Source: Polaribacter sp. KT25b
GTDB lineage: Bacteria > Bacteroidota > Bacteroidia > Flavobacteriales > Flavobacteriaceae
Length of the DNA: 64,000 bases
NCBI RefSeq assembly: GCF_900105145.1
Contig: NZ_LT629752.1
Span: forward strand, 1,770,001-1,834,000
Direction: 5' to 3'
Both the position numbers and the translations under genes were made by a program. Shown here one piece after another: positions 1 to 64,000 of the stretch (the stretch's first letter is position 1; each line of letters starts with the position of its first letter). The notes under the pieces were generated by a model. The model was given only the letters and a program-made list of their open reading frames with translations, made no database searches and was not told the DNA's origin.

Positions 1-2499
1 GGTTTGCCTTTGGTACAAATAGAGTTAAAAAGACGTGGTTTAGAAATAAAAGAAGCCTTTAATCAAATTAATCGCTATCAAAAACATTCTTTTTGGTCTA
101 ATCGTGGGTTATTTCAATATGTACAATTGTTTATCATCAGTAATGGCGTAAACACAAAATACCTTGCTAATAATGAGTTACAGTCTGTAAAACAAACCTT
201 TTTCTGGTCTGATGTACACAATAAAAATATTAAAGAACTACCAGATTTTACCAATGCTTTTTTAAACCCAAATCATTTGGGGTTAATGATTGCCAAGTAT
301 ATTGTAAGAAACGAAACGCATAAAATTTTAATGGTTTTAAGACCTTACCAATATTATGCAGTAGAAAAGTTAGTAGCACAAGTAGAAACCACAACAGACA
401 ATGCATATATATGGCATACTACTGGTTCTGGTAAGACTTTAACCTCTTTTAAAGCAAGTCAGATTATTATGGATTTGCCACAAGTGGACAAAGTGTTGTT
501 TGTGGTAGATAGAAAAGATTTAGACTATCAAACCATGAATGAATTTAATTCTTTTAAAAAAGATAGTGTAGATGTTACCAAAAACACCCATAACCTAGTA
601 AAACAACTCGCAAGCGATTCTAAATTAGTTTTAACAACCATTCAAAAATTAAACAATGCTATTTCTAAAGAGCATTATAAAAAGCAATTAGCAGATTTAA
701 AAAGTAAGAGAGTAGTCCTTATTTTTGATGAATGTCATAGAAGTCAATTTGGAGAAACGCACAAACTAATTACAGACTATTTTACAAATTCGCAATTATT
801 TGGTTTTACAGGAACACCCATTTTTGCAGACAATGCTTCTAAAAACAATTTAGGAAAAAGAACCACCAAAGACCTATTTGGTAAATGTTTGCACAAATAT
901 GTAATTACAGATGCAATAGAAGATGGTAATGTTTTAAAATTTGGAATAGAATATATAGGGCGTTACAAAAAGAAAAGCAACACATTACTAGATATTGATG
1001 TAGAAGATATAGACAAAACAGAAGTTTTTAAAGACGAAAAACGTTTAGAAAAAATAGCAGATTATATTATTAAATACCACAGTACAAAAACAGATAACAA
1101 ACATTTTTCTGCTTTGTTTGCTGTAAGTAATATTAAAAGTTTAATTAAATATTACGATATTTTTAAAGCTAAAAAAATTGCTGGCGAACACAATTTAAGA
1201 ATAGCAACTATTTTTTCTTATGGAGCAAATGAAGCAAATGAAGATGCCCAAGATTATTTACCCGACGATGAATTGGATGTTGCTGCAGAAAGTGAACTAA
1301 GCTATAAATCTAGCCATTCTAGAGAAAAATTAGATGAATACATTGTAGATTATAACAAAATGTACAACACTGGTTTTTCAACTAAAGACAGTAAATTATT
1401 TGAAGAGTATTATAAAGACATTAGCAAGCGTTTAAAAGAACGAGAAAAGAAGAATTTTAATGATGCTAAAGACCGCTTAGACATTGTTATTGTTGTAAAT
1501 ATGATGCTTACTGGCTTTGATGCTAAAAAAGTAAATACCTTGTATGTAGACAAAAACTTAAAACAACATGGTTTAATTCAGGCTTTTTCTAGAACCAATA
1601 GAATATTAGGAGAAAATAAATCTCAAGGTAATATTGTATGTTTTAGAAACTTAAAAAAGGATACAGATGAAGCCATTACATTGTTTTCTAATAAAGAAGC
1701 CAATGAAACTATAATTATGCCACCTTATGAAGACATTGCTACAAAATTTGATGAAACCTTAAAAGCGTTATTAACAATTGCACCAACACACAAAAGTGTA
1801 GATAATTTAGTAGGAGAGGAGCAAAAGCTTCAATTTGTACAAGCGTTTAGAAGGCTTTTAAGAGCAAAAAACGTTCTAGAATCTTATGTAGATTTCGACT
1901 GGCAAAATTTAGATATTGATGAGCAAACATTTGAAAACTATAAAAGCGAATACTTAGATATTAAAGATTTTGTAGACGAACAAAGAAGAACCCATAAAAC
2001 ATCTATTTTAAACGATGTAGATTTTGAGTTAGAATTAATTCATAGAGATGAAATAAATATCGTTTATATTTTACAGTTATTATCTAAAATAAAAGTAAAA
2101 GATAAAACAGAAGCTCAAAAACAGAAAAAAGCAATTATCGATTTATTAGGTGGTAATGTAAAATTAAGAAGTAAAAGAGAATTGATAGAAAAATTTATTG
2201 AAGAAAATTTACCTCATATTACAGATGCAGACAGTATTACCGACGAATTTGAAAATTATTGGAAAGAAGAAAAAGTAAAAGCATTGTCTAAAATTTGTGA
2301 AGATGAACATTTAGACCAAAAACAGTTTAATGCTTTGATACAAAGTTATACTTATAATGGTCAAGAACCTATTAGACAAGACATTTTTAAATGTTTAGAC
2401 AATAGACCAAGCATTTTAAAAGCCCGTGAAATTGGTGATAGAATATTAACAAAAATGAAAACATTTATTGATGTTTTTATTACGGGTATGGTTGGGTAA
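1..2499 (+). CDS. hsdR: Type I restriction endonuclease subunit R (HsdR), 5' end outside window
   Basis: Motor and nuclease subunit of a type I restriction-modification complex: it cuts unmodified DNA after ATP-driven translocation. The frame is open at base 1, so the N-terminus is missing; the TTG at base 4 is not a real start. Visible near the truncated end is the nuclease motif E-x-K (IELK, residues 6-9 counted from base 4) followed by Q-xxx-Y (Q21/Y25), the spacing known in HsdR. Then come Walker A TTGSGKT (139-145), the DECH box (242-245), FTGTP, and an SF2 C-terminal half with a SRTNR motif. A helical C-terminal region completes the 831 visible residues; the family is usually about 1000. 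No hsdM or hsdS follows, so partners would lie upstream. Family identity is very secure. Confidence 0.95.
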   Translation, partial: GLPLVQIELKRRGLEIKEAFNQINRYQKHSFWSNRGLFQYVQLFIISNGVNTKYLANNELQSVKQTFFWSDVHNKNIKELPDFTNAFLNPNHLGLMIAKYIVRNETHKILMVLRPYQYYAVEKLVAQVETTTDNAYIWHTTGSGKTLTSFKASQIIMDLPQVDKVLFVVDRKDLDYQTMNEFNSFKKDSVDVTKNTHNLVKQLASDSKLVLTTIQKLNNAISKEHYKKQLADLKSKRVVLIFDECHRSQFGETHKLITDYFTNSQLFGFTGTPIFADNASKNNLGKRTTKDLFGKCLHKYVITDAIEDGNVLKFGIEYIGRYKKKSNTLLDIDVEDIDKTEVFKDEKRLEKIADYIIKYHSTKTDNKHFSALFAVSNIKSLIKYYDIFKAKKIAGEHNLRIATIFSYGANEANEDAQDYLPDDELDVAAESELSYKSSHSREKLDEYIVDYNKMYNTGFSTKDSKLFEEYYKDISKRLKEREKKNFNDAKDRLDIVIVVNMMLTGFDAKKVNTLYVDKNLKQHGLIQAFSRTNRILGENKSQGNIVCFRNLKKDTDEAITLFSNKEANETIIMPPYEDIATKFDETLKALLTIAPTHKSVDNLVGEEQKLQFVQAFRRLLRAKNVLESYVDFDWQNLDIDEQTFENYKSEYLDIKDFVDEQRRTHKTSILNDVDFELELIHRDEINIVYILQLLSKIKVKDKTEAQKQKKAIIDLLGGNVKLRSKRELIEKFIEENLPHITDADSITDEFENYWKEEKVKALSKICEDEHLDQKQFNALIQSYTYNGQEPIRQDIFKCLDNRPSILKAREIGDRILTKMKTFIDVFITGMVG

Positions 2500-2708
2500 A
2501 ATTAATAACAAATCTCACTCGATATACTATAATTTTAGTAGTAATTCAAAAATAAATGATTAAAAAACTACCCAATAAACAGATTACCAAGTATGAGATT
2601 CTACGAAAATACAATTAACACTTGTTGACGAATTTTAAAACACCCCAATAACAATGTTTATCGTTAGTTAATAGAGATTTATAGCAATCATTTAAAAGCT
2701 AGAAATTA

Positions 2709-2802
2709 AATAGCCGTAATTTCTTTTAACATAATTGTTGACGATATAGACCTAAAGGCACTATATCTACAATTATGTGTAAATAGCCTGAAAAACGGCT
2801 AT
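2709..2802. repeat. Nested inverted repeat in the hsdR-RDD intergenic region
   Basis: The 372-base gene-free stretch 2500-2871 contains one clear structure. Outer arms ATAGCCGT (2709-2716) and ACGGCTAT (2795-2802) enclose a longer stem whose arms are 2729-2749 (ACATAATTGT then GATATAG) and 2761-2778 (CTATATC then ACAATTATGT), broken by a small bulge. ATAGCC at 2783-2788 can also pair with 2797-2802 as an alternative small hairpin. It could be a terminator region for hsdR, a small RNA or a mobile-element relic. There is no obvious U-run. I see no ORF or other feature in the rest of the stretch. Confidence 0.5.
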
Positions 2803-2825
2803 ACAAAAATTACTATGTATACGTA

Positions 2826-2857
<32 letters not shown>

Positions 2858-2871
2858 TAAAACCAATACTC

Positions 2872-3684
2872 CTACATACTTTGCGTATAATAATTATAAT
2901 CCTTTAAAACGGTATCTATAAATTCTAAATCGCTATTATGTACAGACTTGATACCAGTTACTTCTAGAATTTTAGAACGTAACTTTATAAGCGTTTTATA
3001 ATCATTATGTTTGGCAGCCGTTTTATAAGTTTCTTTTATAATACGCATATCATTATCAGACAACTTAATCACATTTGCATACGTTGGTACATAATTCTCT
3101 TTGATATCTTCTAAAATGGTTTCAGAGAATTGTACATCATCCTTTAAATAAATAACGATGGTATTTGCAATCACATCTCCAAATCGTTGACTTTTATTGG
3201 TAAATAAAATCAGAAAGAATCCTACCATTTTTCCGAATAGAAAAAGCACAACCAACAATCCAGTATGTTCATTTAATCCTAAAGAAGCCACATACACAAA
3301 CAGCAATAAAAACAAATTAAAATCTACAATTCTTAAAAACCAACGCATAATGTAATCAGTAATCGATGGTTTAAAGCCATCTACATTGATCACTTTTAGT
3401 TTTAACAAGCGTTTACCAATGGTTTGCCCATCCATTAAAATTTCTGTGTATAGCGAGTAAAACGTAATGGGCACTAAAAACAACACTTCTATCGCTTTAA
3501 TGGTCCAGCCATCTCCATTTAAAGAAGTATCTAACGAACTAAAACCAAAAAATTTAAAGGCAAAATAGAAATAAGCAAATTTTAAAAGATTGTCTATAGA
3601 AAAAGCAAATAGCCTCTGAAATACTGTAGCCACAGTAAATTTTATATTTACATTTTGTGCCGTTTTTATTTGGAGTGTTTTCAT
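2872..3684 (-). CDS. RDD family membrane protein
   Basis: Inner-membrane protein of the RDD family, 270 residues. The family signature GQTIGKRLLKLKV lies around residues 86-98, after hydrophobic segments near residues 30-50 and 65-85; two more hydrophobic segments follow (about 115-135 and 140-162). The last 100 residues look soluble. RDD proteins are membrane proteins of poorly defined function, sometimes linked to ion transport. In flavobacteria this gene commonly sits divergent to the SpoIIM/DUF4129/MoxR/DUF58 cluster, as here. Its ATG at 3684-3682 is only 22 bases from the likely start of the divergent neighbour, so the two promoters must lie inside each other's coding sequence or be very compact. 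Confidence 0.88.
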   Translation of the reverse strand: MKTLQIKTAQNVNIKFTVATVFQRLFAFSIDNLLKFAYFYFAFKFFGFSSLDTSLNGDGWTIKAIEVLFLVPITFYSLYTEILMDGQTIGKRLLKLKVINVDGFKPSITDYIMRWFLRIVDFNLFLLLFVYVASLGLNEHTGLLVVLFLFGKMVGFFLILFTNKSQRFGDVIANTIVIYLKDDVQFSETILEDIKENYVPTYANVIKLSDNDMRIIKETYKTAAKHNDYKTLIKLRSKILEVTGIKSVHNSDLEFIDTVLKDYNYYTQSM

Positions 3685-3706
3685 GCAAGTAGTAAATTCG
3701 CTCTAT

Positions 3707-4672
3707 ATGAGAGAGGTCGCTTTTATAAAGCAAAATAAAGAAAAATGGCTTGAATTCGAACTAAGTTTTTCAAATAAAGAGAAAAAAAGTCCAGATGACG
3801 TTGCCAACCTGCATATTAAAATCATGAACGATTTGGTATATGCGCAAACATATTACCCTAAAAGCAAGGTTACTAGCTACTTAAATAAGTTAGCGAAAAC
3901 TAGTTTTCATAAAGTATACGATTCAAAAAGAAGTGACCAGAATGTATTTATGAGCTTCTTTTTACATAAAGTGCCACTACTCTCTTACAAATACAGAAAA
4001 TACTTTTACATTTCGTTTATTTTCTTTTTTATCTGTTTCTTTATAGGATTGCTTTCTACTTTTAATGACGAGTCTTTTGCACGTCAAATACTAGGAAATA
4101 CCTATGTAGATCAGACTTTAGAGAATATAGAAAGTGGCGATGCGATGGCAATTTACAAAAGCGGTAGCAATTGGGGTACTTTTATTGGCATTTATGATAA
4201 CAACCAACGAGTGGGCTTATCGATGTTTTTATCGGGCTTATTTTTAGGCATCGGTACCGGATTTTATATTGTATACAACGCTATTATGGTGGCGGTCTTT
4301 CAAGCTTTTTTTTATCAATATAACAGTTTATTTGATAGTTTAAAAGGCATTTGGATTCACGGAACCTACGAAATATTTGGGATGATTATTGAAGCTGCTG
4401 CAGGCTATATTATTGGGGCAAGTATTTTATTTCCAGGAACTTTAAAACGTTTTCAGTCTTTTAAAATAGGAATGAGAGATGCTTTTTATATTTTTATAAG
4501 TACCATTCCGTTTACACTTATGGCTGCTTTTTTAGAAGGATATATTACACGGTATTCCAACACCATGCCTACAATTTTTTGTTTTGCTATTATTGTTTTC
4601 AGTCTTATAACCATTAGTTATTATTATTTGGTGTTACCATTTGTAGTTGCTAAAAAACACGGACTTCGATAA
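3707..4672 (+). CDS. SpoIIM-family (stage II sporulation protein M-like) membrane protein
   Basis: Integral membrane protein of the DUF95/SpoIIM family, about 321 residues. A soluble N-terminal part is followed by a long multi-helix region (from the segment YFYISFIFFFICFFIGL onward) containing GTFIGIYDNNQRVGLSMF and the family-typical HGTYEIFGMIIEAAAG. Flavobacteria do not sporulate; the family here is known from this MoxR-linked cluster. I place the start at the ATG at 3707 (MREVAFIKQNK), which matches how relatives begin. An in-frame ATG at 3683 would add 8 residues and overlap the start codon of the divergent RDD gene. It abuts the next gene directly (stop 4672, ATG 4673), so an operon is likely. 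Confidence 0.87.
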   Translation: MREVAFIKQNKEKWLEFELSFSNKEKKSPDDVANLHIKIMNDLVYAQTYYPKSKVTSYLNKLAKTSFHKVYDSKRSDQNVFMSFFLHKVPLLSYKYRKYFYISFIFFFICFFIGLLSTFNDESFARQILGNTYVDQTLENIESGDAMAIYKSGSNWGTFIGIYDNNQRVGLSMFLSGLFLGIGTGFYIVYNAIMVAVFQAFFYQYNSLFDSLKGIWIHGTYEIFGMIIEAAAGYIIGASILFPGTLKRFQSFKIGMRDAFYIFISTIPFTLMAAFLEGYITRYSNTMPTIFCFAIIVFSLITISYYYLVLPFVVAKKHGLR

Positions 4673-5383
4673 ATGAAAAAGTGTATCGCTTCCCTCCTTT
4701 TATTGATGACCTTTTTTGTGCATGCACAAGAAGATCTCAATACAATTGTTGTAGAAAAAGCAGATACCATCGTTTATACTAAAAACACGGATATTAGTAA
4801 AGAAAGAACATTTTCATCCAATTTAAAAGATAAATATTCGGATGAAGATTTCCAATACAAAGAAAATGTGCCTGAAAAAAAAGACAACTCAGCTCCTTTT
4901 GATTTGGGTTTTATACAAGGTTTAGTGTTCTTTATGAGTAACATATTTCCGTATGTATTAGGCGGAATTATCATCTTTATCATCTTAAAAATAGTATTAG
5001 GTTTCGATTATCAATTTTGGAAAACCAACAATGTATCCAAAAGAAAAAAAGAGCAATTAATTTATGAAGATGAAGACATTCATGATGTAGACTTAGCAAC
5101 ACTTTTACAACAAGCAATTGACAATCAAAATTTTAGATTGGCAATTCGGTATTATTATCTTACTACTTTAAAAGGCTTATCAACCAAAAAAATGATTGCG
5201 TATCATAAAGATAAAACCAATTCAGAATACCTTTTTGAGATAGAAAACACAGCACTAAGAAGTCAATTTTCTTACATTTCTTACGTATATAGTTATGTTT
5301 GGTATGGAGAGTTCCCCATTGACGCACAGAACTTTAAAGCAGCACAGCAAAAATATCAATCGTTTTTAAACCAGATTCTTTGA
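4673..5383 (+). CDS. DUF4129 domain-containing protein
   Basis: Predicted membrane protein of 236 residues. It has an N-terminal signal peptide (hydrophobic to about residue 18, ending in HAQ), an extracytoplasmic stretch, one strong membrane segment around residues 80-106, and a cytoplasmic C-terminal DUF4129-like region (about 145-235) with YYYLTTLKGLS and the conserved ending with WYGEFPID and F. DUF4129 proteins accompany MoxR/DUF58 genes and are thought to act with them in envelope processes; the precise role is unknown. The gene sits between SpoIIM-like and DUF4350 genes with no gap on either side. Confidence 0.8.
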   Translation: MKKCIASLLLLMTFFVHAQEDLNTIVVEKADTIVYTKNTDISKERTFSSNLKDKYSDEDFQYKENVPEKKDNSAPFDLGFIQGLVFFMSNIFPYVLGGIIIFIILKIVLGFDYQFWKTNNVSKRKKEQLIYEDEDIHDVDLATLLQQAIDNQNFRLAIRYYYLTTLKGLSTKKMIAYHKDKTNSEYLFEIENTALRSQFSYISYVYSYVWYGEFPIDAQNFKAAQQKYQSFLNQIL

Positions 5384-6618
5384 AAATACCAACGCACATA
5401 CTAAAAAGTCTGCTATTTTTGGGGATGATTTTACAGCTAACTAGTTGTAAAGAAACCAATTGGGATGAGAACTTTAGAGAAAAGGAGAAAAGTCCTTTTG
5501 GCACCTATATTGTGTATAATGAAGCAGATAAACTATTTAAAAATCAAGAAATTGTTTACTTAAAAGAGAATTTATACGATTTTCTAATTGATAAAAATAA
5601 TATTGATAAAAACAAGCTTTCCAATTATATTTGTATAAAGAGCAACACGAATAAATTAACGGATGATGGTGTAAGTTATTTATTAGGATTCGTTTATAGC
5701 GGAAATACTGCTTTTTTAGCACTCAATTATTTTTCTGATGAACTTAGAGAACAGTTAGCATTTAAAACGAACAATTTAGACAAAGATGTCTATGGAGTTG
5801 AAAATTTAAAAGAATTAAAAGGTGAATTCCATTTAGAAAATGAGTCTTTTGATAATCAAACTTTTACTTTTGATAGAAACATCCGTAGAAATTATGTGGT
5901 TTCCTATAATGAGAAAACCACAATCGTTTTAGGAACCACAAAGATTGACGGAGAAAAAATACCCAACTTTATAAAAATTTATCACGGTTTTGGCGAGATC
6001 TATATACACACGAATCCGATTGTATTTACCAATTATTACTTATTAAAAGACAAAGAAAATTATGTAGAAAATGTATTTTCTTATTTGCCAGAAAACACAG
6101 TGTATTGGGATCCGCAGATTAAAAAAAGTAACTATGCAGATTCTTCTGACGACGACAACAAATCGATCTTTAAATTCTTTTTACAGCACAAAACGCTAAC
6201 TTGGTTTTTATTTGTTTCTTTTGGGGGTGTTTTGTTATTTATGTTGTTTAATGCTCGCAGAAAACAACGCGCAATTCCTATTATCAATCCCTTAGATAAT
6301 ACCACTGTGGCATTTACACAAACCATTTCTAGTTTGTATTTAAAAGAGGACGATCATAAGAATTTAGCGGATAAAAAGATTGCCTATTTCTTAGAAAAAG
6401 TAAGAACAAAATACTTGCTAAATACCAACAATTTAAACAAAGAATTCATTCAGCATTTAGCAGCGAAATCAGGTAATAAAATTGAAAATACAAACTATTT
6501 AATAAATACAATTATCACTTTACATAAAAGGTCAGAATGTTCTAAAGAAGAACTACTTGTCTTACATAAAATGATTGAAACTTTCTTTAATAAACAAGCA
6601 CATGGAACAACCAAATAA
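5380..6618 (+). CDS. DUF4350 domain-containing lipoprotein/membrane protein
   Basis: A 412-residue protein with a lipoprotein-type signal (LQLTSC, Cys23), a DUF4350-like extracytoplasmic region (about 40-250), a membrane helix at about 270-290 and a cytoplasmic tail. The start codon is TTG at 5380, overlapping the TGA of the preceding gene by 4 bases, a typical coupling arrangement; no better start exists before residue 16. DUF4350 proteins are standard members of this MoxR/DUF58 cluster. Function is unknown. The 3' end overlaps the start of the MoxR gene by 17 bases. Confidence 0.82.
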   Translation: MKIPTHILKSLLFLGMILQLTSCKETNWDENFREKEKSPFGTYIVYNEADKLFKNQEIVYLKENLYDFLIDKNNIDKNKLSNYICIKSNTNKLTDDGVSYLLGFVYSGNTAFLALNYFSDELREQLAFKTNNLDKDVYGVENLKELKGEFHLENESFDNQTFTFDRNIRRNYVVSYNEKTTIVLGTTKIDGEKIPNFIKIYHGFGEIYIHTNPIVFTNYYLLKDKENYVENVFSYLPENTVYWDPQIKKSNYADSSDDDNKSIFKFFLQHKTLTWFLFVSFGGVLLFMLFNARRKQRAIPIINPLDNTTVAFTQTISSLYLKEDDHKNLADKKIAYFLEKVRTKYLLNTNNLNKEFIQHLAAKSGNKIENTNYLINTIITLHKRSECSKEELLVLHKMIETFFNKQAHGTTK

Positions 6619-7606
6619 CGAAACAAATTCAGAGCACTTATCTTTTGAAAATAGAATTGATTTAGCCGAATTACAAGAGAGTGTTTTTAAGATAAAACAG
6701 CAATTACAAAAGGTAATTGTAGGACAAAAAGAAATGATGGATTTATTGCTAGTTTCGTTGCTTGCCAATGGTCATGTTTTAATTGAAGGTGTTCCTGGAG
6801 TAGCAAAAACCATCACCGCAAAACTACTTTCTAGAACAATAAATGTTGGTTTTAGTAGAATTCAGTTTACACCAGATTTAATGCCTTCGGATATTTTAGG
6901 AACCTCTGTTTTTAATGTGCAAACCTCTCAATTCGAGTTTAAACAAGGCCCTATATTTTCTAGCATGATTTTAATTGATGAAATTAATAGAGCGCCTGCA
7001 AAAACACAAGCCGCTTTGTTTGAAGTGATGGAAGAAAAGCAAGTAACCATCGATGGTTTTACCTATAAAATGCTAGAACCTTTTATTGTTTTAGCCACTC
7101 AAAACCCAATAGAACAAGAAGGAACCTACAGATTGCCAGAAGCGCAATTAGACCGTTTTTTGTTTAAAGTAGTTGTAGAGTATCCTAGTGCTGATGAAGA
7201 ATTAGAAATTATAATTAGAGAGCAAGCGCTAGAAAACACCACCAAAGACAGCAAAATAGAAACTATAATTGACGGTTTTAAAATTGTTGAATTCAGAGCT
7301 TTGGTAAAACAGATTAAAATTGAAGAGAATTTACTAAAATACATTGCCAATATTGTAGTGAATACAAGAACAAATTCGTTTTTATATTTAGGCGCATCGC
7401 CAAGAGCAAGTATTGCTATTTTATCAGCATCAAAAGCATTTGCAGCTATTGAAGGTCGTGATTTTGTAACGCCAGAAGATATTAAAAGAGCTACCATTCC
7501 CGTATTACAACACAGAGTAATTGTAACGCCAGAAAGAGAAATGGAAGGTTTAACGAGTAAACAAATTATAGAACAAATTATTGAAGCCGTAGAGATTCCG
7601 AGGTAG
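6602..7606 (+). CDS. MoxR family AAA+ ATPase
   Basis: AAA+ ATPase of the MoxR family, a chaperone-like enzyme thought to remodel or insert cofactors into partner proteins, usually VWA/DUF58 proteins. From the ATG at 6602 (MEQPNNE) it is 334 residues. It shows Walker A GVPGVAKT, Walker B ILIDEINRAP, sensor 1 ATQNPIEQEGTY and the arginine-finger region LPEAQLDRF, all canonical. An upstream in-frame ATG at 6575 lies inside the previous gene and is less likely. The DUF58 partner follows, but after an interval that holds a palindromic repeat rather than by direct coupling. Confidence 0.95.
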   Translation: MEQPNNETNSEHLSFENRIDLAELQESVFKIKQQLQKVIVGQKEMMDLLLVSLLANGHVLIEGVPGVAKTITAKLLSRTINVGFSRIQFTPDLMPSDILGTSVFNVQTSQFEFKQGPIFSSMILIDEINRAPAKTQAALFEVMEEKQVTIDGFTYKMLEPFIVLATQNPIEQEGTYRLPEAQLDRFLFKVVVEYPSADEELEIIIREQALENTTKDSKIETIIDGFKIVEFRALVKQIKIEENLLKYIANIVVNTRTNSFLYLGASPRASIAILSASKAFAAIEGRDFVTPEDIKRATIPVLQHRVIVTPEREMEGLTSKQIIEQIIEAVEIPR

Positions 7607-7647
7607 TTTTAGTTAGTAGTTGCACTTAGTGGTTAGCAAGTAAAAAA

Positions 7648-7726
7648 TGTCATTGCGAGGCACGAAGCAGTCTCTAATTTAGTAGAACTAAACAACAAAC
7701 AGATTGCTTCGTGCCTCGCAATGACA
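7648..7726. repeat. Palindromic intergenic repeat of the Bacteroidota TCATTGCGAGG type
   Basis: Arms of 26 bases at 7648-7673 and 7701-7726 are inverted copies with one mismatch, separated by 27 bases. The core TCATTGCGAGGCACGAAG resembles, from memory, a short palindromic element dispersed through many Bacteroidota genomes (TCATTGCGAGG, then ACGAAGCAATCT). In RNA it would form a very stable hairpin between the moxR and DUF58 coding regions. It is GC-rich compared with its surroundings, in keeping with insertion. The ATG at 7721 of the following frame lies inside the right arm. Confidence 0.85.
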
Positions 7727-7771
7727 CGGTTTACAATAAAACAATTAAACATTTACACAATTAAACAAACA

Positions 7772-9106
7772 TTGAAACACTTTTACAACACATTATTTCT
7801 AAACAATAGATTTTTCTATGCCTTAGCAACCATTGCGATATTGTTTGTTGTAGGCTTCTTTGCTCCTATCTTTTTTGAAGTTTCGAAAGTGTTATTATTC
7901 GTTTTAACTATTTTAACCTTTGTTGATGTCTTTTTACTTTACAAAACAAAAAACGCCATTCAAATAGAACGTTATTTACCAGAGCGCTTATCAAACGGTG
8001 ATGAAAACAAAATAACCTTACAACTTACCAACAACTATCCATTTGTAGCGCATTTATCATTAATTGAAGAATTGCCTTATCAGTTTCAGAAAAGAGATTT
8101 TTTCTTTCATCAGCAATTAAAACAACGCCAAGAAAAAACCATACATTATAATTTAACACCCAAAGAAAGAGGTGTTTACTTTTTTGGAAATGTAAATGTG
8201 TATGCAAGTTCTCGCTTACAATTAGCGACTAAAAAATACATTTTAGGCGAAGAAAAAGAACTAAAATGCTATCCTTCTTTTTTAAAGTTACGCGATTTTA
8301 ATATTCAAGCATTTAACAATTCAACGATTTCTTACGGAACAAAAAAAGTACGAAGAATTGGTCATTCTTTAGAGTTTGAACAAATTAAAGAATATGTTTC
8401 TGGTGATGATGTTAGAACTTTAAACTGGAAAGCATCCGCAAAGCGAAACCAATTAATGGTAAATCAATATGTAGAAGAAAAATCGCAATCTGTATACGCT
8501 ATTATTGATAAAGGACGCGCCATGCAAATGCAATTTAATGGCTTAAGTTTATTAGATTATGCAGTAAATACAACCTTAGCAATTAGTAATATTATCTTAA
8601 GAAAACAAGATAAAGCTGGTATGTTGTCTTTTTCAACAAAATTAGAAGATTGGGTTGTTGCAGAAAGAAGAAGCTCACAAATGAGTTTAATATCAGAAGC
8701 TTTGCATAACATTAAAACAAACTTTTCAGAATCTGATTTTAGTACTTTATATGCTGTTGTAAAAAGGAAAATTACTCATAGAAGTTTACTTATTTTATTT
8801 TCAAATTTTGAAACTATCGATGCTTTAAATAGGCAACTACCCTATTTGCGTGCTTTGGCTAAAAATCACTTAGTATTAGTAGTGTTTTTTAAAAATACAG
8901 AGTTAGATATTTTAACAAATGCAAAAGCAGAAACTATTCAAGAAGTATATGATACAATTATTGCTGAAAAGTTTATGTATGAAAAGAAACAAATTGTAAA
9001 TGAACTAAAAAAATACGGAATTCAGTCTGTATTAACAAAACCAGCCGATTTAACAGGCAATACGATTAACAAATATTTAGAATTAAAAACTAGAGGTCTT
9101 TTTTAA
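7772..9106 (+). CDS. DUF58 domain-containing protein (MoxR partner)
   Basis: Membrane-anchored DUF58 protein, about 444 residues from the proposed start. Two hydrophobic segments near the N-terminus (ALATIAILFVVGFF and a second about 10 residues on) precede a beta-rich region and the DUF58 signature GDDVRTLNWKASAKRNQLMV. A VWA-like C-terminal part follows. Such proteins are the usual partners of MoxR ATPases. The start is uncertain. The in-frame ATG at 7721 falls in the arm of a palindromic repeat and yields a low-complexity leader; the TTG at 7772, just before KHFYNTLFLNNRFF, fits the usual N-terminus better. Family call is secure, start is not. Confidence 0.88.
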   Translation: MKHFYNTLFLNNRFFYALATIAILFVVGFFAPIFFEVSKVLLFVLTILTFVDVFLLYKTKNAIQIERYLPERLSNGDENKITLQLTNNYPFVAHLSLIEELPYQFQKRDFFFHQQLKQRQEKTIHYNLTPKERGVYFFGNVNVYASSRLQLATKKYILGEEKELKCYPSFLKLRDFNIQAFNNSTISYGTKKVRRIGHSLEFEQIKEYVSGDDVRTLNWKASAKRNQLMVNQYVEEKSQSVYAIIDKGRAMQMQFNGLSLLDYAVNTTLAISNIILRKQDKAGMLSFSTKLEDWVVAERRSSQMSLISEALHNIKTNFSESDFSTLYAVVKRKITHRSLLILFSNFETIDALNRQLPYLRALAKNHLVLVVFFKNTELDILTNAKAETIQEVYDTIIAEKFMYEKKQIVNELKKYGIQSVLTKPADLTGNTINKYLELKTRGLF

Positions 9107-9147
9107 ATTTTTAGTATTTTTATGAATTAATTCTAAATCAACCAGTT

Positions 9148-9507
9148 ATGAAGTGGTATTTTAAAGCTTTTTATCAATATTTCAATTTTAGTGGAAGAGC
9201 TAGACGTAAAGAGTTTTGGGTTTTCTTTCTTACTAATATATTTATTTATTGGATACTTACCAATTTATATCGTTTTACAGATGCAGATTTAACAAATGTT
9301 CCTTACATTTTTCTTGCTATAATATTAATTCCAAGTATTGCTGTTTTATTAAGAAGGTTGCATGATTCTGGTAAAAATGGTTGGAATATTCTTTTTGTTT
9401 TTATTCCGATTCTTGGTTGGTTTTGGTTGTTAATATTATTAATTTTGCTTGGTGAACCTAAACTTAATAAATGGGGACCTTACCCCAAAGGTATTACAGA
9501 AAATTAA
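9148..9507 (+). CDS. DUF805 domain-containing membrane protein
   Basis: Small inner-membrane protein, 119 residues. It opens with the DUF805 pattern WYFKAFYQYFNFSGRARRKE, has about three membrane helices, the conserved LLRRLHDSGKNGW loop, and ends with a GEPKLNKWGPYPKG tail, all typical of the family. Function of DUF805 proteins is not established. A close paralog follows 18 bases downstream, so this is a tandem duplication transcribed together. Confidence 0.9.
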   Translation: MKWYFKAFYQYFNFSGRARRKEFWVFFLTNIFIYWILTNLYRFTDADLTNVPYIFLAIILIPSIAVLLRRLHDSGKNGWNILFVFIPILGWFWLLILLILLGEPKLNKWGPYPKGITEN

Positions 9508-9525
9508 TAAACTTAATAACAAATA

Positions 9526-9915
9526 ATGAATTGGTACTTAAAAGTAATTAATCAATATTTTGACTTTTCTGGAAGAGCTAGACGTAAAGAATATTGGATG
9601 TTTATTTTGTTTAACGTTTTAATTTCTTGGACTTTTTCTATTCTTGATTTTGCTTTTGCTACTTTTTACTTTACAATTGCCTCGTATATATATTCGTTAA
9701 TAGTTTTCATTCCATCTTTAGCAGTTTTATTAAGAAGATTACATGATATGGGCAAAAGTGGCTGGTATTTCTTTCTATTATTTTTTCCTATTATTGGTTG
9801 GATTTGGTTACTAGTTTTATTGTGTATGGATAGTGAACCTGGTGTAAATAAATGGGGAGAAAACCCCAAAGGATTTGGAAACGATAACGTTATAAACCAA
9901 ATTGGAGTTGAATAA
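9526..9915 (+). CDS. DUF805 domain-containing membrane protein (tandem paralog)
   Basis: Paralog of the preceding gene, 129 residues. It has the same layout: WYLKVINQYFDFSGRARRKE, membrane helices, LLRRLHDMGKSGW, then a GVNKWGENPKG tail. It carries a short extra C-terminal extension ending NQIGVE. The two copies differ mostly in the first two helices. Function unknown. Confidence 0.9.
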   Translation: MNWYLKVINQYFDFSGRARRKEYWMFILFNVLISWTFSILDFAFATFYFTIASYIYSLIVFIPSLAVLLRRLHDMGKSGWYFFLLFFPIIGWIWLLVLLCMDSEPGVNKWGENPKGFGNDNVINQIGVE

Positions 9916-9999
9916 TTACCGTAAATTATACAGTGTTAGTTAGTTGCTTTTTTTAATAAACTTTAAGAGTTTCAAACACCTTTTAAGTTTAAATAAAAG

Positions 10000-10007
10000 T
10001 ATTTTTG
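10000..10007 (+). promoter_or_regulatory. Bacteroidota -7 promoter box close to the MFS gene start
   Basis: TATTTTTG matches the Bacteroidota sigma-A -7 consensus TAnnTTTG exactly. It ends only 4 bases before the GTG at 10012, so transcription would begin at or just after that codon. That suggests a leaderless or nearly leaderless mRNA, or a later start codon. I saw no good TTTG -33 box at 19-base spacing. Confidence 0.5.
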
Positions 10008-10011
10008 CCCG

Positions 10012-11232
10012 GTGAAAATTAGACAAAAATCAGAATTAGAATTTATCATCGTAATGGCATCTTTAATGTCATTAGTAGCTTTAGCAATAGATGCTTTATT
10101 GCCAGCAGTTGCAGATATAAGTAAATCAATACACATTACTAATCCTAAAAATAATCAGTTATTTATAACAATGATCTTTTTAGGTTTAGGTTTTGGTCAA
10201 CTTATTTCTGGCCCTTTTTCTGATAGTTTCGGAAGAAAACCTATTATTTATGTTGGTTTCATCGTTTTTGCTTTAGCAAGTTTAATTTGTGTTTTTGCAA
10301 CTAGTTTAGAAATGATGATTGTTGGTAGATTACTACAAGGAATTGGGCTTTCGGCTCCAAGAACTATAAGTATTGCCATGGTTAGAGACCGTTTTAGTGG
10401 TAATTATATGGCTAAAGTGATGTCTTTTATAACTGTTATTTTTATTTTAGTACCCGTTGTTGCACCTGCTATTGGTAAACTTATGTTAGATTTATATGGA
10501 TGGAAATCAATATTTTATAGTCAATTAATATTTGGTTTTTTTACTATGATTTGGGTTTGGAAACGACAACCTGAAACATTAAAGTTAGAAAATAGAAAGA
10601 AGTTTAAGTTCACTCTTTTTATGGAAGGCGCAAAAGAGTTTTTAAAACATAAATATGCCGTTATTTTTACCATATTTTCTGGTTTTATAACAGGTTCGTT
10701 TATGGTGTATTTAAGTGCTAGTCAACAAATATTTGAAGAGCAATACAATTTAAAAGAAGAATTTCCTTTTATTTTTGCAGGTTTAGCAATTAGTATTGGT
10801 TTAGCTACTTTTTTAAACGGAAAACTAGTAGTTAAACTTGGTATGTTTAAATTGGTTTCTGTTTTTACAGTTCTATTTACTGTAGTTCCTTTGTTTTATA
10901 TCTTATTTTTTTCTGGAGAAACAAATCCAAGTATTTATATTTTAATTCCGTTTTTTAGTTTACAATTCTTTAGTATTGGCTTTCTTTTTGGAAACACGAG
11001 GGCTTTAGCAATGGAACCTATTGGTCATATTGCAGGAATTGGAGCTGCAATAAATGGCTTTTTCTCTACAATAATGGCTGTACCAATTGCAACTTTTATT
11101 GGTAGTTTTATAAGTGTTAGAGCTTTACCTTTATTTATTGGTTTTTTTGTTTGTGGCTCTATCGCATTACTACTTATAGTTTATTTAAAGTTTTCTGAAA
11201 AGAAACTAAAACTAGCCTTAAAAACTAATTAA
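10012..11232 (+). CDS. MFS transporter, Bcr/CflA-like drug-resistance family
   Basis: Twelve-helix major facilitator transporter of 406 residues, predicted to export drugs or related small molecules by proton antiport. Motif A is seen in GFGQLISGPFSDSFGRKP after helix 2, and GRLLQGIGLSAPR with MVRDRF is typical of Bcr/CflA members. The start is GTG at 10012; the N-terminal sequence KSELEFIIVMASLM resembles family N-termini, which supports it despite the promoter box lying only a few bases upstream. truC follows 22 bases after the stop. Confidence 0.88.
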   Translation: MKIRQKSELEFIIVMASLMSLVALAIDALLPAVADISKSIHITNPKNNQLFITMIFLGLGFGQLISGPFSDSFGRKPIIYVGFIVFALASLICVFATSLEMMIVGRLLQGIGLSAPRTISIAMVRDRFSGNYMAKVMSFITVIFILVPVVAPAIGKLMLDLYGWKSIFYSQLIFGFFTMIWVWKRQPETLKLENRKKFKFTLFMEGAKEFLKHKYAVIFTIFSGFITGSFMVYLSASQQIFEEQYNLKEEFPFIFAGLAISIGLATFLNGKLVVKLGMFKLVSVFTVLFTVVPLFYILFFSGETNPSIYILIPFFSLQFFSIGFLFGNTRALAMEPIGHIAGIGAAINGFFSTIMAVPIATFIGSFISVRALPLFIGFFVCGSIALLLIVYLKFSEKKLKLALKTN

Positions 11233-11254
11233 TTCTAATTTAATTCCTAAAATA

Positions 11255-11959
11255 ATGAGCTTAGAAATCATTTTTGAAGATGATTATCTTCTTTGTGTAA
11301 ATAAACCAAACAATGTTTTGGTACATCATGCTTTTCATTCTAGAAATGTAGCTGATGAAGATTCTCTACTACAAATTATTGAGAATGAAAAGGGATTGAA
11401 AGTCTACCCTATTCATCGATTAGATAGAAAAACATCAGGAATTATTTTAATGGCAAAAAAAAAAGATTTCATTTCTAAATTTCAAGAATTGTTTACCAAT
11501 GATGAAATTCAGAAAACCTACTATGGTGTTGTCCGTGGATTTTCTCCAGATACAAAAACAATTGATACTCCTGTAAAAGGACGAGATGCTAACGTACACA
11601 AAGATGCTTTAACATATTTAAAAACATTAGAAAAAATAACTTTAAACATTCCTGTTAAACCTTATGATTCTTCTCGTTATAGTTTAGTAGAATTAAAGCC
11701 AAAAACAGGAAGAATGCATCAATTAAGAGTGCATACCAATAAAATTAGTCACCCGTTAATTGGTGATGCAAAATATGGTGACAAAAATCATGATGTAATG
11801 TTTGATGAAAACTTTGGATGGAAAAACCTTTTTTTACACGCAGGAAAACTAGAGTTTACACATCCTTTTTCGTCAAAAACTCTAACCTTAAAAGCTTCTT
11901 TTACTGAAGATTGGATATCTTTATTTAAAGTGTTTTCTTGGAAAAACCCATTAGCGTAA
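11255..11959 (+). CDS. truC: tRNA pseudouridine(65) synthase TruC-like
   Basis: RluA-family pseudouridine synthase, 234 residues. The catalytic motif HRLDRKTSGI carries the essential Asp around residue 56. The opening LEIIFEDDYLLCVNKP and the block SLVELKPKTGRMHQLRVH match TruC, which modifies uridine 65 in tRNA. There is no S4 domain, as expected for TruC. It is probably co-transcribed with the upstream transporter. TruC rather than another RluA subfamily is likely but inferred from overall pattern. Confidence 0.85.
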   Translation: MSLEIIFEDDYLLCVNKPNNVLVHHAFHSRNVADEDSLLQIIENEKGLKVYPIHRLDRKTSGIILMAKKKDFISKFQELFTNDEIQKTYYGVVRGFSPDTKTIDTPVKGRDANVHKDALTYLKTLEKITLNIPVKPYDSSRYSLVELKPKTGRMHQLRVHTNKISHPLIGDAKYGDKNHDVMFDENFGWKNLFLHAGKLEFTHPFSSKTLTLKASFTEDWISLFKVFSWKNPLA

Positions 11960-11972
11960 TTTGCCTTTTTAA

Positions 11973-12071
11973 GCTAAACCAAAAGCTAGTAAATTGGTTT
12001 AGCCCTGATTGAAACGGCATCCTTTTTTTATTTGTAATTTCTGCATTAGCAGAATTTACAAATAAAAAAAG
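11973..12071 (+). ncRNA. Candidate structured RNA element ending in a long hairpin
   Basis: Downstream of truC. A stem GCTAAACC (11973-11980) / GGTTTAGC (11996-12003) is followed by CCTGATTGAAACGGCATCC and then a 23-bp hairpin. From memory, the phrase GCCC(T/C)GAT.GAA.CGGCATCC before a T-rich hairpin recurs between genes in many Flavobacteriaceae genomes, so this may be a conserved RNA family (the Rfam flavo-1 family is one to test). I cannot verify this here. It could also be only an elaborate terminator. Confidence 0.45.
12022..12071. terminator. Long bidirectional terminator hairpin
   Basis: Arms 12022-12044 and 12049-12071, 23 bases each with one mismatch and a 4-base loop. T-runs lie on both outer flanks (CTTTTTTT / AAAAAAAG), so it can end transcription from truC on the plus strand and from the CPXCG gene on the minus strand. 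Confidence 0.8.
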
Positions 12072-12133
12072 ATATAGTGTAAAGCAGGAAATAGCTTCAA
12101 AAATAAATTATATAAAAGTTGTATTTTCTTTAT

Positions 12134-12313
12134 TTATTGCTCTATAGATTGAGCATCGAAACCAATTAATTCATTTTGATTAAATGTTGCTGTAATTTCT
12201 ATAGGATTGCAACAAACTTCGCAATCTTCAATATATATTTGCTGATGAACATTGGCTTCTAAAAGCATAGAAATTTCTTCCCAACAATAAGGGCATTGAA
12301 AAAAATGCTCCAT
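12134..12313 (-). CDS. CPXCG-type cysteine-rich mini-protein
   Basis: A 59-residue protein read on the minus strand. It begins MEHFFQCPYCWEEI and has a second cysteine cluster DCEVCCNPIEI at about residues 30-40, forming a four-cysteine zinc-ribbon-like site of the CPXCG family. Its ATG overlaps the TAA of the upstream CurA-like gene by one base, so the two are translationally coupled. Function of the family is unknown. Confidence 0.85.
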   Translation of the reverse strand: MEHFFQCPYCWEEISMLLEANVHQQIYIEDCEVCCNPIEITATFNQNELIGFDAQSIEQ

Positions 12314-13320
12314 TAATCTTCAATCACTTTTAGAATAAGCTTTCCTTTTTTATCTCCAGAAAACAATCTATTATAGGTTTCATAAAAGTTTTCAATACCT
12401 TCATAAATATCTTCTTTTGATTTTAATTTACCCTCTTTTATCCAAATTGCCATTTGTTTTGCAGCTTTAGAATACTCATTTGCATAATCCATTACAACCA
12501 TACCTTGCATGGTAGAACGAGTTACTAAAAGTGATAAATAATTACTTGGCCCAGAAATTTTAGATTTGTTATTATATTGAGAAATTGCACCACAAATTAC
12601 AACTCTGGCATGCATTCTTAACTTACTTAAAGCAGCATCTAGAATTAAACCACCAACATTATCAAAATATACATCAATTCCTTTTGGACATTTTTTCTTT
12701 AAAGCAGAATAAATATTTTCTGATTTATAATCAATTGCTTCATCAAAACCCAACTCATTAATTAAATAATTGCATTTTTCTTTTCCACCAGCAATACCAA
12801 TAACAGTACAACCTTTAATTTTTGCAATTTGCCCTACAATACTACCAACTGCACCAGCAGCTCCAGAAACCAATACAATATCTCCTTCTTTTATTTTACC
12901 AACTTCTGTAATTCCGAAATAAGCAGTCATTCCTGGCATTCCTAAAGTACCAATATACATTGGCATTGGCGCTAAACGCGTATCAACTTTATACCAACCT
13001 TCGCCATCTGTAATTACATATTGTTGCACACCTCCCCAACTTGTAACACAATCTCCTATTTCAAAATCAGGATTTCCATTATTTTTTATCACTTTTCCAA
13101 TAGAACCAGCTCTCATTACAGCATCAATTTCTACTGGCGGAATATAAGATTTTGAGTCATTTAACCAACCACGCATTGCAGGATCTAAAGAAATATAATG
13201 TTGTTGTATTAAAATTTCTCCTTCTTCTAATTCAGGAATTTGGTTTGTTTCTAACTGCCAAGTTGCAGCATCTGGAACACCAGAAGGACGTTTTTTAAAG
13301 ATAATTTGTTTGTTGTTCAT
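12313..13320 (-). CDS. NADP-dependent oxidoreductase, CurA/prostaglandin-reductase-like MDR family
   Basis: Zinc-free medium-chain dehydrogenase/reductase, 335 residues. The N-terminal block LDPAMRGWLND is typical of curcumin reductase/leukotriene dehydrogenase relatives, and the cofactor loop is VSGAAGAVGSIVGQ, followed by IDYKSEN and FDNVGG. Such enzymes reduce alpha,beta-unsaturated ketones with NADPH; the natural substrate here is unknown. It starts 32 bases after the fused E1 gene and probably shares its transcript. Confidence 0.9.
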   Translation of the reverse strand: MNNKQIIFKKRPSGVPDAATWQLETNQIPELEEGEILIQQHYISLDPAMRGWLNDSKSYIPPVEIDAVMRAGSIGKVIKNNGNPDFEIGDCVTSWGGVQQYVITDGEGWYKVDTRLAPMPMYIGTLGMPGMTAYFGITEVGKIKEGDIVLVSGAAGAVGSIVGQIAKIKGCTVIGIAGGKEKCNYLINELGFDEAIDYKSENIYSALKKKCPKGIDVYFDNVGGLILDAALSKLRMHARVVICGAISQYNNKSKISGPSNYLSLLVTRSTMQGMVVMDYANEYSKAAKQMAIWIKEGKLKSKEDIYEGIENFYETYNRLFSGDKKGKLILKVIED

Positions 13321-13352
13321 TGCTGATATTTTTATTTTGATGCTAAATATAC

Positions 13353-15344
13353 TTAATAATTATGTAAATCTTGTATTGCTTTTGTTACCAATGATTTGCC
13401 TAAATATTGTGCTTCTAAATCGGTTTGAAACGGAATTGGTGTTTCTAAACTAGCCACTCTTTTTACCGGAGCGTCTAAAAACTCGAAACAATTTTCATTA
13501 ATTAATGCTGATATATCACTTGCAATGCCGCCAAACATAGAATCTTCTTGAACAATAATTGCTTTTCCTGTTTTTTTGACTGATGTATAAATTGTTTCAA
13601 CATCTAAAGGTTGTAAAGTTCTTAAATCAATAACATCTGCAGTAATTTCTGACATTATTTCTAAAGCTTCTAAAACCCAATGAACTGCAGCTCCATAACT
13701 TATAATTGATAAATGATTGCCTTCTTTTAAAAGTGCAGCTTTTCCTATTTCTGTGGTAAAATAACCTTCAGAAACATCTTGATAAACAGAACGATACAAA
13801 CCTTTGTGTTCAAAAAATAATACAGGATTTGGATCATTAATTGCACTAATTAATAATCCTTTTGCATCTTGTGGAAATGCTGGATACACAACTTTTAAAC
13901 CTGGTGTTTTTGTAAACCAAGCTTCATTTGTTTGACTATGAAAAGGTCCAGCACCAACTCCTGCTCCGCAAGGCATTCTCACAACAACATCTGCATTTTG
14001 AGACCATCTGTAATGAGATTTTGCCAATAAGTTTACAATAGGATTAAAGCCAGAGGAAACAAAATCTGCAAATTGCATTTCCACAACAGATTTTACACCA
14101 TTTATAGACAAACCATAAGCAGTTGAAATAATTATAGATTCGCAAATTGGTGTATTTCTAACTCTTTCTTTACCAAAAATTTCTAAAAAACCATCCGTAA
14201 TTTTAAAAGCACCACCATATTCTGCAATATCTTGCCCCATAATTACTAAATCTACATGTTTATGCATCGACTCTTTTAATCCGTCAGTAATTGCATCCAC
14301 AAAGCGAATTATCTTTTTATTTTCTGATGGTTTTTCTTCTTGATACTCAAAAGACTTATAAACGTCGTTGAGTTCTGTTTCTACATTTGGAATAATTTTT
14401 TCTTCATCAAAAGCAATTTTGAGATGTTCATTTATTTCATGAACAATTTCTGATTTATATAAAACCTCAATTTCCTCTGTAAGTATTCCTTGTTTTTTTA
14501 AATATGCTTGATAATTTTCTAAAGGATCTTTTACTGCCCAGAAATCCATTAAATCTTGAGGAACATATTTTGTGCCACTCGCCTCTTCATGACCTCGAAT
14601 TCTAAAGGTTTTAAATTCTATTAAAATAGGTCTTGGTTTTTCACGTACACTTTTTGCTATTTCACTAACTTTTGTATAAACTTCTAATATATTATTACCT
14701 TCAATTATGCAACTTTCTATTCCGTAACCAATTCCTTTATCAGCAATATCTTTACAATTAAATTGCTCTTGAGTTGGCGTTGATAATCCGTAGCCATTAT
14801 TTTCTACACAGAATAAAACAGGCAAACTCCAAACAGAAGCTACATTTAAAGCTTCGTGAAAATCACCTTCACTTGTACCTCCTTCACCTGTAAAAACAGC
14901 GCAAATTTTATTATTCTTCTTTAGTTTATTGGCTAATGCAACTCCATTAGCAACACCTAATTGTGGACCAAGATGCGAAATCATTCCTACAATATTATAT
15001 TCTTGTGTTCCAAAATGAAAACTTCGATCTCTACCTTTTGTAAAACCATTCATTTTTCCTTGCCATTGAGAAAACAATCTATGCAAAGTAATATCTCTAG
15101 ATGTAAAAACGCCTAAATTTCTGTGCATTGGCAAAATATATTCGTTTTTTTCTAAAGCATCAGTTACACCAATAGAAATTGCTTCTTGCCCAATTCCAGA
15201 AAACCATTTAGAAATTTTTCCTTGACGCAATAAAATCAGCATTTTCTCCTCTATTAAGCGAGGTTTTAGCATTTTTTTGTACAAACTAAGCAACTTTGAA
15301 TTTTTGAGCTTATGGCTTGAATTATATTTAAGTAAATGGTTCAT
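13353..15344 (-). CDS. Fused alpha/beta E1 component, thiamine-dependent 2-oxoacid dehydrogenase
   Basis: Single-chain E1 of 663 residues, most likely branched-chain 2-oxoacid (2-oxoisovalerate) dehydrogenase. The alpha half (about 20-330) has the thiamine pyrophosphate motif from GEGGTSEGD (153-161) to ENN (181-183). The beta half begins near residue 340 (RFVDAITDGLKESM) and contains FADFVSSGFNPIVN, RMPCGAGVGAGPFHSQ and FFEHKGLYR. The enzyme decarboxylates the 2-oxoacid and passes the acyl group to the lipoyl E2. Fusion of the two E1 subunits is common in Bacteroidota. No E2 or E3 gene lies nearby. It heads a likely operon with the CurA-like and CPXCG genes. Confidence 0.92.
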   Translation of the reverse strand: MNHLLKYNSSHKLKNSKLLSLYKKMLKPRLIEEKMLILLRQGKISKWFSGIGQEAISIGVTDALEKNEYILPMHRNLGVFTSRDITLHRLFSQWQGKMNGFTKGRDRSFHFGTQEYNIVGMISHLGPQLGVANGVALANKLKKNNKICAVFTGEGGTSEGDFHEALNVASVWSLPVLFCVENNGYGLSTPTQEQFNCKDIADKGIGYGIESCIIEGNNILEVYTKVSEIAKSVREKPRPILIEFKTFRIRGHEEASGTKYVPQDLMDFWAVKDPLENYQAYLKKQGILTEEIEVLYKSEIVHEINEHLKIAFDEEKIIPNVETELNDVYKSFEYQEEKPSENKKIIRFVDAITDGLKESMHKHVDLVIMGQDIAEYGGAFKITDGFLEIFGKERVRNTPICESIIISTAYGLSINGVKSVVEMQFADFVSSGFNPIVNLLAKSHYRWSQNADVVVRMPCGAGVGAGPFHSQTNEAWFTKTPGLKVVYPAFPQDAKGLLISAINDPNPVLFFEHKGLYRSVYQDVSEGYFTTEIGKAALLKEGNHLSIISYGAAVHWVLEALEIMSEITADVIDLRTLQPLDVETIYTSVKKTGKAIIVQEDSMFGGIASDISALINENCFEFLDAPVKRVASLETPIPFQTDLEAQYLGKSLVTKAIQDLHNY

Positions 15345-15369
15345 AAATTATTGATTTCATAATTTATAA

Positions 15370-15377
15370 CAAACATA
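15370..15377 (-). promoter_or_regulatory. -7 box for the fused E1 gene
   Basis: On the minus strand TATGTTTG matches TAnnTTTG and lies 25 bases before the ATG at 15344. No clear -33 TTTG at the usual spacing. Confidence 0.5.
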
Positions 15378-15403
15378 CAGATAATGAAGTGTATTCCATA
15401 AAA

Positions 15404-15434
15404 AAATCCTTATCAAAATAATTGATAAGGATTT
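15404..15434 (-). terminator. Rho-independent terminator of the Lrp gene
   Basis: Stem arms 15404-15415 and 15423-15434 (AAATCCTTATCA / TGATAAGGATTT), loop of 7, followed on the minus strand by a T-run. It lies 25 bases beyond the stop of the Lrp-family gene. Confidence 0.85.
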
Positions 15435-15459
15435 ATATGTTTTAAAAGGAAATTTAAAC

Positions 15460-15939
15460 TTACAATTCTTTAAAAATTGCATGCATCATCCTCTTTTTAT
15501 CATTTATGCTTTCTTCTAAAGCAATCATAGTTTCTGTTCTATTAACACCCGGAATATCGTCTATTTTATAAATAATATCTTTGGCGTCATTGGTTCCTTT
15601 TGCTCTTACTTTGCAAAAAATATTATATTTACCCGCTGTAACATAGGCAACTGTAACGTTTTCTATTTTTCTTAAATTTTCTATTACAGCTTGTGTCATA
15701 GATGTTTTTTCTAGAAATACGCCTACATGTGCTATAAAGGAATAGCCCATTTTCTCATAGTTTAAAGACAAAGTAGAACCTTGAATGATTCCTTCATCTT
15801 CCATTTTTTTAACACGAACATGAATAGTTCCTGCAGACACTAATAATTGTTTAGCAATATCAGTAAATGGCGTTCTTGCGTTTTCTATTAATACATCTAA
15901 AATTTGATGATCTATTTCGTCTAAGGTAAATTTTTTCAT
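15460..15939 (-). CDS. Lrp/AsnC family transcriptional regulator
   Basis: DNA-binding regulator, 159 residues from the ATG at 15939 (MKKFTLDEIDHQIL). N-terminal winged helix-turn-helix with NARTPFTDIAKQL and VSAGTIHVRVKKMEDEGII, then a C-terminal RAM/ligand-binding fold (YVTAGKYNIFCKVRAKG). Members sense amino acids or other small molecules. A longer frame would use TTG at 15957, but that leaves only a few bases after the promoter box, so the ATG is preferred. Its target is unknown; a branched-chain oxoacid E1 next door is suggestive only. Confidence 0.92.
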   Translation of the reverse strand: MKKFTLDEIDHQILDVLIENARTPFTDIAKQLLVSAGTIHVRVKKMEDEGIIQGSTLSLNYEKMGYSFIAHVGVFLEKTSMTQAVIENLRKIENVTVAYVTAGKYNIFCKVRAKGTNDAKDIIYKIDDIPGVNRTETMIALEESINDKKRMMHAIFKEL

Positions 15940-15966
15940 TTTTTGTGCATTATTCAATTAACACTG

Positions 15967-15974
15967 CAAATTTA
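15967..15974 (-). promoter_or_regulatory. -7 box for the Lrp-family gene
   Basis: TAAATTTG on the minus strand, an exact TAnnTTTG match, 27 bases upstream of the ATG at 15939. This spacing supports that ATG over the TTG at 15957. Confidence 0.6.
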
Positions 15975-16015
15975 TGATTTTAATTTAACTAAACAGGTAT
16001 AAAATTGATAAATAC

Positions 16016-17074
16016 TTAATCAAATTTACCCTCGAAAACGATTTCGTTGTGTCCAATTTTCGTTTTTAGGTCATTTTCTTGTATTTTCTCTAATTTTGAA
16101 ACGAATTTTTTATCAATAATTTCATCTTTAAACTGAAAAGCAACATCTTTTTCCGAATTTGAATATCTATGGATAACATCATAAAAGATTTTATCGTTAT
16201 TTGGTATTAAAAAATACGGTTCAAAACTATTAAACTTGGTAGCAGTGGCAACATGAAACAATCCTTGTAATATAGAATAGAATGTAAATTCTCTTGAAAA
16301 CTCTCTCTGATAATCATTTGGATAATGACCAGATTCTATTAAAATAGTGTTATAACCTAGTTTTTGAAAATTATCTCCTGTAGCTGTTGGATAAAACTCA
16401 TCTGTATATCTCCCAACAAAATTAGGAATGATATTTTGCAATAAAGAATTCATTGCAACAATTACATCCATCGTTTCAATTCTTCCTTTAGTTAAAGCTC
16501 TAGTTATTTCTTCTGATGGTGCTAAAAAAGAAATAGTTGCTGGATTTTTAGTGCCTTCTACTCCAAAAATAGTTCTTTGGTCATGTAAATTAAAACAAAA
16601 CTGCGGATTAAATTCTTCTAATAAATTTCTTAAAAGGTTACTTTCTTTTGCAACTCTATCCACAGCATCTCTATTTAAATCGATATTATTTGCATTTACT
16701 CTTGTATAAGCTTGCGAACCATCAGGATTTAACATTGGCACAAAAACCAATGTACATTCTTCTAAAATGGTTTTTAATTCTTGATTATTACAATTAGAAA
16801 AACAATTAAATAAATCAAATAACGCTTTTGTTCCTGTGCTTTCATTTCCGTGCATTTGAGACCATAATAAAATTCTCTTCTTACCAAAACCTATTTTTAG
16901 TTTATAGATTGGTCTTTGTTGTTCAGAAAATCCTAGTTGAGTAATTTCAAAAGCATCTTGATGTTTTAAAAATAGCTTTTCGATATTTTTAAAAGTTATC
17001 CATTTACCAGAAAGCGATATTTCTTTTTGGTCTTTAAAAATTTTCTTTACTACTACTGATGATAATATTTGCAC
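16016..17074 (-). CDS. M14 family zinc carboxypeptidase
   Basis: Zinc peptidase of the M14 family, 352 residues, with no signal peptide, so probably cytoplasmic. The zinc ligands are recognisable in HGNESTG (H-x-x-E) and in FNLHDQR, with LNPDGSQ and NNIDLNRD between them; a later ESGHYPNDYQREFSR block fits the substrate/catalytic region. The start is GTG at 17074; an in-frame stop lies just upstream and no ATG is available. It may trim peptides or amide-linked metabolites. It is divergent from an XRE regulator across a palindrome-rich region. Confidence 0.85.
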   Translation of the reverse strand: MQILSSVVVKKIFKDQKEISLSGKWITFKNIEKLFLKHQDAFEITQLGFSEQQRPIYKLKIGFGKKRILLWSQMHGNESTGTKALFDLFNCFSNCNNQELKTILEECTLVFVPMLNPDGSQAYTRVNANNIDLNRDAVDRVAKESNLLRNLLEEFNPQFCFNLHDQRTIFGVEGTKNPATISFLAPSEEITRALTKGRIETMDVIVAMNSLLQNIIPNFVGRYTDEFYPTATGDNFQKLGYNTILIESGHYPNDYQREFSREFTFYSILQGLFHVATATKFNSFEPYFLIPNNDKIFYDVIHRYSNSEKDVAFQFKDEIIDKKFVSKLEKIQENDLKTKIGHNEIVFEGKFD

Positions 17075-17096
17075 GTGTATATTCTATTTAGAAACG

Positions 17097-17127
17097 CAAA
17101 TTTACAACATTGAAAATAAGCAGCCAA
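17097..17127 (-). promoter_or_regulatory. Promoter of the M14 peptidase gene
   Basis: Minus-strand -7 box TAAATTTG at 17104-17097 with a TTG -33 element at 17127-17125, 20 bases apart. The first TTACAATTGTAA palindrome begins 9 bases upstream of the -33 box. Confidence 0.5.
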
Positions 17128-17135
17128 TTGTAATG

Positions 17136-17171
17136 TTACAATTGTAAATTAGCAAGATATTACAATTGTAA
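17136..17171. promoter_or_regulatory. Paired TTACAATTGTAA palindromes (putative operator)
   Basis: Two perfect 12-bp palindromes TTACAATTGTAA at 17136-17147 and 17160-17171, centre to centre 24 bases, with a partial third copy (AATTGTAA) at 17126-17133. A looser TTTAC-N4-GTAAA lies at 17193-17206, and TTGTAA-N12-TTACAA at 17400-17423 spans the start of the XRE gene. They fill the 348-base divergent gap 17075-17422 and look like binding sites for a dimeric regulator, perhaps the XRE protein itself. The rest of the gap shows only AT-rich sequence. Confidence 0.55.
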
Positions 17172-17371
17172 ATAAAGTTTTTAGAAAGTATATTTACTTT
17201 TGTAAACTTAATTGATTTTTAGTTTTTATAAAACACCCTACAAACCTTTGATGTAAACCACATACAACTAAAATTAAACTCAATATCGTGATAATCATAT
17301 AAATATGTAATTTATATAAAGTTATAGTTCAACTAAAATACTCTACTTTTAAAACAATCTATTTATTATAT

Positions 17372-17402
17372 TTTGCTGTTTACAAAGTTTAATTTACATT
17401 TG
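17372..17402 (+). promoter_or_regulatory. Sigma-A promoter of the XRE gene
   Basis: TTTG (17372-17375), a 19-base spacer, then TACATTTG (17395-17402): an exact match to the Bacteroidota TTTG-N19-TAnnTTTG promoter. The coding start is 20 bases downstream. The inverted repeat TTGTAA/TTACAA overlaps the -7 box, consistent with autoregulation. Confidence 0.75.
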
Positions 17403-17422
17403 TAATACAAACAAATGTTACA

Positions 17423-17773
17423 ATGATAAACAGTTTAGAATTTACAACTAGGATTAAAAAAGTGATGGAATTTCATGATTTATCGGCTTCTTTATTCGCA
17501 GATAAAATAGGAGTTCAGCGTTCAAGTATATCTCATATTCTATCAGGAAGAAACAAACCAAGTTTAGATTTTGTTTTAAAAATCACCTCCGAATTTAAGG
17601 ATGTAGATATTCATTGGTTGTTAAACGGAATAGGTTCTTTTCCTAAAAATGAAAAAACTGTAACCCAAACTTCCACTCCAACTTTGTTCGCAAATAACTC
17701 AAATGATGGAAAACGAATTCAAAGAATTGTGGTTTTTTATGCTGATGGAACTTTTGAAGAATATCAGAAATAA
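17423..17773 (+). CDS. XRE family helix-turn-helix regulator
   Basis: A 116-residue DNA-binding protein. The HTH lies at about residues 8-60 (FADKIGVQRSSISHILSGRNKPSLDFVLKI). A low-complexity linker leads to a short conserved tail RIQRIVVFYADGTFEEY seen in a flavobacterial XRE group. It lies 78 bases upstream of a HipA-like kinase gene on the same strand. HipA kinases are often paired with XRE (HipB) partners, but here the gap and a possible separate promoter box (TATTTTAG, 17839-17846) leave the pairing open. Confidence 0.85.
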   Translation: MINSLEFTTRIKKVMEFHDLSASLFADKIGVQRSSISHILSGRNKPSLDFVLKITSEFKDVDIHWLLNGIGSFPKNEKTVTQTSTPTLFANNSNDGKRIQRIVVFYADGTFEEYQK

Positions 17774-17851
17774 TATAAAATTGAAGAAAAGAATTAAAAT
17801 GATTTTTTCATTTTTGTATTCAATTTATTTAAATAGCATATTTTAGTACCT

Positions 17852-18631
17852 ATGAATAAAATTGATATTCGAACCGTAAATGTTACGCAATATTTACAAC
17901 CTTTAAGAGAAGGTGGTTCTTTGCCCGCAATTGTAAAAGCAGATGATGGATTTTTATATGTGCTAAAATTTAGAGGTGCAGGTCAAGGCAAGAAAGCATT
18001 GATATCAGAATTTATTGGTGGCGAATTGGCAAGAGCAATTGGTTTAAATGTTCCGGAGTTGGTTTTTATGAATCTTGATGATTCTTTTAGTAAAACAGAA
18101 CCCGATGAAGAAATTCAAGACTTATTAAAATTTAGCGTAGGTTTAAATTTAGGATTGCATTTTTTATCAAGCTCAATAACATACGATCCTTTGGTTTCTG
18201 ATGTTGATTCTTTAACAGCTTCTAAAGTTGTAATTTTAGATAGTCTGATTAGTAATATTGACAGAACTGCAAAAAACACCAATTTGCTAAATTGGAACAA
18301 AGAACTTTGGGTAATTGATAATGGTGCAAGTTTGTACTTTCATCATCATTGGGAAACTTGGGAAAATCATTTATCAAGAACTTTCCCTTTGATAAAAGAT
18401 CATGTACTTCTACCAAAAGCAACTTCTTTACAAGAAGCTTTATCAGAAATAAAAAAAATTATAAATACTGATGTAATAAAAGAAATTGTTGCGAACATTC
18501 CTGAAGATTGGTTAGAAAGTGAAGGCGATTTTTTAAATGCTGATGAAATGAGAGCTGCATATATTTCTTTTTTAAATGCAAAATTATCGATGATTGATAC
18601 ATTAGTTAAAGAAGCGGAAGATGCAAGATAA
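17852..18631 (+). CDS. HipA-like kinase family protein
   Basis: A 259-residue protein resembling the catalytic core of HipA-type Ser/Thr kinases without the N-terminal subdomain. A candidate ATP lysine is in YVLKF (Lys39), the catalytic segment is NIDRTAKNTN (Asp137, Asn142), and the metal-binding motif is VIDNGAS (Asp156), followed by HHHW. Proteins of this short type commonly sit beside DUF3037, exactly as here: the next gene overlaps by 11 bases. Substrate is unknown; classical HipA phosphorylates glutamyl-tRNA synthetase, which should not be assumed here. Confidence 0.85.
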   Translation: MNKIDIRTVNVTQYLQPLREGGSLPAIVKADDGFLYVLKFRGAGQGKKALISEFIGGELARAIGLNVPELVFMNLDDSFSKTEPDEEIQDLLKFSVGLNLGLHFLSSSITYDPLVSDVDSLTASKVVILDSLISNIDRTAKNTNLLNWNKELWVIDNGASLYFHHHWETWENHLSRTFPLIKDHVLLPKATSLQEALSEIKKIINTDVIKEIVANIPEDWLESEGDFLNADEMRAAYISFLNAKLSMIDTLVKEAEDAR

Positions 18632-19004
18632 AGTAACATTTGAATATGCCATCATCAGATTTGTACCAAAAGTAGAACGCGAAGAATTCTTTAATATTGG
18701 TGTGCTCCTTTTTTCGAAAAGGAAAAAATTTTTAGGTATAAAATTTGAAATCAATCCAAATAAATTAAAAGTTTTTGCATCAGAAATTGAATTGGAAACT
18801 TTAAACAATTATTTAAACGCTTGGAAATTAATTTGTGAAGGAAAAGCTGCTGGAGGCAAAATTGGCGAATTAGAAATATCCGATCGTTTTAGATGGTTAG
18901 CTGCTTGCAGAAGTACAATTATTCAGAGTTCTAAAACACATCCTGGATTGTGCGAAAATCCTGAAAAAGAATTACAAGATATTTTCGAAAAATATGTTTT
19001 GTAA
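18621..19004 (+). CDS. DUF3037 domain-containing protein
   Basis: A 127-residue DUF3037 protein with the typical opening FEYAIIRFVPKVEREEFFNI and GVLLFSK. It overlaps the end of the HipA-like gene by 11 bases, so the two are translationally coupled. DUF3037 is a regular partner of short HipA-like kinases; whether it is antitoxin, adaptor or substrate is not known to me. Confidence 0.88.
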   Translation: MQDKVTFEYAIIRFVPKVEREEFFNIGVLLFSKRKKFLGIKFEINPNKLKVFASEIELETLNNYLNAWKLICEGKAAGGKIGELEISDRFRWLAACRSTIIQSSKTHPGLCENPEKELQDIFEKYVL

Positions 19005-19141
19005 ATTTAATTTATTACTTGAAAAATAATTACACTACCAATTTATACAATTACAACTAATTTCAAAAAAAAGCAGGTTTTTAATTAAACCAAATTAATA
19101 AATTAAAGTCTATAAAATAGATATTTAAATAAAATCTCCTC

Positions 19142-19657
19142 ATGGCAAAAAGAAAAACTCCGTTTTCATTTCAAGTAAGAATTATTCACAGATATTTAGG
19201 GTATTTTTTATCAGGAATTATGTTTGTGTATGCTTTAAGCGGAATTATAATGATTTATAGAGATACAGACTTCTTAAAAACAGAAGTAATTACTGAACAA
19301 AAATTGGAAACCAATTTAACTGCAAATCAAGTAAAACCTATATTTAAAAAGAGAGCAAAAGTTATAAAGAAAGAAGGTGATATTATTTATTTTAATAATG
19401 GAACTTACAACCAAACAACAGGTATTGCATCAGTAAAAAAACAAGAATTACCATTTATACTTGATAGAATGGAACATTTGCATAAAGCAAACACAAATAG
19501 TCCGCTTTATTTTTTAAACATCTTTTTTGGTGTTTCCTTATTATTTTTTGTGTTATCTGCTTTTTGGATGTACACACCAAAAATGCCCGTATTTAAAAAA
19601 GGAATGTATTTTGCAGCTGGTGGAATTGTATTAACACTGATTCTGCTATTTATCTAA
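19142..19657 (+). CDS. PepSY-type membrane protein
   Basis: A 171-residue membrane protein. It has an N-terminal helix (FQVRIIHRYLGYFLSGIMFVY region), an extracytoplasmic PepSY-like stretch (about 45-110) and two C-terminal helices. The RIIHRYLGYF start is typical of PepSY-associated membrane proteins, some of which are linked to iron or redox functions. Its last 12 bases overlap the 3' end of the convergent radical SAM gene. Confidence 0.7.
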   Translation: MAKRKTPFSFQVRIIHRYLGYFLSGIMFVYALSGIIMIYRDTDFLKTEVITEQKLETNLTANQVKPIFKKRAKVIKKEGDIIYFNNGTYNQTTGIASVKKQELPFILDRMEHLHKANTNSPLYFLNIFFGVSLLFFVLSAFWMYTPKMPVFKKGMYFAAGGIVLTLILLFI

Positions 19658-21505
19658 ATATTCTTTTATCAAATTACTTTTTAAAGTAACTCTAGGAACT
19701 TTAAAATTGAAATATTCGTGAATCGGAATTTCAAAACCTTTGTGATTTAAGTAGTTATTTAAAGCCAAATTTAAACCTTCACTGTATAAATGATGCTCTG
19801 CTCCTGTTGGATCTTCGTGATACAAATCGTTTTCTGCAAAACCTTTAAATTCTGGACCAATTATGTTGATTTGAAATTCATCAGGATTTTTACCAACGGG
19901 ACTATGACTTGTACACGCAAATTGATGCCAAAAAGCAGATTGAATACAATTATTTTGAAATAATTGACGTACAACTTCTAAAGAATCAATCGTTTCTTGT
20001 GCCGTTTCTGTTGGAAAACCAAACATTAAATACGCATGTGTCATTATATTTTCGTTTGCAAAAGCCTTCGTAACTCTAGCAACCTGACCAATATCTACTC
20101 CTTTTTTCATTTTATCTAACAACCTGTCGGATGCAACTTCCAAACCACCAGTTACAGCAATACAACCAGATTTTGATAATAAAGCACACAATTCAGCATC
20201 AAAAGTTTTTTCGAAACGGATGTTTGTCCACCAAGTAATATACACTTTGCGCTCAATCAATTTGTTTGCCAAAGCTCTCAACATTTTTGGCGGCGCAGCT
20301 TCATCTACAAAATGAAAACCTGTAATTCCTGTTTCTGATATTATTTTTTCAATTTTATCAACCAAATCATCCGAAGTTGTATTTTGATAATTACTGATAT
20401 AATCTAGGTTTACATCACAAAAAGAACATTTTTTCCAATAGCAACCATGAGAAATTGTGAGTTTATTCCATTTTCCATCAGACCACATTCTGTGCATCGG
20501 ATTCATGACATCTAAAAAAGACAAATATTTTTCTGTAGGCAAACCAACATAACTTGGCGCTGGTAAATTTTTATGATGAAAAATAGTATTTGGTAATTTA
20601 TTCTGATAAATAACTGTATCATTTTTACAGATATACGTTCTTTCTAATTGCTCCTCTCCTATTTTTCCGTCTAAAAATTCGGTAATTCTTAATAACGGAC
20701 CTTCTCCGTCATCCAAAGTAATAAAATCTACAAAATTAAAAATTCTAGTATCAGACAAACGTCTTAATTCGGTGTTACAATAACCTCCACCAAAACCAAT
20801 TTTAATATTTGGATAATTTTGTTTTATAAACTGCGCACATCGCAAAGCAGAAAATAAGTTCCCAGGAAACGGAATTGTAAAACACACTAAATTAATATTT
20901 TTTTGTTGTAATTTTTCATCCAACAAATACAGCATTTCGTCTTCTATCAAAGTTGTTTCAAACTGTAAACATTCGTCTAACTCATCAAAACTAGAAGCTG
21001 CTCTACCAATTTGTTCTGCATAGCGTGTAAAAGAGAAAAACTCATCGACATTTACATTTATAAAATCGCCCAATTCTTCTACAAACAACGTTGCAATATG
21101 TTTGGCTTTATCTAAAATTCCTAATTTCCCAAACTCGGTTGTTAAATCTTTATCTAATTTTATGCGTCTGTGTCCGTGAGGTAAAAAATCTTTATGTACA
21201 ATTTGATACGCAGCAGTAACTTCTTGCACACGCAAATAATTCATAACAGCATCTACCTTATTGATGTATTCTTCTTTTTGTTTCCAAACCAAAGGCAACT
21301 CTTTATTGCCCAACATTGCTGCTTGTTTAAAAATTGCATCTATAAACTCTTTGGTAAAAACTGCTGTAAACAACTCAATACTTAAATCCAATTGCTCGGT
21401 TTTTACATTTTTAGAATCTAAAAAACCTTTAATATATGCAGTTGCAGGATACGCAGTATTTAATTGTGTAAAGGGCGGAGTTATTAAAAGTGTATTTATA
21501 GACAT
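19646..21505 (-). CDS. B12-binding-type radical SAM protein
   Basis: A 619-residue radical SAM enzyme. The first part (about 1-260) resembles a cobalamin-binding Rossmann region, with IGFGGGYCNTELRRL and an FITLDDGEGPLL block. The iron-sulfur motif is GCYWKKCSFCD, a CX4CX2C arrangement (Cys355, Cys360, Cys363) rather than the usual CX3CX2C. It is followed by GFHFVDEAAPP, VTGGLEVASDRLLDKMKKG and LMFGFPTET, as in Elp3/MiaB-like radical SAM folds. The substrate is unknown and no peptide precursor is visible next to it. Confidence 0.85.
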   Translation of the reverse strand: MSINTLLITPPFTQLNTAYPATAYIKGFLDSKNVKTEQLDLSIELFTAVFTKEFIDAIFKQAAMLGNKELPLVWKQKEEYINKVDAVMNYLRVQEVTAAYQIVHKDFLPHGHRRIKLDKDLTTEFGKLGILDKAKHIATLFVEELGDFINVNVDEFFSFTRYAEQIGRAASSFDELDECLQFETTLIEDEMLYLLDEKLQQKNINLVCFTIPFPGNLFSALRCAQFIKQNYPNIKIGFGGGYCNTELRRLSDTRIFNFVDFITLDDGEGPLLRITEFLDGKIGEEQLERTYICKNDTVIYQNKLPNTIFHHKNLPAPSYVGLPTEKYLSFLDVMNPMHRMWSDGKWNKLTISHGCYWKKCSFCDVNLDYISNYQNTTSDDLVDKIEKIISETGITGFHFVDEAAPPKMLRALANKLIERKVYITWWTNIRFEKTFDAELCALLSKSGCIAVTGGLEVASDRLLDKMKKGVDIGQVARVTKAFANENIMTHAYLMFGFPTETAQETIDSLEVVRQLFQNNCIQSAFWHQFACTSHSPVGKNPDEFQINIIGPEFKGFAENDLYHEDPTGAEHHLYSEGLNLALNNYLNHKGFEIPIHEYFNFKVPRVTLKSNLIKEYLDK

Positions 21506-21522
21506 GAATTATACATAAATTG

Positions 21523-21530
21523 CAAAGATA
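21523..21530 (-). promoter_or_regulatory. -7 box for the radical SAM gene
   Basis: TATCTTTG on the minus strand, exact TAnnTTTG, 17 bases before the ATG at 21505. No convincing -33 box. The rest of the 21531-21741 gap shows nothing else recognisable. Confidence 0.5.
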
Positions 21531-21741
21531 CTATGTGATTTTGGAAAAGTAAGTGAAAAATTTGGTTGGTTTTTTGCGATGGAGATTGGAGAGTTGATTT
21601 TTGGTTGATAACTTGTTTAATAAGGAGTGGTTGTAATTGTGTTTTATATGCCTAAAAATACTCTAACTTCGTTAGCTTCGAATTTAAATAATTAAAACTA
21701 CTTTATATCACTATTAAGTTAGCATACATTAAAATAAAAAA

Positions 21742-22020
21742 ATGGCAAGAGAATTTCATTTAGGGCACTTCTTACAAGAATATCATTTCGAAAAAGCAGC
21801 TCTCCTTTTAAAAGAACAACTAAAACAGACAAGTCCTTTATATAACAATTTAGATTATACTTTATATAAGCAATCTTATATTAATGCAATAAATGTTTCT
21901 AAATTTTACGCTAATTTCATCAAAAGAGATTCTCTATATTATATTGAAAATCATTTTAATCATCCAGCATTTTATACAATTCTGGATGTTTTCTTTTTTA
22001 AAAATAAATTAATTTATTGA
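21742..22020 (+). CDS. Small hypothetical protein with doubtful C-terminus
   Basis: An ORF of 92 residues (MAREFHLGHFLQEYHFEKAA...). I do not recognise it. It is amphipathic and helical, with no signal peptide. Its last 20 codons run through a hairpin sequence (CATCCAG...CTGGATG) that, read on the opposite strand, is almost the DNA of the MtfA C-terminus found at 24806-25585. The ORF may therefore be a real gene whose 3' end was replaced by that sequence, or a chance reading frame. Confidence 0.4.
   Translation: MAREFHLGHFLQEYHFEKAALLLKEQLKQTSPLYNNLDYTLYKQSYINAINVSKFYANFIKRDSLYYIENHFNHPAFYTILDVFFFKNKLIY
21956..21999 (-). pseudogene. Short remnant copy of the mtfA 3' end
   Basis: Read on the minus strand this segment encodes KRKHPELYKMLDD and then a stop, nearly identical to the tail KRKHPELYKMLDACFMKS of the intact MtfA-like protein 3 kb downstream. 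DNA similarity covers about 45 bases. On the plus strand the same bases form a CATCCAG/CTGGATG hairpin followed by a T-rich tail, so it could also serve as a terminator. Confidence 0.5.
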
Positions 22021-22086
22021 CTTACATCAATTAGTTTAACTTGAGACAACATTAATTTTGTAATCGAAAATTAAATAGATTTTAAG

Positions 22087-22749
22087 ATGATATTTACAGA
22101 ATTAGAGACATTACAAACAATTGATAAAGACAGTCAAGAACGTTTAGAAAAAGCATTAATACATCTTCAAAACGGAAATGGAATTATCTTAACTGATGAT
22201 AAAGACAGAGAAAATGAAGGTGATTTAATATTCTCAGCTCACAATATGACCATTAAACAAATGGCATTAATGATAAGAAAATGTAGCGGTATAGTTTGCC
22301 TTTGTTTAACAAATGAAAAAGCAGATTTACTTAATTTACCATATATGGTAAAAGAAAATACAAGTAGTTTTCAAACACCTTTTACAATTTCTATAGAAGC
22401 AAAAGAAGGAGTTACGACAGGCGTTTCTGCTAAAGATAGATTAAGAACTATAAAAGTGGCTGCTAATAAAAATGCAAAAAGTAACGATTTAGCGAAACCT
22501 GGTCATATTTTTCCTTTAAGAGCAAAAAATAATGGTGTTCTAGAAAGAAAAGGTCATACAGAAGGTAGCGTAGATTTAATGAAATTAGCTGACTTAAAAC
22601 CAGAAGCAGTTTTGTGTGAATTAATGAACGATGACGGAACAATGGCAAAAACTGACACTATTTCACAATTTGCAAATGAGCATAATTTGATCGTTCTATC
22701 CATACAAGATATTATTCATTATCGTAAATTTGTAAGAGATTATAAATAA
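22087..22749 (+). CDS. ribB: 3,4-dihydroxy-2-butanone-4-phosphate synthase
   Basis: Converts ribulose 5-phosphate to 3,4-dihydroxy-2-butanone 4-phosphate and formate, the carbohydrate branch of riboflavin synthesis. The acidic active-site loop [11 protein letters not shown] (about residues 38-48), CSGIVC and [11 protein letters not shown] are canonical. At 220 residues it is a stand-alone RibB with no GTP cyclohydrolase II domain. There is no room for an FMN riboswitch in the 66-base upstream gap. Its stop abuts the ATG of the Crp/Fnr-type gene, an unusual pairing for rib genes. Confidence 0.95.
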
Positions 22750-23325
22750 ATGACAAACTATATTGAACTTACAAATTTCATAAAAAAGAATATTAACATT
22801 GAAGATGACGATTTAAAAATTGTGCTGTCTTATTTTAAAACAATAAAAAAAAAGAAACATGAAATTTTACTTTCTAACGGAAAAAATAGTCAAGTTAGTT
22901 ATTTTGTAAAAAAAGGTTGTTTAAGACTATTTTACTTAGATGAAGAAGGTAAAGACGTAACGCGTTATATTGCTTTTGAAAATCAATTTGCAACAGAACT
23001 TGTTAGTTTTATAACAAAGCAACCTGCTCAAGAAACTATTCAAGTTATTGAAAATAGCGAACTTTTATACATCACCCACGAAGATTTTAGACATCTCATG
23101 AAAACTATTCCCAAATGGAAAGATTTTTATAGTATCTATTTAGAGAAAGCGTATGTAAATAATTCTAAAAGATTAATTTCTTTTACTACGCTAGATGCAT
23201 CAGAACGATATAAACAATTATTTAAAATTAATCCAAATATTGTTAAACGTTTACCAAATAAGATTGTAGCTTCTTACATTAATATATCACAAGAAACTTT
23301 AAGTAGGATAAAATCTAAAATCTGA
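22750..23325 (+). CDS. Crp/Fnr family cyclic-nucleotide-binding-domain regulator
   Basis: A 191-residue protein with an N-terminal cNMP-binding beta-barrel (KKGCLRLFYLDEEGKDVTRYIAFENQF) and a short C-terminal HTH (IVASYINISQETLSRIKSKI). This compact type is abundant in Bacteroidota and often lacks true cAMP-binding residues. It starts immediately after the ribB stop codon, so co-transcription is certain in layout. Target genes are unknown. Confidence 0.88.
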   Translation: MTNYIELTNFIKKNINIEDDDLKIVLSYFKTIKKKKHEILLSNGKNSQVSYFVKKGCLRLFYLDEEGKDVTRYIAFENQFATELVSFITKQPAQETIQVIENSELLYITHEDFRHLMKTIPKWKDFYSIYLEKAYVNNSKRLISFTTLDASERYKQLFKINPNIVKRLPNKIVASYINISQETLSRIKSKI

Positions 23326-23384
23326 TGATAAATATTTAAATTGACACTACATTCTAGTAAACATCACTCTAAAATATCTTTACT

Positions 23385-23500
23385 ACCTAATAAAACAAGC
23401 ATCCAGTATTTTAAATAATTCTGGATGTTTCTTTTAATGAAGTTTGATTTCTCAAAAAAAAATTATCAGTAATAACTAAAAAATCAATTTTAAGTTTTAA
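23385..23500 (-). pseudogene. Decayed duplicate of the mtfA-like gene 3' end
   Basis: About 110 bases align with 24812-24925, the 3' end of the intact MtfA-like gene, with scattered changes and small indels. On the minus strand one frame reads EKSNFIKR and, after a frameshift, HPELFKILDACF, matching ERPKLFKR / KHPELYKMLDACF. No open frame survives. The embedded CATCCAG/CTGGATG hairpin with T-rich tail lies just after the Crp/Fnr gene and may work as its terminator. The rest of the 23326-23568 gap holds a promoter box and nothing else evident. Confidence 0.75.
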
Positions 23501-23534
23501 TACTAATTTCACATAAAAAAGTATTATAAATATT

Positions 23535-23542
23535 TACATTTG
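23535..23542 (+). promoter_or_regulatory. -7 box for the peroxiredoxin gene
   Basis: TACATTTG, exact TAnnTTTG, 26 bases before the ATG at 23569. The -33 element is weak. Confidence 0.5.
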
Positions 23543-23568
23543 AAGTATCAGAAAAAAATAATTTAAAA

Positions 23569-24219
23569 ATGAAGACTTTAAGAGAACAAACGGATGCTAA
23601 AATTGCAGCTGGACGAAATGCAAAACCTGATTTTATGAAAGGTGTTGATGATATTATTGAGAAAGCAAAAGCTTTTGAAGAAGGCAAAAATGCATGTAAA
23701 GTTGGAGAAAAAGCACCCAATTTTGAGCTTCCAAATCCTGATGGAAAATTAATATCGTTAGATACATTATTAAATAATGGTCCTCTTGTTGTTACATTTT
23801 ATCGTGGAGATTGGTGTCCTTATTGCAATTTACAATTAAGAGCTTTGCAAGCAAGATTAAGCGAAATTCATGACTTAGGAGCTACTTTAGTTGCTATTAG
23901 TCCGCAAGTTCCTGATGGATCTTTAACAAAAAGTGAAATTAGCGAAATGGATTTTACTGTATTATCTGATCAAGATGCAAAAGTAGCCACACAATTTGGT
24001 GTTGCATGGGAAGTACCTGAGTTTTTAGCCGAACATATGCGAGTTGATCGTAATCTTGATTTAGAAAAAATTAATAATGGAAATGGTAACGTTTTACCTA
24101 TTCCTGCTACATTTATAGTAGGAAAAGACGGCACAGTTAAATGGAATTATGTAAATGTTGATTACAGAACACGTTCTGAACCTGAAGAAATTATTGAAGC
24201 TTTAAAAAAGTTATCTTAA
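23569..24219 (+). CDS. Peroxiredoxin-like protein (AhpC/TSA family)
   Basis: Thiol peroxidase-like protein of 216 residues with a thioredoxin fold. The active-site loop is FYRGDWCPYC, placing a CxxC pair at about residues 84-87, characteristic of the peroxiredoxin-like subgroup with WCPYC. No signal peptide, so cytoplasmic. It would reduce peroxides using a thioredoxin partner. A secreted thioredoxin-like gene follows 34 bases downstream. Confidence 0.9.
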   Translation: MKTLREQTDAKIAAGRNAKPDFMKGVDDIIEKAKAFEEGKNACKVGEKAPNFELPNPDGKLISLDTLLNNGPLVVTFYRGDWCPYCNLQLRALQARLSEIHDLGATLVAISPQVPDGSLTKSEISEMDFTVLSDQDAKVATQFGVAWEVPEFLAEHMRVDRNLDLEKINNGNGNVLPIPATFIVGKDGTVKWNYVNVDYRTRSEPEEIIEALKKLS

Positions 24220-24253
24220 TTATTTATATTTACAAAACCTTAAAAAATTATCC

Positions 24254-24775
24254 ATGAAATTTAAAATTATAACACTTTTTATAACCACTTTATTAGCTGT
24301 TAATTTCCAAGTTTCGGCACAAGAAACTACAGATACTTTATTAAAAAATGCTCAAGAAATAGCAAAAAAGGAAGGAAAATCTATTTTTATAAAATTTGAA
24401 GCTTCTTGGTGTGGTTGGTGTCATAAAATGACCAAAGACATGAAATCTGAGAAAACAAAAGAGTTCTTTGAAGACAATTATATTATGGTACCAGTTGTAG
24501 TAAATGAAGCAAAAGGAAAAGAACATTTAGAAAACCCAGGTTCTACAGCTTTATTAAAGCAATATAAAGGTGATAAAGCAGGTTTGCCTTTTTGGGTAAT
24601 TTTAGATTCAGATTTAAAAATTATTACAGATTCTTTTGATGCTAATGGTCAGAATTTAGGTGGTCCTGCAAGTGTAGAAGAAGTAAAAGAATTTATAAAT
24701 AAGATAAAGAAATCTGCCAAAAAAGTTACACAAAAAGATGTAGATAACATCACAAATCAATTTGTTACACAATAA
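24254..24775 (+). CDS. Exported thioredoxin-like protein
   Basis: A 173-residue thioredoxin-fold protein with a signal peptide (hydrophobic, ending VSAQ at about residue 23). The redox motif is EASWCGWCHKM, a CGWC pair, followed by the family's cis-Pro region (GLPFWVILDSD). The CGWC/CHKM form resembles DUF255/DsbD-gamma-type reductants. It probably keeps periplasmic thiols reduced. Likely co-transcribed with the upstream peroxiredoxin. Confidence 0.87.
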   Translation: MKFKIITLFITTLLAVNFQVSAQETTDTLLKNAQEIAKKEGKSIFIKFEASWCGWCHKMTKDMKSEKTKEFFEDNYIMVPVVVNEAKGKEHLENPGSTALLKQYKGDKAGLPFWVILDSDLKIITDSFDANGQNLGGPASVEEVKEFINKIKKSAKKVTQKDVDNITNQFVTQ

Positions 24776-24805
24776 AAAAAGCAACAACTATTGTTTATTT
24801 TATTC

Positions 24806-25585
24806 TTACGATTTCATAAAACAAGCATCCAGCATTTTATATAATTCTGGATGTTTTCTTTTAAACAATTTTGGTCTTTCAAAAAAATATTCTCCTGCAA
24901 CTGCTAAAAATTCAATTTCTGATGTCCCTCCATAATTTCTAATATCAGAAGTATCCTTATTAATTGCTTCCATTTCTTTATGAACCAATTGCAAATACGG
25001 AATTATATATTGTTTGTCTAACAAAGCAGCAGGAATTCCATCAATAACACCATCTTCTTTATCTAAAAGGTGAATAAATTCATGAATCGCTGTATTTCCT
25101 TTATCAGTTTTATTGCTAAAACCATGATGCAATGCTTTTCTAGATAAAATCATTTGGTTTTCAAATCTTCCAGAACCAACCAAACCTCCTATTGTTCTGT
25201 CACTAATTTTACTGTTAAATTGTAAATCATCATCAAAATAATCAGGATAAATTAAAACAGTTGTTAGGTTGGAATAGTTCCAAGTTGGAAATCTAAAAAC
25301 AGGAATTACAGCACTTGCAGCAACTAGCAAACTATCCAATTCTTCTAGCTTAAAATGAACTGCTTCAATATTTTTTGTGTTTAAAAAATGAAAAATCTTT
25401 GTTCTGAATAGTTGCTGCTCATCCGAAGTTAATTTTTTATAGAAAAGAATGTTGTCTTCTAATAATTGATGCCAATGTGCTGGAATATCAACTTTTTTAA
25501 ATGAAATTTCTTTTGCTTTTTTCTTGGGCAATAAACTAACAATCAAAACAATAAGAAGTGCAGTAATTGCAATTAAATATAGCAT
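24806..25585 (-). CDS. MtfA-like zinc peptidase (M90 family)
   Basis: A 259-residue protein with one N-terminal membrane helix (LIAITALLIVLIVSLL), a basic stretch, then the MtfA catalytic motif HEFIHLLDKEDG (H-E-x-x-H) and a downstream conserved region EIEFLAVAGEYFFERP. MtfA of E. coli is a zinc aminopeptidase that also binds the Mlc repressor; that regulatory link is not expected here. Its 3' end, with a self-complementary CATCCAG/CTGGATG core, is present in two decayed copies upstream. Confidence 0.88.
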   Translation of the reverse strand: MLYLIAITALLIVLIVSLLPKKKAKEISFKKVDIPAHWHQLLEDNILFYKKLTSDEQQLFRTKIFHFLNTKNIEAVHFKLEELDSLLVAASAVIPVFRFPTWNYSNLTTVLIYPDYFDDDLQFNSKISDRTIGGLVGSGRFENQMILSRKALHHGFSNKTDKGNTAIHEFIHLLDKEDGVIDGIPAALLDKQYIIPYLQLVHKEMEAINKDTSDIRNYGGTSEIEFLAVAGEYFFERPKLFKRKHPELYKMLDACFMKS

Positions 25586-25607
25586 TTATTATTTTTAAAA
25601 ATATAAT

Positions 25608-28049
25608 TTACAACAACTTAGCCATTGCTGTTTTAATAATTTCTATATTCTTTTCTTTGTTAGATTTATTAACTTTCTGCTGCTCTTTTACCATATCTCG
25701 CATTAAGTTAATAACAACTTTATCAAAATTAAAGCTTTTATATTGTTTTCCTTTTTCAACCATATCATCCACTAAATTACGAATTGCTTCAGAATTATTA
25801 GTTTCAGAAATTTGCTTAAATGCTTTTTGAAATAACACTTTAGTAGCATCATCACCCGTTAAAAACATTCCAGATAATACACTTTTTGCTACAAAAGGCA
25901 ATTCTGATTCGTCATTTTCTTCAATAAATATTTTTGTTAAAGGCGTTGCTAAAATTTTACGAACTTCATCTGGTAATTCTTTCGATTTTGCAATTGCAGC
26001 TGGTTTATCAACATAATACAAAGAAACCAATGCTTTACCCAAAACAGAATATGATTTACTTTGCAATCCTTTTTCAAAAATTGATTTTAATTCTGGGTCT
26101 GTTAATTTTCCTAACGTATTTATTGCTTCTGCTTGTACTAATGTTTTAGTATCTGTATTGGAAATATTCATAATTTTTAGAATCACATCTTTTTTAGAAA
26201 ACTTATTGATTAAATCAATTTGTTTTAAAGCTAAAACTCTAATTTTATACGCTTTATCATCCAAAGCTTCAACTACTGCGTTAAATGCATCTTTATCGTC
26301 TTGCTTTTTTGCCACTTCTAAAAAAGCTTCTCTTCTGTGTGCATAATTATCTGCATTTTTAAGCTGAAAAATATAATCGCTTAAAACTTTGTTTTCATGA
26401 ATTTCACAAACCAAAGATCCATCTGCATTTACCTGAATTAAATTTGGTTGTTTTGTATACGGAAACGAAAATGACGCATCTTTTGATTCCACAAAAACAC
26501 TGTGTCTAGTTCTTTTTCCACCTTCAAAAACATCAATTGCAAAAGGAAATTTAAAAGTATCTGCTTGTAACTGAACAACATTAACTGTAACCGTTTTTCT
26601 TAACGTATTGTAATCGTAAGAAATCTCAATATTTGGATGTCCAGAACCAAAATACCATTGATTAAAAAACCAATTTAAGTCTTTACCTGTTATTTTTTCA
26701 AAAATTAATCGCAACTGATGCACTTCTGCTGCTTGATATTTATAGGTATTTAAATATTCTTTTAATCCTAAGAAAAAAGCTTCATCACCTAAATACGTAC
26801 GCAACATGTGCAAAATAGCGCCACCTTTATTGTAGCTCACCAAATCGAACATATCTTCTTTGTCGTCATAATTAAAACGCACCAAGTCTTTACTTTCACT
26901 TAGTCCGTTTAAATACGCATCAACATCTTCAAATAAATGCATTTCTGCTTCAACTTTTCCGTATTTATATTCTCTCCATAAATACTCGCTATAATTGGCA
27001 AAAGATTCATTTAACGTTAAATTAGACCAACTTTCTGCGGTTACTAAATCGCCAAACCAATGATGAAAAAGCTCGTGCGCAATGGTATTTTCTTGCACAT
27101 TTTCATCAATTAATTGCCCAGGTTTTTGATATGCTTGTTCGCCATGCATTACAGCAGTTGTGTTTTCCATTGCGCCAGAAACATAATCTCTACCAACAAT
27201 CTGACTGTATTTATTCCAAGGATATTCTACACCTAATTTATCAGAAAAGAAACCAATCATTTCTGGCGTTAATCCGAAAATATCTTTTGCATAAGGTGCA
27301 AATTCTTTTTCTACATAATAATTTACAGGAATATTTTTATATGAATCTTTGATAATTTCATATTCTCCAATTCCCATAAAAAATAAATACGGAGCGTGTT
27401 TTTGATCAAATTTCCAATAATCTGTTCTGTTATTTCCTTTTTTAATCTGACTAATCAATTCGCCATTAGAAAGCGTTACATATTTATTAGGAACCGTAAT
27501 ATAAATTTCTTCGGATGTTTTTTGATTTGGAGCATCAATTGTTGGAAACCAACAACTGCTAGATTCTGTTTCTCCTTGCGTCCAGATTTGTGTAGGTTTA
27601 TTTTTATCAGATCCATCAGCATTTATAAAATATAAGCCTTTTGCACCTGTAATTGCTGCACTTCCTTTTTGATACACCTTTTCTGGTTGCGCTGTATATT
27701 TTATATAAATAGTAAATTCCTCGTCTTTTTGATAGGTTTTAGCTAAGCTGATAATCAAGTTCAAACCATCATCATAGGTATATTTTAAAGCAGCATTATT
27801 CATAGAAACTTGATGAATCAGCATTGCTTTTGCATCTAAAGTAATTGTATTTGTGTTGTAAAAGTGCGGTTTTGCGGTAATCCAGGCTTCACCATTCATG
27901 GTTTTATTATCAAAATTAAAATCGACCTTTAATTTTGTATGTACTAAATCATGAATTTTTTCTCTTTCTGATTTGTAAGTTGCATTTTGAGCACTACTTA
28001 AAAATGAAAATAAAATAAAAATAAAAATAATAAACTTCTGAAATTTCAT
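25608..28049 (-). CDS. M1 family aminopeptidase with C-terminal HEAT-like repeats
   Basis: Secreted zinc aminopeptidase of 813 residues. Signal peptide to about residue 20 (LSSAQ). Substrate motif GAMEN at 292-296, zinc motif HELFHHWFGD (His325, Glu326, His329) with the third ligand Glu348 in NESF. A beta domain follows and then, from about residue 560, alpha-helical HEAT-like repeats. It releases N-terminal residues from peptides in the periplasm or outside the cell. The gene is 22 bases beyond the MtfA-like gene start and could share its transcript. Confidence 0.95.
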   Translation of the reverse strand: MKFQKFIIFIFILFSFLSSAQNATYKSEREKIHDLVHTKLKVDFNFDNKTMNGEAWITAKPHFYNTNTITLDAKAMLIHQVSMNNAALKYTYDDGLNLIISLAKTYQKDEEFTIYIKYTAQPEKVYQKGSAAITGAKGLYFINADGSDKNKPTQIWTQGETESSSCWFPTIDAPNQKTSEEIYITVPNKYVTLSNGELISQIKKGNNRTDYWKFDQKHAPYLFFMGIGEYEIIKDSYKNIPVNYYVEKEFAPYAKDIFGLTPEMIGFFSDKLGVEYPWNKYSQIVGRDYVSGAMENTTAVMHGEQAYQKPGQLIDENVQENTIAHELFHHWFGDLVTAESWSNLTLNESFANYSEYLWREYKYGKVEAEMHLFEDVDAYLNGLSESKDLVRFNYDDKEDMFDLVSYNKGGAILHMLRTYLGDEAFFLGLKEYLNTYKYQAAEVHQLRLIFEKITGKDLNWFFNQWYFGSGHPNIEISYDYNTLRKTVTVNVVQLQADTFKFPFAIDVFEGGKRTRHSVFVESKDASFSFPYTKQPNLIQVNADGSLVCEIHENKVLSDYIFQLKNADNYAHRREAFLEVAKKQDDKDAFNAVVEALDDKAYKIRVLALKQIDLINKFSKKDVILKIMNISNTDTKTLVQAEAINTLGKLTDPELKSIFEKGLQSKSYSVLGKALVSLYYVDKPAAIAKSKELPDEVRKILATPLTKIFIEENDESELPFVAKSVLSGMFLTGDDATKVLFQKAFKQISETNNSEAIRNLVDDMVEKGKQYKSFNFDKVVINLMRDMVKEQQKVNKSNKEKNIEIIKTAMAKLL

Positions 28050-28117
28050 AAAATAGTATTGTTAGTAAAAACAAAATTAGCAAATATGATAAGATATACT
28101 GTTAATGCGCCGTTAAA

Positions 28118-30868
28118 CTAGTGCGGATCATTTTTGATATCGTAAACTTGAACATACGGATTGATATAATAATATTGACCGATACCAAGGCTAAAATACA
28201 TGGTATCATCTTTTATATAAGTTACGTGATTCATTAACTTTTGTAACATTGGGTTTTTTTCTGACCACGAATTTGTACTGATATTATATTCATATAATCT
28301 ATGTTCTACTCCACCATCGGTATAACCACCACTAAAGTATAAACTACCATTGTAATATTTTAAAGAAACATTATTATACGTTCCATAAAAATCTCTTGGT
28401 CTTCCCATATTTACCCAATTGTTGGTTTTTATATCATAATAATATCCACTTCCTTGAAAAGGATTTATAAATATTTTATCATCGCCATAAGTAATATTTT
28501 CATAAAGGATATTTAAATCTGAAGGTTTGTTTATTTTCTCAACTGAATTATCTAACAAATTAACTTTATAAAAATCGTTGGTATTGTATTGAATTCCGTA
28601 TAAATAATCCCCCACAATAACTCCATTTTTTACACTGATATTTGTAAGCGCAGCTTCACTCCAAATTTTAGTATTCGTATCATAAAGATAAACTTTGCTA
28701 CCAATTGGGTATTTAGCAATTCCATTTTCTAATGAAATATATGCTTTTTCACCAAAAATGGGTGTGCCAAATGGTGGAGGGTTATTATCAAATAATTCCC
28801 ATTTATTTTTAATGAAAGAAAATTTATAAACCCCTTTATTATTGCAGAAAAACCAATTTTCTTCATCAGAAAAAGAAATGTGAGTTTTGTAATAGGGAAC
28901 ATCATCTTCATATACTTGTTCATAAAAATCAAAAGGTTCAATACCATTAAAAGTGCCTAAGTCAAATTTTTGATCTCCACTTGAAGCTGTGATTTTAAAA
29001 CTTGGTTTTAATTTATTGAAATAAGGCAACATAAAAGTTACTTTTTCATCTTCTTCACTTATTTGAAAAACATAAAAATCGTCTGCTGTAATATCTAATT
29101 TTTGAAGATTTTTTCCTGTAATTTCATAAAGATCTCTTCTTGTACCCGAATTACTACTTAAAGAAAAAACTTCTGTTTTTTTAATACTGTATTCTATTTC
29201 ATTAGATTTTTGTCCTGCAGTAATTACATATAATTTATGCTTACCAGCTGTAGTATTTATATTTAAAGGGAATTCTATTTTACTATTATTTAAAGTATAT
29301 GCTGAGTTTGCTTGAAAAGGAACTTCTTCGTCATCAATAAACACTTTTGTGAAACTTCTATACGCAAAATTATTTCCTGTTAAAATGATATGATCATTGT
29401 ACTTAAATTCTTCTTTGTTTACTGAAATTATTTCTGGTTTGTGAATTTTAACCAATTTAGAATCTTCGCCAAATGGCGTTGTAATTTTAATTTCTAAACT
29501 ACCAGGAGTTGTTAAGTTGTAGTTCCAACTATAAAAGTTAATATTCAACCAACTAATTAAAGACAAATTTACGTTTCCTAATATATCAATTTCGCTTTTA
29601 ACCCCAAATGTTTTGGGTCTTCCACCAATTTCAATATCATCGTCTAAAAAACTTTCTGTTTTAATTGTAAAATCGGTTTCATTTAAATGGTAAATTTCTT
29701 TATTAAACCCTTCTATTGTTGGCGGCAATATTTGAACGGGTTTTTCTATTGTAAAGTCTGTAAACTCTAATTTTACTTTCGGATTTGTGTCGTTAAAATA
29801 TCTATCAATTAAAATCTTTATTTCGCCTTTTTTTAAGGCTACAATTTTTTGAAGACTATTACCAACATACACTTTTAAATTAGAGTTTTTCTGAATAAAA
29901 TAATTCCCTTTTATAGTTAAGGTATCTAAAAAACCAACAGATTGTGGCAATAAACTTTCTATATAAGGAGTTGTAGTTTCAAAATAGTTTGGCTTTTCAA
30001 TTATCCTGTCTAAAACTTTCATTTTTAAAGCTACTTTACCAACAGATAATTTTTTTGGAACTTTAATAGACACACTATCTACAGAGTTATTATTATAAAC
30101 AAGTTCTGTTTTTATATTTTCTAACCAAACTTCTGATATTGAGGTATGAATGTTTTCACCATAAATTGTTAAAACATCTCCAATAAATTTCTCACCAGAA
30201 CTTATTGAATCTATAATAGGTTCATTAATCGTAAATTTATCCTTTATTTGAGTAGTTGTATTACACGTTTTTAAAGTTAATGAAAGTTCTGATTCTCTTA
30301 AATAACTTGGTACTACTGCTTTTATTAAAGTATCTGATTCAGAAATAATATGTAATTGAGAAAAAGTTCCAAGCAAAATTGTGTTACTAAAATCTTCAGC
30401 ACAAAAGTTTTTTCCCTCAAAGGTTATAGTATCATTTATAAATCCGTTTAATGGAAAAACTTTATCAATTTTTACCATTGAAGTAAAATTGCTTTTAAAA
30501 GTTAAAGTATCTCCATAAAAATACTTGTTTTGAAACTTAATATAAGGATACGTTTTATAAATAGAATCCTTTAATAAACCTTGAGAAATATCTGCAATAA
30601 ATTGATTTTCTTGAAGTGATCCTAAATTGATTTTCCCTTTAGATCCGGTATTTTTATACCAATAAACACCATGTTCTTCTAAAAAATTAGATTGTGGATC
30701 CGAAAATTCTAAATCCGTTTTTGTTTGAATAAAAATGTTATTATTATCTAAAATAGAATAGGAAGTAATTGTAGCTGTTGGAATTTTTTCTATTTCTACA
30801 GTTTCATTAGATTCACAAGAAATAAGAAAGATAAAAAGGTAAAGAAATAAACTATTTTTAATTTTCAA
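28118..30868 (-). CDS. IPT/TIG-repeat lipoprotein with Kelch-like C-terminal region
   Basis: A 916-residue surface or periplasmic lipoprotein. Lipobox LISC with Cys18. From about residue 120 to 570 there are several IPT/TIG-like immunoglobulin repeats, recognisable by phrases such as FPLNGFINDTITFEGKNF, SGEKFIGDVLTIYGENI and LPQSVGFLDTLTIKGNYF. The last 300 residues look like a Kelch/galactose-oxidase-type propeller (YYNGSLYFSGGYTDGG, YNISTNSWSEKNPM). Such proteins in Bacteroidota are usually involved in binding at the cell surface; no ligand can be proposed. Confidence 0.75.
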   Translation of the reverse strand: MKIKNSLFLYLFIFLISCESNETVEIEKIPTATITSYSILDNNNIFIQTKTDLEFSDPQSNFLEEHGVYWYKNTGSKGKINLGSLQENQFIADISQGLLKDSIYKTYPYIKFQNKYFYGDTLTFKSNFTSMVKIDKVFPLNGFINDTITFEGKNFCAEDFSNTILLGTFSQLHIISESDTLIKAVVPSYLRESELSLTLKTCNTTTQIKDKFTINEPIIDSISSGEKFIGDVLTIYGENIHTSISEVWLENIKTELVYNNNSVDSVSIKVPKKLSVGKVALKMKVLDRIIEKPNYFETTTPYIESLLPQSVGFLDTLTIKGNYFIQKNSNLKVYVGNSLQKIVALKKGEIKILIDRYFNDTNPKVKLEFTDFTIEKPVQILPPTIEGFNKEIYHLNETDFTIKTESFLDDDIEIGGRPKTFGVKSEIDILGNVNLSLISWLNINFYSWNYNLTTPGSLEIKITTPFGEDSKLVKIHKPEIISVNKEEFKYNDHIILTGNNFAYRSFTKVFIDDEEVPFQANSAYTLNNSKIEFPLNINTTAGKHKLYVITAGQKSNEIEYSIKKTEVFSLSSNSGTRRDLYEITGKNLQKLDITADDFYVFQISEEDEKVTFMLPYFNKLKPSFKITASSGDQKFDLGTFNGIEPFDFYEQVYEDDVPYYKTHISFSDEENWFFCNNKGVYKFSFIKNKWELFDNNPPPFGTPIFGEKAYISLENGIAKYPIGSKVYLYDTNTKIWSEAALTNISVKNGVIVGDYLYGIQYNTNDFYKVNLLDNSVEKINKPSDLNILYENITYGDDKIFINPFQGSGYYYDIKTNNWVNMGRPRDFYGTYNNVSLKYYNGSLYFSGGYTDGGVEHRLYEYNISTNSWSEKNPMLQKLMNHVTYIKDDTMYFSLGIGQYYYINPYVQVYDIKNDPH

Positions 30869-30895
30869 ACTAATTTTTTTTCAAATATAAATAAA

Positions 30896-30928
30896 AAAGC
30901 TGTAATCTTATTAAGAGATTACAGCTTT
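30896..30928 (-). terminator. Terminator of the ECF sigma/DUF4252 operon
   Basis: Arms 30896-30908 (AAAGCTGTAATCT) and 30916-30928 pair perfectly over 13 bases with a 7-base loop, followed on the minus strand by a T-run. It lies 20 bases past the stop of the last DUF4252 gene. Confidence 0.88.
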
Positions 30929-30947
30929 AAACTACCTAATTATAGCT

Positions 30948-31484
30948 TTATTTTCCGGTAAAAATTTTGCCGAAGTTTTTTATATTGTCTTCATCCATTT
31001 TTACGCTATTTAACATTTCAATTACTTTTGAAGGATTCATATTATCGCCTAATAATCTTGCAACTCCTACTCCTAATTCTGGACTATACCCAAAAGCAAT
31101 TACTTCGTCTAAAGAATCTGTATTACCTGTGTAATACACTTTTACATTCATTCCTTTTGCTTTTACAGCTCCTAAACTTTTATAGTCTTTATTTGTAAAT
31201 ATATTTTTAAGTGTTGCTTTTTCAGTTTCATAAGCAGCTGTATTATCTTCTGTTTTTTTCAAAAAAGCAACATTAATTTTTTTGATACTTTTCATCGTTT
31301 CTTTTACTTCTTCAGAAACATCTGCTTTCGCAGTTAACATAGAACCTACAGGTAAATCTCCGGTAAAAAAACCTTCTTTTCCGCTGGTATCTACTAAATA
31401 ACTCTGCAGTGATTTTTCGTTTTTACAAGAACTTGCAAAAAGTACTAAAAAAACTACAGAAAATAGTGTGGTTAATTTTTTCAT
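30948..31484 (-). CDS. DUF4252 domain-containing lipoprotein
   Basis: A 178-residue lipoprotein (lipobox ASSC, Cys20) of the DUF4252 family, last gene of the sigma-factor operon. The family is typical of Bacteroidota and is usually found, as here, behind an ECF sigma factor; its function is unknown. A paralog lies directly upstream. Confidence 0.82.
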   Translation of the reverse strand: MKKLTTLFSVVFLVLFASSCKNEKSLQSYLVDTSGKEGFFTGDLPVGSMLTAKADVSEEVKETMKSIKKINVAFLKKTEDNTAAYETEKATLKNIFTNKDYKSLGAVKAKGMNVKVYYTGNTDSLDEVIAFGYSPELGVGVARLLGDNMNPSKVIEMLNSVKMDEDNIKNFGKIFTGK

Positions 31485-31500
31485 TTTGTGTGTTTTAATT

Positions 31501-31540
31501 GATTGTAAAGTTAGGTTTTTAAAAACCCAACTTTACAATC
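31501..31540. repeat. Intercistronic inverted repeat between two DUF4252 genes
   Basis: Two 20-base arms (31501-31520, 31521-31540) are inverted copies with one mismatch and no spacer, forming a strong hairpin between the stop of one DUF4252 gene and the start of the next. No clear T-tail on the minus strand, so it may be a partial terminator or an mRNA-stability element. Confidence 0.7.
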
Positions 31541-31546
31541 TTAGTA

Positions 31547-32065
31547 TTATTTATTGTTACCCTCTTTTACAAAAGTATCTGCTAATTCAGACATTTTATT
31601 AATGTCTATATTACCTGTTAAAGAAACAATTACAGCTTCTGATGCCTGATTTGTTTTTTTACTTAAACCTTTAATAAACATTAAAACTTCGCTCACATAA
31701 TCTTTGTTTTTTGTTGATTTTACATAGATTTTAATACGAGAATCATCTTCTTTAATTCGCATTAATTGCGTTAAGTTTTGCGTTTTAATGGCAGAATTTA
31801 CCATGCTTTCCATTTTGTCTGCAACGGATGCTTTATCCGTAGAAAACATTTTAAATTCTTTTAATTCTTGAATCATTTGAAAGACTTTCATCCCTTCATT
31901 ATCTTCAATTTCTACATTTTTAAATTTTGATATTAGCTCAAAAGCATCTTTGGTTACAACAACCATATCTACTCCTTCTGTATCTTCTAAAGTATCAAAA
32001 AAAGACTGTGCATTTGTTACAATTGGTGTAACAATAAATGCTATTAACATTATTATTTTTTTCAT
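31547..32065 (-). CDS. DUF4252 domain-containing secreted protein
   Basis: A 172-residue DUF4252 protein with a cleavable signal peptide (ending TNAQ at about residue 20) rather than a lipobox. The pattern VVVTKDAFELISKF and SVADKMESMV is shared with relatives. It is the third gene of the ECF sigma operon. Role unknown; possibly an envelope stress-related factor. Confidence 0.82.
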   Translation of the reverse strand: MKKIIMLIAFIVTPIVTNAQSFFDTLEDTEGVDMVVVTKDAFELISKFKNVEIEDNEGMKVFQMIQELKEFKMFSTDKASVADKMESMVNSAIKTQNLTQLMRIKEDDSRIKIYVKSTKNKDYVSEVLMFIKGLSKKTNQASEAVIVSLTGNIDINKMSELADTFVKEGNNK

Positions 32066-32104
32066 AATTTCTGTGTTTACTTATTTTACTATTTTTACTT
32101 GGTT

Positions 32105-32530
32105 TTATTTTAATATTTTTTTTACAGTATCTTCATAAGTATATAAGGTTGCAACTGCTTTTTCTCCTTTTTTAAGATTGGTAGAAAGTAATCTTAATCC
32201 TTTACTTATTTGATCAAATTGTTTTAATGCTTGGTATCTTTCGTATTCTTGTTTACCAATAAATACGCTAAATAATAACACTATTGATGCTGCTACAGAT
32301 AACCATTTATAGTTTCTTCTTTTATTAGATTTCTTAGGTTCTAACTCAATGGTTTTTGTGTAAGTTTCAGCTTTTATAGCAGCAAAATAATTAAACATAT
32401 ACGCATACTCTTGCAAATGTGGTGCAACAGAACCTTCTTTAAAATAGTTTTTTAAGGTTGTTTCTTCTTGCAAAGTAGTTTCTGCATTTAAATATTTTTC
32501 TACTAATTTTTCTATGTTAGCTAACTCCAT
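32105..32530 (-). CDS. Putative anti-sigma factor (membrane)
   Basis: A 141-residue single-pass membrane protein. A helical N-terminal cytoplasmic part (about 1-70) precedes one membrane segment near residues 73-90 (WLSVAASIVLLFSVFIG) and a short periplasmic tail. The gene overlaps the ECF sigma gene by 14 bases, the usual arrangement for anti-sigma factors. No zinc-binding HxxxCxxC motif is seen. The role is inferred from position and topology. Confidence 0.65.
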   Translation of the reverse strand: MELANIEKLVEKYLNAETTLQEETTLKNYFKEGSVAPHLQEYAYMFNYFAAIKAETYTKTIELEPKKSNKRRNYKWLSVAASIVLLFSVFIGKQEYERYQALKQFDQISKGLRLLSTNLKKGEKAVATLYTYEDTVKKILK

Positions 32531-33026
32531 AGTTGTGTTTTTTAATTAATTCTTCTCTAATTGTTTTTCTTGCTCTAGATAATGCAACTCTTACAGCTGT
32601 TGGTTTCATGTCTACCATTTTACAGATTTCATCAAAATCATATTCTTCTATATCTCTTAGTTGAATTATAATTTTTTGTTGCTCTGGCAATTTTTCTATC
32701 AATAAATGTACTTGGTTTACACTGTCTTGATATTCCATTTGTTTATCTAAAGACGTATCTTTTTCTTTATAATTACTGTGTACTAGTGTTAAATTACTTG
32801 CTTGTTTGCTTTTTAAACGATCAAAACAATAATTTTTTGTCATGGTCATTGCAAATGCTTCAACATTATTATAATCAGCAATTTTTTCTTTGCTTCTCCA
32901 TAATTTAAAAATCAGTTCTTGAGTAGCATCTTCAGCTTCTTCTGTAGAAACTAAGAGTCTTTTCGCTAATCTAAAGACCTTATCTTTAAACGGTAAAACA
33001 ACTTTTAAAAAGTCTGATTGGTTCAT
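32517..33026 (-). CDS. ECF-type RNA polymerase sigma factor
   Basis: A 169-residue sigma-70 family ECF factor. Region 2 is seen in VFRLAKRLLVSTEEAEDATQ and FIFKLW-like sequence; region 4 in LPEQQKIIIQLRDIEEYDFDEI and VRVALSRARKTI. It is the first gene of an operon with a membrane anti-sigma-like protein and two DUF4252 proteins. A good ECF promoter lies about 60-85 bases upstream on the same strand, suggesting autoregulation. Confidence 0.93.
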   Translation of the reverse strand: MNQSDFLKVVLPFKDKVFRLAKRLLVSTEEAEDATQELIFKLWRSKEKIADYNNVEAFAMTMTKNYCFDRLKSKQASNLTLVHSNYKEKDTSLDKQMEYQDSVNQVHLLIEKLPEQQKIIIQLRDIEEYDFDEICKMVDMKPTAVRVALSRARKTIREELIKKHNYGVS

Positions 33027-33082
33027 TTGGTTTATTTGTTTTTCTGATATTTTTTCATCTCTTATATCAGGTTACATAATTA

Positions 33083-33109
33083 AGACGATGCATCATTTAT
33101 TTTGTTACA
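33083..33109 (-). promoter_or_regulatory. ECF-type promoter of the sigma operon
   Basis: Minus strand: TGTAAC (33109-33104), a 16-base spacer, then CGTCT (33087-33083). This is the usual GTAAC/CGTC ECF promoter layout. It faces the sigma gene starting at 33026 and is best read as its own autoregulated promoter. Elsewhere in the 33027-33215 gap an ACGAC/GTCGT inverted repeat lies at about 33155-33172. Confidence 0.65.
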
Positions 33110-33215
33110 ACGATGCTATAAAAAACACTAAATATGATTAAATTGCGTTAATTTAACGACTTTAACGTCGTAATTTCTTAAGAGTTTTTTACAGTAATTT
33201 TCATCAAACAAAAAT

Positions 33216-34700
33216 ATGAACACCTATTTTACAATAAATAAAACACTTATAATCTGTATTTTATCAATAGTAACTCTTTTTTCTTCTTGCGAAAAAGAAA
33301 AAGCATACTCAATAGAAACAACTATAAATGATGATATTAATTATTTTATTTGGGAAGGTTTAAACAACTATTATTTATGGCAAAAAGATGTGCCTAATTT
33401 ATCTGATGACAAATTTTCTAACTTAAATGACTTATATATCAATTTTAAAGGATATTCTTCTCCAGAAGCTGTTTTTGAAAGTTTATTAAATAGACCTGAA
33501 GATCGGTTTTCTTGGATTGTAAATGATTATGTTGCTTTAGAAAATTCTTTTCAGGGAATTAATCTTAGTAACGGAATGGAGTTTGGTTTGGTAGAATATA
33601 AAAATAACTCTAACAAAATATTTGGATATGTGCGTTATGTTATTGAAAATTCTGATGCTGCAACTAATGGAATTTCCAGAGGAATGATTTTTAATTACAT
33701 TAATGACTCTCAATTAACCTATGATAATTATGAAGCTTTATTATTTAGTAATACTACTAATTATACTGTTGGTTTTGCTAATTATAATGATGGAAATCCT
33801 ATTTTTAATAACAACACTATTTCTTTATCAAAAGTAGAATTACAAGAAAATCCTGTTGCAATTATCAAAGTTTTTACAGAAGGATCAAATAAAATAGGTT
33901 ACTTATTATACAATCAATTTGCAAGTAATTACGACGGACAATTAAATGCTGTTTTTGCCAATTTAAAATCAGAAAATATTACTGAATTAATTATAGATTT
34001 ACGTTATAATGGTGGTGGTTCTGTTAGTACTGCAACCTATTTAGGAAGTATGGTAACTGGGCAATTTAATGGTGAATTATATTCGCAAGAAGTTTGGAAT
34101 GATAAAGTAATGAAGAAATACTCTTCAGACGGATTTTTAAATAATTTTACTAATAAAATCAGAAATACAGACGAAAACGGAACTGTTATATTAGAAGAAA
34201 GTATTAATAGTTTACATTTAAATAAAGTGTATTTTATAACTAGTTATAGCACAGCTTCTGCTTCAGAATTGGTTATAAATTCTTTAAGTTCTTATATTGA
34301 TGTAGAATTGGTTGGTAAAACTACTAGAGGAAAACAAGTTGGTTCTATTACCATTTATGATTCTGATAATTCTCAACGAAATGGTAGTAATTTAAATCCA
34401 AATCATACCTATGCTATGCAACCTTTGGTGTTAGAAATTAGCAATAAAGACAATCAAAACTATCCCGAAGGTATTATTCCAGGAAAAACATTGTCTGGAA
34501 TTGAATTGGGCGAAGATTATAATAATTTAGGTGTTCTTGGTGAGCGCTCAGATCCTTTATTAAATAAAACTATAGAATATATTACAACAGATTCTAAAAC
34601 AAGTACTAAGACAAAAAACTTATTCGAGTTTAATGAATTTTTCAACTCAAAATTAGCAACTCCTGCAAAAGATAATATGTTTATTAATTTAAATAAATAA
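33216..34700 (+). CDS. S41 family C-terminal processing peptidase, lipoprotein
   Basis: Secreted serine peptidase of the S41 (tail-specific protease) family, 494 residues. Lipobox FSSC (Cys25). A PDZ-like segment lies around residues 120-205, then IIDLRYNGGGSV (260-270) and the nucleophile region TSYSTASASE (342-351), with a downstream lysine in TTRGKQVGS. These are hallmark S41 motifs. It probably degrades or processes envelope proteins. Divergent from the sigma operon; a regulatory link is possible but not shown. Confidence 0.9.
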   Translation: MNTYFTINKTLIICILSIVTLFSSCEKEKAYSIETTINDDINYFIWEGLNNYYLWQKDVPNLSDDKFSNLNDLYINFKGYSSPEAVFESLLNRPEDRFSWIVNDYVALENSFQGINLSNGMEFGLVEYKNNSNKIFGYVRYVIENSDAATNGISRGMIFNYINDSQLTYDNYEALLFSNTTNYTVGFANYNDGNPIFNNNTISLSKVELQENPVAIIKVFTEGSNKIGYLLYNQFASNYDGQLNAVFANLKSENITELIIDLRYNGGGSVSTATYLGSMVTGQFNGELYSQEVWNDKVMKKYSSDGFLNNFTNKIRNTDENGTVILEESINSLHLNKVYFITSYSTASASELVINSLSSYIDVELVGKTTRGKQVGSITIYDSDNSQRNGSNLNPNHTYAMQPLVLEISNKDNQNYPEGIIPGKTLSGIELGEDYNNLGVLGERSDPLLNKTIEYITTDSKTSTKTKNLFEFNEFFNSKLATPAKDNMFINLNK

Positions 34701-34772
34701 ATGTTTTGATACTAAAAATTTAGCTAAAAAAGCTGGATTTTATTTTTAAAATCAAAATTCATAAATTAAAAA

Positions 34773-35741
34773 CTACAAAACTAATTTCTCAACATTATCT
34801 ACACCTTCTTCAATTTCTTGATCAGTTAAAACATCAGGTCTAAATTCGCTCATTAATTCTTCTCGTTTAGATTTTGCATATTTAAAACCAGATTTCCACC
34901 ATTTACGCATCAACTTTTCATCAAAAACTAGAGAATTTGTAGTTAAAACTGTAGGTGTATAATATAAATTCAATTTTACATTTTTATTATTTGCGGCCAA
35001 TTTACCAATTGTAATATTATGTCTTTCTACATGCACTAACATAAATTCTAGCACATCAAATAACAATGTAAAAGGATTTTTAGATGGTATTTTATTAAAA
35101 TGAGAAACTTCTGTTTCTAAAATAATAGCATCAATTTCTGTTGCTCCTCTTAAAATTGCTTCTCTAATAGGCACTAAAGACCCAAAACCACCATCTGCAT
35201 ATTGACAATGATCTTTTTCTAACAAACTCATAAAAGGCACATAATTACAAGATCCCCAAATCCAATCTGCAAAATCTTCGTAAGCGCAATCATTACTCGA
35301 TTTATATTCAATTTGATTTGCAGTTAAATTAGAAACAGTAACCACAACTTCTTTATTGCTTTTTCTAATTTCTTCGTACATTTCTTTCGTAATTTTCTTT
35401 TTAATTAAACTACGTAAGTTTTTACTTTCACCAAAAGTTTTTCTTCCGTTTAAAAAATTCCATAATGTATTTAAGTGTCTAATACTTATTACTTTTTCGC
35501 CGGCAACTTTTTTAATTTTAAAAGGATTATTACTAAAAATAGTTTTTTGATTAACATTGGTATATAATTGCTTTAGTTCATCTAATTTACCTAAAGCTAA
35601 ATGAGAAACCATTAAACTACCTGTAGATGTACCAATAAACAAATCATAATCTCTGTTTTCTTTTTTCATTAAATATTGCGCAACACCACCTGCAAATGCT
35701 CCTTTGCTTCCTCCACCAGAAATTACCAATGCTTTTTTCAT
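34773..35741 (-). CDS. Patatin-like phospholipase family protein
   Basis: Cytoplasmic lipid acyl hydrolase of about 322 residues from the ATG at 35741. It begins MKKALVISGGGSKGAFAGG, containing the glycine-rich oxyanion loop. The nucleophile elbow is GTSTG (G-x-S-x-G) and the partner Asp is in YADGGFGS. An upstream in-frame ATG at 35804 would add 21 residues before the conserved start and is unlikely. Substrate is probably a phospholipid; no effector-type neighbours. Confidence 0.92.
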   Translation of the reverse strand: MKKALVISGGGSKGAFAGGVAQYLMKKENRDYDLFIGTSTGSLMVSHLALGKLDELKQLYTNVNQKTIFSNNPFKIKKVAGEKVISIRHLNTLWNFLNGRKTFGESKNLRSLIKKKITKEMYEEIRKSNKEVVVTVSNLTANQIEYKSSNDCAYEDFADWIWGSCNYVPFMSLLEKDHCQYADGGFGSLVPIREAILRGATEIDAIILETEVSHFNKIPSKNPFTLLFDVLEFMLVHVERHNITIGKLAANNKNVKLNLYYTPTVLTTNSLVFDEKLMRKWWKSGFKYAKSKREELMSEFRPDVLTDQEIEEGVDNVEKLVL

Positions 35742-35986
35742 AAAAATCTTTTTATCTTTGAAATATAACTTTTTAAAAATACAATATGCAATTAAAATTG
35801 ACAACCTATTTTTAAATCCTTTTTATATTATTTAAAAGAACTATACAAATTATATAAAAAACAAAATTACAGTTACTAATTATTTAACTAATAATTAAAT
35901 TATTACAAACAGAAAGTAATTATAATGAGTTCATTAAAAAGTAATTTTAAAACTGATTTATAAATAAATAATTTTAAATAAAACGT

Positions 35987-37030
35987 ATGAAAAAAATAAC
36001 ATTACTAATTTTAACTTTCACATTAATAGTTTCTTGCTATGAAAAATACATTCCTAGAAATATTGAAAATATTAAAATTCAAGAATTTAAAATGGACAAT
36101 ACAAGTATTAGAGCAATTGTAGCAATTGATGCAAACACTATGCATTATGCTGGTTCTAAAGCTGATGTTGGTTTTACTTCGGATGCTGGCAAATCTTGGT
36201 CTACAAAACACATAACTTATCAAGATTCTATCATTCCGCATTTTAGAAGTTTAGCCAAAAATGGCGATGCTTTTTTTGCACTTTCAATTGCGAATCCTGC
36301 GTTGCTATATAAAATATCAAAAGAGAAAACCGAATTAGTGTATACAGAAAATCATGAAAAAGTATTTTATGATGCGCTTCAATTTTTTGATGATGGTTTA
36401 CACGGAATTGCAGTTGGCGATCCAACAGAAGATTGTGCATCTGTTATTTTAACTGCTGATAGAGGAAATTCTTGGAGTAAAATTTCTTGTGATAATCTTC
36501 CAGAATTTGCTGATGATGAAGCTTTTTTTGCAGCAAGTAATACCAATATAAAAACGATTGGAAGCACAGTTTGGATTGCTTCTGGAGGAAAAAAAACTCG
36601 TATTTTAAAGTCTGATGATTTTGGAAAAACATGGCAAATTTTTGAAACTCCTATAATTCAAGGAAATGGCCCTCAAGGTATTTATTCTATTGATTTTTCT
36701 GATAAAAATAACGGAATTATTATTGGCGGAGATTATTCTAAACCAACAGAAAACAAGGCAAATAAGGCAATTACGAAAGATGGTGGAAAAACGTGGACTT
36801 TAGTTGCCGATAATCAAAATCCTAATTATAAAAGTTGTGTACAATATGTGCCTAATACAAACGGACAAGAAATTTTTGCGGTTGGTAAAACGGGTGTTTC
36901 TTTCTCTAATGATGCAGGAAATACTTGGGTAGAAGTTTCTAAAGATGATTATTATGCAATTCAGTTTGTTGATAAAAATACAGCTTGGTTAAGTGGAAAT
37001 CAGAAAATAGGAAAACTAATTTTAGAGTAA
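35987..37030 (+). CDS. BNR/YCF48-like repeat lipoprotein
   Basis: A 347-residue lipoprotein (lipobox VSC, Cys17) built of a beta-propeller. Asp-box-like repeats are visible: SDAGKSWS, ADRGNSWS, DFGKTWQ, KDGGKTWT and NDAGNTWV, each followed by a hydrophobic strand. The fold is that of the photosystem-II assembly factor YCF48/sialidase-type propellers, often annotated in flavobacteria simply as oxidoreductase. Function unknown. A second lipoprotein gene follows 19 bases downstream. Confidence 0.8.
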   Translation: MKKITLLILTFTLIVSCYEKYIPRNIENIKIQEFKMDNTSIRAIVAIDANTMHYAGSKADVGFTSDAGKSWSTKHITYQDSIIPHFRSLAKNGDAFFALSIANPALLYKISKEKTELVYTENHEKVFYDALQFFDDGLHGIAVGDPTEDCASVILTADRGNSWSKISCDNLPEFADDEAFFAASNTNIKTIGSTVWIASGGKKTRILKSDDFGKTWQIFETPIIQGNGPQGIYSIDFSDKNNGIIIGGDYSKPTENKANKAITKDGGKTWTLVADNQNPNYKSCVQYVPNTNGQEIFAVGKTGVSFSNDAGNTWVEVSKDDYYAIQFVDKNTAWLSGNQKIGKLILE

Positions 37031-37049
37031 AATAATTTTAAAAATTTAA

Positions 37050-37646
37050 ATGAGTATTTATTTGTATAAATCCATAAAACCTGTGTCAAAAATTAGTTAT
37101 AGTATTCTTTTAATAGCTTCACTCCTATTTTTATCTTGTTCAAAACAATCAGAAATTAGTAAAGATTTTAATTGTGAAACATCAGCATATAAAAATTTAG
37201 AAAAGGTTGAAGATGTAAAAAATTTATTCTCAATTGATTTACCAAAAGATTGGAAAATCAATTTATATCAAGATGAAGTGCAGTCCTCAATTTTTGCAGC
37301 AGACACTACAAAACAACTTACAGAATCTGTTTTATTAGATGTAACATTCATCAGAAATAAAATTAATTTTGATGATGCTTTTATCCTTCAGCAAGAACAA
37401 GAAAACTTAACAAAAGGCTTGATTAAAATAAAATCGAAAGAAATTACACTTTTAGAAAAACCATCAATTTATATAATCTATAAAGGAAAAAAAGGGAATT
37501 TTATGTATGAAACTTGTCATACTTTTATTAAAATTAATGCGCAAAGTTTTATCTTAGCAAAAACAGAAATCTATGGAGATTCATTAGTAAACGAAAGACT
37601 CTGTAATTCTTTTTCATTAATAGAAAATATTAAAATTCATCAATAA
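37050..37646 (+). CDS. Hypothetical lipoprotein
   Basis: A 198-residue protein with a signal sequence and lipobox FLSC near residue 30. The rest is a mixed alpha/beta soluble domain that I do not recognise beyond a general resemblance to small flavobacterial lipoproteins. It lies between the BNR lipoprotein and pepT with very short gaps, so all three are probably co-transcribed. Confidence 0.7.
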   Translation: MSIYLYKSIKPVSKISYSILLIASLLFLSCSKQSEISKDFNCETSAYKNLEKVEDVKNLFSIDLPKDWKINLYQDEVQSSIFAADTTKQLTESVLLDVTFIRNKINFDDAFILQQEQENLTKGLIKIKSKEITLLEKPSIYIIYKGKKGNFMYETCHTFIKINAQSFILAKTEIYGDSLVNERLCNSFSLIENIKIHQ

Positions 37647-37648
37647 AA

Positions 37649-38893
37649 ATGATTGATAAACAACACATTACAACACGTTTTATAAAATATGTTACGATTG
37701 ATACAGAATCAGATCCTAACAATCCTGCTTTTCCAAGCACAAAAAAACAATGGGATTTAGCAAAAATTCTAGAAAAAGAACTCAAACAAATTGGCTTACA
37801 AGATGTTGAGTTAGATGAAAATTGTTACATCATGGCAACTTTGCCAAGTAATTTAAATTATGAAGTGCCAACAATTGGTTTTGTTGCGCATATTGATACA
37901 AGTCCAGATTTTACAGGAAAAAATGTAAATCCGCAGATTATAGAAAATTACGACGGAAAAGACATCGTTTTAAACAAAGAGAAAAACATTATTTTATCTC
38001 CTGATTATTTCGAAGATTTGTTGCAATATAAAGGTCAGACAATTATTACCACAGACGGAACAACGCTTTTAGGCGCAGATGATAAAGCTGGTGTTACAGA
38101 AATTGTTACTGCAATGGAATATCTAATTAAAAATCCAGAAATTAAACATGGAAAAATCAGAATTTGTTTTACTCCGGATGAAGAAGTTGGTAAAGGAGCA
38201 CATTTATTTGATGTAGAAAAGTTTGGTGCAAAATGGGCTTACACCATGGATGGAAGTCAAATTGGCGAATTAGAATACGAAAATTTTAATGCTGCAAGTG
38301 CTAAAATTACAATTACTGGTAAAATTGTACATCCAGGATATGCAAAAGGAAAAATGATAAATTCAATATTAATTGCAAACGAATTTATTTCGTCTCTACC
38401 TGTTACAGAAGTTCCAGAAAAAACAACAGATTATGAAGGTTTTTTCCATTTACATGACATTACCGGAAATGTAGAAGAAACTGTTTTAGAATATATTATT
38501 AGAGATCACGATTTCGATTTATTCGAAGAAAGAAAATACTTAATGCAAAGAATTGCGTTCGATTTTAATGAGCGTTTACAGCAAGATTTGGTTAAAGTAG
38601 AAATTAAAAATCAATATTTTAACATGAAGGAAAAAGTTACTCCGGTTATGTATATTGTAGATATTGTAGAGGAAGTTATGAAAGAAATTGGTATTACGCC
38701 TTTAATAAAACCAATTAGAGGTGGTACAGATGGTTCTCAACTTTCTTACAAAGGTTTGCCTTGCCCAAATATTTTTGCTGGCGGACATAATTTTCATGGA
38801 CGATTTGAGTATGTTCCTGTAGAATCGATGATAAAAGCTACTGAAGTAATTGTAGGAATTGCACAAAAAGTTGCAAACAAATATAAGTCTTAA
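37649..38893 (+). CDS. pepT: Peptidase T (tripeptide aminopeptidase)
   Basis: Cytoplasmic M20B zinc aminopeptidase of 414 residues that removes the N-terminal residue of tripeptides. Zinc and catalytic motifs are clear: FVAHIDTSPDF, LGADDKAGV, CFTPDEEVGKG and YTMDGSQIGELEYENFNAA, ending with RGGTDGSQLSYKGLPCPN and GGHNFHG. Length is normal for PepT. A long hairpin follows the stop. Confidence 0.97.
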   Translation: MIDKQHITTRFIKYVTIDTESDPNNPAFPSTKKQWDLAKILEKELKQIGLQDVELDENCYIMATLPSNLNYEVPTIGFVAHIDTSPDFTGKNVNPQIIENYDGKDIVLNKEKNIILSPDYFEDLLQYKGQTIITTDGTTLLGADDKAGVTEIVTAMEYLIKNPEIKHGKIRICFTPDEEVGKGAHLFDVEKFGAKWAYTMDGSQIGELEYENFNAASAKITITGKIVHPGYAKGKMINSILIANEFISSLPVTEVPEKTTDYEGFFHLHDITGNVEETVLEYIIRDHDFDLFEERKYLMQRIAFDFNERLQQDLVKVEIKNQYFNMKEKVTPVMYIVDIVEEVMKEIGITPLIKPIRGGTDGSQLSYKGLPCPNIFAGGHNFHGRFEYVPVESMIKATEVIVGIAQKVANKYKS

Positions 38894-38899
38894 AAAAAC

Positions 38900-38940
38900 T
38901 CAATTTTAGCAAGGGTTTTAAAAATCCTTGTTAAAATTGA
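38900..38940. terminator. Bidirectional terminator between pepT and the acyltransferase
   Basis: Arms 38900-38914 and 38926-38940 pair with one mismatch around an AT-rich loop; an A-run on the left and T-rich loop allow use from both convergent genes. The right arm includes the TAA of the minus-strand gene. Confidence 0.7.
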
Positions 38941-39470
38941 TCTGGATTTTTACCTTTTACATTGTGATAAAAAGCATAAAAAACTTTAAAATCTTTTTCT
39001 TTATCATCAGTTGTATAATAAGGTTCAGAAATTTTAACTTGCTTTTTTTCGAAATCTAAAGTTGCCATCACAATTGGCACATTTGCTCCTTTAGCAATAT
39101 AATAAAAACCTGTTTTCCAAGCATCTACTTTTTTACGAGTTCCTTCTGGCGATAAACCAAGTCTAAATTCATCTTTAGAATTAAAAATATCAATAATTGC
39201 ATCCACCAAATTATTACTTTGACTTCTATCAACAGGTGTGCCTCCTAAAGCTCTAAAAAAAAAGCCAAAAGGACCTTTAAAAAGAGAATTTTTGCCGATA
39301 AAATTTATCATCACTCCAGAAGCCATTCTAGATAAAATAGCAATAGGAAAATCTACCCAACTTGTATGCGGAGCAGCAATAACAACATATTTTTTTATAT
39401 CTTTTGGAAAATCGTTTTCCAATTTCCAACCTAAAATGGTGTATAATATAAATTTTGCAATAGCTTTCAT
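38931..39470 (-). CDS. Lysophospholipid acyltransferase family protein (PlsC-like)
   Basis: A 179-residue PlsC-fold acyltransferase, short for the family. The catalytic HX4D motif is HTSWVD (35-40) and the glycerol-phosphate-binding motif is EGTR (109-112), with GGTPVDR between. No clear membrane helix at the N-terminus. It probably transfers an acyl chain to a lysophospholipid or a similar acceptor; substrate not assignable. Confidence 0.87.
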   Translation of the reverse strand: MKAIAKFILYTILGWKLENDFPKDIKKYVVIAAPHTSWVDFPIAILSRMASGVMINFIGKNSLFKGPFGFFFRALGGTPVDRSQSNNLVDAIIDIFNSKDEFRLGLSPEGTRKKVDAWKTGFYYIAKGANVPIVMATLDFEKKQVKISEPYYTTDDKEKDFKVFYAFYHNVKGKNPDQF

Positions 39471-39511
39471 TGTCTGTTTTAAAAGTGATAAATTTAAGAA
39501 CTTAAATTGAC

Positions 39512-40858
39512 ATGATGAACGAATTGATTATTTACTTATTAATAGCACTGGTATTTAGCTTTGTAGGATTTTTTATTGGTAAACTTTTAACCAAATTAAA
39601 CCTAGAAAAAGAAAAAACCTTCATAGAAAAAGAGAAATCTACTTTAGAAGAACGCGTTGCATTATTGCAACAATCTAAAGATATGGTTGAAGATAATTAT
39701 ATTGAGCTTCAAAAAGAACTGAAAAATAATCAGCAAGAAAAAGAAAACTTAATAACTGTAAATACAAGGCAAGAATCAGAAAACAAAAATTTGCAACTAA
39801 AGTTGGATGAACATAAAAGCGAAGTAGAAAAATTACAACAAAAATTTACGAATGATTTTGAAGTGCTTGCTAATAAAATATTAGAAGAAAAATCGAATAA
39901 ATTTACAGAACAAAACAAAGAAAATTTAAAAATTATTTTAAATCCGCTTCAAGAAAAAATAAAAGTTTTTGAAGATAAAGTAGATCAAACGCACAAAGAA
40001 AGTATCGATTATCATGCTGCTTTACGTCAGCAAATTATAGGTTTAAAAGAGATGAATTTGCAAATGAGCAAGGAAACTATCAACCTAACAAAAGCCTTAA
40101 AAGGCGATAACAAAACACAAGGAAATTGGGGCGAATTAGTTCTAGAAAGAGTTTTAGAAAAATCTGGTTTAGAGAAAGATAGAGAGTATTATGTGCAGCA
40201 AAGCTTTACCAATGAAGATGGTAAAAGAATTTTACCAGATATAGTAATTCATTTGCCAGATAATAAAAAAATGATAGTAGATTCTAAAGTTTCTTTAACT
40301 GCTTATGAGCAATATGTAAATGAAGATGATGAAACTTTAAAAGCACAATTTTTAAAAGAACATGTTGCTTCTTTAAAACGACATGTAGACCAATTATCAG
40401 AAAAAAAATATGAAGATATTTATAAAATAGCATCTCCAGATTTTGTGTTGCTTTTTATACCAATTGAACCCGCATTTGCAGTTGCTATAAATGCTGATAC
40501 TCATTTATACAACGAAGCTTTCGAAAAAAACATTGTTATTGTTACTCCAACGACTTTATTGGCTACTTTACGTACAATTGATTCTATGTGGACGAACGAA
40601 AAGCAACAAAAAAATGCAATTGAAATTGCGAGACAAGCTGGTGCTTTATATGATAAGTTTCAAAGCCTTTTAACTGATTTAGTTACTATTGGAAAACGAA
40701 TTGATGATAGTAAAAAAGAATACTCTAATGCAATGAATAAACTTTTTGATGGTAGAGGAAACTTAATAAATAGCGTTGAAAAATTAAAAAAGATGGGCGC
40801 AAAAGCTAAAAAGGCTATTCCAGAAAATATTATAAAAAGAGCTAAAGAAATTGAGTAA
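39512..40858 (+). CDS. rmuC: DNA recombination protein RmuC
   Basis: A 448-residue RmuC family protein. One N-terminal membrane helix (residues 4-27), a long coiled coil (about 30-160), then the nuclease-like RmuC domain with GNWGELVLERVLEKSGL, LPDIVIHLPDNKKMIVDSKVSL and PTTLLATLRTIDSMW. RmuC limits inverted-repeat recombination in E. coli. The presence of a membrane anchor is usual. Confidence 0.95.
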   Translation: MMNELIIYLLIALVFSFVGFFIGKLLTKLNLEKEKTFIEKEKSTLEERVALLQQSKDMVEDNYIELQKELKNNQQEKENLITVNTRQESENKNLQLKLDEHKSEVEKLQQKFTNDFEVLANKILEEKSNKFTEQNKENLKIILNPLQEKIKVFEDKVDQTHKESIDYHAALRQQIIGLKEMNLQMSKETINLTKALKGDNKTQGNWGELVLERVLEKSGLEKDREYYVQQSFTNEDGKRILPDIVIHLPDNKKMIVDSKVSLTAYEQYVNEDDETLKAQFLKEHVASLKRHVDQLSEKKYEDIYKIASPDFVLLFIPIEPAFAVAINADTHLYNEAFEKNIVIVTPTTLLATLRTIDSMWTNEKQQKNAIEIARQAGALYDKFQSLLTDLVTIGKRIDDSKKEYSNAMNKLFDGRGNLINSVEKLKKMGAKAKKAIPENIIKRAKEIE

Positions 40859-40874
40859 ACTTAGGCTGTGAAAA

Positions 40875-40906
40875 TTTGGAAAAAAGTTTAATTTTTCTTA
40901 TATTTA
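40875..40906 (+). promoter_or_regulatory. Promoter of the small 40929 gene
   Basis: TTTG at 40875-40878 and a near-consensus TATATTTA -7 box at 40899-40906, 20 bases apart. Transcription would start around 40912, after the ATG at 40908, so the ATG at 40929 is the likely coding start. Confidence 0.55.
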
Positions 40907-40928
40907 AATGAATCTTAAAACCAATATT

Positions 40929-41147
40929 ATGAAAAAAGACGATAAAAATCTATATGACAAAGATGTAATTACTGGAGGTGTTACTAAGAATGTTGTTGGT
41001 GAACAGACTATTCAAACCCATAAAACTAAAGTTTTAAAAAATAATGAACATGAAGTTTTAATAGGAGAAGATATTGAAGACGTAAAAAAAGTTAAAGAAG
41101 AATTTGAGTCATTACAAAGAAAAATTCTTAATAAACTTATGAAATAG
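40929..41147 (+). CDS. Small hypothetical protein
   Basis: A 72-residue charged, soluble protein (MKKDDKNLYDKDVITGG...) with a helical, coiled-coil-like C-terminal half. I do not recognise the family. The upstream ATG at 40908 would add 7 residues but falls at the predicted transcription start. It has its own promoter and a strong terminator, so it is a monocistronic unit. Confidence 0.6.
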   Translation: MKKDDKNLYDKDVITGGVTKNVVGEQTIQTHKTKVLKNNEHEVLIGEDIEDVKKVKEEFESLQRKILNKLMK

Positions 41148-41187
41148 TTTATATAAACAATAAGAACTTTAAGTTCTGTTCACAATA

Positions 41188-41219
41188 AAAAAGCATCAAG
41201 GTTTAACTTGATGCTTTTT
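41188..41219. terminator. Strong bidirectional terminator
   Basis: Perfect 13-bp stem, AAAAAGCATCAAG (41188-41200) with CTTGATGCTTTTT (41207-41219), loop of 6. It has A/T-runs on both sides and ends the plus-strand small gene and the long minus-strand kinase locus. Confidence 0.9.
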
Positions 41220-41270
41220 CGTTTTAACCTGTATCAAATAAAATTTATAATTACAATTCTTCTGATTTAT

Positions 41271-41915
41271 TTAGCCTCTTCTTGTTCCAATCCAAACAGT
41301 GTCTTTAGGAATATAATACGTAATTTTACCATCTTTATCTGTGTAAGTTCTCAATTTTTGTTTTAATTTTCGTTTATACCATTTTTGAAAATTATAATAT
41401 TCTTCAATTGTATAATATTCATCTTCAGTCATTTTTAAATCTTCACTGGTAAAGTAATTATCATCTTTGGCATAAAGCCAATTAAAAGTATCTAACTCCG
41501 TTTTTAAATTTCCATAATTTTGAGTTGGCATTTTTTTTTGATTTTCTGGACGATAAAAAGTAATATCATAAAAGTTTAAAAAACCATCAATTGCACAAAC
41601 TACTTGCGAATAGGCTATATTGGGTTCGTACAACCAAATTGCTAAATAATAAGGTTTATCCAACGTTTTTAATTGTGTTTCCCAACTATTAAAAATAGCA
41701 AGTAAACTTTCTAAAATTAGTTTTCGAGATTTTCTTTTTGGAACCGGAATTGGTTTTCCTGATATTGAAGTATCACTAAAAGGACGAACCCAAACTTTTT
41801 CATAGTTTCTTTGATATTCTTCTAAATCTTTTAAATCTAGTTTTAAACTGCTATTTTTCCAATTTTCTATATTTTTGAAAATACGTTTGTGTCCTCTTAA
41901 CTTTTTAGTTTTCAT
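41271..41915 (-). CDS. Hypothetical protein at the distal end of the kinase locus
   Basis: A 214-residue soluble, basic protein without signal peptide. I do not recognise it. It has an N-terminal basic stretch (KTKKLRGHKR), a middle hydrophobic/aromatic part (PYYLAIWLYEPNIAYSQVVCAIDGF) and an aromatic, charged helical C-terminal part (YYTIEEYYNFQKWYKRKLKQK). It is the last gene of the co-directional minus-strand locus before a strong terminator. Confidence 0.65.
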   Translation of the reverse strand: MKTKKLRGHKRIFKNIENWKNSSLKLDLKDLEEYQRNYEKVWVRPFSDTSISGKPIPVPKRKSRKLILESLLAIFNSWETQLKTLDKPYYLAIWLYEPNIAYSQVVCAIDGFLNFYDITFYRPENQKKMPTQNYGNLKTELDTFNWLYAKDDNYFTSEDLKMTEDEYYTIEEYYNFQKWYKRKLKQKLRTYTDKDGKITYYIPKDTVWIGTRRG

Positions 41916-41967
41916 TTTTCTTACTTTATTTTAAATAACCAATTTTTAAATTCTTCTTATTATCAGA

Positions 41968-42126
41968 TTAATCTGTATATAAAATATTTAAAGTTGTTTT
42001 TTTATTTAACCATGTTTTATGCTTATTATTGGCTGTTTGAGCAAAAGAAACGTTGCATAAAAATATCAGAAATAAAAATATAGCGATTTTTAATACAGTT
42101 ATTCTAATATTAAATTTACAAACCAT
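41968..42126 (-). CDS. Very small secreted peptide (candidate)
   Basis: A 52-codon frame with a convincing signal peptide: basic N-terminus, hydrophobic core IAIFLFLIFLC, then VSFAQ. After cleavage a basic peptide of about 22 residues remains (TANNKHKTWLNKK...). It lies in the 272-base gap between two hypothetical genes, on the same strand. It may be a genuine small exported peptide or the 5' remnant of a larger secreted gene. Nothing else is seen in the gap. Confidence 0.45.
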   Translation of the reverse strand: MVCKFNIRITVLKIAIFLFLIFLCNVSFAQTANNKHKTWLNKKTTLNILYTD

Positions 42127-42187
42127 TTTATATACTTTATACATCTTGAATACTAAAAATCTTTCTTTTTCTAAGAGTTCTTCACTC

Positions 42188-42748
42188 TTATTTCTGTTGT
42201 AAAGAAGTTATGTATTCTTTTGTTTTTTCTGATAAAATAATAGCGTCATGTTCATAATCTGAAGTCCATTGAAATAGATACACATTATAACCATCAAAAC
42301 ACTCAATAGGATTTAATTCAAATGCTTTTAGCGTCATTAAAAAGCGTTCCATTCCTCCATAAGGATAATTTCCTGTAGAGAATTTTACAATTACTTCGTT
42401 TTCTTTTTGTTTTTCTAAAGCATCTAAATCAACTTCAAAACCATATTCTAAATAATTAAAAAAAGATAAAATATCTGCTCTTACCAAAATACTTTTGCTT
42501 TTATCGTACGAAAAATAATTGCGTAAAAACTCTTGAGCGTAAACAGGAAATAACTGATTAAAAAGTTCAATTTTAGGTTTATCTTCATCCATAAAATGGT
42601 CAATTTCTTCATCAGTAGCAGTTTCCCAATCTATTGTTTTTTCTTCTTCTTGATAACCTGGTTTTCTAACAGCACACATATGATTATATACTTCTTTAAA
42701 AGCTATAAATTTTTCTTGTGATTTTATTGCGAATTTAATGTAGAGCAT
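42188..42748 (-). CDS. Hypothetical protein
   Basis: A 186-residue soluble acidic protein with no signal peptide (MLYIKFAIKSQEKFIAFKEV...). It is a mixed alpha/beta sequence that I do not recognise. It starts 2 bases after the stop of the 42751-43146 gene, so the two are one transcription unit and probably work together. Confidence 0.65.
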   Translation of the reverse strand: MLYIKFAIKSQEKFIAFKEVYNHMCAVRKPGYQEEEKTIDWETATDEEIDHFMDEDKPKIELFNQLFPVYAQEFLRNYFSYDKSKSILVRADILSFFNYLEYGFEVDLDALEKQKENEVIVKFSTGNYPYGGMERFLMTLKAFELNPIECFDGYNVYLFQWTSDYEHDAIILSEKTKEYITSLQQK

Positions 42749-42750
42749 AT

Positions 42751-43146
42751 CTAATTAATCAATTTAAGTTGATGCATTTTAATTTTTATTTTATTTTTTT
42801 TAGCATCAATAAAAGCATATTCTGTGAAACAAATTTCGTTTTCATTTTCATCTAAAATATTAACATCTCTAAACCCAAGTTCTAATTTTGGATTTTGATA
42901 TCTTTTAGAAAAATGAGCCATTAAAACTTCAAAAATATATTCATGATTTTCTTCAAAAAAATGAATTGCATTTATTTGAGCATCATTCATGCTATGTAAA
43001 TAACTAACGCTAATACTATCAGCATATAAATTACAATAGCCATCAGTTTCCTTGTTTACAAACACTTCATTACCGTCGTCATTTACTTTTCTAAAACCTA
43101 ATGTTGATGACACATATATATAATCATCATAATCTCTTGTTTGCAT
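42751..43146 (-). CDS. Hypothetical protein
   Basis: A 131-residue soluble, acidic protein, beta-rich in appearance (YDDYIYVSSTLGFRKVNDDGNE...). Not recognised. It is coupled to the downstream 186-residue protein gene by a 2-base gap and follows the secreted papain-like protease by 100 bases. That gap contains only an A12 run. Confidence 0.65.
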   Translation of the reverse strand: MQTRDYDDYIYVSSTLGFRKVNDDGNEVFVNKETDGYCNLYADSISVSYLHSMNDAQINAIHFFEENHEYIFEVLMAHFSKRYQNPKLELGFRDVNILDENENEICFTEYAFIDAKKNKIKIKMHQLKLIN

Positions 43147-43246
43147 ATTTTATTTTATTGCTTTGTAAACTTTGATCTTATTTTATATGATTAATTATGA
43201 AGTTTAATTATTACTTTTCAAAAAAAAAAAATCTTTATTTTATGAT

Positions 43247-44443
43247 TTAATCTACTTTAATATCATCCTCTTCAAGCGTTAATTTAAAAATATTAGATTC
43301 TTTTAATCTTTCTTTATAAACTAATTTATATGTTTTATTCTTTTTTACATTTACGTTTGCACTTGAATATCCAAAAATTAAAGATTTCTTGTTTTCTTTT
43401 TTAATAATTGAAGTTGTTATAATTTCAAACTTATGTTTTCCTTTAGTCGCAAATACTCTATTATGATATTTAACGCCTTTTTTATTCATTCCAAAAATCT
43501 TTGGATCTTCATCATCAATCTTAACGTATAATTCTTGATGTACTTGTAAAGAACCAAGTGCATGTACAAAATCTATTTCTACTAAGTCTGTATCATTATT
43601 TGGTTCTGGTAAAAAATCGTTTTTTGTAACATCTGCCCAAGAAAAAGCGGTAAGTCCAGAAGTATTGTAACCAACCCAAGCATAGCCATTTAATCCCCAA
43701 TTTACTCCCCAAGAATTTTTAATTAACCAAGCTTCTTTATCATCATCCCAACCAATAAGAGTTACTGCATGTGTAGGAAAAGTATTCATTGTTTTTATAA
43801 CACCACTGTTATAATTTTGAAACTCGAATGTATTTGCATCTAAAGCAACAGACATTGCACCATGTTTAACCAATAAGTTTTTAATTTCTACTGTTGATGG
43901 ATTTCCAGAAATAAAATTATAATTTGCTAATTTTACATTAGATTTTCCTTCGGATAAAGCACAACTTTTTTGTACTGTTTCATAAGGTGTTTGCCCTTCT
44001 AAAGCTACTTCAGCATCGTTTTCTAGTAACCAATTAAAAGCAAAATCATACCAACCACCACTACAACCATTACTATCATTTACACAATTAACAAAAGATT
44101 GTTCTGATAAATCTAACTTTTCTTTATTTATTAAAGCATGGCTAGATTCTATTGTTGCAACAGCAGCAAAAGCCCAACAAGAACCACAAGTACCTTGATC
44201 TTTTACAGAAGTTACACCATTATAGTCTCTTAAATCGAAAGAAGTAGCGTTTTCATCACCATATTTAGTTAATGTAAGATCATATATTTTTTGACCATCT
44301 TGAATATAACCACTTTGTACTTTAAACAGTTTTCTAAATTCTTGATCTGTTGGTACAACTAATCCTGTACCTTTTTGCTGTGCATTTGCAAAGAAAGAAT
44401 ACAATGATAGCATTGTAATAAAAACAATTCTTAAATTTTTCAT
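43247..44443 (-). CDS. Secreted C1 family (papain-like) cysteine protease
   Basis: A 398-residue exported cysteine protease. Signal peptide to about residue 21 (FFANAQ), a short pro-like region (25-65), then the papain domain: Gln83 in KDQG, catalytic Cys89 in CGSCWAF, CSGGWYDFAF (127-136), His225 in THAVTLIGWDDD and Asn243 in IKNSWGVNWG. A C-terminal beta-rich extension (about 285-398) is extra to papain. Papain-like C1A enzymes are uncommon in flavobacteria. The gene lies 4 bases after a chagasin-like inhibitor gene, inside the kinase/FHA locus. Confidence 0.93.
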   Translation of the reverse strand: MKNLRIVFITMLSLYSFFANAQQKGTGLVVPTDQEFRKLFKVQSGYIQDGQKIYDLTLTKYGDENATSFDLRDYNGVTSVKDQGTCGSCWAFAAVATIESSHALINKEKLDLSEQSFVNCVNDSNGCSGGWYDFAFNWLLENDAEVALEGQTPYETVQKSCALSEGKSNVKLANYNFISGNPSTVEIKNLLVKHGAMSVALDANTFEFQNYNSGVIKTMNTFPTHAVTLIGWDDDKEAWLIKNSWGVNWGLNGYAWVGYNTSGLTAFSWADVTKNDFLPEPNNDTDLVEIDFVHALGSLQVHQELYVKIDDEDPKIFGMNKKGVKYHNRVFATKGKHKFEIITTSIIKKENKKSLIFGYSSANVNVKKNKTYKLVYKERLKESNIFKLTLEEDDIKVD

Positions 44444-44447
44444 AGTA

Positions 44448-44816
44448 TTATTTTTTAATATTTACTTTAATTATTTTTTTAAAATCTTCTGGAATAGAAT
44501 CTAATTTTTCAAAACTTCTTAAAAAATGAAACTCTAAATTATAAGTACCTGGTTTAAGTGCTTTAAAAGTGAAAACCTTGTTATAACTAACTAATAATTT
44601 ACCTTCACTTTTAATTATTTTTTTCGAAGTGTTTATTTGTTCTACTTCTGGTATTGGTATATAACTCCATTGATAACCTCCATCACCTTCTTTTTCTAAT
44701 TCAATTTTAAACTCTTCATTTACTTTGTAGCCTTCTGTAGCTTTATAGTTTTCTATTAATTTACAGCTCTGTAATGAAATTGAAATTAAACAAACTATTA
44801 AAAATATTTTTTTCAT
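44448..44816 (-). CDS. Chagasin-like (I42) cysteine protease inhibitor lipoprotein
   Basis: A 122-residue lipoprotein (lipobox LQSC, Cys18). The mature domain has features of the chagasin family: a GDGGYQW loop (44-50) in place of the usual NPTTGYxW, and FKALKPGTYNLEF (84-96) followed by LRSFE where the family has RPW. It would be a tight inhibitor of papain-type proteases. Its stop is 4 bases before the start of the adjacent papain-like protease gene, which strongly supports the call, though the loops are divergent. Confidence 0.68.
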   Translation of the reverse strand: MKKIFLIVCLISISLQSCKLIENYKATEGYKVNEEFKIELEKEGDGGYQWSYIPIPEVEQINTSKKIIKSEGKLLVSYNKVFTFKALKPGTYNLEFHFLRSFEKLDSIPEDFKKIIKVNIKK

Positions 44817-44830
44817 ATACCAGTTTTTTT

Positions 44831-45736
44831 TTAAAAGATTATATCAAGATAATCATCATCATAATCTATATCATCACCAGATGTATCGTCATTATCTGAT
44901 TCTTCGTAAGAACTGTCTTCAAAATCTGTCTCTTCAAAAGAACTGTCTTCAATATTAGTTTCTTCAATTTCTGTTTCCTCATATGTAACTCCGCCTTCAA
45001 TCCCTTCAGCTTCTTCTGTTGCGTCACCATCATTTAAACCTTCAATAATATCTACAGTTTCACCAATTTCATCAAGTGTTACAAATTCTTCTAATTCCGA
45101 ATTAGAATCAATAATATCGTTGTCATCATTAAAAACAATATCATCATAACTTATTTCATCAATTATTTCTTCGTCAATAGTTTCGTCTTCGTTTTCATTA
45201 TTTTCATCAGTTTCATCCTCATCAATTATAACATCAGTTTCATCTGTATCGTTTTTACTATAATCAGTATTATCAAAGTCTGAATGTTCTTTAATTTTAT
45301 CGTAAAATTCTTGTTTTTCTTCATCAGAAAGCGCGTCCCATTCTTCTTTATTTAAAGTATGATAAGTGTTGCCATGCCAATTAAAAAAACCTGAACCATC
45401 TGTATCTTCTCTTGCTGTTTTAAAAGCTTCTGCAAAAGACATATCTTCTTTAACAGCATCAGAAAATTCTATATCTGTTGGAACTTCAAAATCAAAAGTT
45501 TCTTCTGTCTCAGCATCAGTTTCATCAGTATCAACATCTTCTTTTTCAACTATTTTACCTGTTGCGCTTAAAAATGCATATTGAGATCCAATACCAGCAA
45601 TTAATCCTAAAGCAGCAGCAAATGGTAATCTTTTTGCTTTAAGTAATTCAATTTGTTTTTTGGTAACTCCTTTAAATTTTATTGTATTTTTTTTTGATGG
45701 TTGACTTGCTCCTTTTATGAATGTCTTTTTCTCCAT
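44831..45736 (-). CDS. Highly acidic single-pass membrane protein
   Basis: A 301-residue protein of unknown function. A basic N-terminus (1-36) and one membrane helix (about 37-58, LPFAAALGLIAGIGSQYAFL) precede a long Asp/Glu/Thr-rich domain with DTDETD- and EETxxED-like repeats. Near residues 118-150 there is one ordered island, FFNWHGNTYHTLNKEEWDAL and SDEEKQEFYDKI, which resembles a short motif I have seen in other Bacteroidota proteins. The many threonines in acidic context would suit phosphorylation or FHA binding. It lies 14 bases from the chagasin-like gene. Confidence 0.7.
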   Translation of the reverse strand: MEKKTFIKGASQPSKKNTIKFKGVTKKQIELLKAKRLPFAAALGLIAGIGSQYAFLSATGKIVEKEDVDTDETDAETEETFDFEVPTDIEFSDAVKEDMSFAEAFKTAREDTDGSGFFNWHGNTYHTLNKEEWDALSDEEKQEFYDKIKEHSDFDNTDYSKNDTDETDVIIDEDETDENNENEDETIDEEIIDEISYDDIVFNDDNDIIDSNSELEEFVTLDEIGETVDIIEGLNDGDATEEAEGIEGGVTYEETEIEETNIEDSSFEETDFEDSSYEESDNDDTSGDDIDYDDDYLDIIF

Positions 45737-45831
45737 TTTTTTCTTTTTAAAGTTTATTAAAATTATCTCTTTTTTTATTTCTGATAAAATTTACTTCACG
45801 AAACGTAGGTTTTATTAAATGAAAACAAAAT

Positions 45832-46431
45832 TTAAGCTTGTGTTAAGGTAAAAACAGTATCTCCTACTTCTACTTCATCACCAAGATGCAGTAAAATTTG
45901 ATCTTCGTTTTCTAGTTTTGTTTTATTAACGAGTGTGCCGTTTGTACTTTTTAAATCTTCTATGATAAATTGTACTTTGTTCTGTTGTTTCTGAACTTTT
46001 ATACTACAATGCGCTCTAGAAAGATAATCGTCATCCAAAATCCAAGAGACATCTTTTTCTGCATTAAAATTACCACTTGCTCCTTCCGGATTTCTACCAA
46101 TAAATATGGTATAATTTTCTTTCGGATTTTTAACAGCTAAATTACTTGCAGAACCATTACTTTTTAAAATCTGTAATTTGAACTTACTTTTCGATTTTTT
46201 ATTGATTCCTACAACATTTGTACCTGGTTCATTTTCCATAAAATGATTAAAACCTTGTCCGTTTTCTGATACTTGTGTACCAGGATTATTTTGTACTGAT
46301 CTAGGCTTTAAGTTTAAATTCATCTTATGCCCACAAAATTTACAAGTTACTACTCTGCTAATGCCAAGTTCTATCCATTCTTGTAAAACAGTGTTATTGG
46401 TATTGCATTTTTTACATTTATATCCTGCCAT
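45832..46431 (-). CDS. FHA domain protein with N-terminal zinc ribbon
   Basis: A 199-residue soluble protein. A zinc ribbon (Cys6, Cys9, Cys30, Cys33) is followed by a linker with two similar threonine motifs, NNPGTQV (Thr52) and NEPGTNVV (Thr71). A C-terminal FHA domain (about 108-199) has the phosphothreonine-binding residues IGRN, SRAH and STNGT. It should bind phosphothreonine peptides, and its own linker may be phosphorylated by the adjacent kinases. Confidence 0.93.
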   Translation of the reverse strand: MAGYKCKKCNTNNTVLQEWIELGISRVVTCKFCGHKMNLNLKPRSVQNNPGTQVSENGQGFNHFMENEPGTNVVGINKKSKSKFKLQILKSNGSASNLAVKNPKENYTIFIGRNPEGASGNFNAEKDVSWILDDDYLSRAHCSIKVQKQQNKVQFIIEDLKSTNGTLVNKTKLENEDQILLHLGDEVEVGDTVFTLTQA

Positions 46432-46439
46432 ATTATTTA

Positions 46440-46715
46440 TTATTCAAAAATTTCATCAAAATCTAAATCTATTTCATCCAAAGGATTTAACTCATTAAAA
46501 TCTTCTTCAAAATCATCATCTTCAAATTCATCAATTGTTATTTGTGCTGTATCTATTTCTAGGTCTTCTAGTGTAATTTCATCAGTAATTAGCGTATTTT
46601 CTATTTCTTCTAAATCCAAAGAAACAAAGTTTTCATCCGCTAAAAATTCTGTATCTGGTTTTTTAGGAACTTCAATTTCTATGGTAATCATTTCTATGTT
46701 TTCTTTATTTTTCAA
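46440..46715 (-). CDS. Small very acidic protein
   Basis: A 91-residue protein made mostly of Asp, Glu, Ile, Leu and Thr (TLITDEITLEDLEIDTAQIT and DDDFEEDFNEL), no signal peptide, probably disordered. The start could be the ATG at 46715 or the one 8 codons later. It is sandwiched between two FHA genes with gaps of 8 and 11 bases. It may be a scaffold or phosphorylated partner; function unknown. Confidence 0.7.
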   Translation of the reverse strand: MKNKENIEMITIEIEVPKKPDTEFLADENFVSLDLEEIENTLITDEITLEDLEIDTAQITIDEFEDDDFEEDFNELNPLDEIDLDFDEIFE

Positions 46716-46726
46716 AAAATAACTTT

Positions 46727-47392
46727 TTATTTAACCCAATTACATTTGCATTTCGGACATTTCTTTTTAGATTTCCAAAATCGCCAACTTTTAGAAGTCA
46801 TATCAAACTTACATTTTGGGCAATGAAATTTTTCTGAAAAATCGATATACAAATCCTCTAGTTTTTCTTTTACTTTTTTATCAGAAATTGATGCTGTAGA
46901 AATTAAACCACCAATAGTACCAATACCTAACATTAAATATATTCTTATTCCTTCGATAGATTTTACATAGGCATTGTTATAAACCAACACCATTAAACCA
47001 ATAGTAATACTACCTTTTAAAAGTGCAGATTTTAACTTAAAATATTTATTTACATTCTGTTTTTCATTTTTATATTTTAGTTCAATTTCTTTTAGTTGAT
47101 GAAACTCTGTAGAAAACTCAGTTCTATTTTTTAAAATATAAGCCTGCACTTTTTTAAAAAAATCCTCTACATCTAAAGAAAATGTACCTAATTGAATGCG
47201 TTGCTTTTCATCAATTCTTTTCGATATAATATTTTGACCGTTAACAGATGTGCCATTTGTAGAGTTTAAATCTTTTAGCGTAAAAGTTTTAAAATCATTG
47301 GCAATTTGCAATTCTGCATGATTACCACTAACGGTATTGTTATCTATTTTGTAATCGTTATTTTCGTTTCTTCCTATTGTAAATGCTTTCAT
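46727..47392 (-). CDS. FHA domain membrane protein with C-terminal zinc ribbon
   Basis: A 221-residue protein. N-terminal FHA domain (1-75) with IGRN (6-9), VSGNHAE and LNSTNGTSV (43-50), all canonical. A helical region follows, then two membrane segments (about 126-140 and 151-168) and a C-terminal zinc ribbon (Cys191, Cys194, Cys212, Cys215). It should recruit threonine-phosphorylated proteins to the inner membrane. Its stop is 11 bases from the acidic small gene, and it starts 1 base after the LytTR gene. Confidence 0.93.
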   Translation of the reverse strand: MKAFTIGRNENNDYKIDNNTVSGNHAELQIANDFKTFTLKDLNSTNGTSVNGQNIISKRIDEKQRIQLGTFSLDVEDFFKKVQAYILKNRTEFSTEFHQLKEIELKYKNEKQNVNKYFKLKSALLKGSITIGLMVLVYNNAYVKSIEGIRIYLMLGIGTIGGLISTASISDKKVKEKLEDLYIDFSEKFHCPKCKFDMTSKSWRFWKSKKKCPKCKCNWVK

Positions 47393-47393
47393 A

Positions 47394-48053
47394 CTAATAC
47401 CAAAGTAAATTTTGTTTCACTCTTTTTATATAAATTTCTCCTAATTTTAATTCTATTTCTGTAGCTCCTTTAAAAACTATATGCTGACTTTGTACTTTTT
47501 TAATTCTGTTGATGTTTACTATAAAAGATTTACCTATTCTATTTAAAAAAGAGACTTCTTTTATTCTATTTTCTAATACATTTAAAGGATATGATATACA
47601 TTTTCTAGTTCCATTTTCTAAATAAATATAGGTGTAATTACCACTCCCTACACAAAAACAAATACTTGTAATGTCTACCAATTCAAAACCACCTTTAAAA
47701 TTAATTTTTAATTTTTCTTTGATTTCTTCTTTTATCGGTGGATATTTTTTAAATCGATTTCTAAATTCATGAAACCCCACAGATAACTCTTTCTGATAAT
47801 GCATAAAAGCCAACACATTTGCTTTCCATGCTAAAAATGCTACTTCTTTATTTGTAGAAACCACCACAAAATGTTCATTTTCATTGGTGTTTATTAATTT
47901 ACGTAACAATATTCTGTTATCTAAAGAATCTTCTTTTAAGTAAAAAAAAGATAATTTACTAGAAACTGAAAGTAAACTAGCATTTTCTTCTAAAAATGAA
48001 GCATCTTCAATATTAGAAAAATTTAAACATTGTATGGTATTTATTTGTTTCAT
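47394..48053 (-). CDS. LytTR-type DNA-binding regulator
   Basis: A 219-residue regulator. The C-terminal LytTR domain (about 122-219) shows FCVGSGNYTYIYLENG, FLNRIGKSFIVNINRIKKV and a terminal RVKQNLLWY. The N-terminal half has the rhythm of a response-regulator receiver (VVVSTNKEVAFLAWKANVLAFMHY), but I cannot find the acidic phospho-acceptor, so it is probably a degenerate or pseudo-receiver. In this locus it may be controlled by Ser/Thr phosphorylation or FHA binding. Directly coupled to the next FHA gene. Confidence 0.85.
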   Translation of the reverse strand: MKQINTIQCLNFSNIEDASFLEENASLLSVSSKLSFFYLKEDSLDNRILLRKLINTNENEHFVVVSTNKEVAFLAWKANVLAFMHYQKELSVGFHEFRNRFKKYPPIKEEIKEKLKINFKGGFELVDITSICFCVGSGNYTYIYLENGTRKCISYPLNVLENRIKEVSFLNRIGKSFIVNINRIKKVQSQHIVFKGATEIELKLGEIYIKRVKQNLLWY

Positions 48054-48158
48054 TAAAATTTGATTCTAATTAGGTTTTGAAATTGAATTTGTATAGTTTT
48101 TTATATTTTTCTTGATTCATAATTACTGCTCTCATTTATATTTTACACTAAACTAATT

Positions 48159-50414
48159 TTAAATATCATCTAATTTAATTTCTCCACTTCTTAAATAACG
48201 AAATCTATAAAATCCATTAGCGCTAGATATAGCTGAATTTAAACTTGATTTAAAAGAATCTTTAACTAGCTTATAGTTGCCATTACTTAGCGTATTAGAA
48301 TTAAATAATTCTCTAGTTTGAGCATCCATATTCATAGATTTTACTAAATAATATATTTCATTGTTTACTTTTTTGATACCAACAGAAATATCTTTTTTAA
48401 TTGCTGATTTACTTTTATTTGAAGACAAAATTGCCTCATTAATCATTCTTAAGAAATTAAATATTGATCTTTGGCTGTTTTGATTATCAATAAATCGATT
48501 ATCGTATCTTCCTGTATTAAATTTTAATTCTGTCTCTGCAATACAATCTACAATTGAAACATCAGCACTTAAAAGATTAAATGATTCCTTATCAAATTGA
48601 GTATTAGAAACAATTTTACTATTTATATCATTCAATAAAAAAGGTACTATTTGAGATAACCTTTTTCTAGACAGCATGTTATTTTTGTAATAATCTTTTA
48701 TCTCTAAAAAATTATTAGAAGAATTAGCAACATTATCTAGTAACTCTAAAAAGTCATATTCAATTCCGTTAGTATTGTTAACTTTATATACTGCGTTTAA
48801 CAATTTATAAATTGTTAATTTAGATTGTAATTTTAAAAATTTTTGTGCTATTGTTCTGTTTGATTCTCTTTTCTCAATTCCTTGTTTGATAGCGGTAATT
48901 ACCTGTTTTTTTATTTGATTAGGAGTTAATTGTTTTTTTCTTAAATCTAAAACTAATGATTTAGCAGTTTCACTAAAAACACCATTAGGATACTCATTTA
49001 AATAACGATTGTAAGTATCAATTGTATTAGTCTTTTTTGCAACATCCCAAGCATCATTTTCTTTTTTAATAGCAAGTTCTAATTGATTTTTTATTATCTT
49101 ATTTAAAGAATTAATACTATCAATTATACCTTCTTTTAATAATAATTGTTTTGCTGCTTTTATGTTTAAGCCGTTCATAAAAGAATCAACTTCTTTGTAA
49201 TATTTTAGAGCTAAATCTAAACTATCTACTTTATAAGCATTGGCTGCTTTGTTTTTAAAGGCTGTATAAGTTTGTAAATCTTTAGTCTCAATATTTTTCT
49301 CCCAAGGTTTCCAAAAGAATAAGGCAATGGCTAATATAAAAACTATAGAAATAACATAAACTAGCAGATTTTTGCTTTTTCGATTTTCTATAGGTTCTTT
49401 ATTTATTGGCTCTTTTTCCTTATTAATGACTGTTTTTTCTTTTCCTTTTATTCTAGTAGCATCGTTATTATTTTTTGAAGTTGATTCCTTTTCTTTATAA
49501 GATTTTTTCGGTTTTACGATAGTTTCTTTTTCTTCAAAATTTTCTTTTTGAACATTTTCATCGTCATTTAAAATAGAAAATAAAGTACTTGCATTTTGAA
49601 TTCGTTTATTTACATCTTTTTCCAAGCATGCTGTTACCACTTTTTTCCATTTTACAGGTAACTTTTCTAATTCTTTACTTACATCAGTATGTAATATTTT
49701 TTGTGTAATGGTATTCTGCCATTCAGCACTTGCAGTTCCTTGATTATCTGCTTCAAAAAGAGTTTTTCCTGTTAAAATTTCATAAGCAATTGCACCAAAA
49801 CTCCATAAATCTGTATTTAATTTTAATGGCAATCCTTTTAATTGCTCCGGACTAGAATATTGTAACGTTCCGCCAGCAAAGCTATTTGTAAAACGAGATG
49901 CTTTACCATCGCCTTCTGCTTGTTTACTTAAACCAAAATCTGTAATTTTAGGAATAATTTTACCTCTTCTATCAACAACTAAAATATTACTAGGTTTTAA
50001 ATCTCTATGCACTACTTTGTGCTGATGTAAAAAAGCAATTCCTTCTAAAATATCTTTGGTAATACTGTCTCTTTTTTCTAACGAAACTTCGTTATTTTTT
50101 AAATAATGAGATAAATTACCCAACGCATAATATTGCATAATTCCATAATCGTAAATAGCAGGAAAAGATTCAAAACGATATACTTCTTCATAATTAGCAA
50201 TATTTTTATGCTTTTTTAAGTTTTCAATCGCTTTAAATTCTTCTAATAGAGAAAACTCTTTATCACCAACTATTTTTACTTCAGAAACTTTTATGGCCAC
50301 CTCAATGTCTAACACAGTATCGTACGCTTTATAAACCGTACCAAAACTCCCACCACCAATAGTATCGGTTTTGAGATCGAATTCGTAACGTTTTCTAAAT
50401 TCTTGTTGTGTCAT
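48159..50414 (-). CDS. Ser/Thr protein kinase, transmembrane, helical C-terminal region (kinase 4)
   Basis: Hanks-type kinase of 751 residues. Catalytic domain 15-280 with G-loop GGGSFGTVYKA (20-30), ATP lysine in VAIKVS (Lys42), HRDLKPSN (136-143) and DFG (159-161), all intact. A charged linker contains NNDATRIKG (Thr320), then one membrane helix (349-367). The outer part (about 375-751) is helical, with a YxxYLNEYPNG motif, and is not recognised further. It shares about 180 nearly identical 5' bases with kinase 2. It is the last of four kinases in a row, 105 bases before the LytTR gene. Confidence 0.93.
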   Translation of the reverse strand: MTQQEFRKRYEFDLKTDTIGGGSFGTVYKAYDTVLDIEVAIKVSEVKIVGDKEFSLLEEFKAIENLKKHKNIANYEEVYRFESFPAIYDYGIMQYYALGNLSHYLKNNEVSLEKRDSITKDILEGIAFLHQHKVVHRDLKPSNILVVDRRGKIIPKITDFGLSKQAEGDGKASRFTNSFAGGTLQYSSPEQLKGLPLKLNTDLWSFGAIAYEILTGKTLFEADNQGTASAEWQNTITQKILHTDVSKELEKLPVKWKKVVTACLEKDVNKRIQNASTLFSILNDDENVQKENFEEKETIVKPKKSYKEKESTSKNNNDATRIKGKEKTVINKEKEPINKEPIENRKSKNLLVYVISIVFILAIALFFWKPWEKNIETKDLQTYTAFKNKAANAYKVDSLDLALKYYKEVDSFMNGLNIKAAKQLLLKEGIIDSINSLNKIIKNQLELAIKKENDAWDVAKKTNTIDTYNRYLNEYPNGVFSETAKSLVLDLRKKQLTPNQIKKQVITAIKQGIEKRESNRTIAQKFLKLQSKLTIYKLLNAVYKVNNTNGIEYDFLELLDNVANSSNNFLEIKDYYKNNMLSRKRLSQIVPFLLNDINSKIVSNTQFDKESFNLLSADVSIVDCIAETELKFNTGRYDNRFIDNQNSQRSIFNFLRMINEAILSSNKSKSAIKKDISVGIKKVNNEIYYLVKSMNMDAQTRELFNSNTLSNGNYKLVKDSFKSSLNSAISSANGFYRFRYLRSGEIKLDDI

Positions 50415-50503
50415 TATATTTTTTTATCCTTAAATCTATCAAAAGTTTCTGTAGCTTTTTTTAAAAAAACTACAATGTCTTACTTTTCTTATTATTTATT
50501 AAC

Positions 50504-50530
50504 TTCATTAAGATTGATGATCTTAATGAA
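50504..50530. repeat. Intercistronic hairpin between kinase 3 and kinase 4
   Basis: TTCATTAAGAT (50504-50514) pairs perfectly with 50520-50530 around a 5-base loop, in the 135-base gap between two kinase genes. A second AT-only inverted repeat (TGTAG-T7/A7-CTACA) lies at about 50450-50474. Neither has a good minus-strand T-tail, so they could modulate read-through or mRNA stability. Confidence 0.55.
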
Positions 50531-50549
50531 TAGTCCTTTAAAAATAATT

Positions 50550-53174
50550 TTATTCTTTTGTTTCATACTTAAAGCCAAAACGATCTCTTTTTTCTAAAAT
50601 CAAATTGTCTTCGTTATCATATCTGTAAAAAAATGTAGATTGACTTTCATCTGAATTGTAATCACGAAAAGAAAGAATTACACAGTTTTTTATATTTTCA
50701 TCGTATAAAATTTTTCCTTTTCTATTTATAGAAAATAATGTAGCATCTTTAATTGAATTATAACTACTATCATCTCCACTTAGAGTTAAATAGTTATTTT
50801 TTCCTTTTTCGTATATTAATTCAGATCTTCCTTTTAATTCTTGTTCAAATAATAACTTATTATCTAAAGAATTTAAAGAAATACTTGTAGTATTTTTAAG
50901 CTTATTAGCTTCTAATTTCACTATTGAATACTTATGATAAGTAAGCCTTTTTACTTTCTCTGGATTTCCCCAAGCATAATATTCTAAAGGTTTTGATTTT
51001 TTTCCTAAAATATTTCCATCAAAATCTAAATAATAATCAACAACACTGTCTTTTATCACTCCATTAGAAAAACCTCTAGATTGATTAACAAGAATAGAAT
51101 CTCTTTTGATACTTGCAGATTTTATTATGTAGTTGCCTAAAGTTTTTTCCCAAATGACCTGACCATTATAATCTAATTTTTTAATAATCCCTTTTGGTGT
51201 TTTTAAATCTAGTCCATTATTCCAGTATAACAAATAGTTACTATCTAATGGTAAAAATTCATGCCACATCCCTCTAAAGTTAGTATCGCTAAATGCTTTA
51301 TCAATTAATTTTGAGCCTTTAGAATCTAATACAATTAACCAATCATTACCAATTTCTGAATCATGTTTTCTAAAACTTCCAGAAACAATAATATTATTTT
51401 TATCATTGGTTTTAACGCTTACATCACCTAAATTGTCTTTACTAAATTTTGTTTCCCAAATCAAATCGCCTTGTTTATCTAATAACATAATCCATAAATC
51501 TTTTTGAGGCTTATAAACTCCCTTTAAACTAAAATAATTATAAGCAATAATTGCTGTTTTATCCTTATCAATAGTTAAAGCATTATAGACTAAATCTTTT
51601 TTTGAAGTACCAAAAGATTTTGTCCAAACCATTTCTCCATATTTATTTATAAACTTCAATTCAATGTTATTATTCCCATTAGAATTTGTGTTTCTTGAAA
51701 TTAAAATATTATCATTTTTTAAATTAAAGACTTTGGGCTCGTCAGGAAGCATATGATTTTCAGTCCATTTTCCTGAACCATTTTTATTTTTTTCTAATTT
51801 AATTGACCATGATAAAGATTTCATTAAACTATCTAGCTTCAAAATAAAATTACTTTTAGGATAATCTTTTTCAAATTTCTGAAACCCTAAAACAGTATTA
51901 CTTTCTATAGCTTTTATCCAATCTAAATTTTGCTTTACTTCTTCTAAATTTTCAATACTTGCTGTATTATCTAAATAGTCTTGATAAGATTCTTTTGTAT
52001 TTATTTGTTTTGCTGAAGCCCAAATTTTATTTTCTTTATAGCTCTTATTTGCAAAATATCCTAATGGTATGCAAATTAATAGCACAAATGCAATTGCTGT
52101 TTTTATAAATTTAAAATTCTTTTTTTTAGGTTTATTAGTACTATAATCTTTTGGTTTAAATGATTTTATATTTACTTGTTCCTCTTCTTGTTGTTTATCT
52201 TGATGTAAATTCTCTGATCCTTTTATAATAGTTGCGTCATTATTACGAGAGATAGTTTCAGTATCTTTATTTATTTGTTTAGGAAAAACACTATTTACAT
52301 TTGAAGTGATTATTGTTTTTTTATCATCTAAAAGTAAAAATAATTCATCAGTATTTTGAACTCTTTTTGTTAAGTCTCTTTCTAAACAAACCATTACTAC
52401 TTTTTGCCAATTACCAGGAAGTCCTTGTAATTCTTCACTTAAATCTTTATGCAAAATCTTTTGAGTAATTTCATTTTGCCATTCTGCAGTTGCTGTTCCT
52501 TGGCTATCTGCTTCAAAAAGTGTTTTTCCTGTTAGTATTTCATAAGCAATTGCACCAAAACTCCATAAATCTGTATTTAGTTTTAATGGCAAACCTTTTA
52601 ATTGCTCTGGACTAGAATATTGTAAGGTTCCGCCAGCAAAACTATTTGTAAAACGGGATGCTTTACCATCGCCTTCTGCTTGTTTACTTAAACCAAAATC
52701 TGTGATTTTAGGGATAATTTCTCCTCTTCTATCAACAACTAAAATATTGCTCGGTTTTAAGTCTCTATGCACAACATTATGCTGATGTAAAAAGGCAATT
52801 CCTTCTAAAACTCCTTTTGTAATTTTCTCTCTCTTAGCAATACTAACCTCATTATTTTTTAAATAATGAGATAAATTACCCAAAGAATAATATTGCATAA
52901 TTCCATAATCAAAAACAGTTGGGAAAGATTCAAAACGAAATACTTCTTCATAATTAGCTATATTTTGATGCGCACTTAAATTTTCTATTGCCTTAAATTC
53001 CTCTAATAAAGAAAACTCTTTATCACCAACTATTTTTACTTCAGATACTTTTATGGCAACTTCTCTATCTAATGCATTGTCATAAGCTTTATAAACAGTA
53101 CCAAAACTTCCTCCTCCTATATTGTCGGTTTTAAGATCGAATTCGTATCTTTTTCTAAATTCTTGTTGTGTCAT
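50550..53174 (-). CDS. Ser/Thr protein kinase, transmembrane, propeller-like sensor region (kinase 3)
   Basis: Hanks-type kinase of 874 residues with the same intact catalytic motifs as its neighbours (Lys42, HRDLKPSN, DFG). The linker carries NNDATIIKG (Thr315), followed by one membrane helix (about 357-376). The outer region starts with a short helical Y-x-x-YL segment like that of kinase 4, then repeated beta units such as NLKNDNILISRN, LWIMLLDKQGDLIWETKF and WLIVLDSKGSKLI, suggesting a PQQ/NHL-like propeller. Residues about 69-141 are coded by DNA identical to kinase 2. Confidence 0.92.
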   Translation of the reverse strand: MTQQEFRKRYEFDLKTDNIGGGSFGTVYKAYDNALDREVAIKVSEVKIVGDKEFSLLEEFKAIENLSAHQNIANYEEVFRFESFPTVFDYGIMQYYSLGNLSHYLKNNEVSIAKREKITKGVLEGIAFLHQHNVVHRDLKPSNILVVDRRGEIIPKITDFGLSKQAEGDGKASRFTNSFAGGTLQYSSPEQLKGLPLKLNTDLWSFGAIAYEILTGKTLFEADSQGTATAEWQNEITQKILHKDLSEELQGLPGNWQKVVMVCLERDLTKRVQNTDELFLLLDDKKTIITSNVNSVFPKQINKDTETISRNNDATIIKGSENLHQDKQQEEEQVNIKSFKPKDYSTNKPKKKNFKFIKTAIAFVLLICIPLGYFANKSYKENKIWASAKQINTKESYQDYLDNTASIENLEEVKQNLDWIKAIESNTVLGFQKFEKDYPKSNFILKLDSLMKSLSWSIKLEKNKNGSGKWTENHMLPDEPKVFNLKNDNILISRNTNSNGNNNIELKFINKYGEMVWTKSFGTSKKDLVYNALTIDKDKTAIIAYNYFSLKGVYKPQKDLWIMLLDKQGDLIWETKFSKDNLGDVSVKTNDKNNIIVSGSFRKHDSEIGNDWLIVLDSKGSKLIDKAFSDTNFRGMWHEFLPLDSNYLLYWNNGLDLKTPKGIIKKLDYNGQVIWEKTLGNYIIKSASIKRDSILVNQSRGFSNGVIKDSVVDYYLDFDGNILGKKSKPLEYYAWGNPEKVKRLTYHKYSIVKLEANKLKNTTSISLNSLDNKLLFEQELKGRSELIYEKGKNNYLTLSGDDSSYNSIKDATLFSINRKGKILYDENIKNCVILSFRDYNSDESQSTFFYRYDNEDNLILEKRDRFGFKYETKE

Positions 53175-53183
53175 TATAAAATT

Positions 53184-55289
53184 TTAATAATAAAGGTAGA
53201 TTTCATTGATATCTTTTCTTGATATCCCTTCTCCACTCTCAAACATGTTTTTTATTCTATTTTTTATTCTTAACCTTTTTAATTTATCAAAATAAACATC
53301 CCATTTTTTTTTATTTGATTTATATCCATACCTATTAAAATACCAACTCGCTTTTTCATTTCCTAATTTAGCTGCTTTAAGATACCACTTCTCTGCTTCT
53401 TTCTTGTTTTTTTCAACACCACTTCCTGATGCATACATCCTTCCTATGTTAATTTGAGCAAATAATTCATCTTGATTAGCAGCTCTTTGATACCACATCA
53501 TAGCTTCTTTATAGTCTATTGAAACTCCATAACCATATTGATACATGAAAGCTAAATTATTTTGTGCAATAGCAAAACCTTGCTCTGCGGATTTACGATA
53601 CCATATTAGTGCTTTTTTATAACTTATATTAAATCCTCTTCCATATTGGTACATAGAACCTAAATTAGATTGTGCACTAGCACTTCCTTGTTCTACTGCT
53701 TTAAAGTACCATTTTTGAGCTTCTTCATAGTTTATAGGTACCCCTTTTCCAAAATGATACATATACCCTAAATAATTTTGAGCATCCACACTTTTATTTT
53801 TTGCGGCTTTCAAAAACCATTTTAATGCTTCTGTATAATGCTGTTTAACTCCATTGAAACCATAATAATAATCTTCTCCTTTTGTTAAAGAAATTGTATC
53901 TTTTAAATATGTTCCTAACCAATTCTCCTTTTTATTAATATAGAAACTAGAATCTTTTATACTTACGATCGCACTATCGTTTACAAACAAAGCAGCGCTT
54001 TTATATTTGGCAGGTATAATAATTTTATTTTCTTGTTTATATCCATAAAAGTTTCCTTCTTTAAATATACTCAGTTTTGCATCTTGGACTTTTATATCTT
54101 TAGAAGAAAACATAAAATACCCAATTGTACTTGCTATTAAAATTACTACAGAAGCTACTGCAGGCAACATCCATTTTGATTCTTCCTTTTTTAGTTTTGT
54201 TACTTTTTGATTTGTGTAAGGTTTAGGTTTTTCTACTACTTTTTCTTCCTTCTTGTTTCCTTTTATAATCGTAGCATCATTTTTAGATAATGCAGGACTT
54301 TGTGAAGTTTCTTTTGTTTTTTCTACATCCTTTTTTAGCTCCTTATTCCCTTTTATAATTGTAGCTTCATTATTCGACTCAACACTTTTTTGAACGTTCT
54401 TATTTTGTAATTCATTTGAATTAATTACACTTTCATCAGCATTTAAAATTTTAAATAGAATAACTGTATTCTGGACTCTTTTGTTAACATCTCTTTCTAA
54501 ACAAAGTCGTACTACTTTTTGCCATTTTGATGGTAAATTTTGTAGCTCTTCATTGATATCTGCATGCAATATTTTTTGTGTAATGGTATTCTGCCATTCT
54601 GCACTTGCAGTTCCTTGGCTATCTGCTTCAAAAAGTGTTTTTCCTGTTAAAATTTCATAAGCAATTGCGCCAAAACTCCATAAATCTGTATTTAATTTTA
54701 ATGGCATTCCTTTTAATTGCTCCGGACTAGAATATTGTAAGGTTCCGCCAGCAAAACTATTGGTAAAACGGGATGCTTTACCATCGCCTTCTGCTTGTTT
54801 ACTTAAACCAAAATCTGTAATTTTAGGAATAATTTCTCCTTTTCTATCAACTACTAAAACATTGCTTGGTTTTAAGTCTCTATGCACAACATTATGCTGA
54901 TGTAAAAAGGCAATTCCTTCTAAAACTCCTTTTGTAATTTTCTCTCTCTTAGCAATACTAACCTCATTATTTTTTAAATAATGAGATAAATTACCCAAAG
55001 AATAATATTGCATAATTCCATAATCAAAAACAGTTGGGAAAGATTCAAAACGAAATACTTCTTCATAATTAGCTATATTTTGATGCTTTTTTAAGTTTTC
55101 TATTGCCTTAAATTCTTCTAATAGAGAAAACTCTTTATCACCAACTATTTTTACTTCAGAAACTTTTATGGCCACCTCAATGTCTAACACAGTATCGTAC
55201 GCTTTATAAACCGTACCAAAACTCCCACCACCAATAGTATCGGTTTTGAGATCGAATTCGTAACGGTTTCTAAATTCTTGTTGTGTCAT
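53184..55289 (-). CDS. Ser/Thr protein kinase, transmembrane, WG and Sel1 repeats (kinase 2)
   Basis: Hanks-type kinase of 701 residues with complete catalytic motifs. The linker carries the conserved threonine motif twice: NNEATIIKG (Thr310) and KNDATIIKG (Thr340). Membrane helix 374-394. Outside, a WG-type unit (FYGYKQENKIIIPAKYKSAA, about 414-433) is followed by about six Sel1 repeats (465-670; for example AQNYLGYMYHFGKGV and AQSNLGSMYQYGRG), which form a TPR-like solenoid for protein binding. The coding DNA is a mosaic: codons 1-60 match kinase 4, codons about 69-141 match kinase 3. It ends 9 bases before kinase 3. Confidence 0.94.
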   Translation of the reverse strand: MTQQEFRNRYEFDLKTDTIGGGSFGTVYKAYDTVLDIEVAIKVSEVKIVGDKEFSLLEEFKAIENLKKHQNIANYEEVFRFESFPTVFDYGIMQYYSLGNLSHYLKNNEVSIAKREKITKGVLEGIAFLHQHNVVHRDLKPSNVLVVDRKGEIIPKITDFGLSKQAEGDGKASRFTNSFAGGTLQYSSPEQLKGMPLKLNTDLWSFGAIAYEILTGKTLFEADSQGTASAEWQNTITQKILHADINEELQNLPSKWQKVVRLCLERDVNKRVQNTVILFKILNADESVINSNELQNKNVQKSVESNNEATIIKGNKELKKDVEKTKETSQSPALSKNDATIIKGNKKEEKVVEKPKPYTNQKVTKLKKEESKWMLPAVASVVILIASTIGYFMFSSKDIKVQDAKLSIFKEGNFYGYKQENKIIIPAKYKSAALFVNDSAIVSIKDSSFYINKKENWLGTYLKDTISLTKGEDYYYGFNGVKQHYTEALKWFLKAAKNKSVDAQNYLGYMYHFGKGVPINYEEAQKWYFKAVEQGSASAQSNLGSMYQYGRGFNISYKKALIWYRKSAEQGFAIAQNNLAFMYQYGYGVSIDYKEAMMWYQRAANQDELFAQINIGRMYASGSGVEKNKKEAEKWYLKAAKLGNEKASWYFNRYGYKSNKKKWDVYFDKLKRLRIKNRIKNMFESGEGISRKDINEIYLYY

Positions 55290-55352
55290 TATATATAAAT
55301 AATTTTCATTATATCTTGTACTTCTTAAACTAAATATTTCTAAAATACTTTT

Positions 55353-58007
55353 TTAATATTCATCTCTAGGTTTCCAACAAGCCATCATTGGCACTTTTAC
55401 CTCTAAAACTTCACTAGGTGAATTAAATCCAGCTCTTACATACATATAGCCAATTCCTCTATAACCACCACCATCTTTAAAACCAACTGATACTTTTTTT
55501 GTACCATCTTTTGTATATCTTTCTGATGAGGAATAACTTGAATAATCTACTTCATCATCATATCTTTCTTTGTTAAAGGCACTTGCTGCTGGCCAAATTT
55601 GTACATTAGAAGATTGCCCTAAAGTATAATCAAAAGAATAAGACCATGAATTTGAATATTTAGAAATGGTTTCTGGTTGATCTCCTTTAGCTAATTCATC
55701 TATAGTAGCACTACTAGCTTTTAAAGTATTGCCATATTTAGAAGGTGTAATTAAGTAGGTATTTTGATTTTTATAATCATCAATAACAGTTAAATAGCTT
55801 TTAGCTTTTTTATCTCCTTTATTAGCTGCTTCTCTAAATAATTGTTTTGCTTTTGTTATGTTTTTAGAAACTCCACCAACTCCAAAAAAATAAAATTCTC
55901 CTACTTTTCTTTTAGAAATTGTATGCCCTTGGTTTACAGCTTTTGTATACCACTTAAAAGCTTCTTTCCAATTAAATGTGGTACCCTGACCATTATCGTA
56001 CATGAATGCAATTGTGTATTGTGAATTAACATCATTTAAATATGCTGCTTTTTTATACCAATTTAAAGCCTCTGTATAATCTTTTTTAGCACCATATCTA
56101 CCATAATATAATATCTCTCCTACAGAAGTTTGTGAAATTAAATAATCTTGATTTCCTGCTTTTTTAAACCAATAAAGAGCTTTATCTATATTTTTTTCAA
56201 CTCCTAAGCCATCTCTGTACATTACAGCTAAATTATGCTGACCTCCCCGATAACCTTGGTCTGATGCTTTTTGATATAATTTTACAGCTTCCTTATAATC
56301 TTGTCTAAGACCATTCTCTCCATAATGATAAGAAACACCAAGATTTGATTGTGCTATTGCATCTCCATTTAAGACAGCTTTTTTATACCAATATATTTTC
56401 TTGTCAATATTATCATAAATAAAAGCATTTATTCTCCCTAATCTTCTTTGCGCAACTCCATTACCAGCATTTGCGGCATCAATAGTATTTTGCAAATTAT
56501 TTCCTTTTTTAATCCAACTGCTTAATTCACTTTTGGGAATTATTTTATAATCTATAGTTATTTTGTTTATTGGCTTTTTTACCTCTTCTTTTTTAACAGG
56601 TTGTATAATTTCTTTCTTTTCTATGGTTTCCGACTCTTTTATTGTCTCTTTTTTAATTGGCTTTTCAACTTGTTCACTTATAGAGTCTTTAATAGCTATT
56701 GTAGGATTTGGTATCCAAAAACCTGTTTTATCAATAAAAAAACTACTATCTTTTGTATCAACATTTGCTACTCCATTTATAAAACTTCTAGCCAAACTAT
56801 ATTTTGCAGGTATAACAATTTTATCATCAACTTTATATCCAAACAACCCATCTTTTTCATATATCTGATAATTGGTATTTAAAGGTTTTATTTCTTCCGG
56901 CTTTATCATAGAATAACCAGCTACACCTAAAATACCAATAACTGCTGCTGCAATAGTTGGTATCATCCATTTTGGTTTTTCTTTTTTAGGAATTGGTTGC
57001 GTTTTCTGAATTATTTTTTGCTTTGGTGCAGCTTCTTTTTTAGGTTCTTCTATCTTTTTTGTAGAAATTACTTTTTCTGGTTCTTTACTTTTAATAATAG
57101 TTGCATCATTATTTGCTATTGGTGCAGCTAACGCTATATTTTCTTCTATTTTCTCATTATTTAAAATGGTAAATAATTCATCCGAAGTTTTAATTCTTTT
57201 GGTTAAATCTCTTTCTAAACATGCTTTAATTACTCTTTGCCATCTTTCTGAAACCATATTTAATTGCTCACTTACATCTTTATGCAAAATCTTTTGTGTA
57301 ATTTCATTTTGCCATTCTGCAGTTGCAGTTCCTTTTACATCAGCTTCAAAAAGTGTTTTACCAGTTAAAATTTCATAAGCAATTGCACCAAAACTCCATA
57401 AATCTGTATTTAATTTTAATGGTAATCCTTTTAATTGCTCTGGACTAGAATATTGTAAGGTTCCACCTGCAAAACTATTTGTAAAACGAGATGCTTTACC
57501 ATCGCCTTCTGCTTGTTTACTTAATCCAAAATCAGTTATTTTAGGAATTAATTCTCCTCTTCTATCAACAACTAAAATATTACTTGGTTTTAAATCTCTA
57601 TGAACTACTTTATGTTTGTGTAAAAAAGAGATTCCGTTTAAAATTCCTACAACTAAACTTTCTCTTTTTTCTAGATTTAAGTTATTATTCTTTAAATAAT
57701 TAGATAAATTTCCTAAAGGATAGTATTGCATAATACCATAATCATAAATTCCATTAAAAGATTCATATCTAAATACTTCTTCGTAGTTTGCTATAAATTT
57801 ATTTACAGGAATATTTTCTATTGCTTTAAACTCTTCTAAAAGAGAAAACTCTTTATCTCCTACAAATTTTACTTCAGATATTTTTATGGCTACTTCCCTA
57901 TCTAAAGAATTATCATAAGCTTTATAAACTGTACCAAAACTACCTCCACCAATTTTATCGGTTTTAATACTAAATTCATATCGTTCTTTAAATTCTTGCT
58001 GTGTCAT
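55353..58007 (-). CDS. Ser/Thr protein kinase, transmembrane, WG and Sel1 repeats plus C-terminal domain (kinase 1)
   Basis: Hanks-type kinase of 884 residues, the most divergent of the four but with intact Lys42, HRDLKPSN (136-143, catalytic Asp138), DFG (159-161) and SPEQ. Linker motif ANNDATIIKS (Thr303). Membrane helix about 347-367. The outer part has a WG-type unit (GLFGYKVDDKIVIPAKYSLA, 387-406), a Lys/Glu-rich spacer, seven or so Sel1 repeats (about 520-760) and a unique C-terminal domain with a Tyr/Ser-rich stretch and KVPMMACWKPRDEY. It follows the phosphatase gene by 46 bases. Confidence 0.94.
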   Translation of the reverse strand: MTQQEFKERYEFSIKTDKIGGGSFGTVYKAYDNSLDREVAIKISEVKFVGDKEFSLLEEFKAIENIPVNKFIANYEEVFRYESFNGIYDYGIMQYYPLGNLSNYLKNNNLNLEKRESLVVGILNGISFLHKHKVVHRDLKPSNILVVDRRGELIPKITDFGLSKQAEGDGKASRFTNSFAGGTLQYSSPEQLKGLPLKLNTDLWSFGAIAYEILTGKTLFEADVKGTATAEWQNEITQKILHKDVSEQLNMVSERWQRVIKACLERDLTKRIKTSDELFTILNNEKIEENIALAAPIANNDATIIKSKEPEKVISTKKIEEPKKEAAPKQKIIQKTQPIPKKEKPKWMIPTIAAAVIGILGVAGYSMIKPEEIKPLNTNYQIYEKDGLFGYKVDDKIVIPAKYSLARSFINGVANVDTKDSSFFIDKTGFWIPNPTIAIKDSISEQVEKPIKKETIKESETIEKKEIIQPVKKEEVKKPINKITIDYKIIPKSELSSWIKKGNNLQNTIDAANAGNGVAQRRLGRINAFIYDNIDKKIYWYKKAVLNGDAIAQSNLGVSYHYGENGLRQDYKEAVKLYQKASDQGYRGGQHNLAVMYRDGLGVEKNIDKALYWFKKAGNQDYLISQTSVGEILYYGRYGAKKDYTEALNWYKKAAYLNDVNSQYTIAFMYDNGQGTTFNWKEAFKWYTKAVNQGHTISKRKVGEFYFFGVGGVSKNITKAKQLFREAANKGDKKAKSYLTVIDDYKNQNTYLITPSKYGNTLKASSATIDELAKGDQPETISKYSNSWSYSFDYTLGQSSNVQIWPAASAFNKERYDDEVDYSSYSSSERYTKDGTKKVSVGFKDGGGYRGIGYMYVRAGFNSPSEVLEVKVPMMACWKPRDEY

Positions 58008-58053
58008 TTTTTTAAAATTTTAATTATTGATGTTAGTATGTTTCTTTAAATTC

Positions 58054-58920
58054 TTAAAATCGAAACCACTTCTTTTTCTTTGGTTTTTCTATTTCTTCCT
58101 CCTGATTATCTTCTAGACTTACAGTTTCTAAACTATCATTTTCATGTAATGAATCTATAGACGACCATTCTAAAGGAATTATAGTTGTATTAGGAATATC
58201 CTTTTTTTCTACTTCGCATAAAAAAGCTGTATTATTATCTATACTATCTTCTGAACATTTTTTTTCTATAATCGCTATTTTTTCAGTTAGGTCTTTAGTT
58301 TCATCGGCAAGTAACTCTAACAAAGCAACATCAGAAAAAGCTTCAGAAACACCATCTGAACAAATAAAAATAAGATCACCTTTTCTTATATCCGTAATAA
58401 AATGGATTTCTGGCTCTGTGACTTTGTCTTTAAAATTTGCTTTAATCGCTTTAAAGATTTGATTATTCATAGGATGTTTTCTACCAGCTTCTCTAGAAAT
58501 TTCGCCATTTTTAACTAAATTTCCAACTAGAGAATGATCCCAAGTATGCCAAAATGTATTGTTGCTTGGTCTTACAATATATACCCTACTGTCGCCAATA
58601 TGTGTAGAGTAAAATCCGTTTTCAGAAATAAAAATAGCGGCTAAAGTTGTTGCCATACCTACTAAATCTTCTTTTTCTTTGATATAGTTATTTAATTTTT
58701 CTTGAGCATTGATAATAGCATCATAAATTTTCTCTTTGGATAAGTCATCTTGAGTATTTTCAAGTCTTTTTAAAATTAAAGTAGCCACCTCTTTACTTGC
58801 AATTTCTCCTCTTACTTCTCCACCAACACCATCACAAACTATAAAGCTATTTTTAGAACACGTTAAATAATCTTCATTTACTTTCTTTTTGCCTATGTGA
58901 GTGTAACTTTTATAGTTCAT
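58054..58920 (-). CDS. PP2C family Ser/Thr phosphatase
   Basis: A 288-residue metal-dependent phosphatase, cytoplasmic. Metal ligands are seen in VCDGVGG (Asp30), ICSDGVSE (Asp189) and SIDNNTAF (Asp228), with GMATTLAAIF and THIGDSRVY between. Beyond the catalytic domain a 45-residue tail contains NTTIIPLEW (Thr245-246), resembling the ATIIK motif of the kinases, an acidic run and a basic KKKKWFRF end. As first gene of the locus it would reverse phosphorylation by the four kinases. Confidence 0.95.
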   Translation of the reverse strand: MNYKSYTHIGKKKVNEDYLTCSKNSFIVCDGVGGEVRGEIASKEVATLILKRLENTQDDLSKEKIYDAIINAQEKLNNYIKEKEDLVGMATTLAAIFISENGFYSTHIGDSRVYIVRPSNNTFWHTWDHSLVGNLVKNGEISREAGRKHPMNNQIFKAIKANFKDKVTEPEIHFITDIRKGDLIFICSDGVSEAFSDVALLELLADETKDLTEKIAIIEKKCSEDSIDNNTAFLCEVEKKDIPNTTIIPLEWSSIDSLHENDSLETVSLEDNQEEEIEKPKKKKWFRF

Positions 58921-59417
58921 TTGTTTTTGTTTTTTATAAAAATATTAAAAGTTGTAGTTATTGAATAATGTTTTTTATGAAACACCCTTTTTGTTTTGTA
59001 AAAAGCTTTTTTATAAAACGAATACTATTGTTACTACATTTCATTTTTATCTTTTGTAAATTCTGATATTAATTTAAACTAAAAATTTTTATTTATTTTA
59101 ATGCACCTAAAATACTCTAAAACAAGTGTTTTTTATCATTTAACAATTTCATATTATTTACCACAATTCAATTATCAGCAATTTTGAAAGTTATAAAAAA
59201 TATAATAAATGAAAATACCTACTGTTAGGTATTTATTATTCAATAAAAAAGTTGTAAAAGTTTTTTAAAACTAACACTTACCTAAGTATCCTTATAAATT
59301 ACAATAAAATTGCTTTAGAATATAGAAAAATACATACTCTTAAAATTGGTTAACCCAAAATAAGTATCTTAGCAAAAGGCAAGTATCAAACAATAATTTT
59401 TATATTATACAAAAAAA
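58921..59417. other. Gene-free divergent intergenic region
   Basis: Nearly 500 very AT-rich bases between the divergent PP2C gene and the TIM-barrel gene. It must hold the promoters of both. On the plus strand TATCTTAG at about 59365-59372 is a one-mismatch -7 box about 50 bases before the 59418 ATG. I found no clear consensus promoter for the PP2C gene, no ORF above 30 codons that looks real, no inverted repeat and no RNA gene. Confidence 0.5.
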
Positions 59418-60386
59418 ATGAGTAAGCTAAATACAAAATATTCTAGAAGAGATTTCACCAAACTTTCAGCAATAGGTTTAGCAAGTATTCCTTTATTTTC
59501 TTTTCAAAATGTTGTAGATAAAAGTTTTTCATCAACAAATGATGAACTTAATGTGTCTTTGTTTTCAAAACATTTACAATTTTTAGATTATAATGATATG
59601 TCTGCAGCTGCTGTAGATATGGGTTTTGATGGTTTAGATTTAACTGTAAGACCAAAAGGACACGTATTACCAGAAAATGTGAAAGATGATTTACCTAAAG
59701 CTGTTGAAGCCATGAAAAAACATGGTTTGAAGCCAAAAATGATGTCTACAAATGTTTGGGATGTTCATAATAGTGTGCAAAAGTCTGTTTTAGAAACCGC
59801 AAGTTCTTTAGGTTTTACAAATTACAGAACAGATTGGTTAAAATATCCAGAAGATACATCAATTGTAGAAAGTCAAACGCTATTTGGAAAACAAGCAAAA
59901 GAATTGGAAATTCTGAATGAAAAATTAGGCCTTATTGGAGGTTATCAAAATAATTCTGGGATGAATGTTGGTGCGCCAATTTGGGATTTACTTCCTATTA
60001 TTGAAGCAACAAATGGCAACTATTTTGGTAGTCAATATGATATTAGACATGCGGTAATTGAAGGTGGCGAATGTTGGGAACTTGGCTTAAGACGTATAAA
60101 ACCATATATAAATTCTATTGTTATTAAAGATGTAAAATGGGGAATTGTTGATGGAAAATGGCAACCCATAAACGTTCCTGTTGGAGAAGGTATGGTTGAT
60201 TTTAATCGCTATTTTTCTTTACTAAAAAAATATAAAATTAATGTTCCTGTTTCTCTTCATGTAGAGTATGATTTGGGTGGCGCAGAAAAAGGAAATCAAA
60301 AAATAACTATTGATAAAAAAGAGGTGTTTTCGAGAATTAAAAAAGACTTAGAATTCTTAAAACAAGCTTGGAAAAATGCTGAATAA
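59418..60386 (+). CDS. Tat-exported TIM-barrel protein (xylose isomerase-like/AP endonuclease 2 fold)
   Basis: A 322-residue protein with a Tat signal (SRRDFTKLS followed by a hydrophobic stretch to about residue 30). The body is a xylose isomerase-like TIM barrel (MGFDGLDLTVRPKGHVLPE near the start; metal-site-like residues in SLHVEYDLGG near the end). Such proteins act as sugar-phosphate isomerases or epimerases or in degradation of modified sugars. Tat export fits a metal-loaded periplasmic enzyme. Substrate unknown; no sugar-use genes nearby. Confidence 0.87.
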   Translation: MSKLNTKYSRRDFTKLSAIGLASIPLFSFQNVVDKSFSSTNDELNVSLFSKHLQFLDYNDMSAAAVDMGFDGLDLTVRPKGHVLPENVKDDLPKAVEAMKKHGLKPKMMSTNVWDVHNSVQKSVLETASSLGFTNYRTDWLKYPEDTSIVESQTLFGKQAKELEILNEKLGLIGGYQNNSGMNVGAPIWDLLPIIEATNGNYFGSQYDIRHAVIEGGECWELGLRRIKPYINSIVIKDVKWGIVDGKWQPINVPVGEGMVDFNRYFSLLKKYKINVPVSLHVEYDLGGAEKGNQKITIDKKEVFSRIKKDLEFLKQAWKNAE

Positions 60387-60562
60387 GTGCTTTTAATATT
60401 ACATGTTTTGTATTTTTAATTTTATTGTTTTTTATAATCTCAGCTTGAGAAATCTTATTTTTTCTGATTGATTATTAAACTGTGTAGTTTTTATAAATCT
60501 TAGTAGTTTTATCATCACCAGGAAAAGTAACCACAGAAAAAACTGATACATAATTTATATTG

Positions 60563-60570
60563 TATATTTG
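60563..60570 (+). promoter_or_regulatory. -7 box for the short DEAD-box gene
   Basis: TATATTTG, exact TAnnTTTG, 46 bases before the ATG at 60617. No good -33 element. The remainder of 60387-60616 shows nothing further. Confidence 0.5.
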
Positions 60571-60616
60571 CCCTCTTTAAACTGAATATTACATAATAAT
60601 TATCTCTTTAATTTCT

Positions 60617-61231
60617 ATGCCTTTTAAAAAATTACATTCCGATATCAAAGAGATGTTTGAGTATCTAGAAATAACAACGCCTACTCCTTTTCAAAAAGCA
60701 AGTATTCCTGTTATTAAAAGTGGCGCAAACATTTTTTGTACAGCTCCAGAAGGAAGCGGAAAAACAACTACGTTGATTCTTACTACTTTGCAAAAATTAA
60801 AATGTGAAGAAGTTGGCACCGCACCAAGAGCTATAGTTCTAGTTGAGAATAGAGAAAAAGCATCAGAAATCTACGAAGCCTTTTTAAAATATGTTAGACA
60901 TCATCCGTTACGTCTTTATTTGTGTGATGAAAAATTACATATTGATGTTATAAAATCAGAAGTATTTGAAGGTGTAGATATTTTGATTGCTACACCAAAA
61001 ACATTAAATAAGTTGTTTTTATTAGAAGGTATAAATACCACACAATTACAAATATTTAGTATGGATGACGCTGCCTTTTTAGAACAAAAAGTTGCACACA
61101 ATACTATGATGTTACTTACACAAAGTATTCATAAATGTCAGTTTGTAATGTACTCAGAAAAAATGCATCCATCACTAAAACGCTATGAATCTTATTTTAT
61201 GCAACACGCTAGAGTAATTTCAACAAAATAA
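60617..61231 (+). CDS. Short DEAD-box-like protein, single RecA domain
   Basis: A 204-residue protein equal to only the first RecA domain of a DEAD-box RNA helicase. A Q-motif-like TPFQKASI (24-31), Walker A APEGSGKT (43-50) and IATPKTL are kept, but the DEAD box reads MDDAAF (149-154), and there is no second helicase domain. It is therefore unlikely to be a normal helicase; it may bind RNA or nucleotide as an accessory factor. Similar short proteins exist in flavobacteria from memory. It precedes the ThiE-like gene by about 30-50 bases. Confidence 0.8.
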   Translation: MPFKKLHSDIKEMFEYLEITTPTPFQKASIPVIKSGANIFCTAPEGSGKTTTLILTTLQKLKCEEVGTAPRAIVLVENREKASEIYEAFLKYVRHHPLRLYLCDEKLHIDVIKSEVFEGVDILIATPKTLNKLFLLEGINTTQLQIFSMDDAAFLEQKVAHNTMMLLTQSIHKCQFVMYSEKMHPSLKRYESYFMQHARVISTK

Positions 61232-61278
61232 ACTTAATACTTTTAATTATAACTAATTAATTGTCAAAAAATAATTTC

Positions 61279-61920
61279 ATGACGATACCAAAATTACAGT
61301 ATATATCTCAAGGAAATACTCCAGAAGAACATCTAGAAAATATTCAAAAAGCTTGTTCTGCAGGTGCAGAAATAGTAGAATTGCATTTACAAAACGTATC
61401 AGAAAAAAAACATTTAAAATTAGCAGAAGAAGCAAGAGAAATTACTTCTCATTTTCAAACTCGATTACTGATTTACAACGATTATAAAATTGCAAAAACG
61501 GTAAAAGCAGATGGAGTTCATATAGACCAAAATACGATTAGCAACACAAAAGCAAGAATACATTTATACACTTGGCAAATTATTGGTGGATCGGCAAATA
61601 CGTTGAAAGATTGCGAAAAATTAATCACCAATCAAGTCGATTATATTCATTTAGGTCCTTTTAGAAGTGCCGAAACCAAAGAAAATATGCCAACCGTTTT
61701 AGGTTTAAATGGATTTACAGTAATTATTGAAGCCTTAAAAACTGAAACTCCTATTATTGGTGTTGGCGAAATCACCACAAAAGATGTTAAAGATATTTTA
61801 GCAACTGGTATTTCTGGAGTTGCTGTTTCCGATGAAATTACACGTAATTTTGATAGTATCAAACTATTTCATCAATTGCTAAACGCATCTTCTATAGCCG
61901 AACAAAGACATACTTTTTAA
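61279..61920 (+). CDS. ThiE-family thiamine phosphate synthase-like protein
   Basis: A 213-residue TIM-barrel protein of the ThiE/TenI family (start ATG 61279; a TTG at 61261 is less likely). KLQYISQGNTPEEHLENIQKAC, GPFRSAETKENMP and ATGISGVAVSDEI fit flavobacterial ThiE. But the substrate-binding segment, normally QLRLKN, reads ELHLQN, INDH is YNDY, and GVHLGK is GVHIDQ, so several pyrimidine-phosphate-binding residues are replaced. It may be a divergent ThiE or a TenI-like protein. No other thi gene and no TPP riboswitch nearby. Confidence 0.75.
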   Translation: MTIPKLQYISQGNTPEEHLENIQKACSAGAEIVELHLQNVSEKKHLKLAEEAREITSHFQTRLLIYNDYKIAKTVKADGVHIDQNTISNTKARIHLYTWQIIGGSANTLKDCEKLITNQVDYIHLGPFRSAETKENMPTVLGLNGFTVIIEALKTETPIIGVGEITTKDVKDILATGISGVAVSDEITRNFDSIKLFHQLLNASSIAEQRHTF

Positions 61921-62100
61921 TTGGGTTTTAGTATTATTTTATAAAGACTTTATCATTGTTTACTTTAACTTTTAAGTACTATTTAGTAATAATAATTATC
62001 ATTAGAAACACCTTATTGCATCCGTAAATCCGTATTTTTATAGCCCGTTAAAAGACAACGTTTTCTAACTTGATATACTTTCTTTTAAAACTACCAATTA

Positions 62101-63354
62101 ATGAAAATTGAGCACCTCTTATACGATTATTTAGTAACGACAGGTACTTCTGTTGTTATAGCCAAATATTTAAACATGATTGCTTTATTATTTGGGCTAT
62201 TTATAATTACCTATTTAATTGATTTTCTAATTCGTAAAATTATAGTGCAATTATTTTCAAAATTTGCAACTAAAACTAAAACGAATTTTGATAATTTATT
62301 AGTGCAAAACAAAGCGCCACGAAATATAGCTCATATTATTCCCTTAATTATTGTTTTAGAGCTTCTTCCTATTGTTTTTGTTGACTTTAGTTATTTTGAA
62401 AATATTATTCAAAAAGGATTAGAGGTTTTTACAATTATCCTTGTACTGTGGATTGTACGAAGCCTTTTGCACACTCTTAAAGATTACTTTAAAACCTTAC
62501 CAAGTTTAAAGGATAAACCTATAGATAGTTATATTCAAGTATTTATGATATTTTCATGGGTAGTTGGTGTGTTATCTGCTTTTGCGATACTTACAGGCAT
62601 AGAATTTATTCAATTTATTACAACTCTTGGTGCAGCTTCTGCGGTAGTAATACTTATTTTTAAAGATACTATTTTAGGTTTTGTTGCAAGTATTCAAGTT
62701 TCAATAAATGACATGGTACGAATTGGCGACTGGATTACCTTTGAAAAATATGATACAGATGGTGATGTTATAGAGATCAATTTAGCTACTGTAAAAGTGC
62801 AAAACTTTGATAAAACGATTACTACAATTCCTACGTATGCTTTAATTTCTGACTCTTTTAAAAACTGGAGAGGAATGGCAGATTCTGGCGGAAGAAGAAT
62901 TAAAAGAGCATTAAATATTAAATTAGAAAGCGTACATTATTTAACGAATGATGAAGTACATAACTTAAAGGAAATTCAATTGATTTCTGCTTATTTAGAA
63001 ACGCGTCAATCTGATATTAAGAATTATAACACAAACAATAATATCAATAAAGAATTACTTTTAAATGGTAGAAACCTTACCAATTTAGGTGTATTTAGAA
63101 AGTATATAGAAACTTATGTAGAGAATCATTCTGGTATTAATAAAGACATGATAATTATGGTGCGTCAATTAGCGCCAACACCGCAAGGAATTCCTATAGA
63201 AATTTATGCTTTTAGTAGCGATAAACGCTGGAAAAATTACGAATACATTATGGCAGATATCTTTGATCATGTTATTGCTGCTGTTCCGTATTTCAATTTA
63301 GAAATTTTCGAATTACCAAGTAATTCAAGTTTTAGAGACGCTAAAATAACTTAA
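62101..63354 (+). CDS. MscS family mechanosensitive ion channel
   Basis: A 417-residue membrane channel protein. Several N-terminal helices precede the conserved MscS pore helix and beta domain: TTLGAASAVVILIFKDTILGF, NDMVRIGDWITFEKYDTDGDVIEINL and TIPTYALISDSFKNWRGM, then an alpha/beta C-terminal vestibule. The arrangement is like E. coli YbdG (medium-size MscS homologs). It releases solutes on hypo-osmotic shock. The preceding 180-base gap holds nothing beyond AT-rich sequence. A transporter gene follows 17 bases downstream. Confidence 0.93.
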   Translation: MKIEHLLYDYLVTTGTSVVIAKYLNMIALLFGLFIITYLIDFLIRKIIVQLFSKFATKTKTNFDNLLVQNKAPRNIAHIIPLIIVLELLPIVFVDFSYFENIIQKGLEVFTIILVLWIVRSLLHTLKDYFKTLPSLKDKPIDSYIQVFMIFSWVVGVLSAFAILTGIEFIQFITTLGAASAVVILIFKDTILGFVASIQVSINDMVRIGDWITFEKYDTDGDVIEINLATVKVQNFDKTITTIPTYALISDSFKNWRGMADSGGRRIKRALNIKLESVHYLTNDEVHNLKEIQLISAYLETRQSDIKNYNTNNNINKELLLNGRNLTNLGVFRKYIETYVENHSGINKDMIIMVRQLAPTPQGIPIEIYAFSSDKRWKNYEYIMADIFDHVIAAVPYFNLEIFELPSNSSFRDAKIT

Positions 63355-63371
63355 AAAACTATTTTCGCGCC

Positions 63372-64000
63372 ATGTGGATGTATTTAGGCTTATTGGCCGC
63401 ACTTTTCTTAGGATTACACAATTTATGTAAAAAACATGCAGTACAAGGCAATGAAGTTTTTCCGGTTCTTTTAGGCACTATTTCTAGTGGATTCTTATTT
63501 GTGGCTACGTTTTATGTACTTGCTATTTTTTATCCTGATGATGCGCTAGAAAATGGTTATAATTTTCAGCAAATTTCGTGGCAAATACATGGTTTTATTT
63601 TTATAAAATCGGCAATAATGGCTGCTTCTTGGATTTTAGCCTATCAGGCTTTAAAACATTTGCCAATTACCATTGTTACTCCAATTCGCTCTGCTGGGCC
63701 GTTTTTCACCTTTATTGGCGCTATTGTTATTTATAAAGAAAGTCCTAATGTATATCAATGGATAGGATTTTTCTTTATTATTTTCTCCGTGATTTTGTAT
63801 TCTAGAATTGGAAAACAAGAAGGCATTAATTTTAAACGCAATAAATGGATTTTTGCTATTATTGGCGCCACTTTTTTAGGTGCTTCTAGTGGTTTGTATG
63901 ATAAATTTTTAATTCAGAATTTAAGTTTAAATCCGCAAACTTTGCAATTTTGGTTTTGCTTATACACCATCCTTATTTTACTGATTATCTTAACAATTAC
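63372..64000 (+). CDS. EamA/DMT-family transporter, 3' end outside window
   Basis: An open frame from the ATG at 63372 (MWMYLGLLAALFLGLHNLCK) to the window end, 209 codons without a stop. It encodes about six hydrophobic helices in two repeats; the first EamA repeat ends near VIYKESPNVYQWIGFFFI and a second begins at KWIFAIIGATFLGASSGLYD. Members export or import metabolites. It starts 17 bases after the MscS stop, so co-transcription is likely. Confidence 0.85.
   Translation, partial: MWMYLGLLAALFLGLHNLCKKHAVQGNEVFPVLLGTISSGFLFVATFYVLAIFYPDDALENGYNFQQISWQIHGFIFIKSAIMAASWILAYQALKHLPITIVTPIRSAGPFFTFIGAIVIYKESPNVYQWIGFFFIIFSVILYSRIGKQEGINFKRNKWIFAIIGATFLGASSGLYDKFLIQNLSLNPQTLQFWFCLYTILILLIILTI

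Follow-up and report, generated by a model that had tools for sequence, protein, structure and literature searches.

Does the run of minus-strand genes at 41271-58920 of the 64,000-nucleotide stretch of the Polaribacter sp. KT25b genome analysed here (the window) form one signalling unit and, if so, what might it control? The first-pass annotation had read it as a self-contained phosphorylation network, and the genes it named were all confirmed in place by the ORF list and Pfam: a PP2C phosphatase, four kinases, a LytTR protein, two FHA-zinc-ribbon proteins, two acidic proteins, a chagasin-type inhibitor and a papain-type peptidase, in a block with 15 minus-strand ORFs of at least 90 aa (a count that leaves out two plus-strand ORFs inside the kinase gene K1). 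The strong terminator claimed for the end of the block was also recovered, as an intrinsic one, a hairpin with a 14-bp stem downstream of the B1 gene (41187..41220, minus strand; -17 kcal/mol, z = -5.6), which a generic terminator scanner missed. Gaps of up to about 135 nt had been described; this holds for all others (1 to 135 nt), but B1 and B2 lie 272 nt apart, and gaps of 95-272 nt could accommodate promoters inside the block. Every feature located below within the block lies on the minus strand.

The PP2C-type Ser/Thr phosphatase, a putative eraser (58054..58920; PF13672, 55 bits), carries a TTIIP Thr motif in its C-terminal tail (58174-58188, motif scan). Four proteins of 701-884 aa, encoded by genes of 2.1-2.7 kb, match Pkinase at 163-170 bits (Pfam). 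K1 (55353..58007; Pkinase 163 bits, Sel1 137 bits) joins a kinase domain (residues 1-285) through a linker with NDATIIKS to a TM-like segment (residues 345-363) and Sel1 repeats, its ATIIK lying at 57090-57104. K2 (53184..55289) likewise has a kinase domain, a linker, a TM-like segment and Sel1 repeats in Pfam, and the motif scan placed two ATIIK motifs in its linker (54351-54365 and 54261-54275). K3 (50550..53174; NDATIIKG linker, ATIIK at 52221-52235) and K4 (48159..50414; NDATRIKG linker, ATRIK at 49446-49460, both from the motif scan) have a kinase domain, a TM-like segment and a C-terminal part that Pfam assigns to no clear family. The kinase domains of K1-K4 are near-identical and their C-termini differ. 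All four sequences contain HRDLKPSN and DFG, in keeping with HRDLKxxN and DFG, the catalytic motifs of an active eukaryotic-like kinase. Neither a further kinase nor a second PP2C matched anywhere in the 3.95 Mb genome (E <= 0.001), and the description of the network as self-contained is supported in that the only kinase (four) and PP2C (one) matches of the genome at this cut-off all lie here. Across loci the C-terminal ectodomains vary, Sel1 being among those of the window, while FGE occurs in P. glomeratus and TonB_C elsewhere.

The regulator and the candidate readers are encoded together. The LytTR DNA-binding protein (47394..48053; PF04397, 41 bits) was modelled confidently by AF2 only over its LytTR half, the N-terminal ~115 residues having no confident fold. 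FHAa (46727..47392; PF00498, 64 bits) consists of an FHA domain, a hydrophobic stretch (TM-like, residues 151-169) and a C-terminal zinc ribbon whose four Cys are invariant in an alignment of 23 sequences; FHAb (45832..46431; PF00498, 60 bits) has an N-terminal zinc ribbon, a PGTQV linker and an FHA domain. Between the two genes sits that of a small acidic protein, Acid91 (46440..46715), a position retained in P. glomeratus, GF1, a Croceivirga MAG and the genome G144.

The second acidic protein, Acid301 (44831..45736; 301 aa), is indeed acidic but was under-described, since a conserved domain is present as well and, among near relatives, a Thr motif close to the N-terminus. It comprises the motif KTFIK (residues 4-8, 45713..45727, motif scan), a weakly hydrophobic stretch (residues 39-57), a conserved 'SFxEAF...FxWxGxxY..EEW' domain at residues ~95-150 (alignment of 25; pLDDT about 73-88) and an acidic tail. 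It matched no Pfam family above cut-off and no NCBIfam family, and a PDB fold search with its model gave no match at E <= 0.001. The N-terminal Thr motif occurs in 18 of 21 database matches, the window's own included, and is absent in G144, P0170 and P0175, a count that covers near relatives of Acid301. The best 19-mer of the membrane stretch has a hydropathy of 1.44, none reaching 1.5, so that the topology of Acid301 is uncertain; among relatives, 37/58 reach 1.6 and 55/58 reach 1.3. Next come a chagasin-family (I42) protein with a lipoprotein-type signal (..SLQSC; 44448..44816; PF09394, 45.7 bits, cut-off 27.2) and a papain-family (C1) cysteine peptidase whose N-terminus is signal-like and whose C-terminal domain is conserved (43247..44443; PF00112, 177.8 bits, cut-off 20.7), whose Cys, His and Asn were all found in 4/4 aligned homologues. 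A sequence search of solved structures with the I42 protein returned no match at E <= 1. I42 adjoins C1 in 4 Flavobacteriaceae loci (all those long enough), and the chagasin-type protein is likely the inhibitor of the neighbouring papain.

Scattering of the genes in relatives, which would have refuted the first-pass reading, was not what emerged: synteny of the core extends to further Flavobacteriaceae and to Bacteroidota outside that family. The order of the non-kinase genes is identical in P. glomeratus (G470) and GF1, the same in the Croceivirga MAG as far as the contig end, and kept in G144 with an interruption of ~3.5 kb. Judged by such comparisons, the cassette is a genuine unit, its non-kinase order being kept in relatives and its grouping exceeding chance. 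It is rare in the window's own family (2/397 genomes). In one other family, the ACID model matches 42/150 genomes and 12/36 genera, and the related cassette reads FHAa-ACID-FHAb-PP2C-STK, with all five core genes in 44 of the 52 fetched loci (FHAa 51, FHAb 50, PP2C 47, STK 46) and FHAa and ACID adjacent and co-directional in 50/51. For these counts tandem matches per locus were merged and a 26-residue match (G1079) was left out; L252 and L253, metallopeptidase-like and judged to be false positives, were dropped after fetching but before counting. A Parabacteroides plasmid match to FHAa proved to be a core cassette; a near-identity DNA search of plasmids found nothing, nor did a search of plasmids with Acid301.

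Other searches were less productive. Early FHAa and PP2C searches of 59 relatives gave no further cassette: FHAa matched two, its own genome and one weakly, and PP2C two, its own and G041 (31%), the latter viewed only over the short locus L004. The FHAa scan of genome contigs used one FHA peptide pattern and so returned mostly unrelated FHA proteins; six of its 80 loci were read, of which L005, L006 and L007 were informative and L021, L035 and L043 carry other FHA/PP2C/kinase clusters. In one search of relatives, 27/395 genomes matched, of which six were read (the window's own, G698, G759, G815, G910 and G932); another search gave weak congener matches in G528 (31%) and G574 (29%).

Which outputs accompany this core? 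Transcription regulators include LytTR in the Flavobacteriaceae loci, G910 and G698, and a LuxR-type response regulator beside locus G759c; an ECF sigma HMM matched in 26/54 fetched stretches, often kilobases off and on the opposite strand, a figure without a background control. The window has an ECF sigma gene too, at 32517-33026, outside the cassette. In the other family, a caspase-family C14 peptidase occurs in 34/52 fetched loci, against ~0.7/52 expected by chance from a background of 100 in ~147.5 Mb, or ~0.014 per 20 kb (20 cassette-bearing genomes). Of these C14 proteins, 32/34 have GHG and DxCxxG motifs and 33/34 a hydrophobic lead; the gene is adjacent to and co-directional with PP2C in 31/34, and the two form a single polypeptide in G759b (Pfam) and in its congener L206 (our own HMMs). 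A CHAP protein adjoins FHAa in G698. C14 was not detected in 18/52 loci, some of them ending at contig ends, and the C1, I42 and CHAP models had no match in any of the 54 fetched stretches; a peptidase is therefore not obligatory in the cassette. The Parabacteroides version has no peptidase among the annotated genes examined. The link to proteolysis and/or transcription that the first-pass annotation had suggested gains from these conserved neighbours, which would fit it (papain with chagasin, or caspase; LytTR, ECF-sigma or LuxR-type regulators).

Similar threonine motifs recur in the cassette, the KTFIK of Acid301 resembling the NDATIIKG of the kinase linkers. Against shuffle controls, which ignore relatedness, [DEN]xTx[IVLF] occurs in 93/111 kinase linkers (24.8 when shuffled, maximum 36) and in 34/41 linkers of the fetched loci (8.5, maximum 17), and FHAb has a Thr within its last 8 residues in 47/50 cases (24.6 expected, maximum 39). 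In the 40 loci for which the cut-offs used gave an ACID tail as well as a kinase linker, ACID-kinase motif similarity within the locus exceeds every one of 5000 permutations, a control that likewise ignores relatedness, and some of the 40 best pairs are Pro-rich low-complexity matches. According to PMC3953482, Fha of A. tumefaciens binds DLPpTVVEI, an N-terminal cytoplasmic phosphothreonine of the inner-membrane protein TssL, the binding being weak (Kd 0.5-1.6 mM); this peptide resembles the Thr motifs of the cassette.

Several described systems share features with the cassette. In the T6SS Thr-phosphorylation pathway, too, a Ser/Thr kinase, a PP2C and an FHA reader are encoded together; the cassette differs from it in its multiple kinases, whose ectodomains are swapped, its pair of FHA-zinc-ribbon proteins, its peptidase and its transcription regulator. 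T6SS structural genes and VWA genes had been reported as missing, and Pfam agreed: none of the 37 window ORFs of at least 150 aa outside the cassette matched a T6SS family, and none of the 15 cassette proteins matched VWA. T6SS membership was rejected on this window evidence, linked structural genes not having been found among ORFs of that size. The TerY-P triad, which comprises a VWA (TerY) protein, a kinase and a PP2C, was ruled out by the lack of a VWA match in the 15 proteins. The prophage kinase-kinase-phosphatase module (KKP), as described in PMC11341870, consists of a PP2C followed by two short kinases (search filter 900-1300 bp), one with a CSD and one with FHA. It resembles the cassette in placing a PP2C beside kinases with a common kinase domain and differing C-termini, and in involving FHA, but the cassette kinases are encoded by 2.1-2.7 kb, have a TM-like segment and leave FHA to separate proteins; at 701-884 aa and without a CSD or FHA domain, they rule KKP out. 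PknB/StkP-type membrane kinases, according to PMC12077195, also combine a kinase domain, a long linker with Thr sites, a TM and an ectodomain, and are phosphorylated in their juxtamembrane linkers, whereas in the cassette the linker Thr belongs to a recurring motif, similar to one that further proteins of the locus carry. PASTA kinases were rejected, no PASTA being found in K1-K4 (Pfam); in NCBIfam, K3, the kinase compared, scored 175.8 bits against a PASTA-kinase model (cut-off 450; residues 5-396 matched). Finally, GAP1-N2-linked and other conflict systems, actinobacterial and vWA and GTPase based, have kinase, PP2C and vWA genes. The kinase adjoins PP2C as in the cassette and in many cases carries TM helices or a zinc ribbon; as described in the available part of PMC7159879, they differ in being without an FHA pair, ACID protein or neighbouring peptidase.

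With moderate confidence, we propose that the cassette conveys envelope signals, through FHA-read Thr phosphorylation, to a transcription regulator and a predicted-exported cysteine peptidase. The variable C-terminal ectodomains would sense ligands or envelope state, and the near-identical kinase domains would phosphorylate two kinds of Thr, that of the linkers (NDATIIKG) and the one near the start of Acid301 (KTFIK). A membrane-located FHAa and a cytoplasmic FHAb could then bind the phosphorylated sites and form a membrane hub. Acid301, as an adaptor with a predicted membrane segment, might relay the state through the membrane to the peptidase or its inhibitor. LytTR, elsewhere perhaps ECF sigma or LuxR-type regulators, would adjust transcription, and PP2C would reset the phosphorylated state. 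Tentatively, and with less than even confidence, this may be an undescribed, Bacteroidota-wide transmembrane phospho-switch, in which a Thr code shared by kinase linkers, adaptor tail and FHA-protein tails, and read by the FHA pair, gates periplasmic cysteine peptidases (one branch using a caspase, another a papain held by a chagasin lipoprotein) and swappable ectodomains let one core serve many signals. Ser/Thr phosphorylation has, to our knowledge, received little study in Bacteroidota. The cassette accounts for all kinase and PP2C matches of one genome, supplies short candidate FHA ligands and connects a core of STK and PP2C with exported-looking peptidases, caspase-family ones among them; if the proposal is true, it would offer a bacterial path from cytoplasmic kinases to proteolysis beyond the inner membrane and a natural collection of interchangeable kinase sensors.

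The kinases and FHA proteins might instead serve transcription only, controlling LytTR or an ECF sigma factor, with the peptidase-inhibitor pair merely regulated or hitch-hiking. This seems rather unlikely to us: regulators do lie in or near many cassettes (LytTR; ECF sigma, 26/54; LuxR-type, beside G759c) and some cassettes have no detected peptidase (18/52 without C14), but cysteine peptidases recur in unrelated forms (papain in 4 loci, C14 in 34/52, CHAP in G698) and PP2C is fused to C14 in two congeneric loci. Chance neighbourhood of unrelated co-oriented operons, at which some gaps above 100 nt and the interrupted run in G144 might hint, is refuted for the core by order and orientation conserved across families; it still concerns B1-B3 and is otherwise barely credible.

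We regard it as improbable that the peptidase is the death effector of an anti-phage or abortive-infection system. The signal-like leaders of the peptidases would be unusual for cytoplasmic suicide, the nearest genes flanking the cassette are of metabolic or envelope types, PADLOC on nine window proteins (including two of K1-K4) and one caspase returned only kinase, PP2C and caspase matches, and K3 scored 99.5 bits against the MADS6 model (NCBIfam cut-off 460). These points stand against a high kinase turnover, a restriction R-subunit ORF and a HipA-like gene in the window, though distant from the cassette, the role of caspases and kinases as effectors of known conflict systems (PMC7159879, PMC8195603) and the antiphage role of the KKP kinase-phosphatase module (PMC11341870). 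Highly improbable, too, is an orphaned Thr-phosphorylation pathway of a T6SS encoded elsewhere in the genome. Among sets of kinase, PP2C and FHA protein, PpkA/PppA/Fha is the best known, and the TssL peptide bound by Fha (PMC3953482) has a similar Thr motif, but no T6SS family appeared in the 37 window ORFs of at least 150 aa outside the cassette, the recurrent partners in 52 loci include a caspase-family peptidase, and FHAa scored 34 bits against TagH (cut-off 120), FHAb not being listed.

At the left border of the cassette, B3 (42751..43146; 74% identity to P. glomeratus, no Pfam), B2 (42188..42748; 84%, no Pfam) and B1 (41271..41915; 72%) are doubtful members, as P. glomeratus alone among the loci read has them beside the cassette. 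The B1-B2 gap contains, at 41968..42144, the decayed remains of a gene whose 368-aa frame is still open in P. glomeratus (score 102; 0/300 shuffles, maximum 46), and the LytTR-K4 gap holds, at 48070..48120, what is left of the N-terminus of a kinase (MNQEKYKKLYKFNFKT, then a stop; score 41 against the K2 start; 0/300 shuffles, maximum 32), likely the scar of a lost kinase gene; the control was not strict, since among 14 gap-by-reference comparisons one more, that of B1-B2 with the kinase start, also just beat its shuffles, 34 against 33. None of seven flanking genes tested was found within the 36 kb stretch of P. glomeratus, so the cassette seems to lie elsewhere in that genome. The right-hand neighbour (TIM barrel, 59418) was not found beside rmuC within the congener stretches, and a clean insertion (empty) site could therefore not be demonstrated. 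The acyltransferase-rmuC flank is conserved in 6/6 congeners read (one contig stops at rmuC), and pepT in 4 of the 6, the fetched stretch of the other 2 barely extending there. The window also has a type I restriction R-subunit ORF (4-2499) and a HipA-like gene, both distant from the cassette.

The cassette occupies the minus strand (window:41271-58920) of a 3.95 Mb genome that forms one contig. ORF listing and Pfam bore out the genes that the first-pass annotation had named, and in the direction of transcription these run as a PP2C phosphatase, four membrane-type Ser/Thr kinases (K1, K2, K3, K4), LytTR, FHAa, the acidic protein Acid91, FHAb, the acidic protein Acid301, a chagasin-family inhibitor (I42), a papain-family peptidase (C1), three end genes of undefined family (B3, B2, B1) and a terminator. 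FHAa consists of an FHA domain, a hydrophobic stretch and a zinc ribbon, and FHAb of a zinc ribbon followed by FHA. Gaps of a few to about 135 bases had been described; we found 1-135 nt at all intergenic gaps other than B1-B2, which spans 272 nt, and the strong terminator was recovered as a hairpin of -17 kcal/mol (z -5.6). A decayed remnant of a gene for a 368-aa protein with a signal-like start lies at window:41968-42144; in P. glomeratus that gene is open at the corresponding place. Between LytTR and K4, a short kinase start followed by a stop (window:48070-48120) is likely the scar of a lost kinase gene, that is, a fifth kinase start.

The annotation had read these genes as a possible self-contained kinase network, and a synteny search across Bacteroidota found the core together in relatives, not scattered. 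The same arrangement is present in P. glomeratus (L118/L119), in strain GF1 (L006), which has a single kinase located after the peptidase, and, as far as the contig end, in a Croceivirga MAG (L005). Genome G144 has the order PP2C, LytTR, FHAa, Acid91, FHAb, Acid301, I42, C1 and kinase, with an interruption of ~3.5 kb between FHAb and Acid301 that holds two plus-strand ORFs (663 and 238 aa; stitched 14394-17937, L120); its FHAb was detected by tblastn (26%), not as one long called ORF. Homologues of FHAa, Acid301 and a kinase are present in Bizionia arctica, on contigs of identical length. The cassette is rare in the window's family, where the FHAa model matched 2/397 genomes, its own included; within the genus, PP2C matched 4/166 genomes at E ≤ 1e-10, the two close matches being its own genome and P. 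glomeratus. When the own genome was searched by similarity to the query protein (E ≤ 0.001), a threshold that a distant kinase or phosphatase could escape, the K3 kinase domain returned four matches, all inside the cassette locus, and PP2C and FHAa one each; the FHAa search did not list the neighbouring FHAb and is thus uninformative on other FHA proteins.

Distant forms, found in Dyadobacter soli (L007; FHAb-like ORF at 11423, PP2C ORF at 11976), G815, G759 (three loci), G698 and G910, retain FHAa, a protein of the Acid301 family (ACID) or a small acidic protein, FHAb, PP2C and a Ser/Thr kinase (STK), and G932 holds a partial set. A Parabacteroides distasonis plasmid record carries in a row a histidine kinase, LytTR, FHA, a hypothetical protein, FHA, PP2C and STK. 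For a census we used the ACID alignment A2 as query, so that loci were not chosen by kinase or PP2C. Across the phylum it matched 5/395 genomes, all of them already alignment rows, and thus added no locus; in the family of G815, inferred from L007 to be probably that of Dyadobacter and Spirosoma, it matched 42/150 genomes in 12/36 genera (three already alignment rows), and in the family of G698 4/117, two of them false. Among the 54 stretches fetched, two (L252, L253) were false positives, leaving 52 real loci, which are not independent, many census genomes being congeners. Gene calls with custom HMMs built from earlier loci gave FHAa in 51 of the 54 stretches, FHAb in 50, PP2C in 47, STK in 46, a caspase-family peptidase (C14) in 34, LytTR in 2 and an ECF sigma factor in 26, the last a raw count without background control. 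All five core genes occur in 44/52 real loci; five of the eight that fall short (L211, L221, L227, L228, L231, L234, L242, L249) lie near a contig end. FHAa and ACID lie side by side in the same orientation in 50 of the 51 loci with both, as do ACID-FHAb in 46/50, FHAb-PP2C in 46/47, PP2C-C14 in 31/34 and C14-STK in 21/32.

In ~147.5 Mb from 20 cassette-bearing genomes (rounded sizes, cassette copies counted), PF00656 had 100 matches, so that ~0.014 C14 genes per 20 kb, or ~0.7 in 52 stretches, would be expected, against 34 observed. The cassette caspases measure 250-296 aa, save one fused to PP2C, and have GHG and DxCxxG motifs in 32/34 cases and a hydrophobic stretch just ahead of the domain in 33/34; PP2C and caspase form a single protein in G759b and a congener (L206). 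In Flavobacteriaceae, a papain-family enzyme with a signal-like N-terminus takes this place, its Cys, His and Asn intact in 4/4 aligned, and the I42 gene precedes it in the same four loci. A CHAP-domain protein adjoins FHAa in G698; the custom HMMs found no C1, I42 or CHAP match in the 54 stretches. We infer that peptidases of different clans occupy one slot, and their signal-like leaders predict that they work outside the inner membrane.

The kinases share a domain and differ in their C-termini. K1-K4 (window:50550-58007) show 75-90% identity across residues 1-285, past which they diverge. The kinase domains have mosaic sequences (p 0 to 0.0075; maximum chi-square, 6/12 possible triples, 2000 permutations), which would be expected where gene conversion keeps that part uniform and leaves the ectodomains to diverge, and the mosaics suggest conversion of the kinase part only. 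In P. glomeratus the same core is accompanied by five kinases. Starting at residue 381, their best matches to K1/K2 are long and reach 35-36% (Sel1-repeat parts), with shorter stretches up to 61%, and only 51 and 124 residues align with K3 and K4 (27% and 40%). Between the two species the eleven non-kinase proteins share 69-90% identity, whereas the kinase C-termini match poorly; the core is thus stable while the sensors turn over. FGE-sulfatase C-terminal domains occur on many kinases of the K1-K4 family, in P. glomeratus (L118:10696-12903) and others among the listed homologues; this fold also serves variable proteins of diversity-generating retroelements. One cassette kinase (L245:6540-8132) has a C-terminal TonB_C domain, possibly a link to outer-membrane receptors, and some cassette PP2C proteins have a TM-like segment and WG repeats (L222:11657-13177, L248:11948-13795), which may make the phosphatase a further envelope sensor.

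Although kinase homologues vary in the linker that joins the kinase domain to the TM, [DEN]xTx[IVLF] occurs in 93/111 linkers (the usable ones among the best 120 of 820 kinase matches), against a shuffled mean of 24.8 and maximum of 36 (500 shuffles), and in 34/41 linkers of fetched loci, against 8.5 (maximum 17). Near the window it typically reads NNDATIIKG, elsewhere RTDVY, DQTEIF or DEKTKIL. Near Acid301 homologues start MEKKTFIKG or similar, with the motif in the first residues in 18/21; P0168, a database homologue, gains one with a later start, and two homologues and that of G144 are without. Distant ACID proteins have other N-terminal Thr motifs, observed but uncounted. Most FHAb proteins finish with a Thr motif, a Thr lying in the last 8 residues in 47/50 cases, against 24.6 for random windows (maximum 39); the window's own has PGTQV in its linker instead. 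The best Thr-centred 5-mers of ACID tails and kinase linkers match within loci with a mean of 9.20 (40 loci), higher than in any of 5000 permutations (mean 7.15, maximum 9.00) or with shuffled linkers (6.51, maximum 8.03); some of these matches are uninformative Pro-rich ones, and the statistic still includes clade structure. DLPpTVVEI of A. tumefaciens TssL, of similar form, is an Fha ligand after PpkA-dependent phosphorylation, binding weakly (Kd 1.58 mM; 0.54 mM for a longer peptide), according to the accessible text of PMC3953482.

Acid301 matches no Pfam family above cut-off and none in NCBIfam. Its AF2 model is confident for residues ~95-150 only (pLDDT ~73-88), the conserved SFxEAF...FxWxGxxY..EEW block; compared with the PDB, it gave no match at E ≤ 0.001. 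Hydrophobicity is weak in the stretch (best 19-mer residues 39-57, mean 1.44) that divides the Lys-rich Thr-motif N-terminus from the domain and acidic tail; within the first 130 residues of relatives, a 19-mer has hydropathy ≥ 1.3 in 55/58 and reaches 1.6 in 37. Since this stretch follows the Thr motif and recurs, Acid301 is predicted to be single-pass, with the Thr cytoplasmic.

We propose that envelope input would be received at the swapped ectodomains, that the kinases would phosphorylate linker and adaptor Thr, and that the FHA proteins would drive assembly at the membrane; output might pass through the adaptor to a peptidase predicted to be exported, and via LytTR or another regulator to transcription, with PP2C resetting the phospho-state. 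The genomics supports the parts list and candidate docking sites. Kinase-PP2C-FHA sets are already known as a kind, of which the cassette is a variant; in the literature covered (subscription papers and preprints lay outside) we found no account of such a cassette, nor does the accessible text of PMC3482391 hold one.

Elsewhere, the window contains a Flavo-1 RNA (RF01705; window:11997-12095, 74 bits), clustered RDD, SpoIIM, MoxR-type AAA and DUF58 genes (window:2872-9106), a HipA-like kinase gene (PF20613, 78 bits; window:17852-18631) and two DUF4252 genes adjoining an ECF-type sigma factor gene (window:30948-33026).
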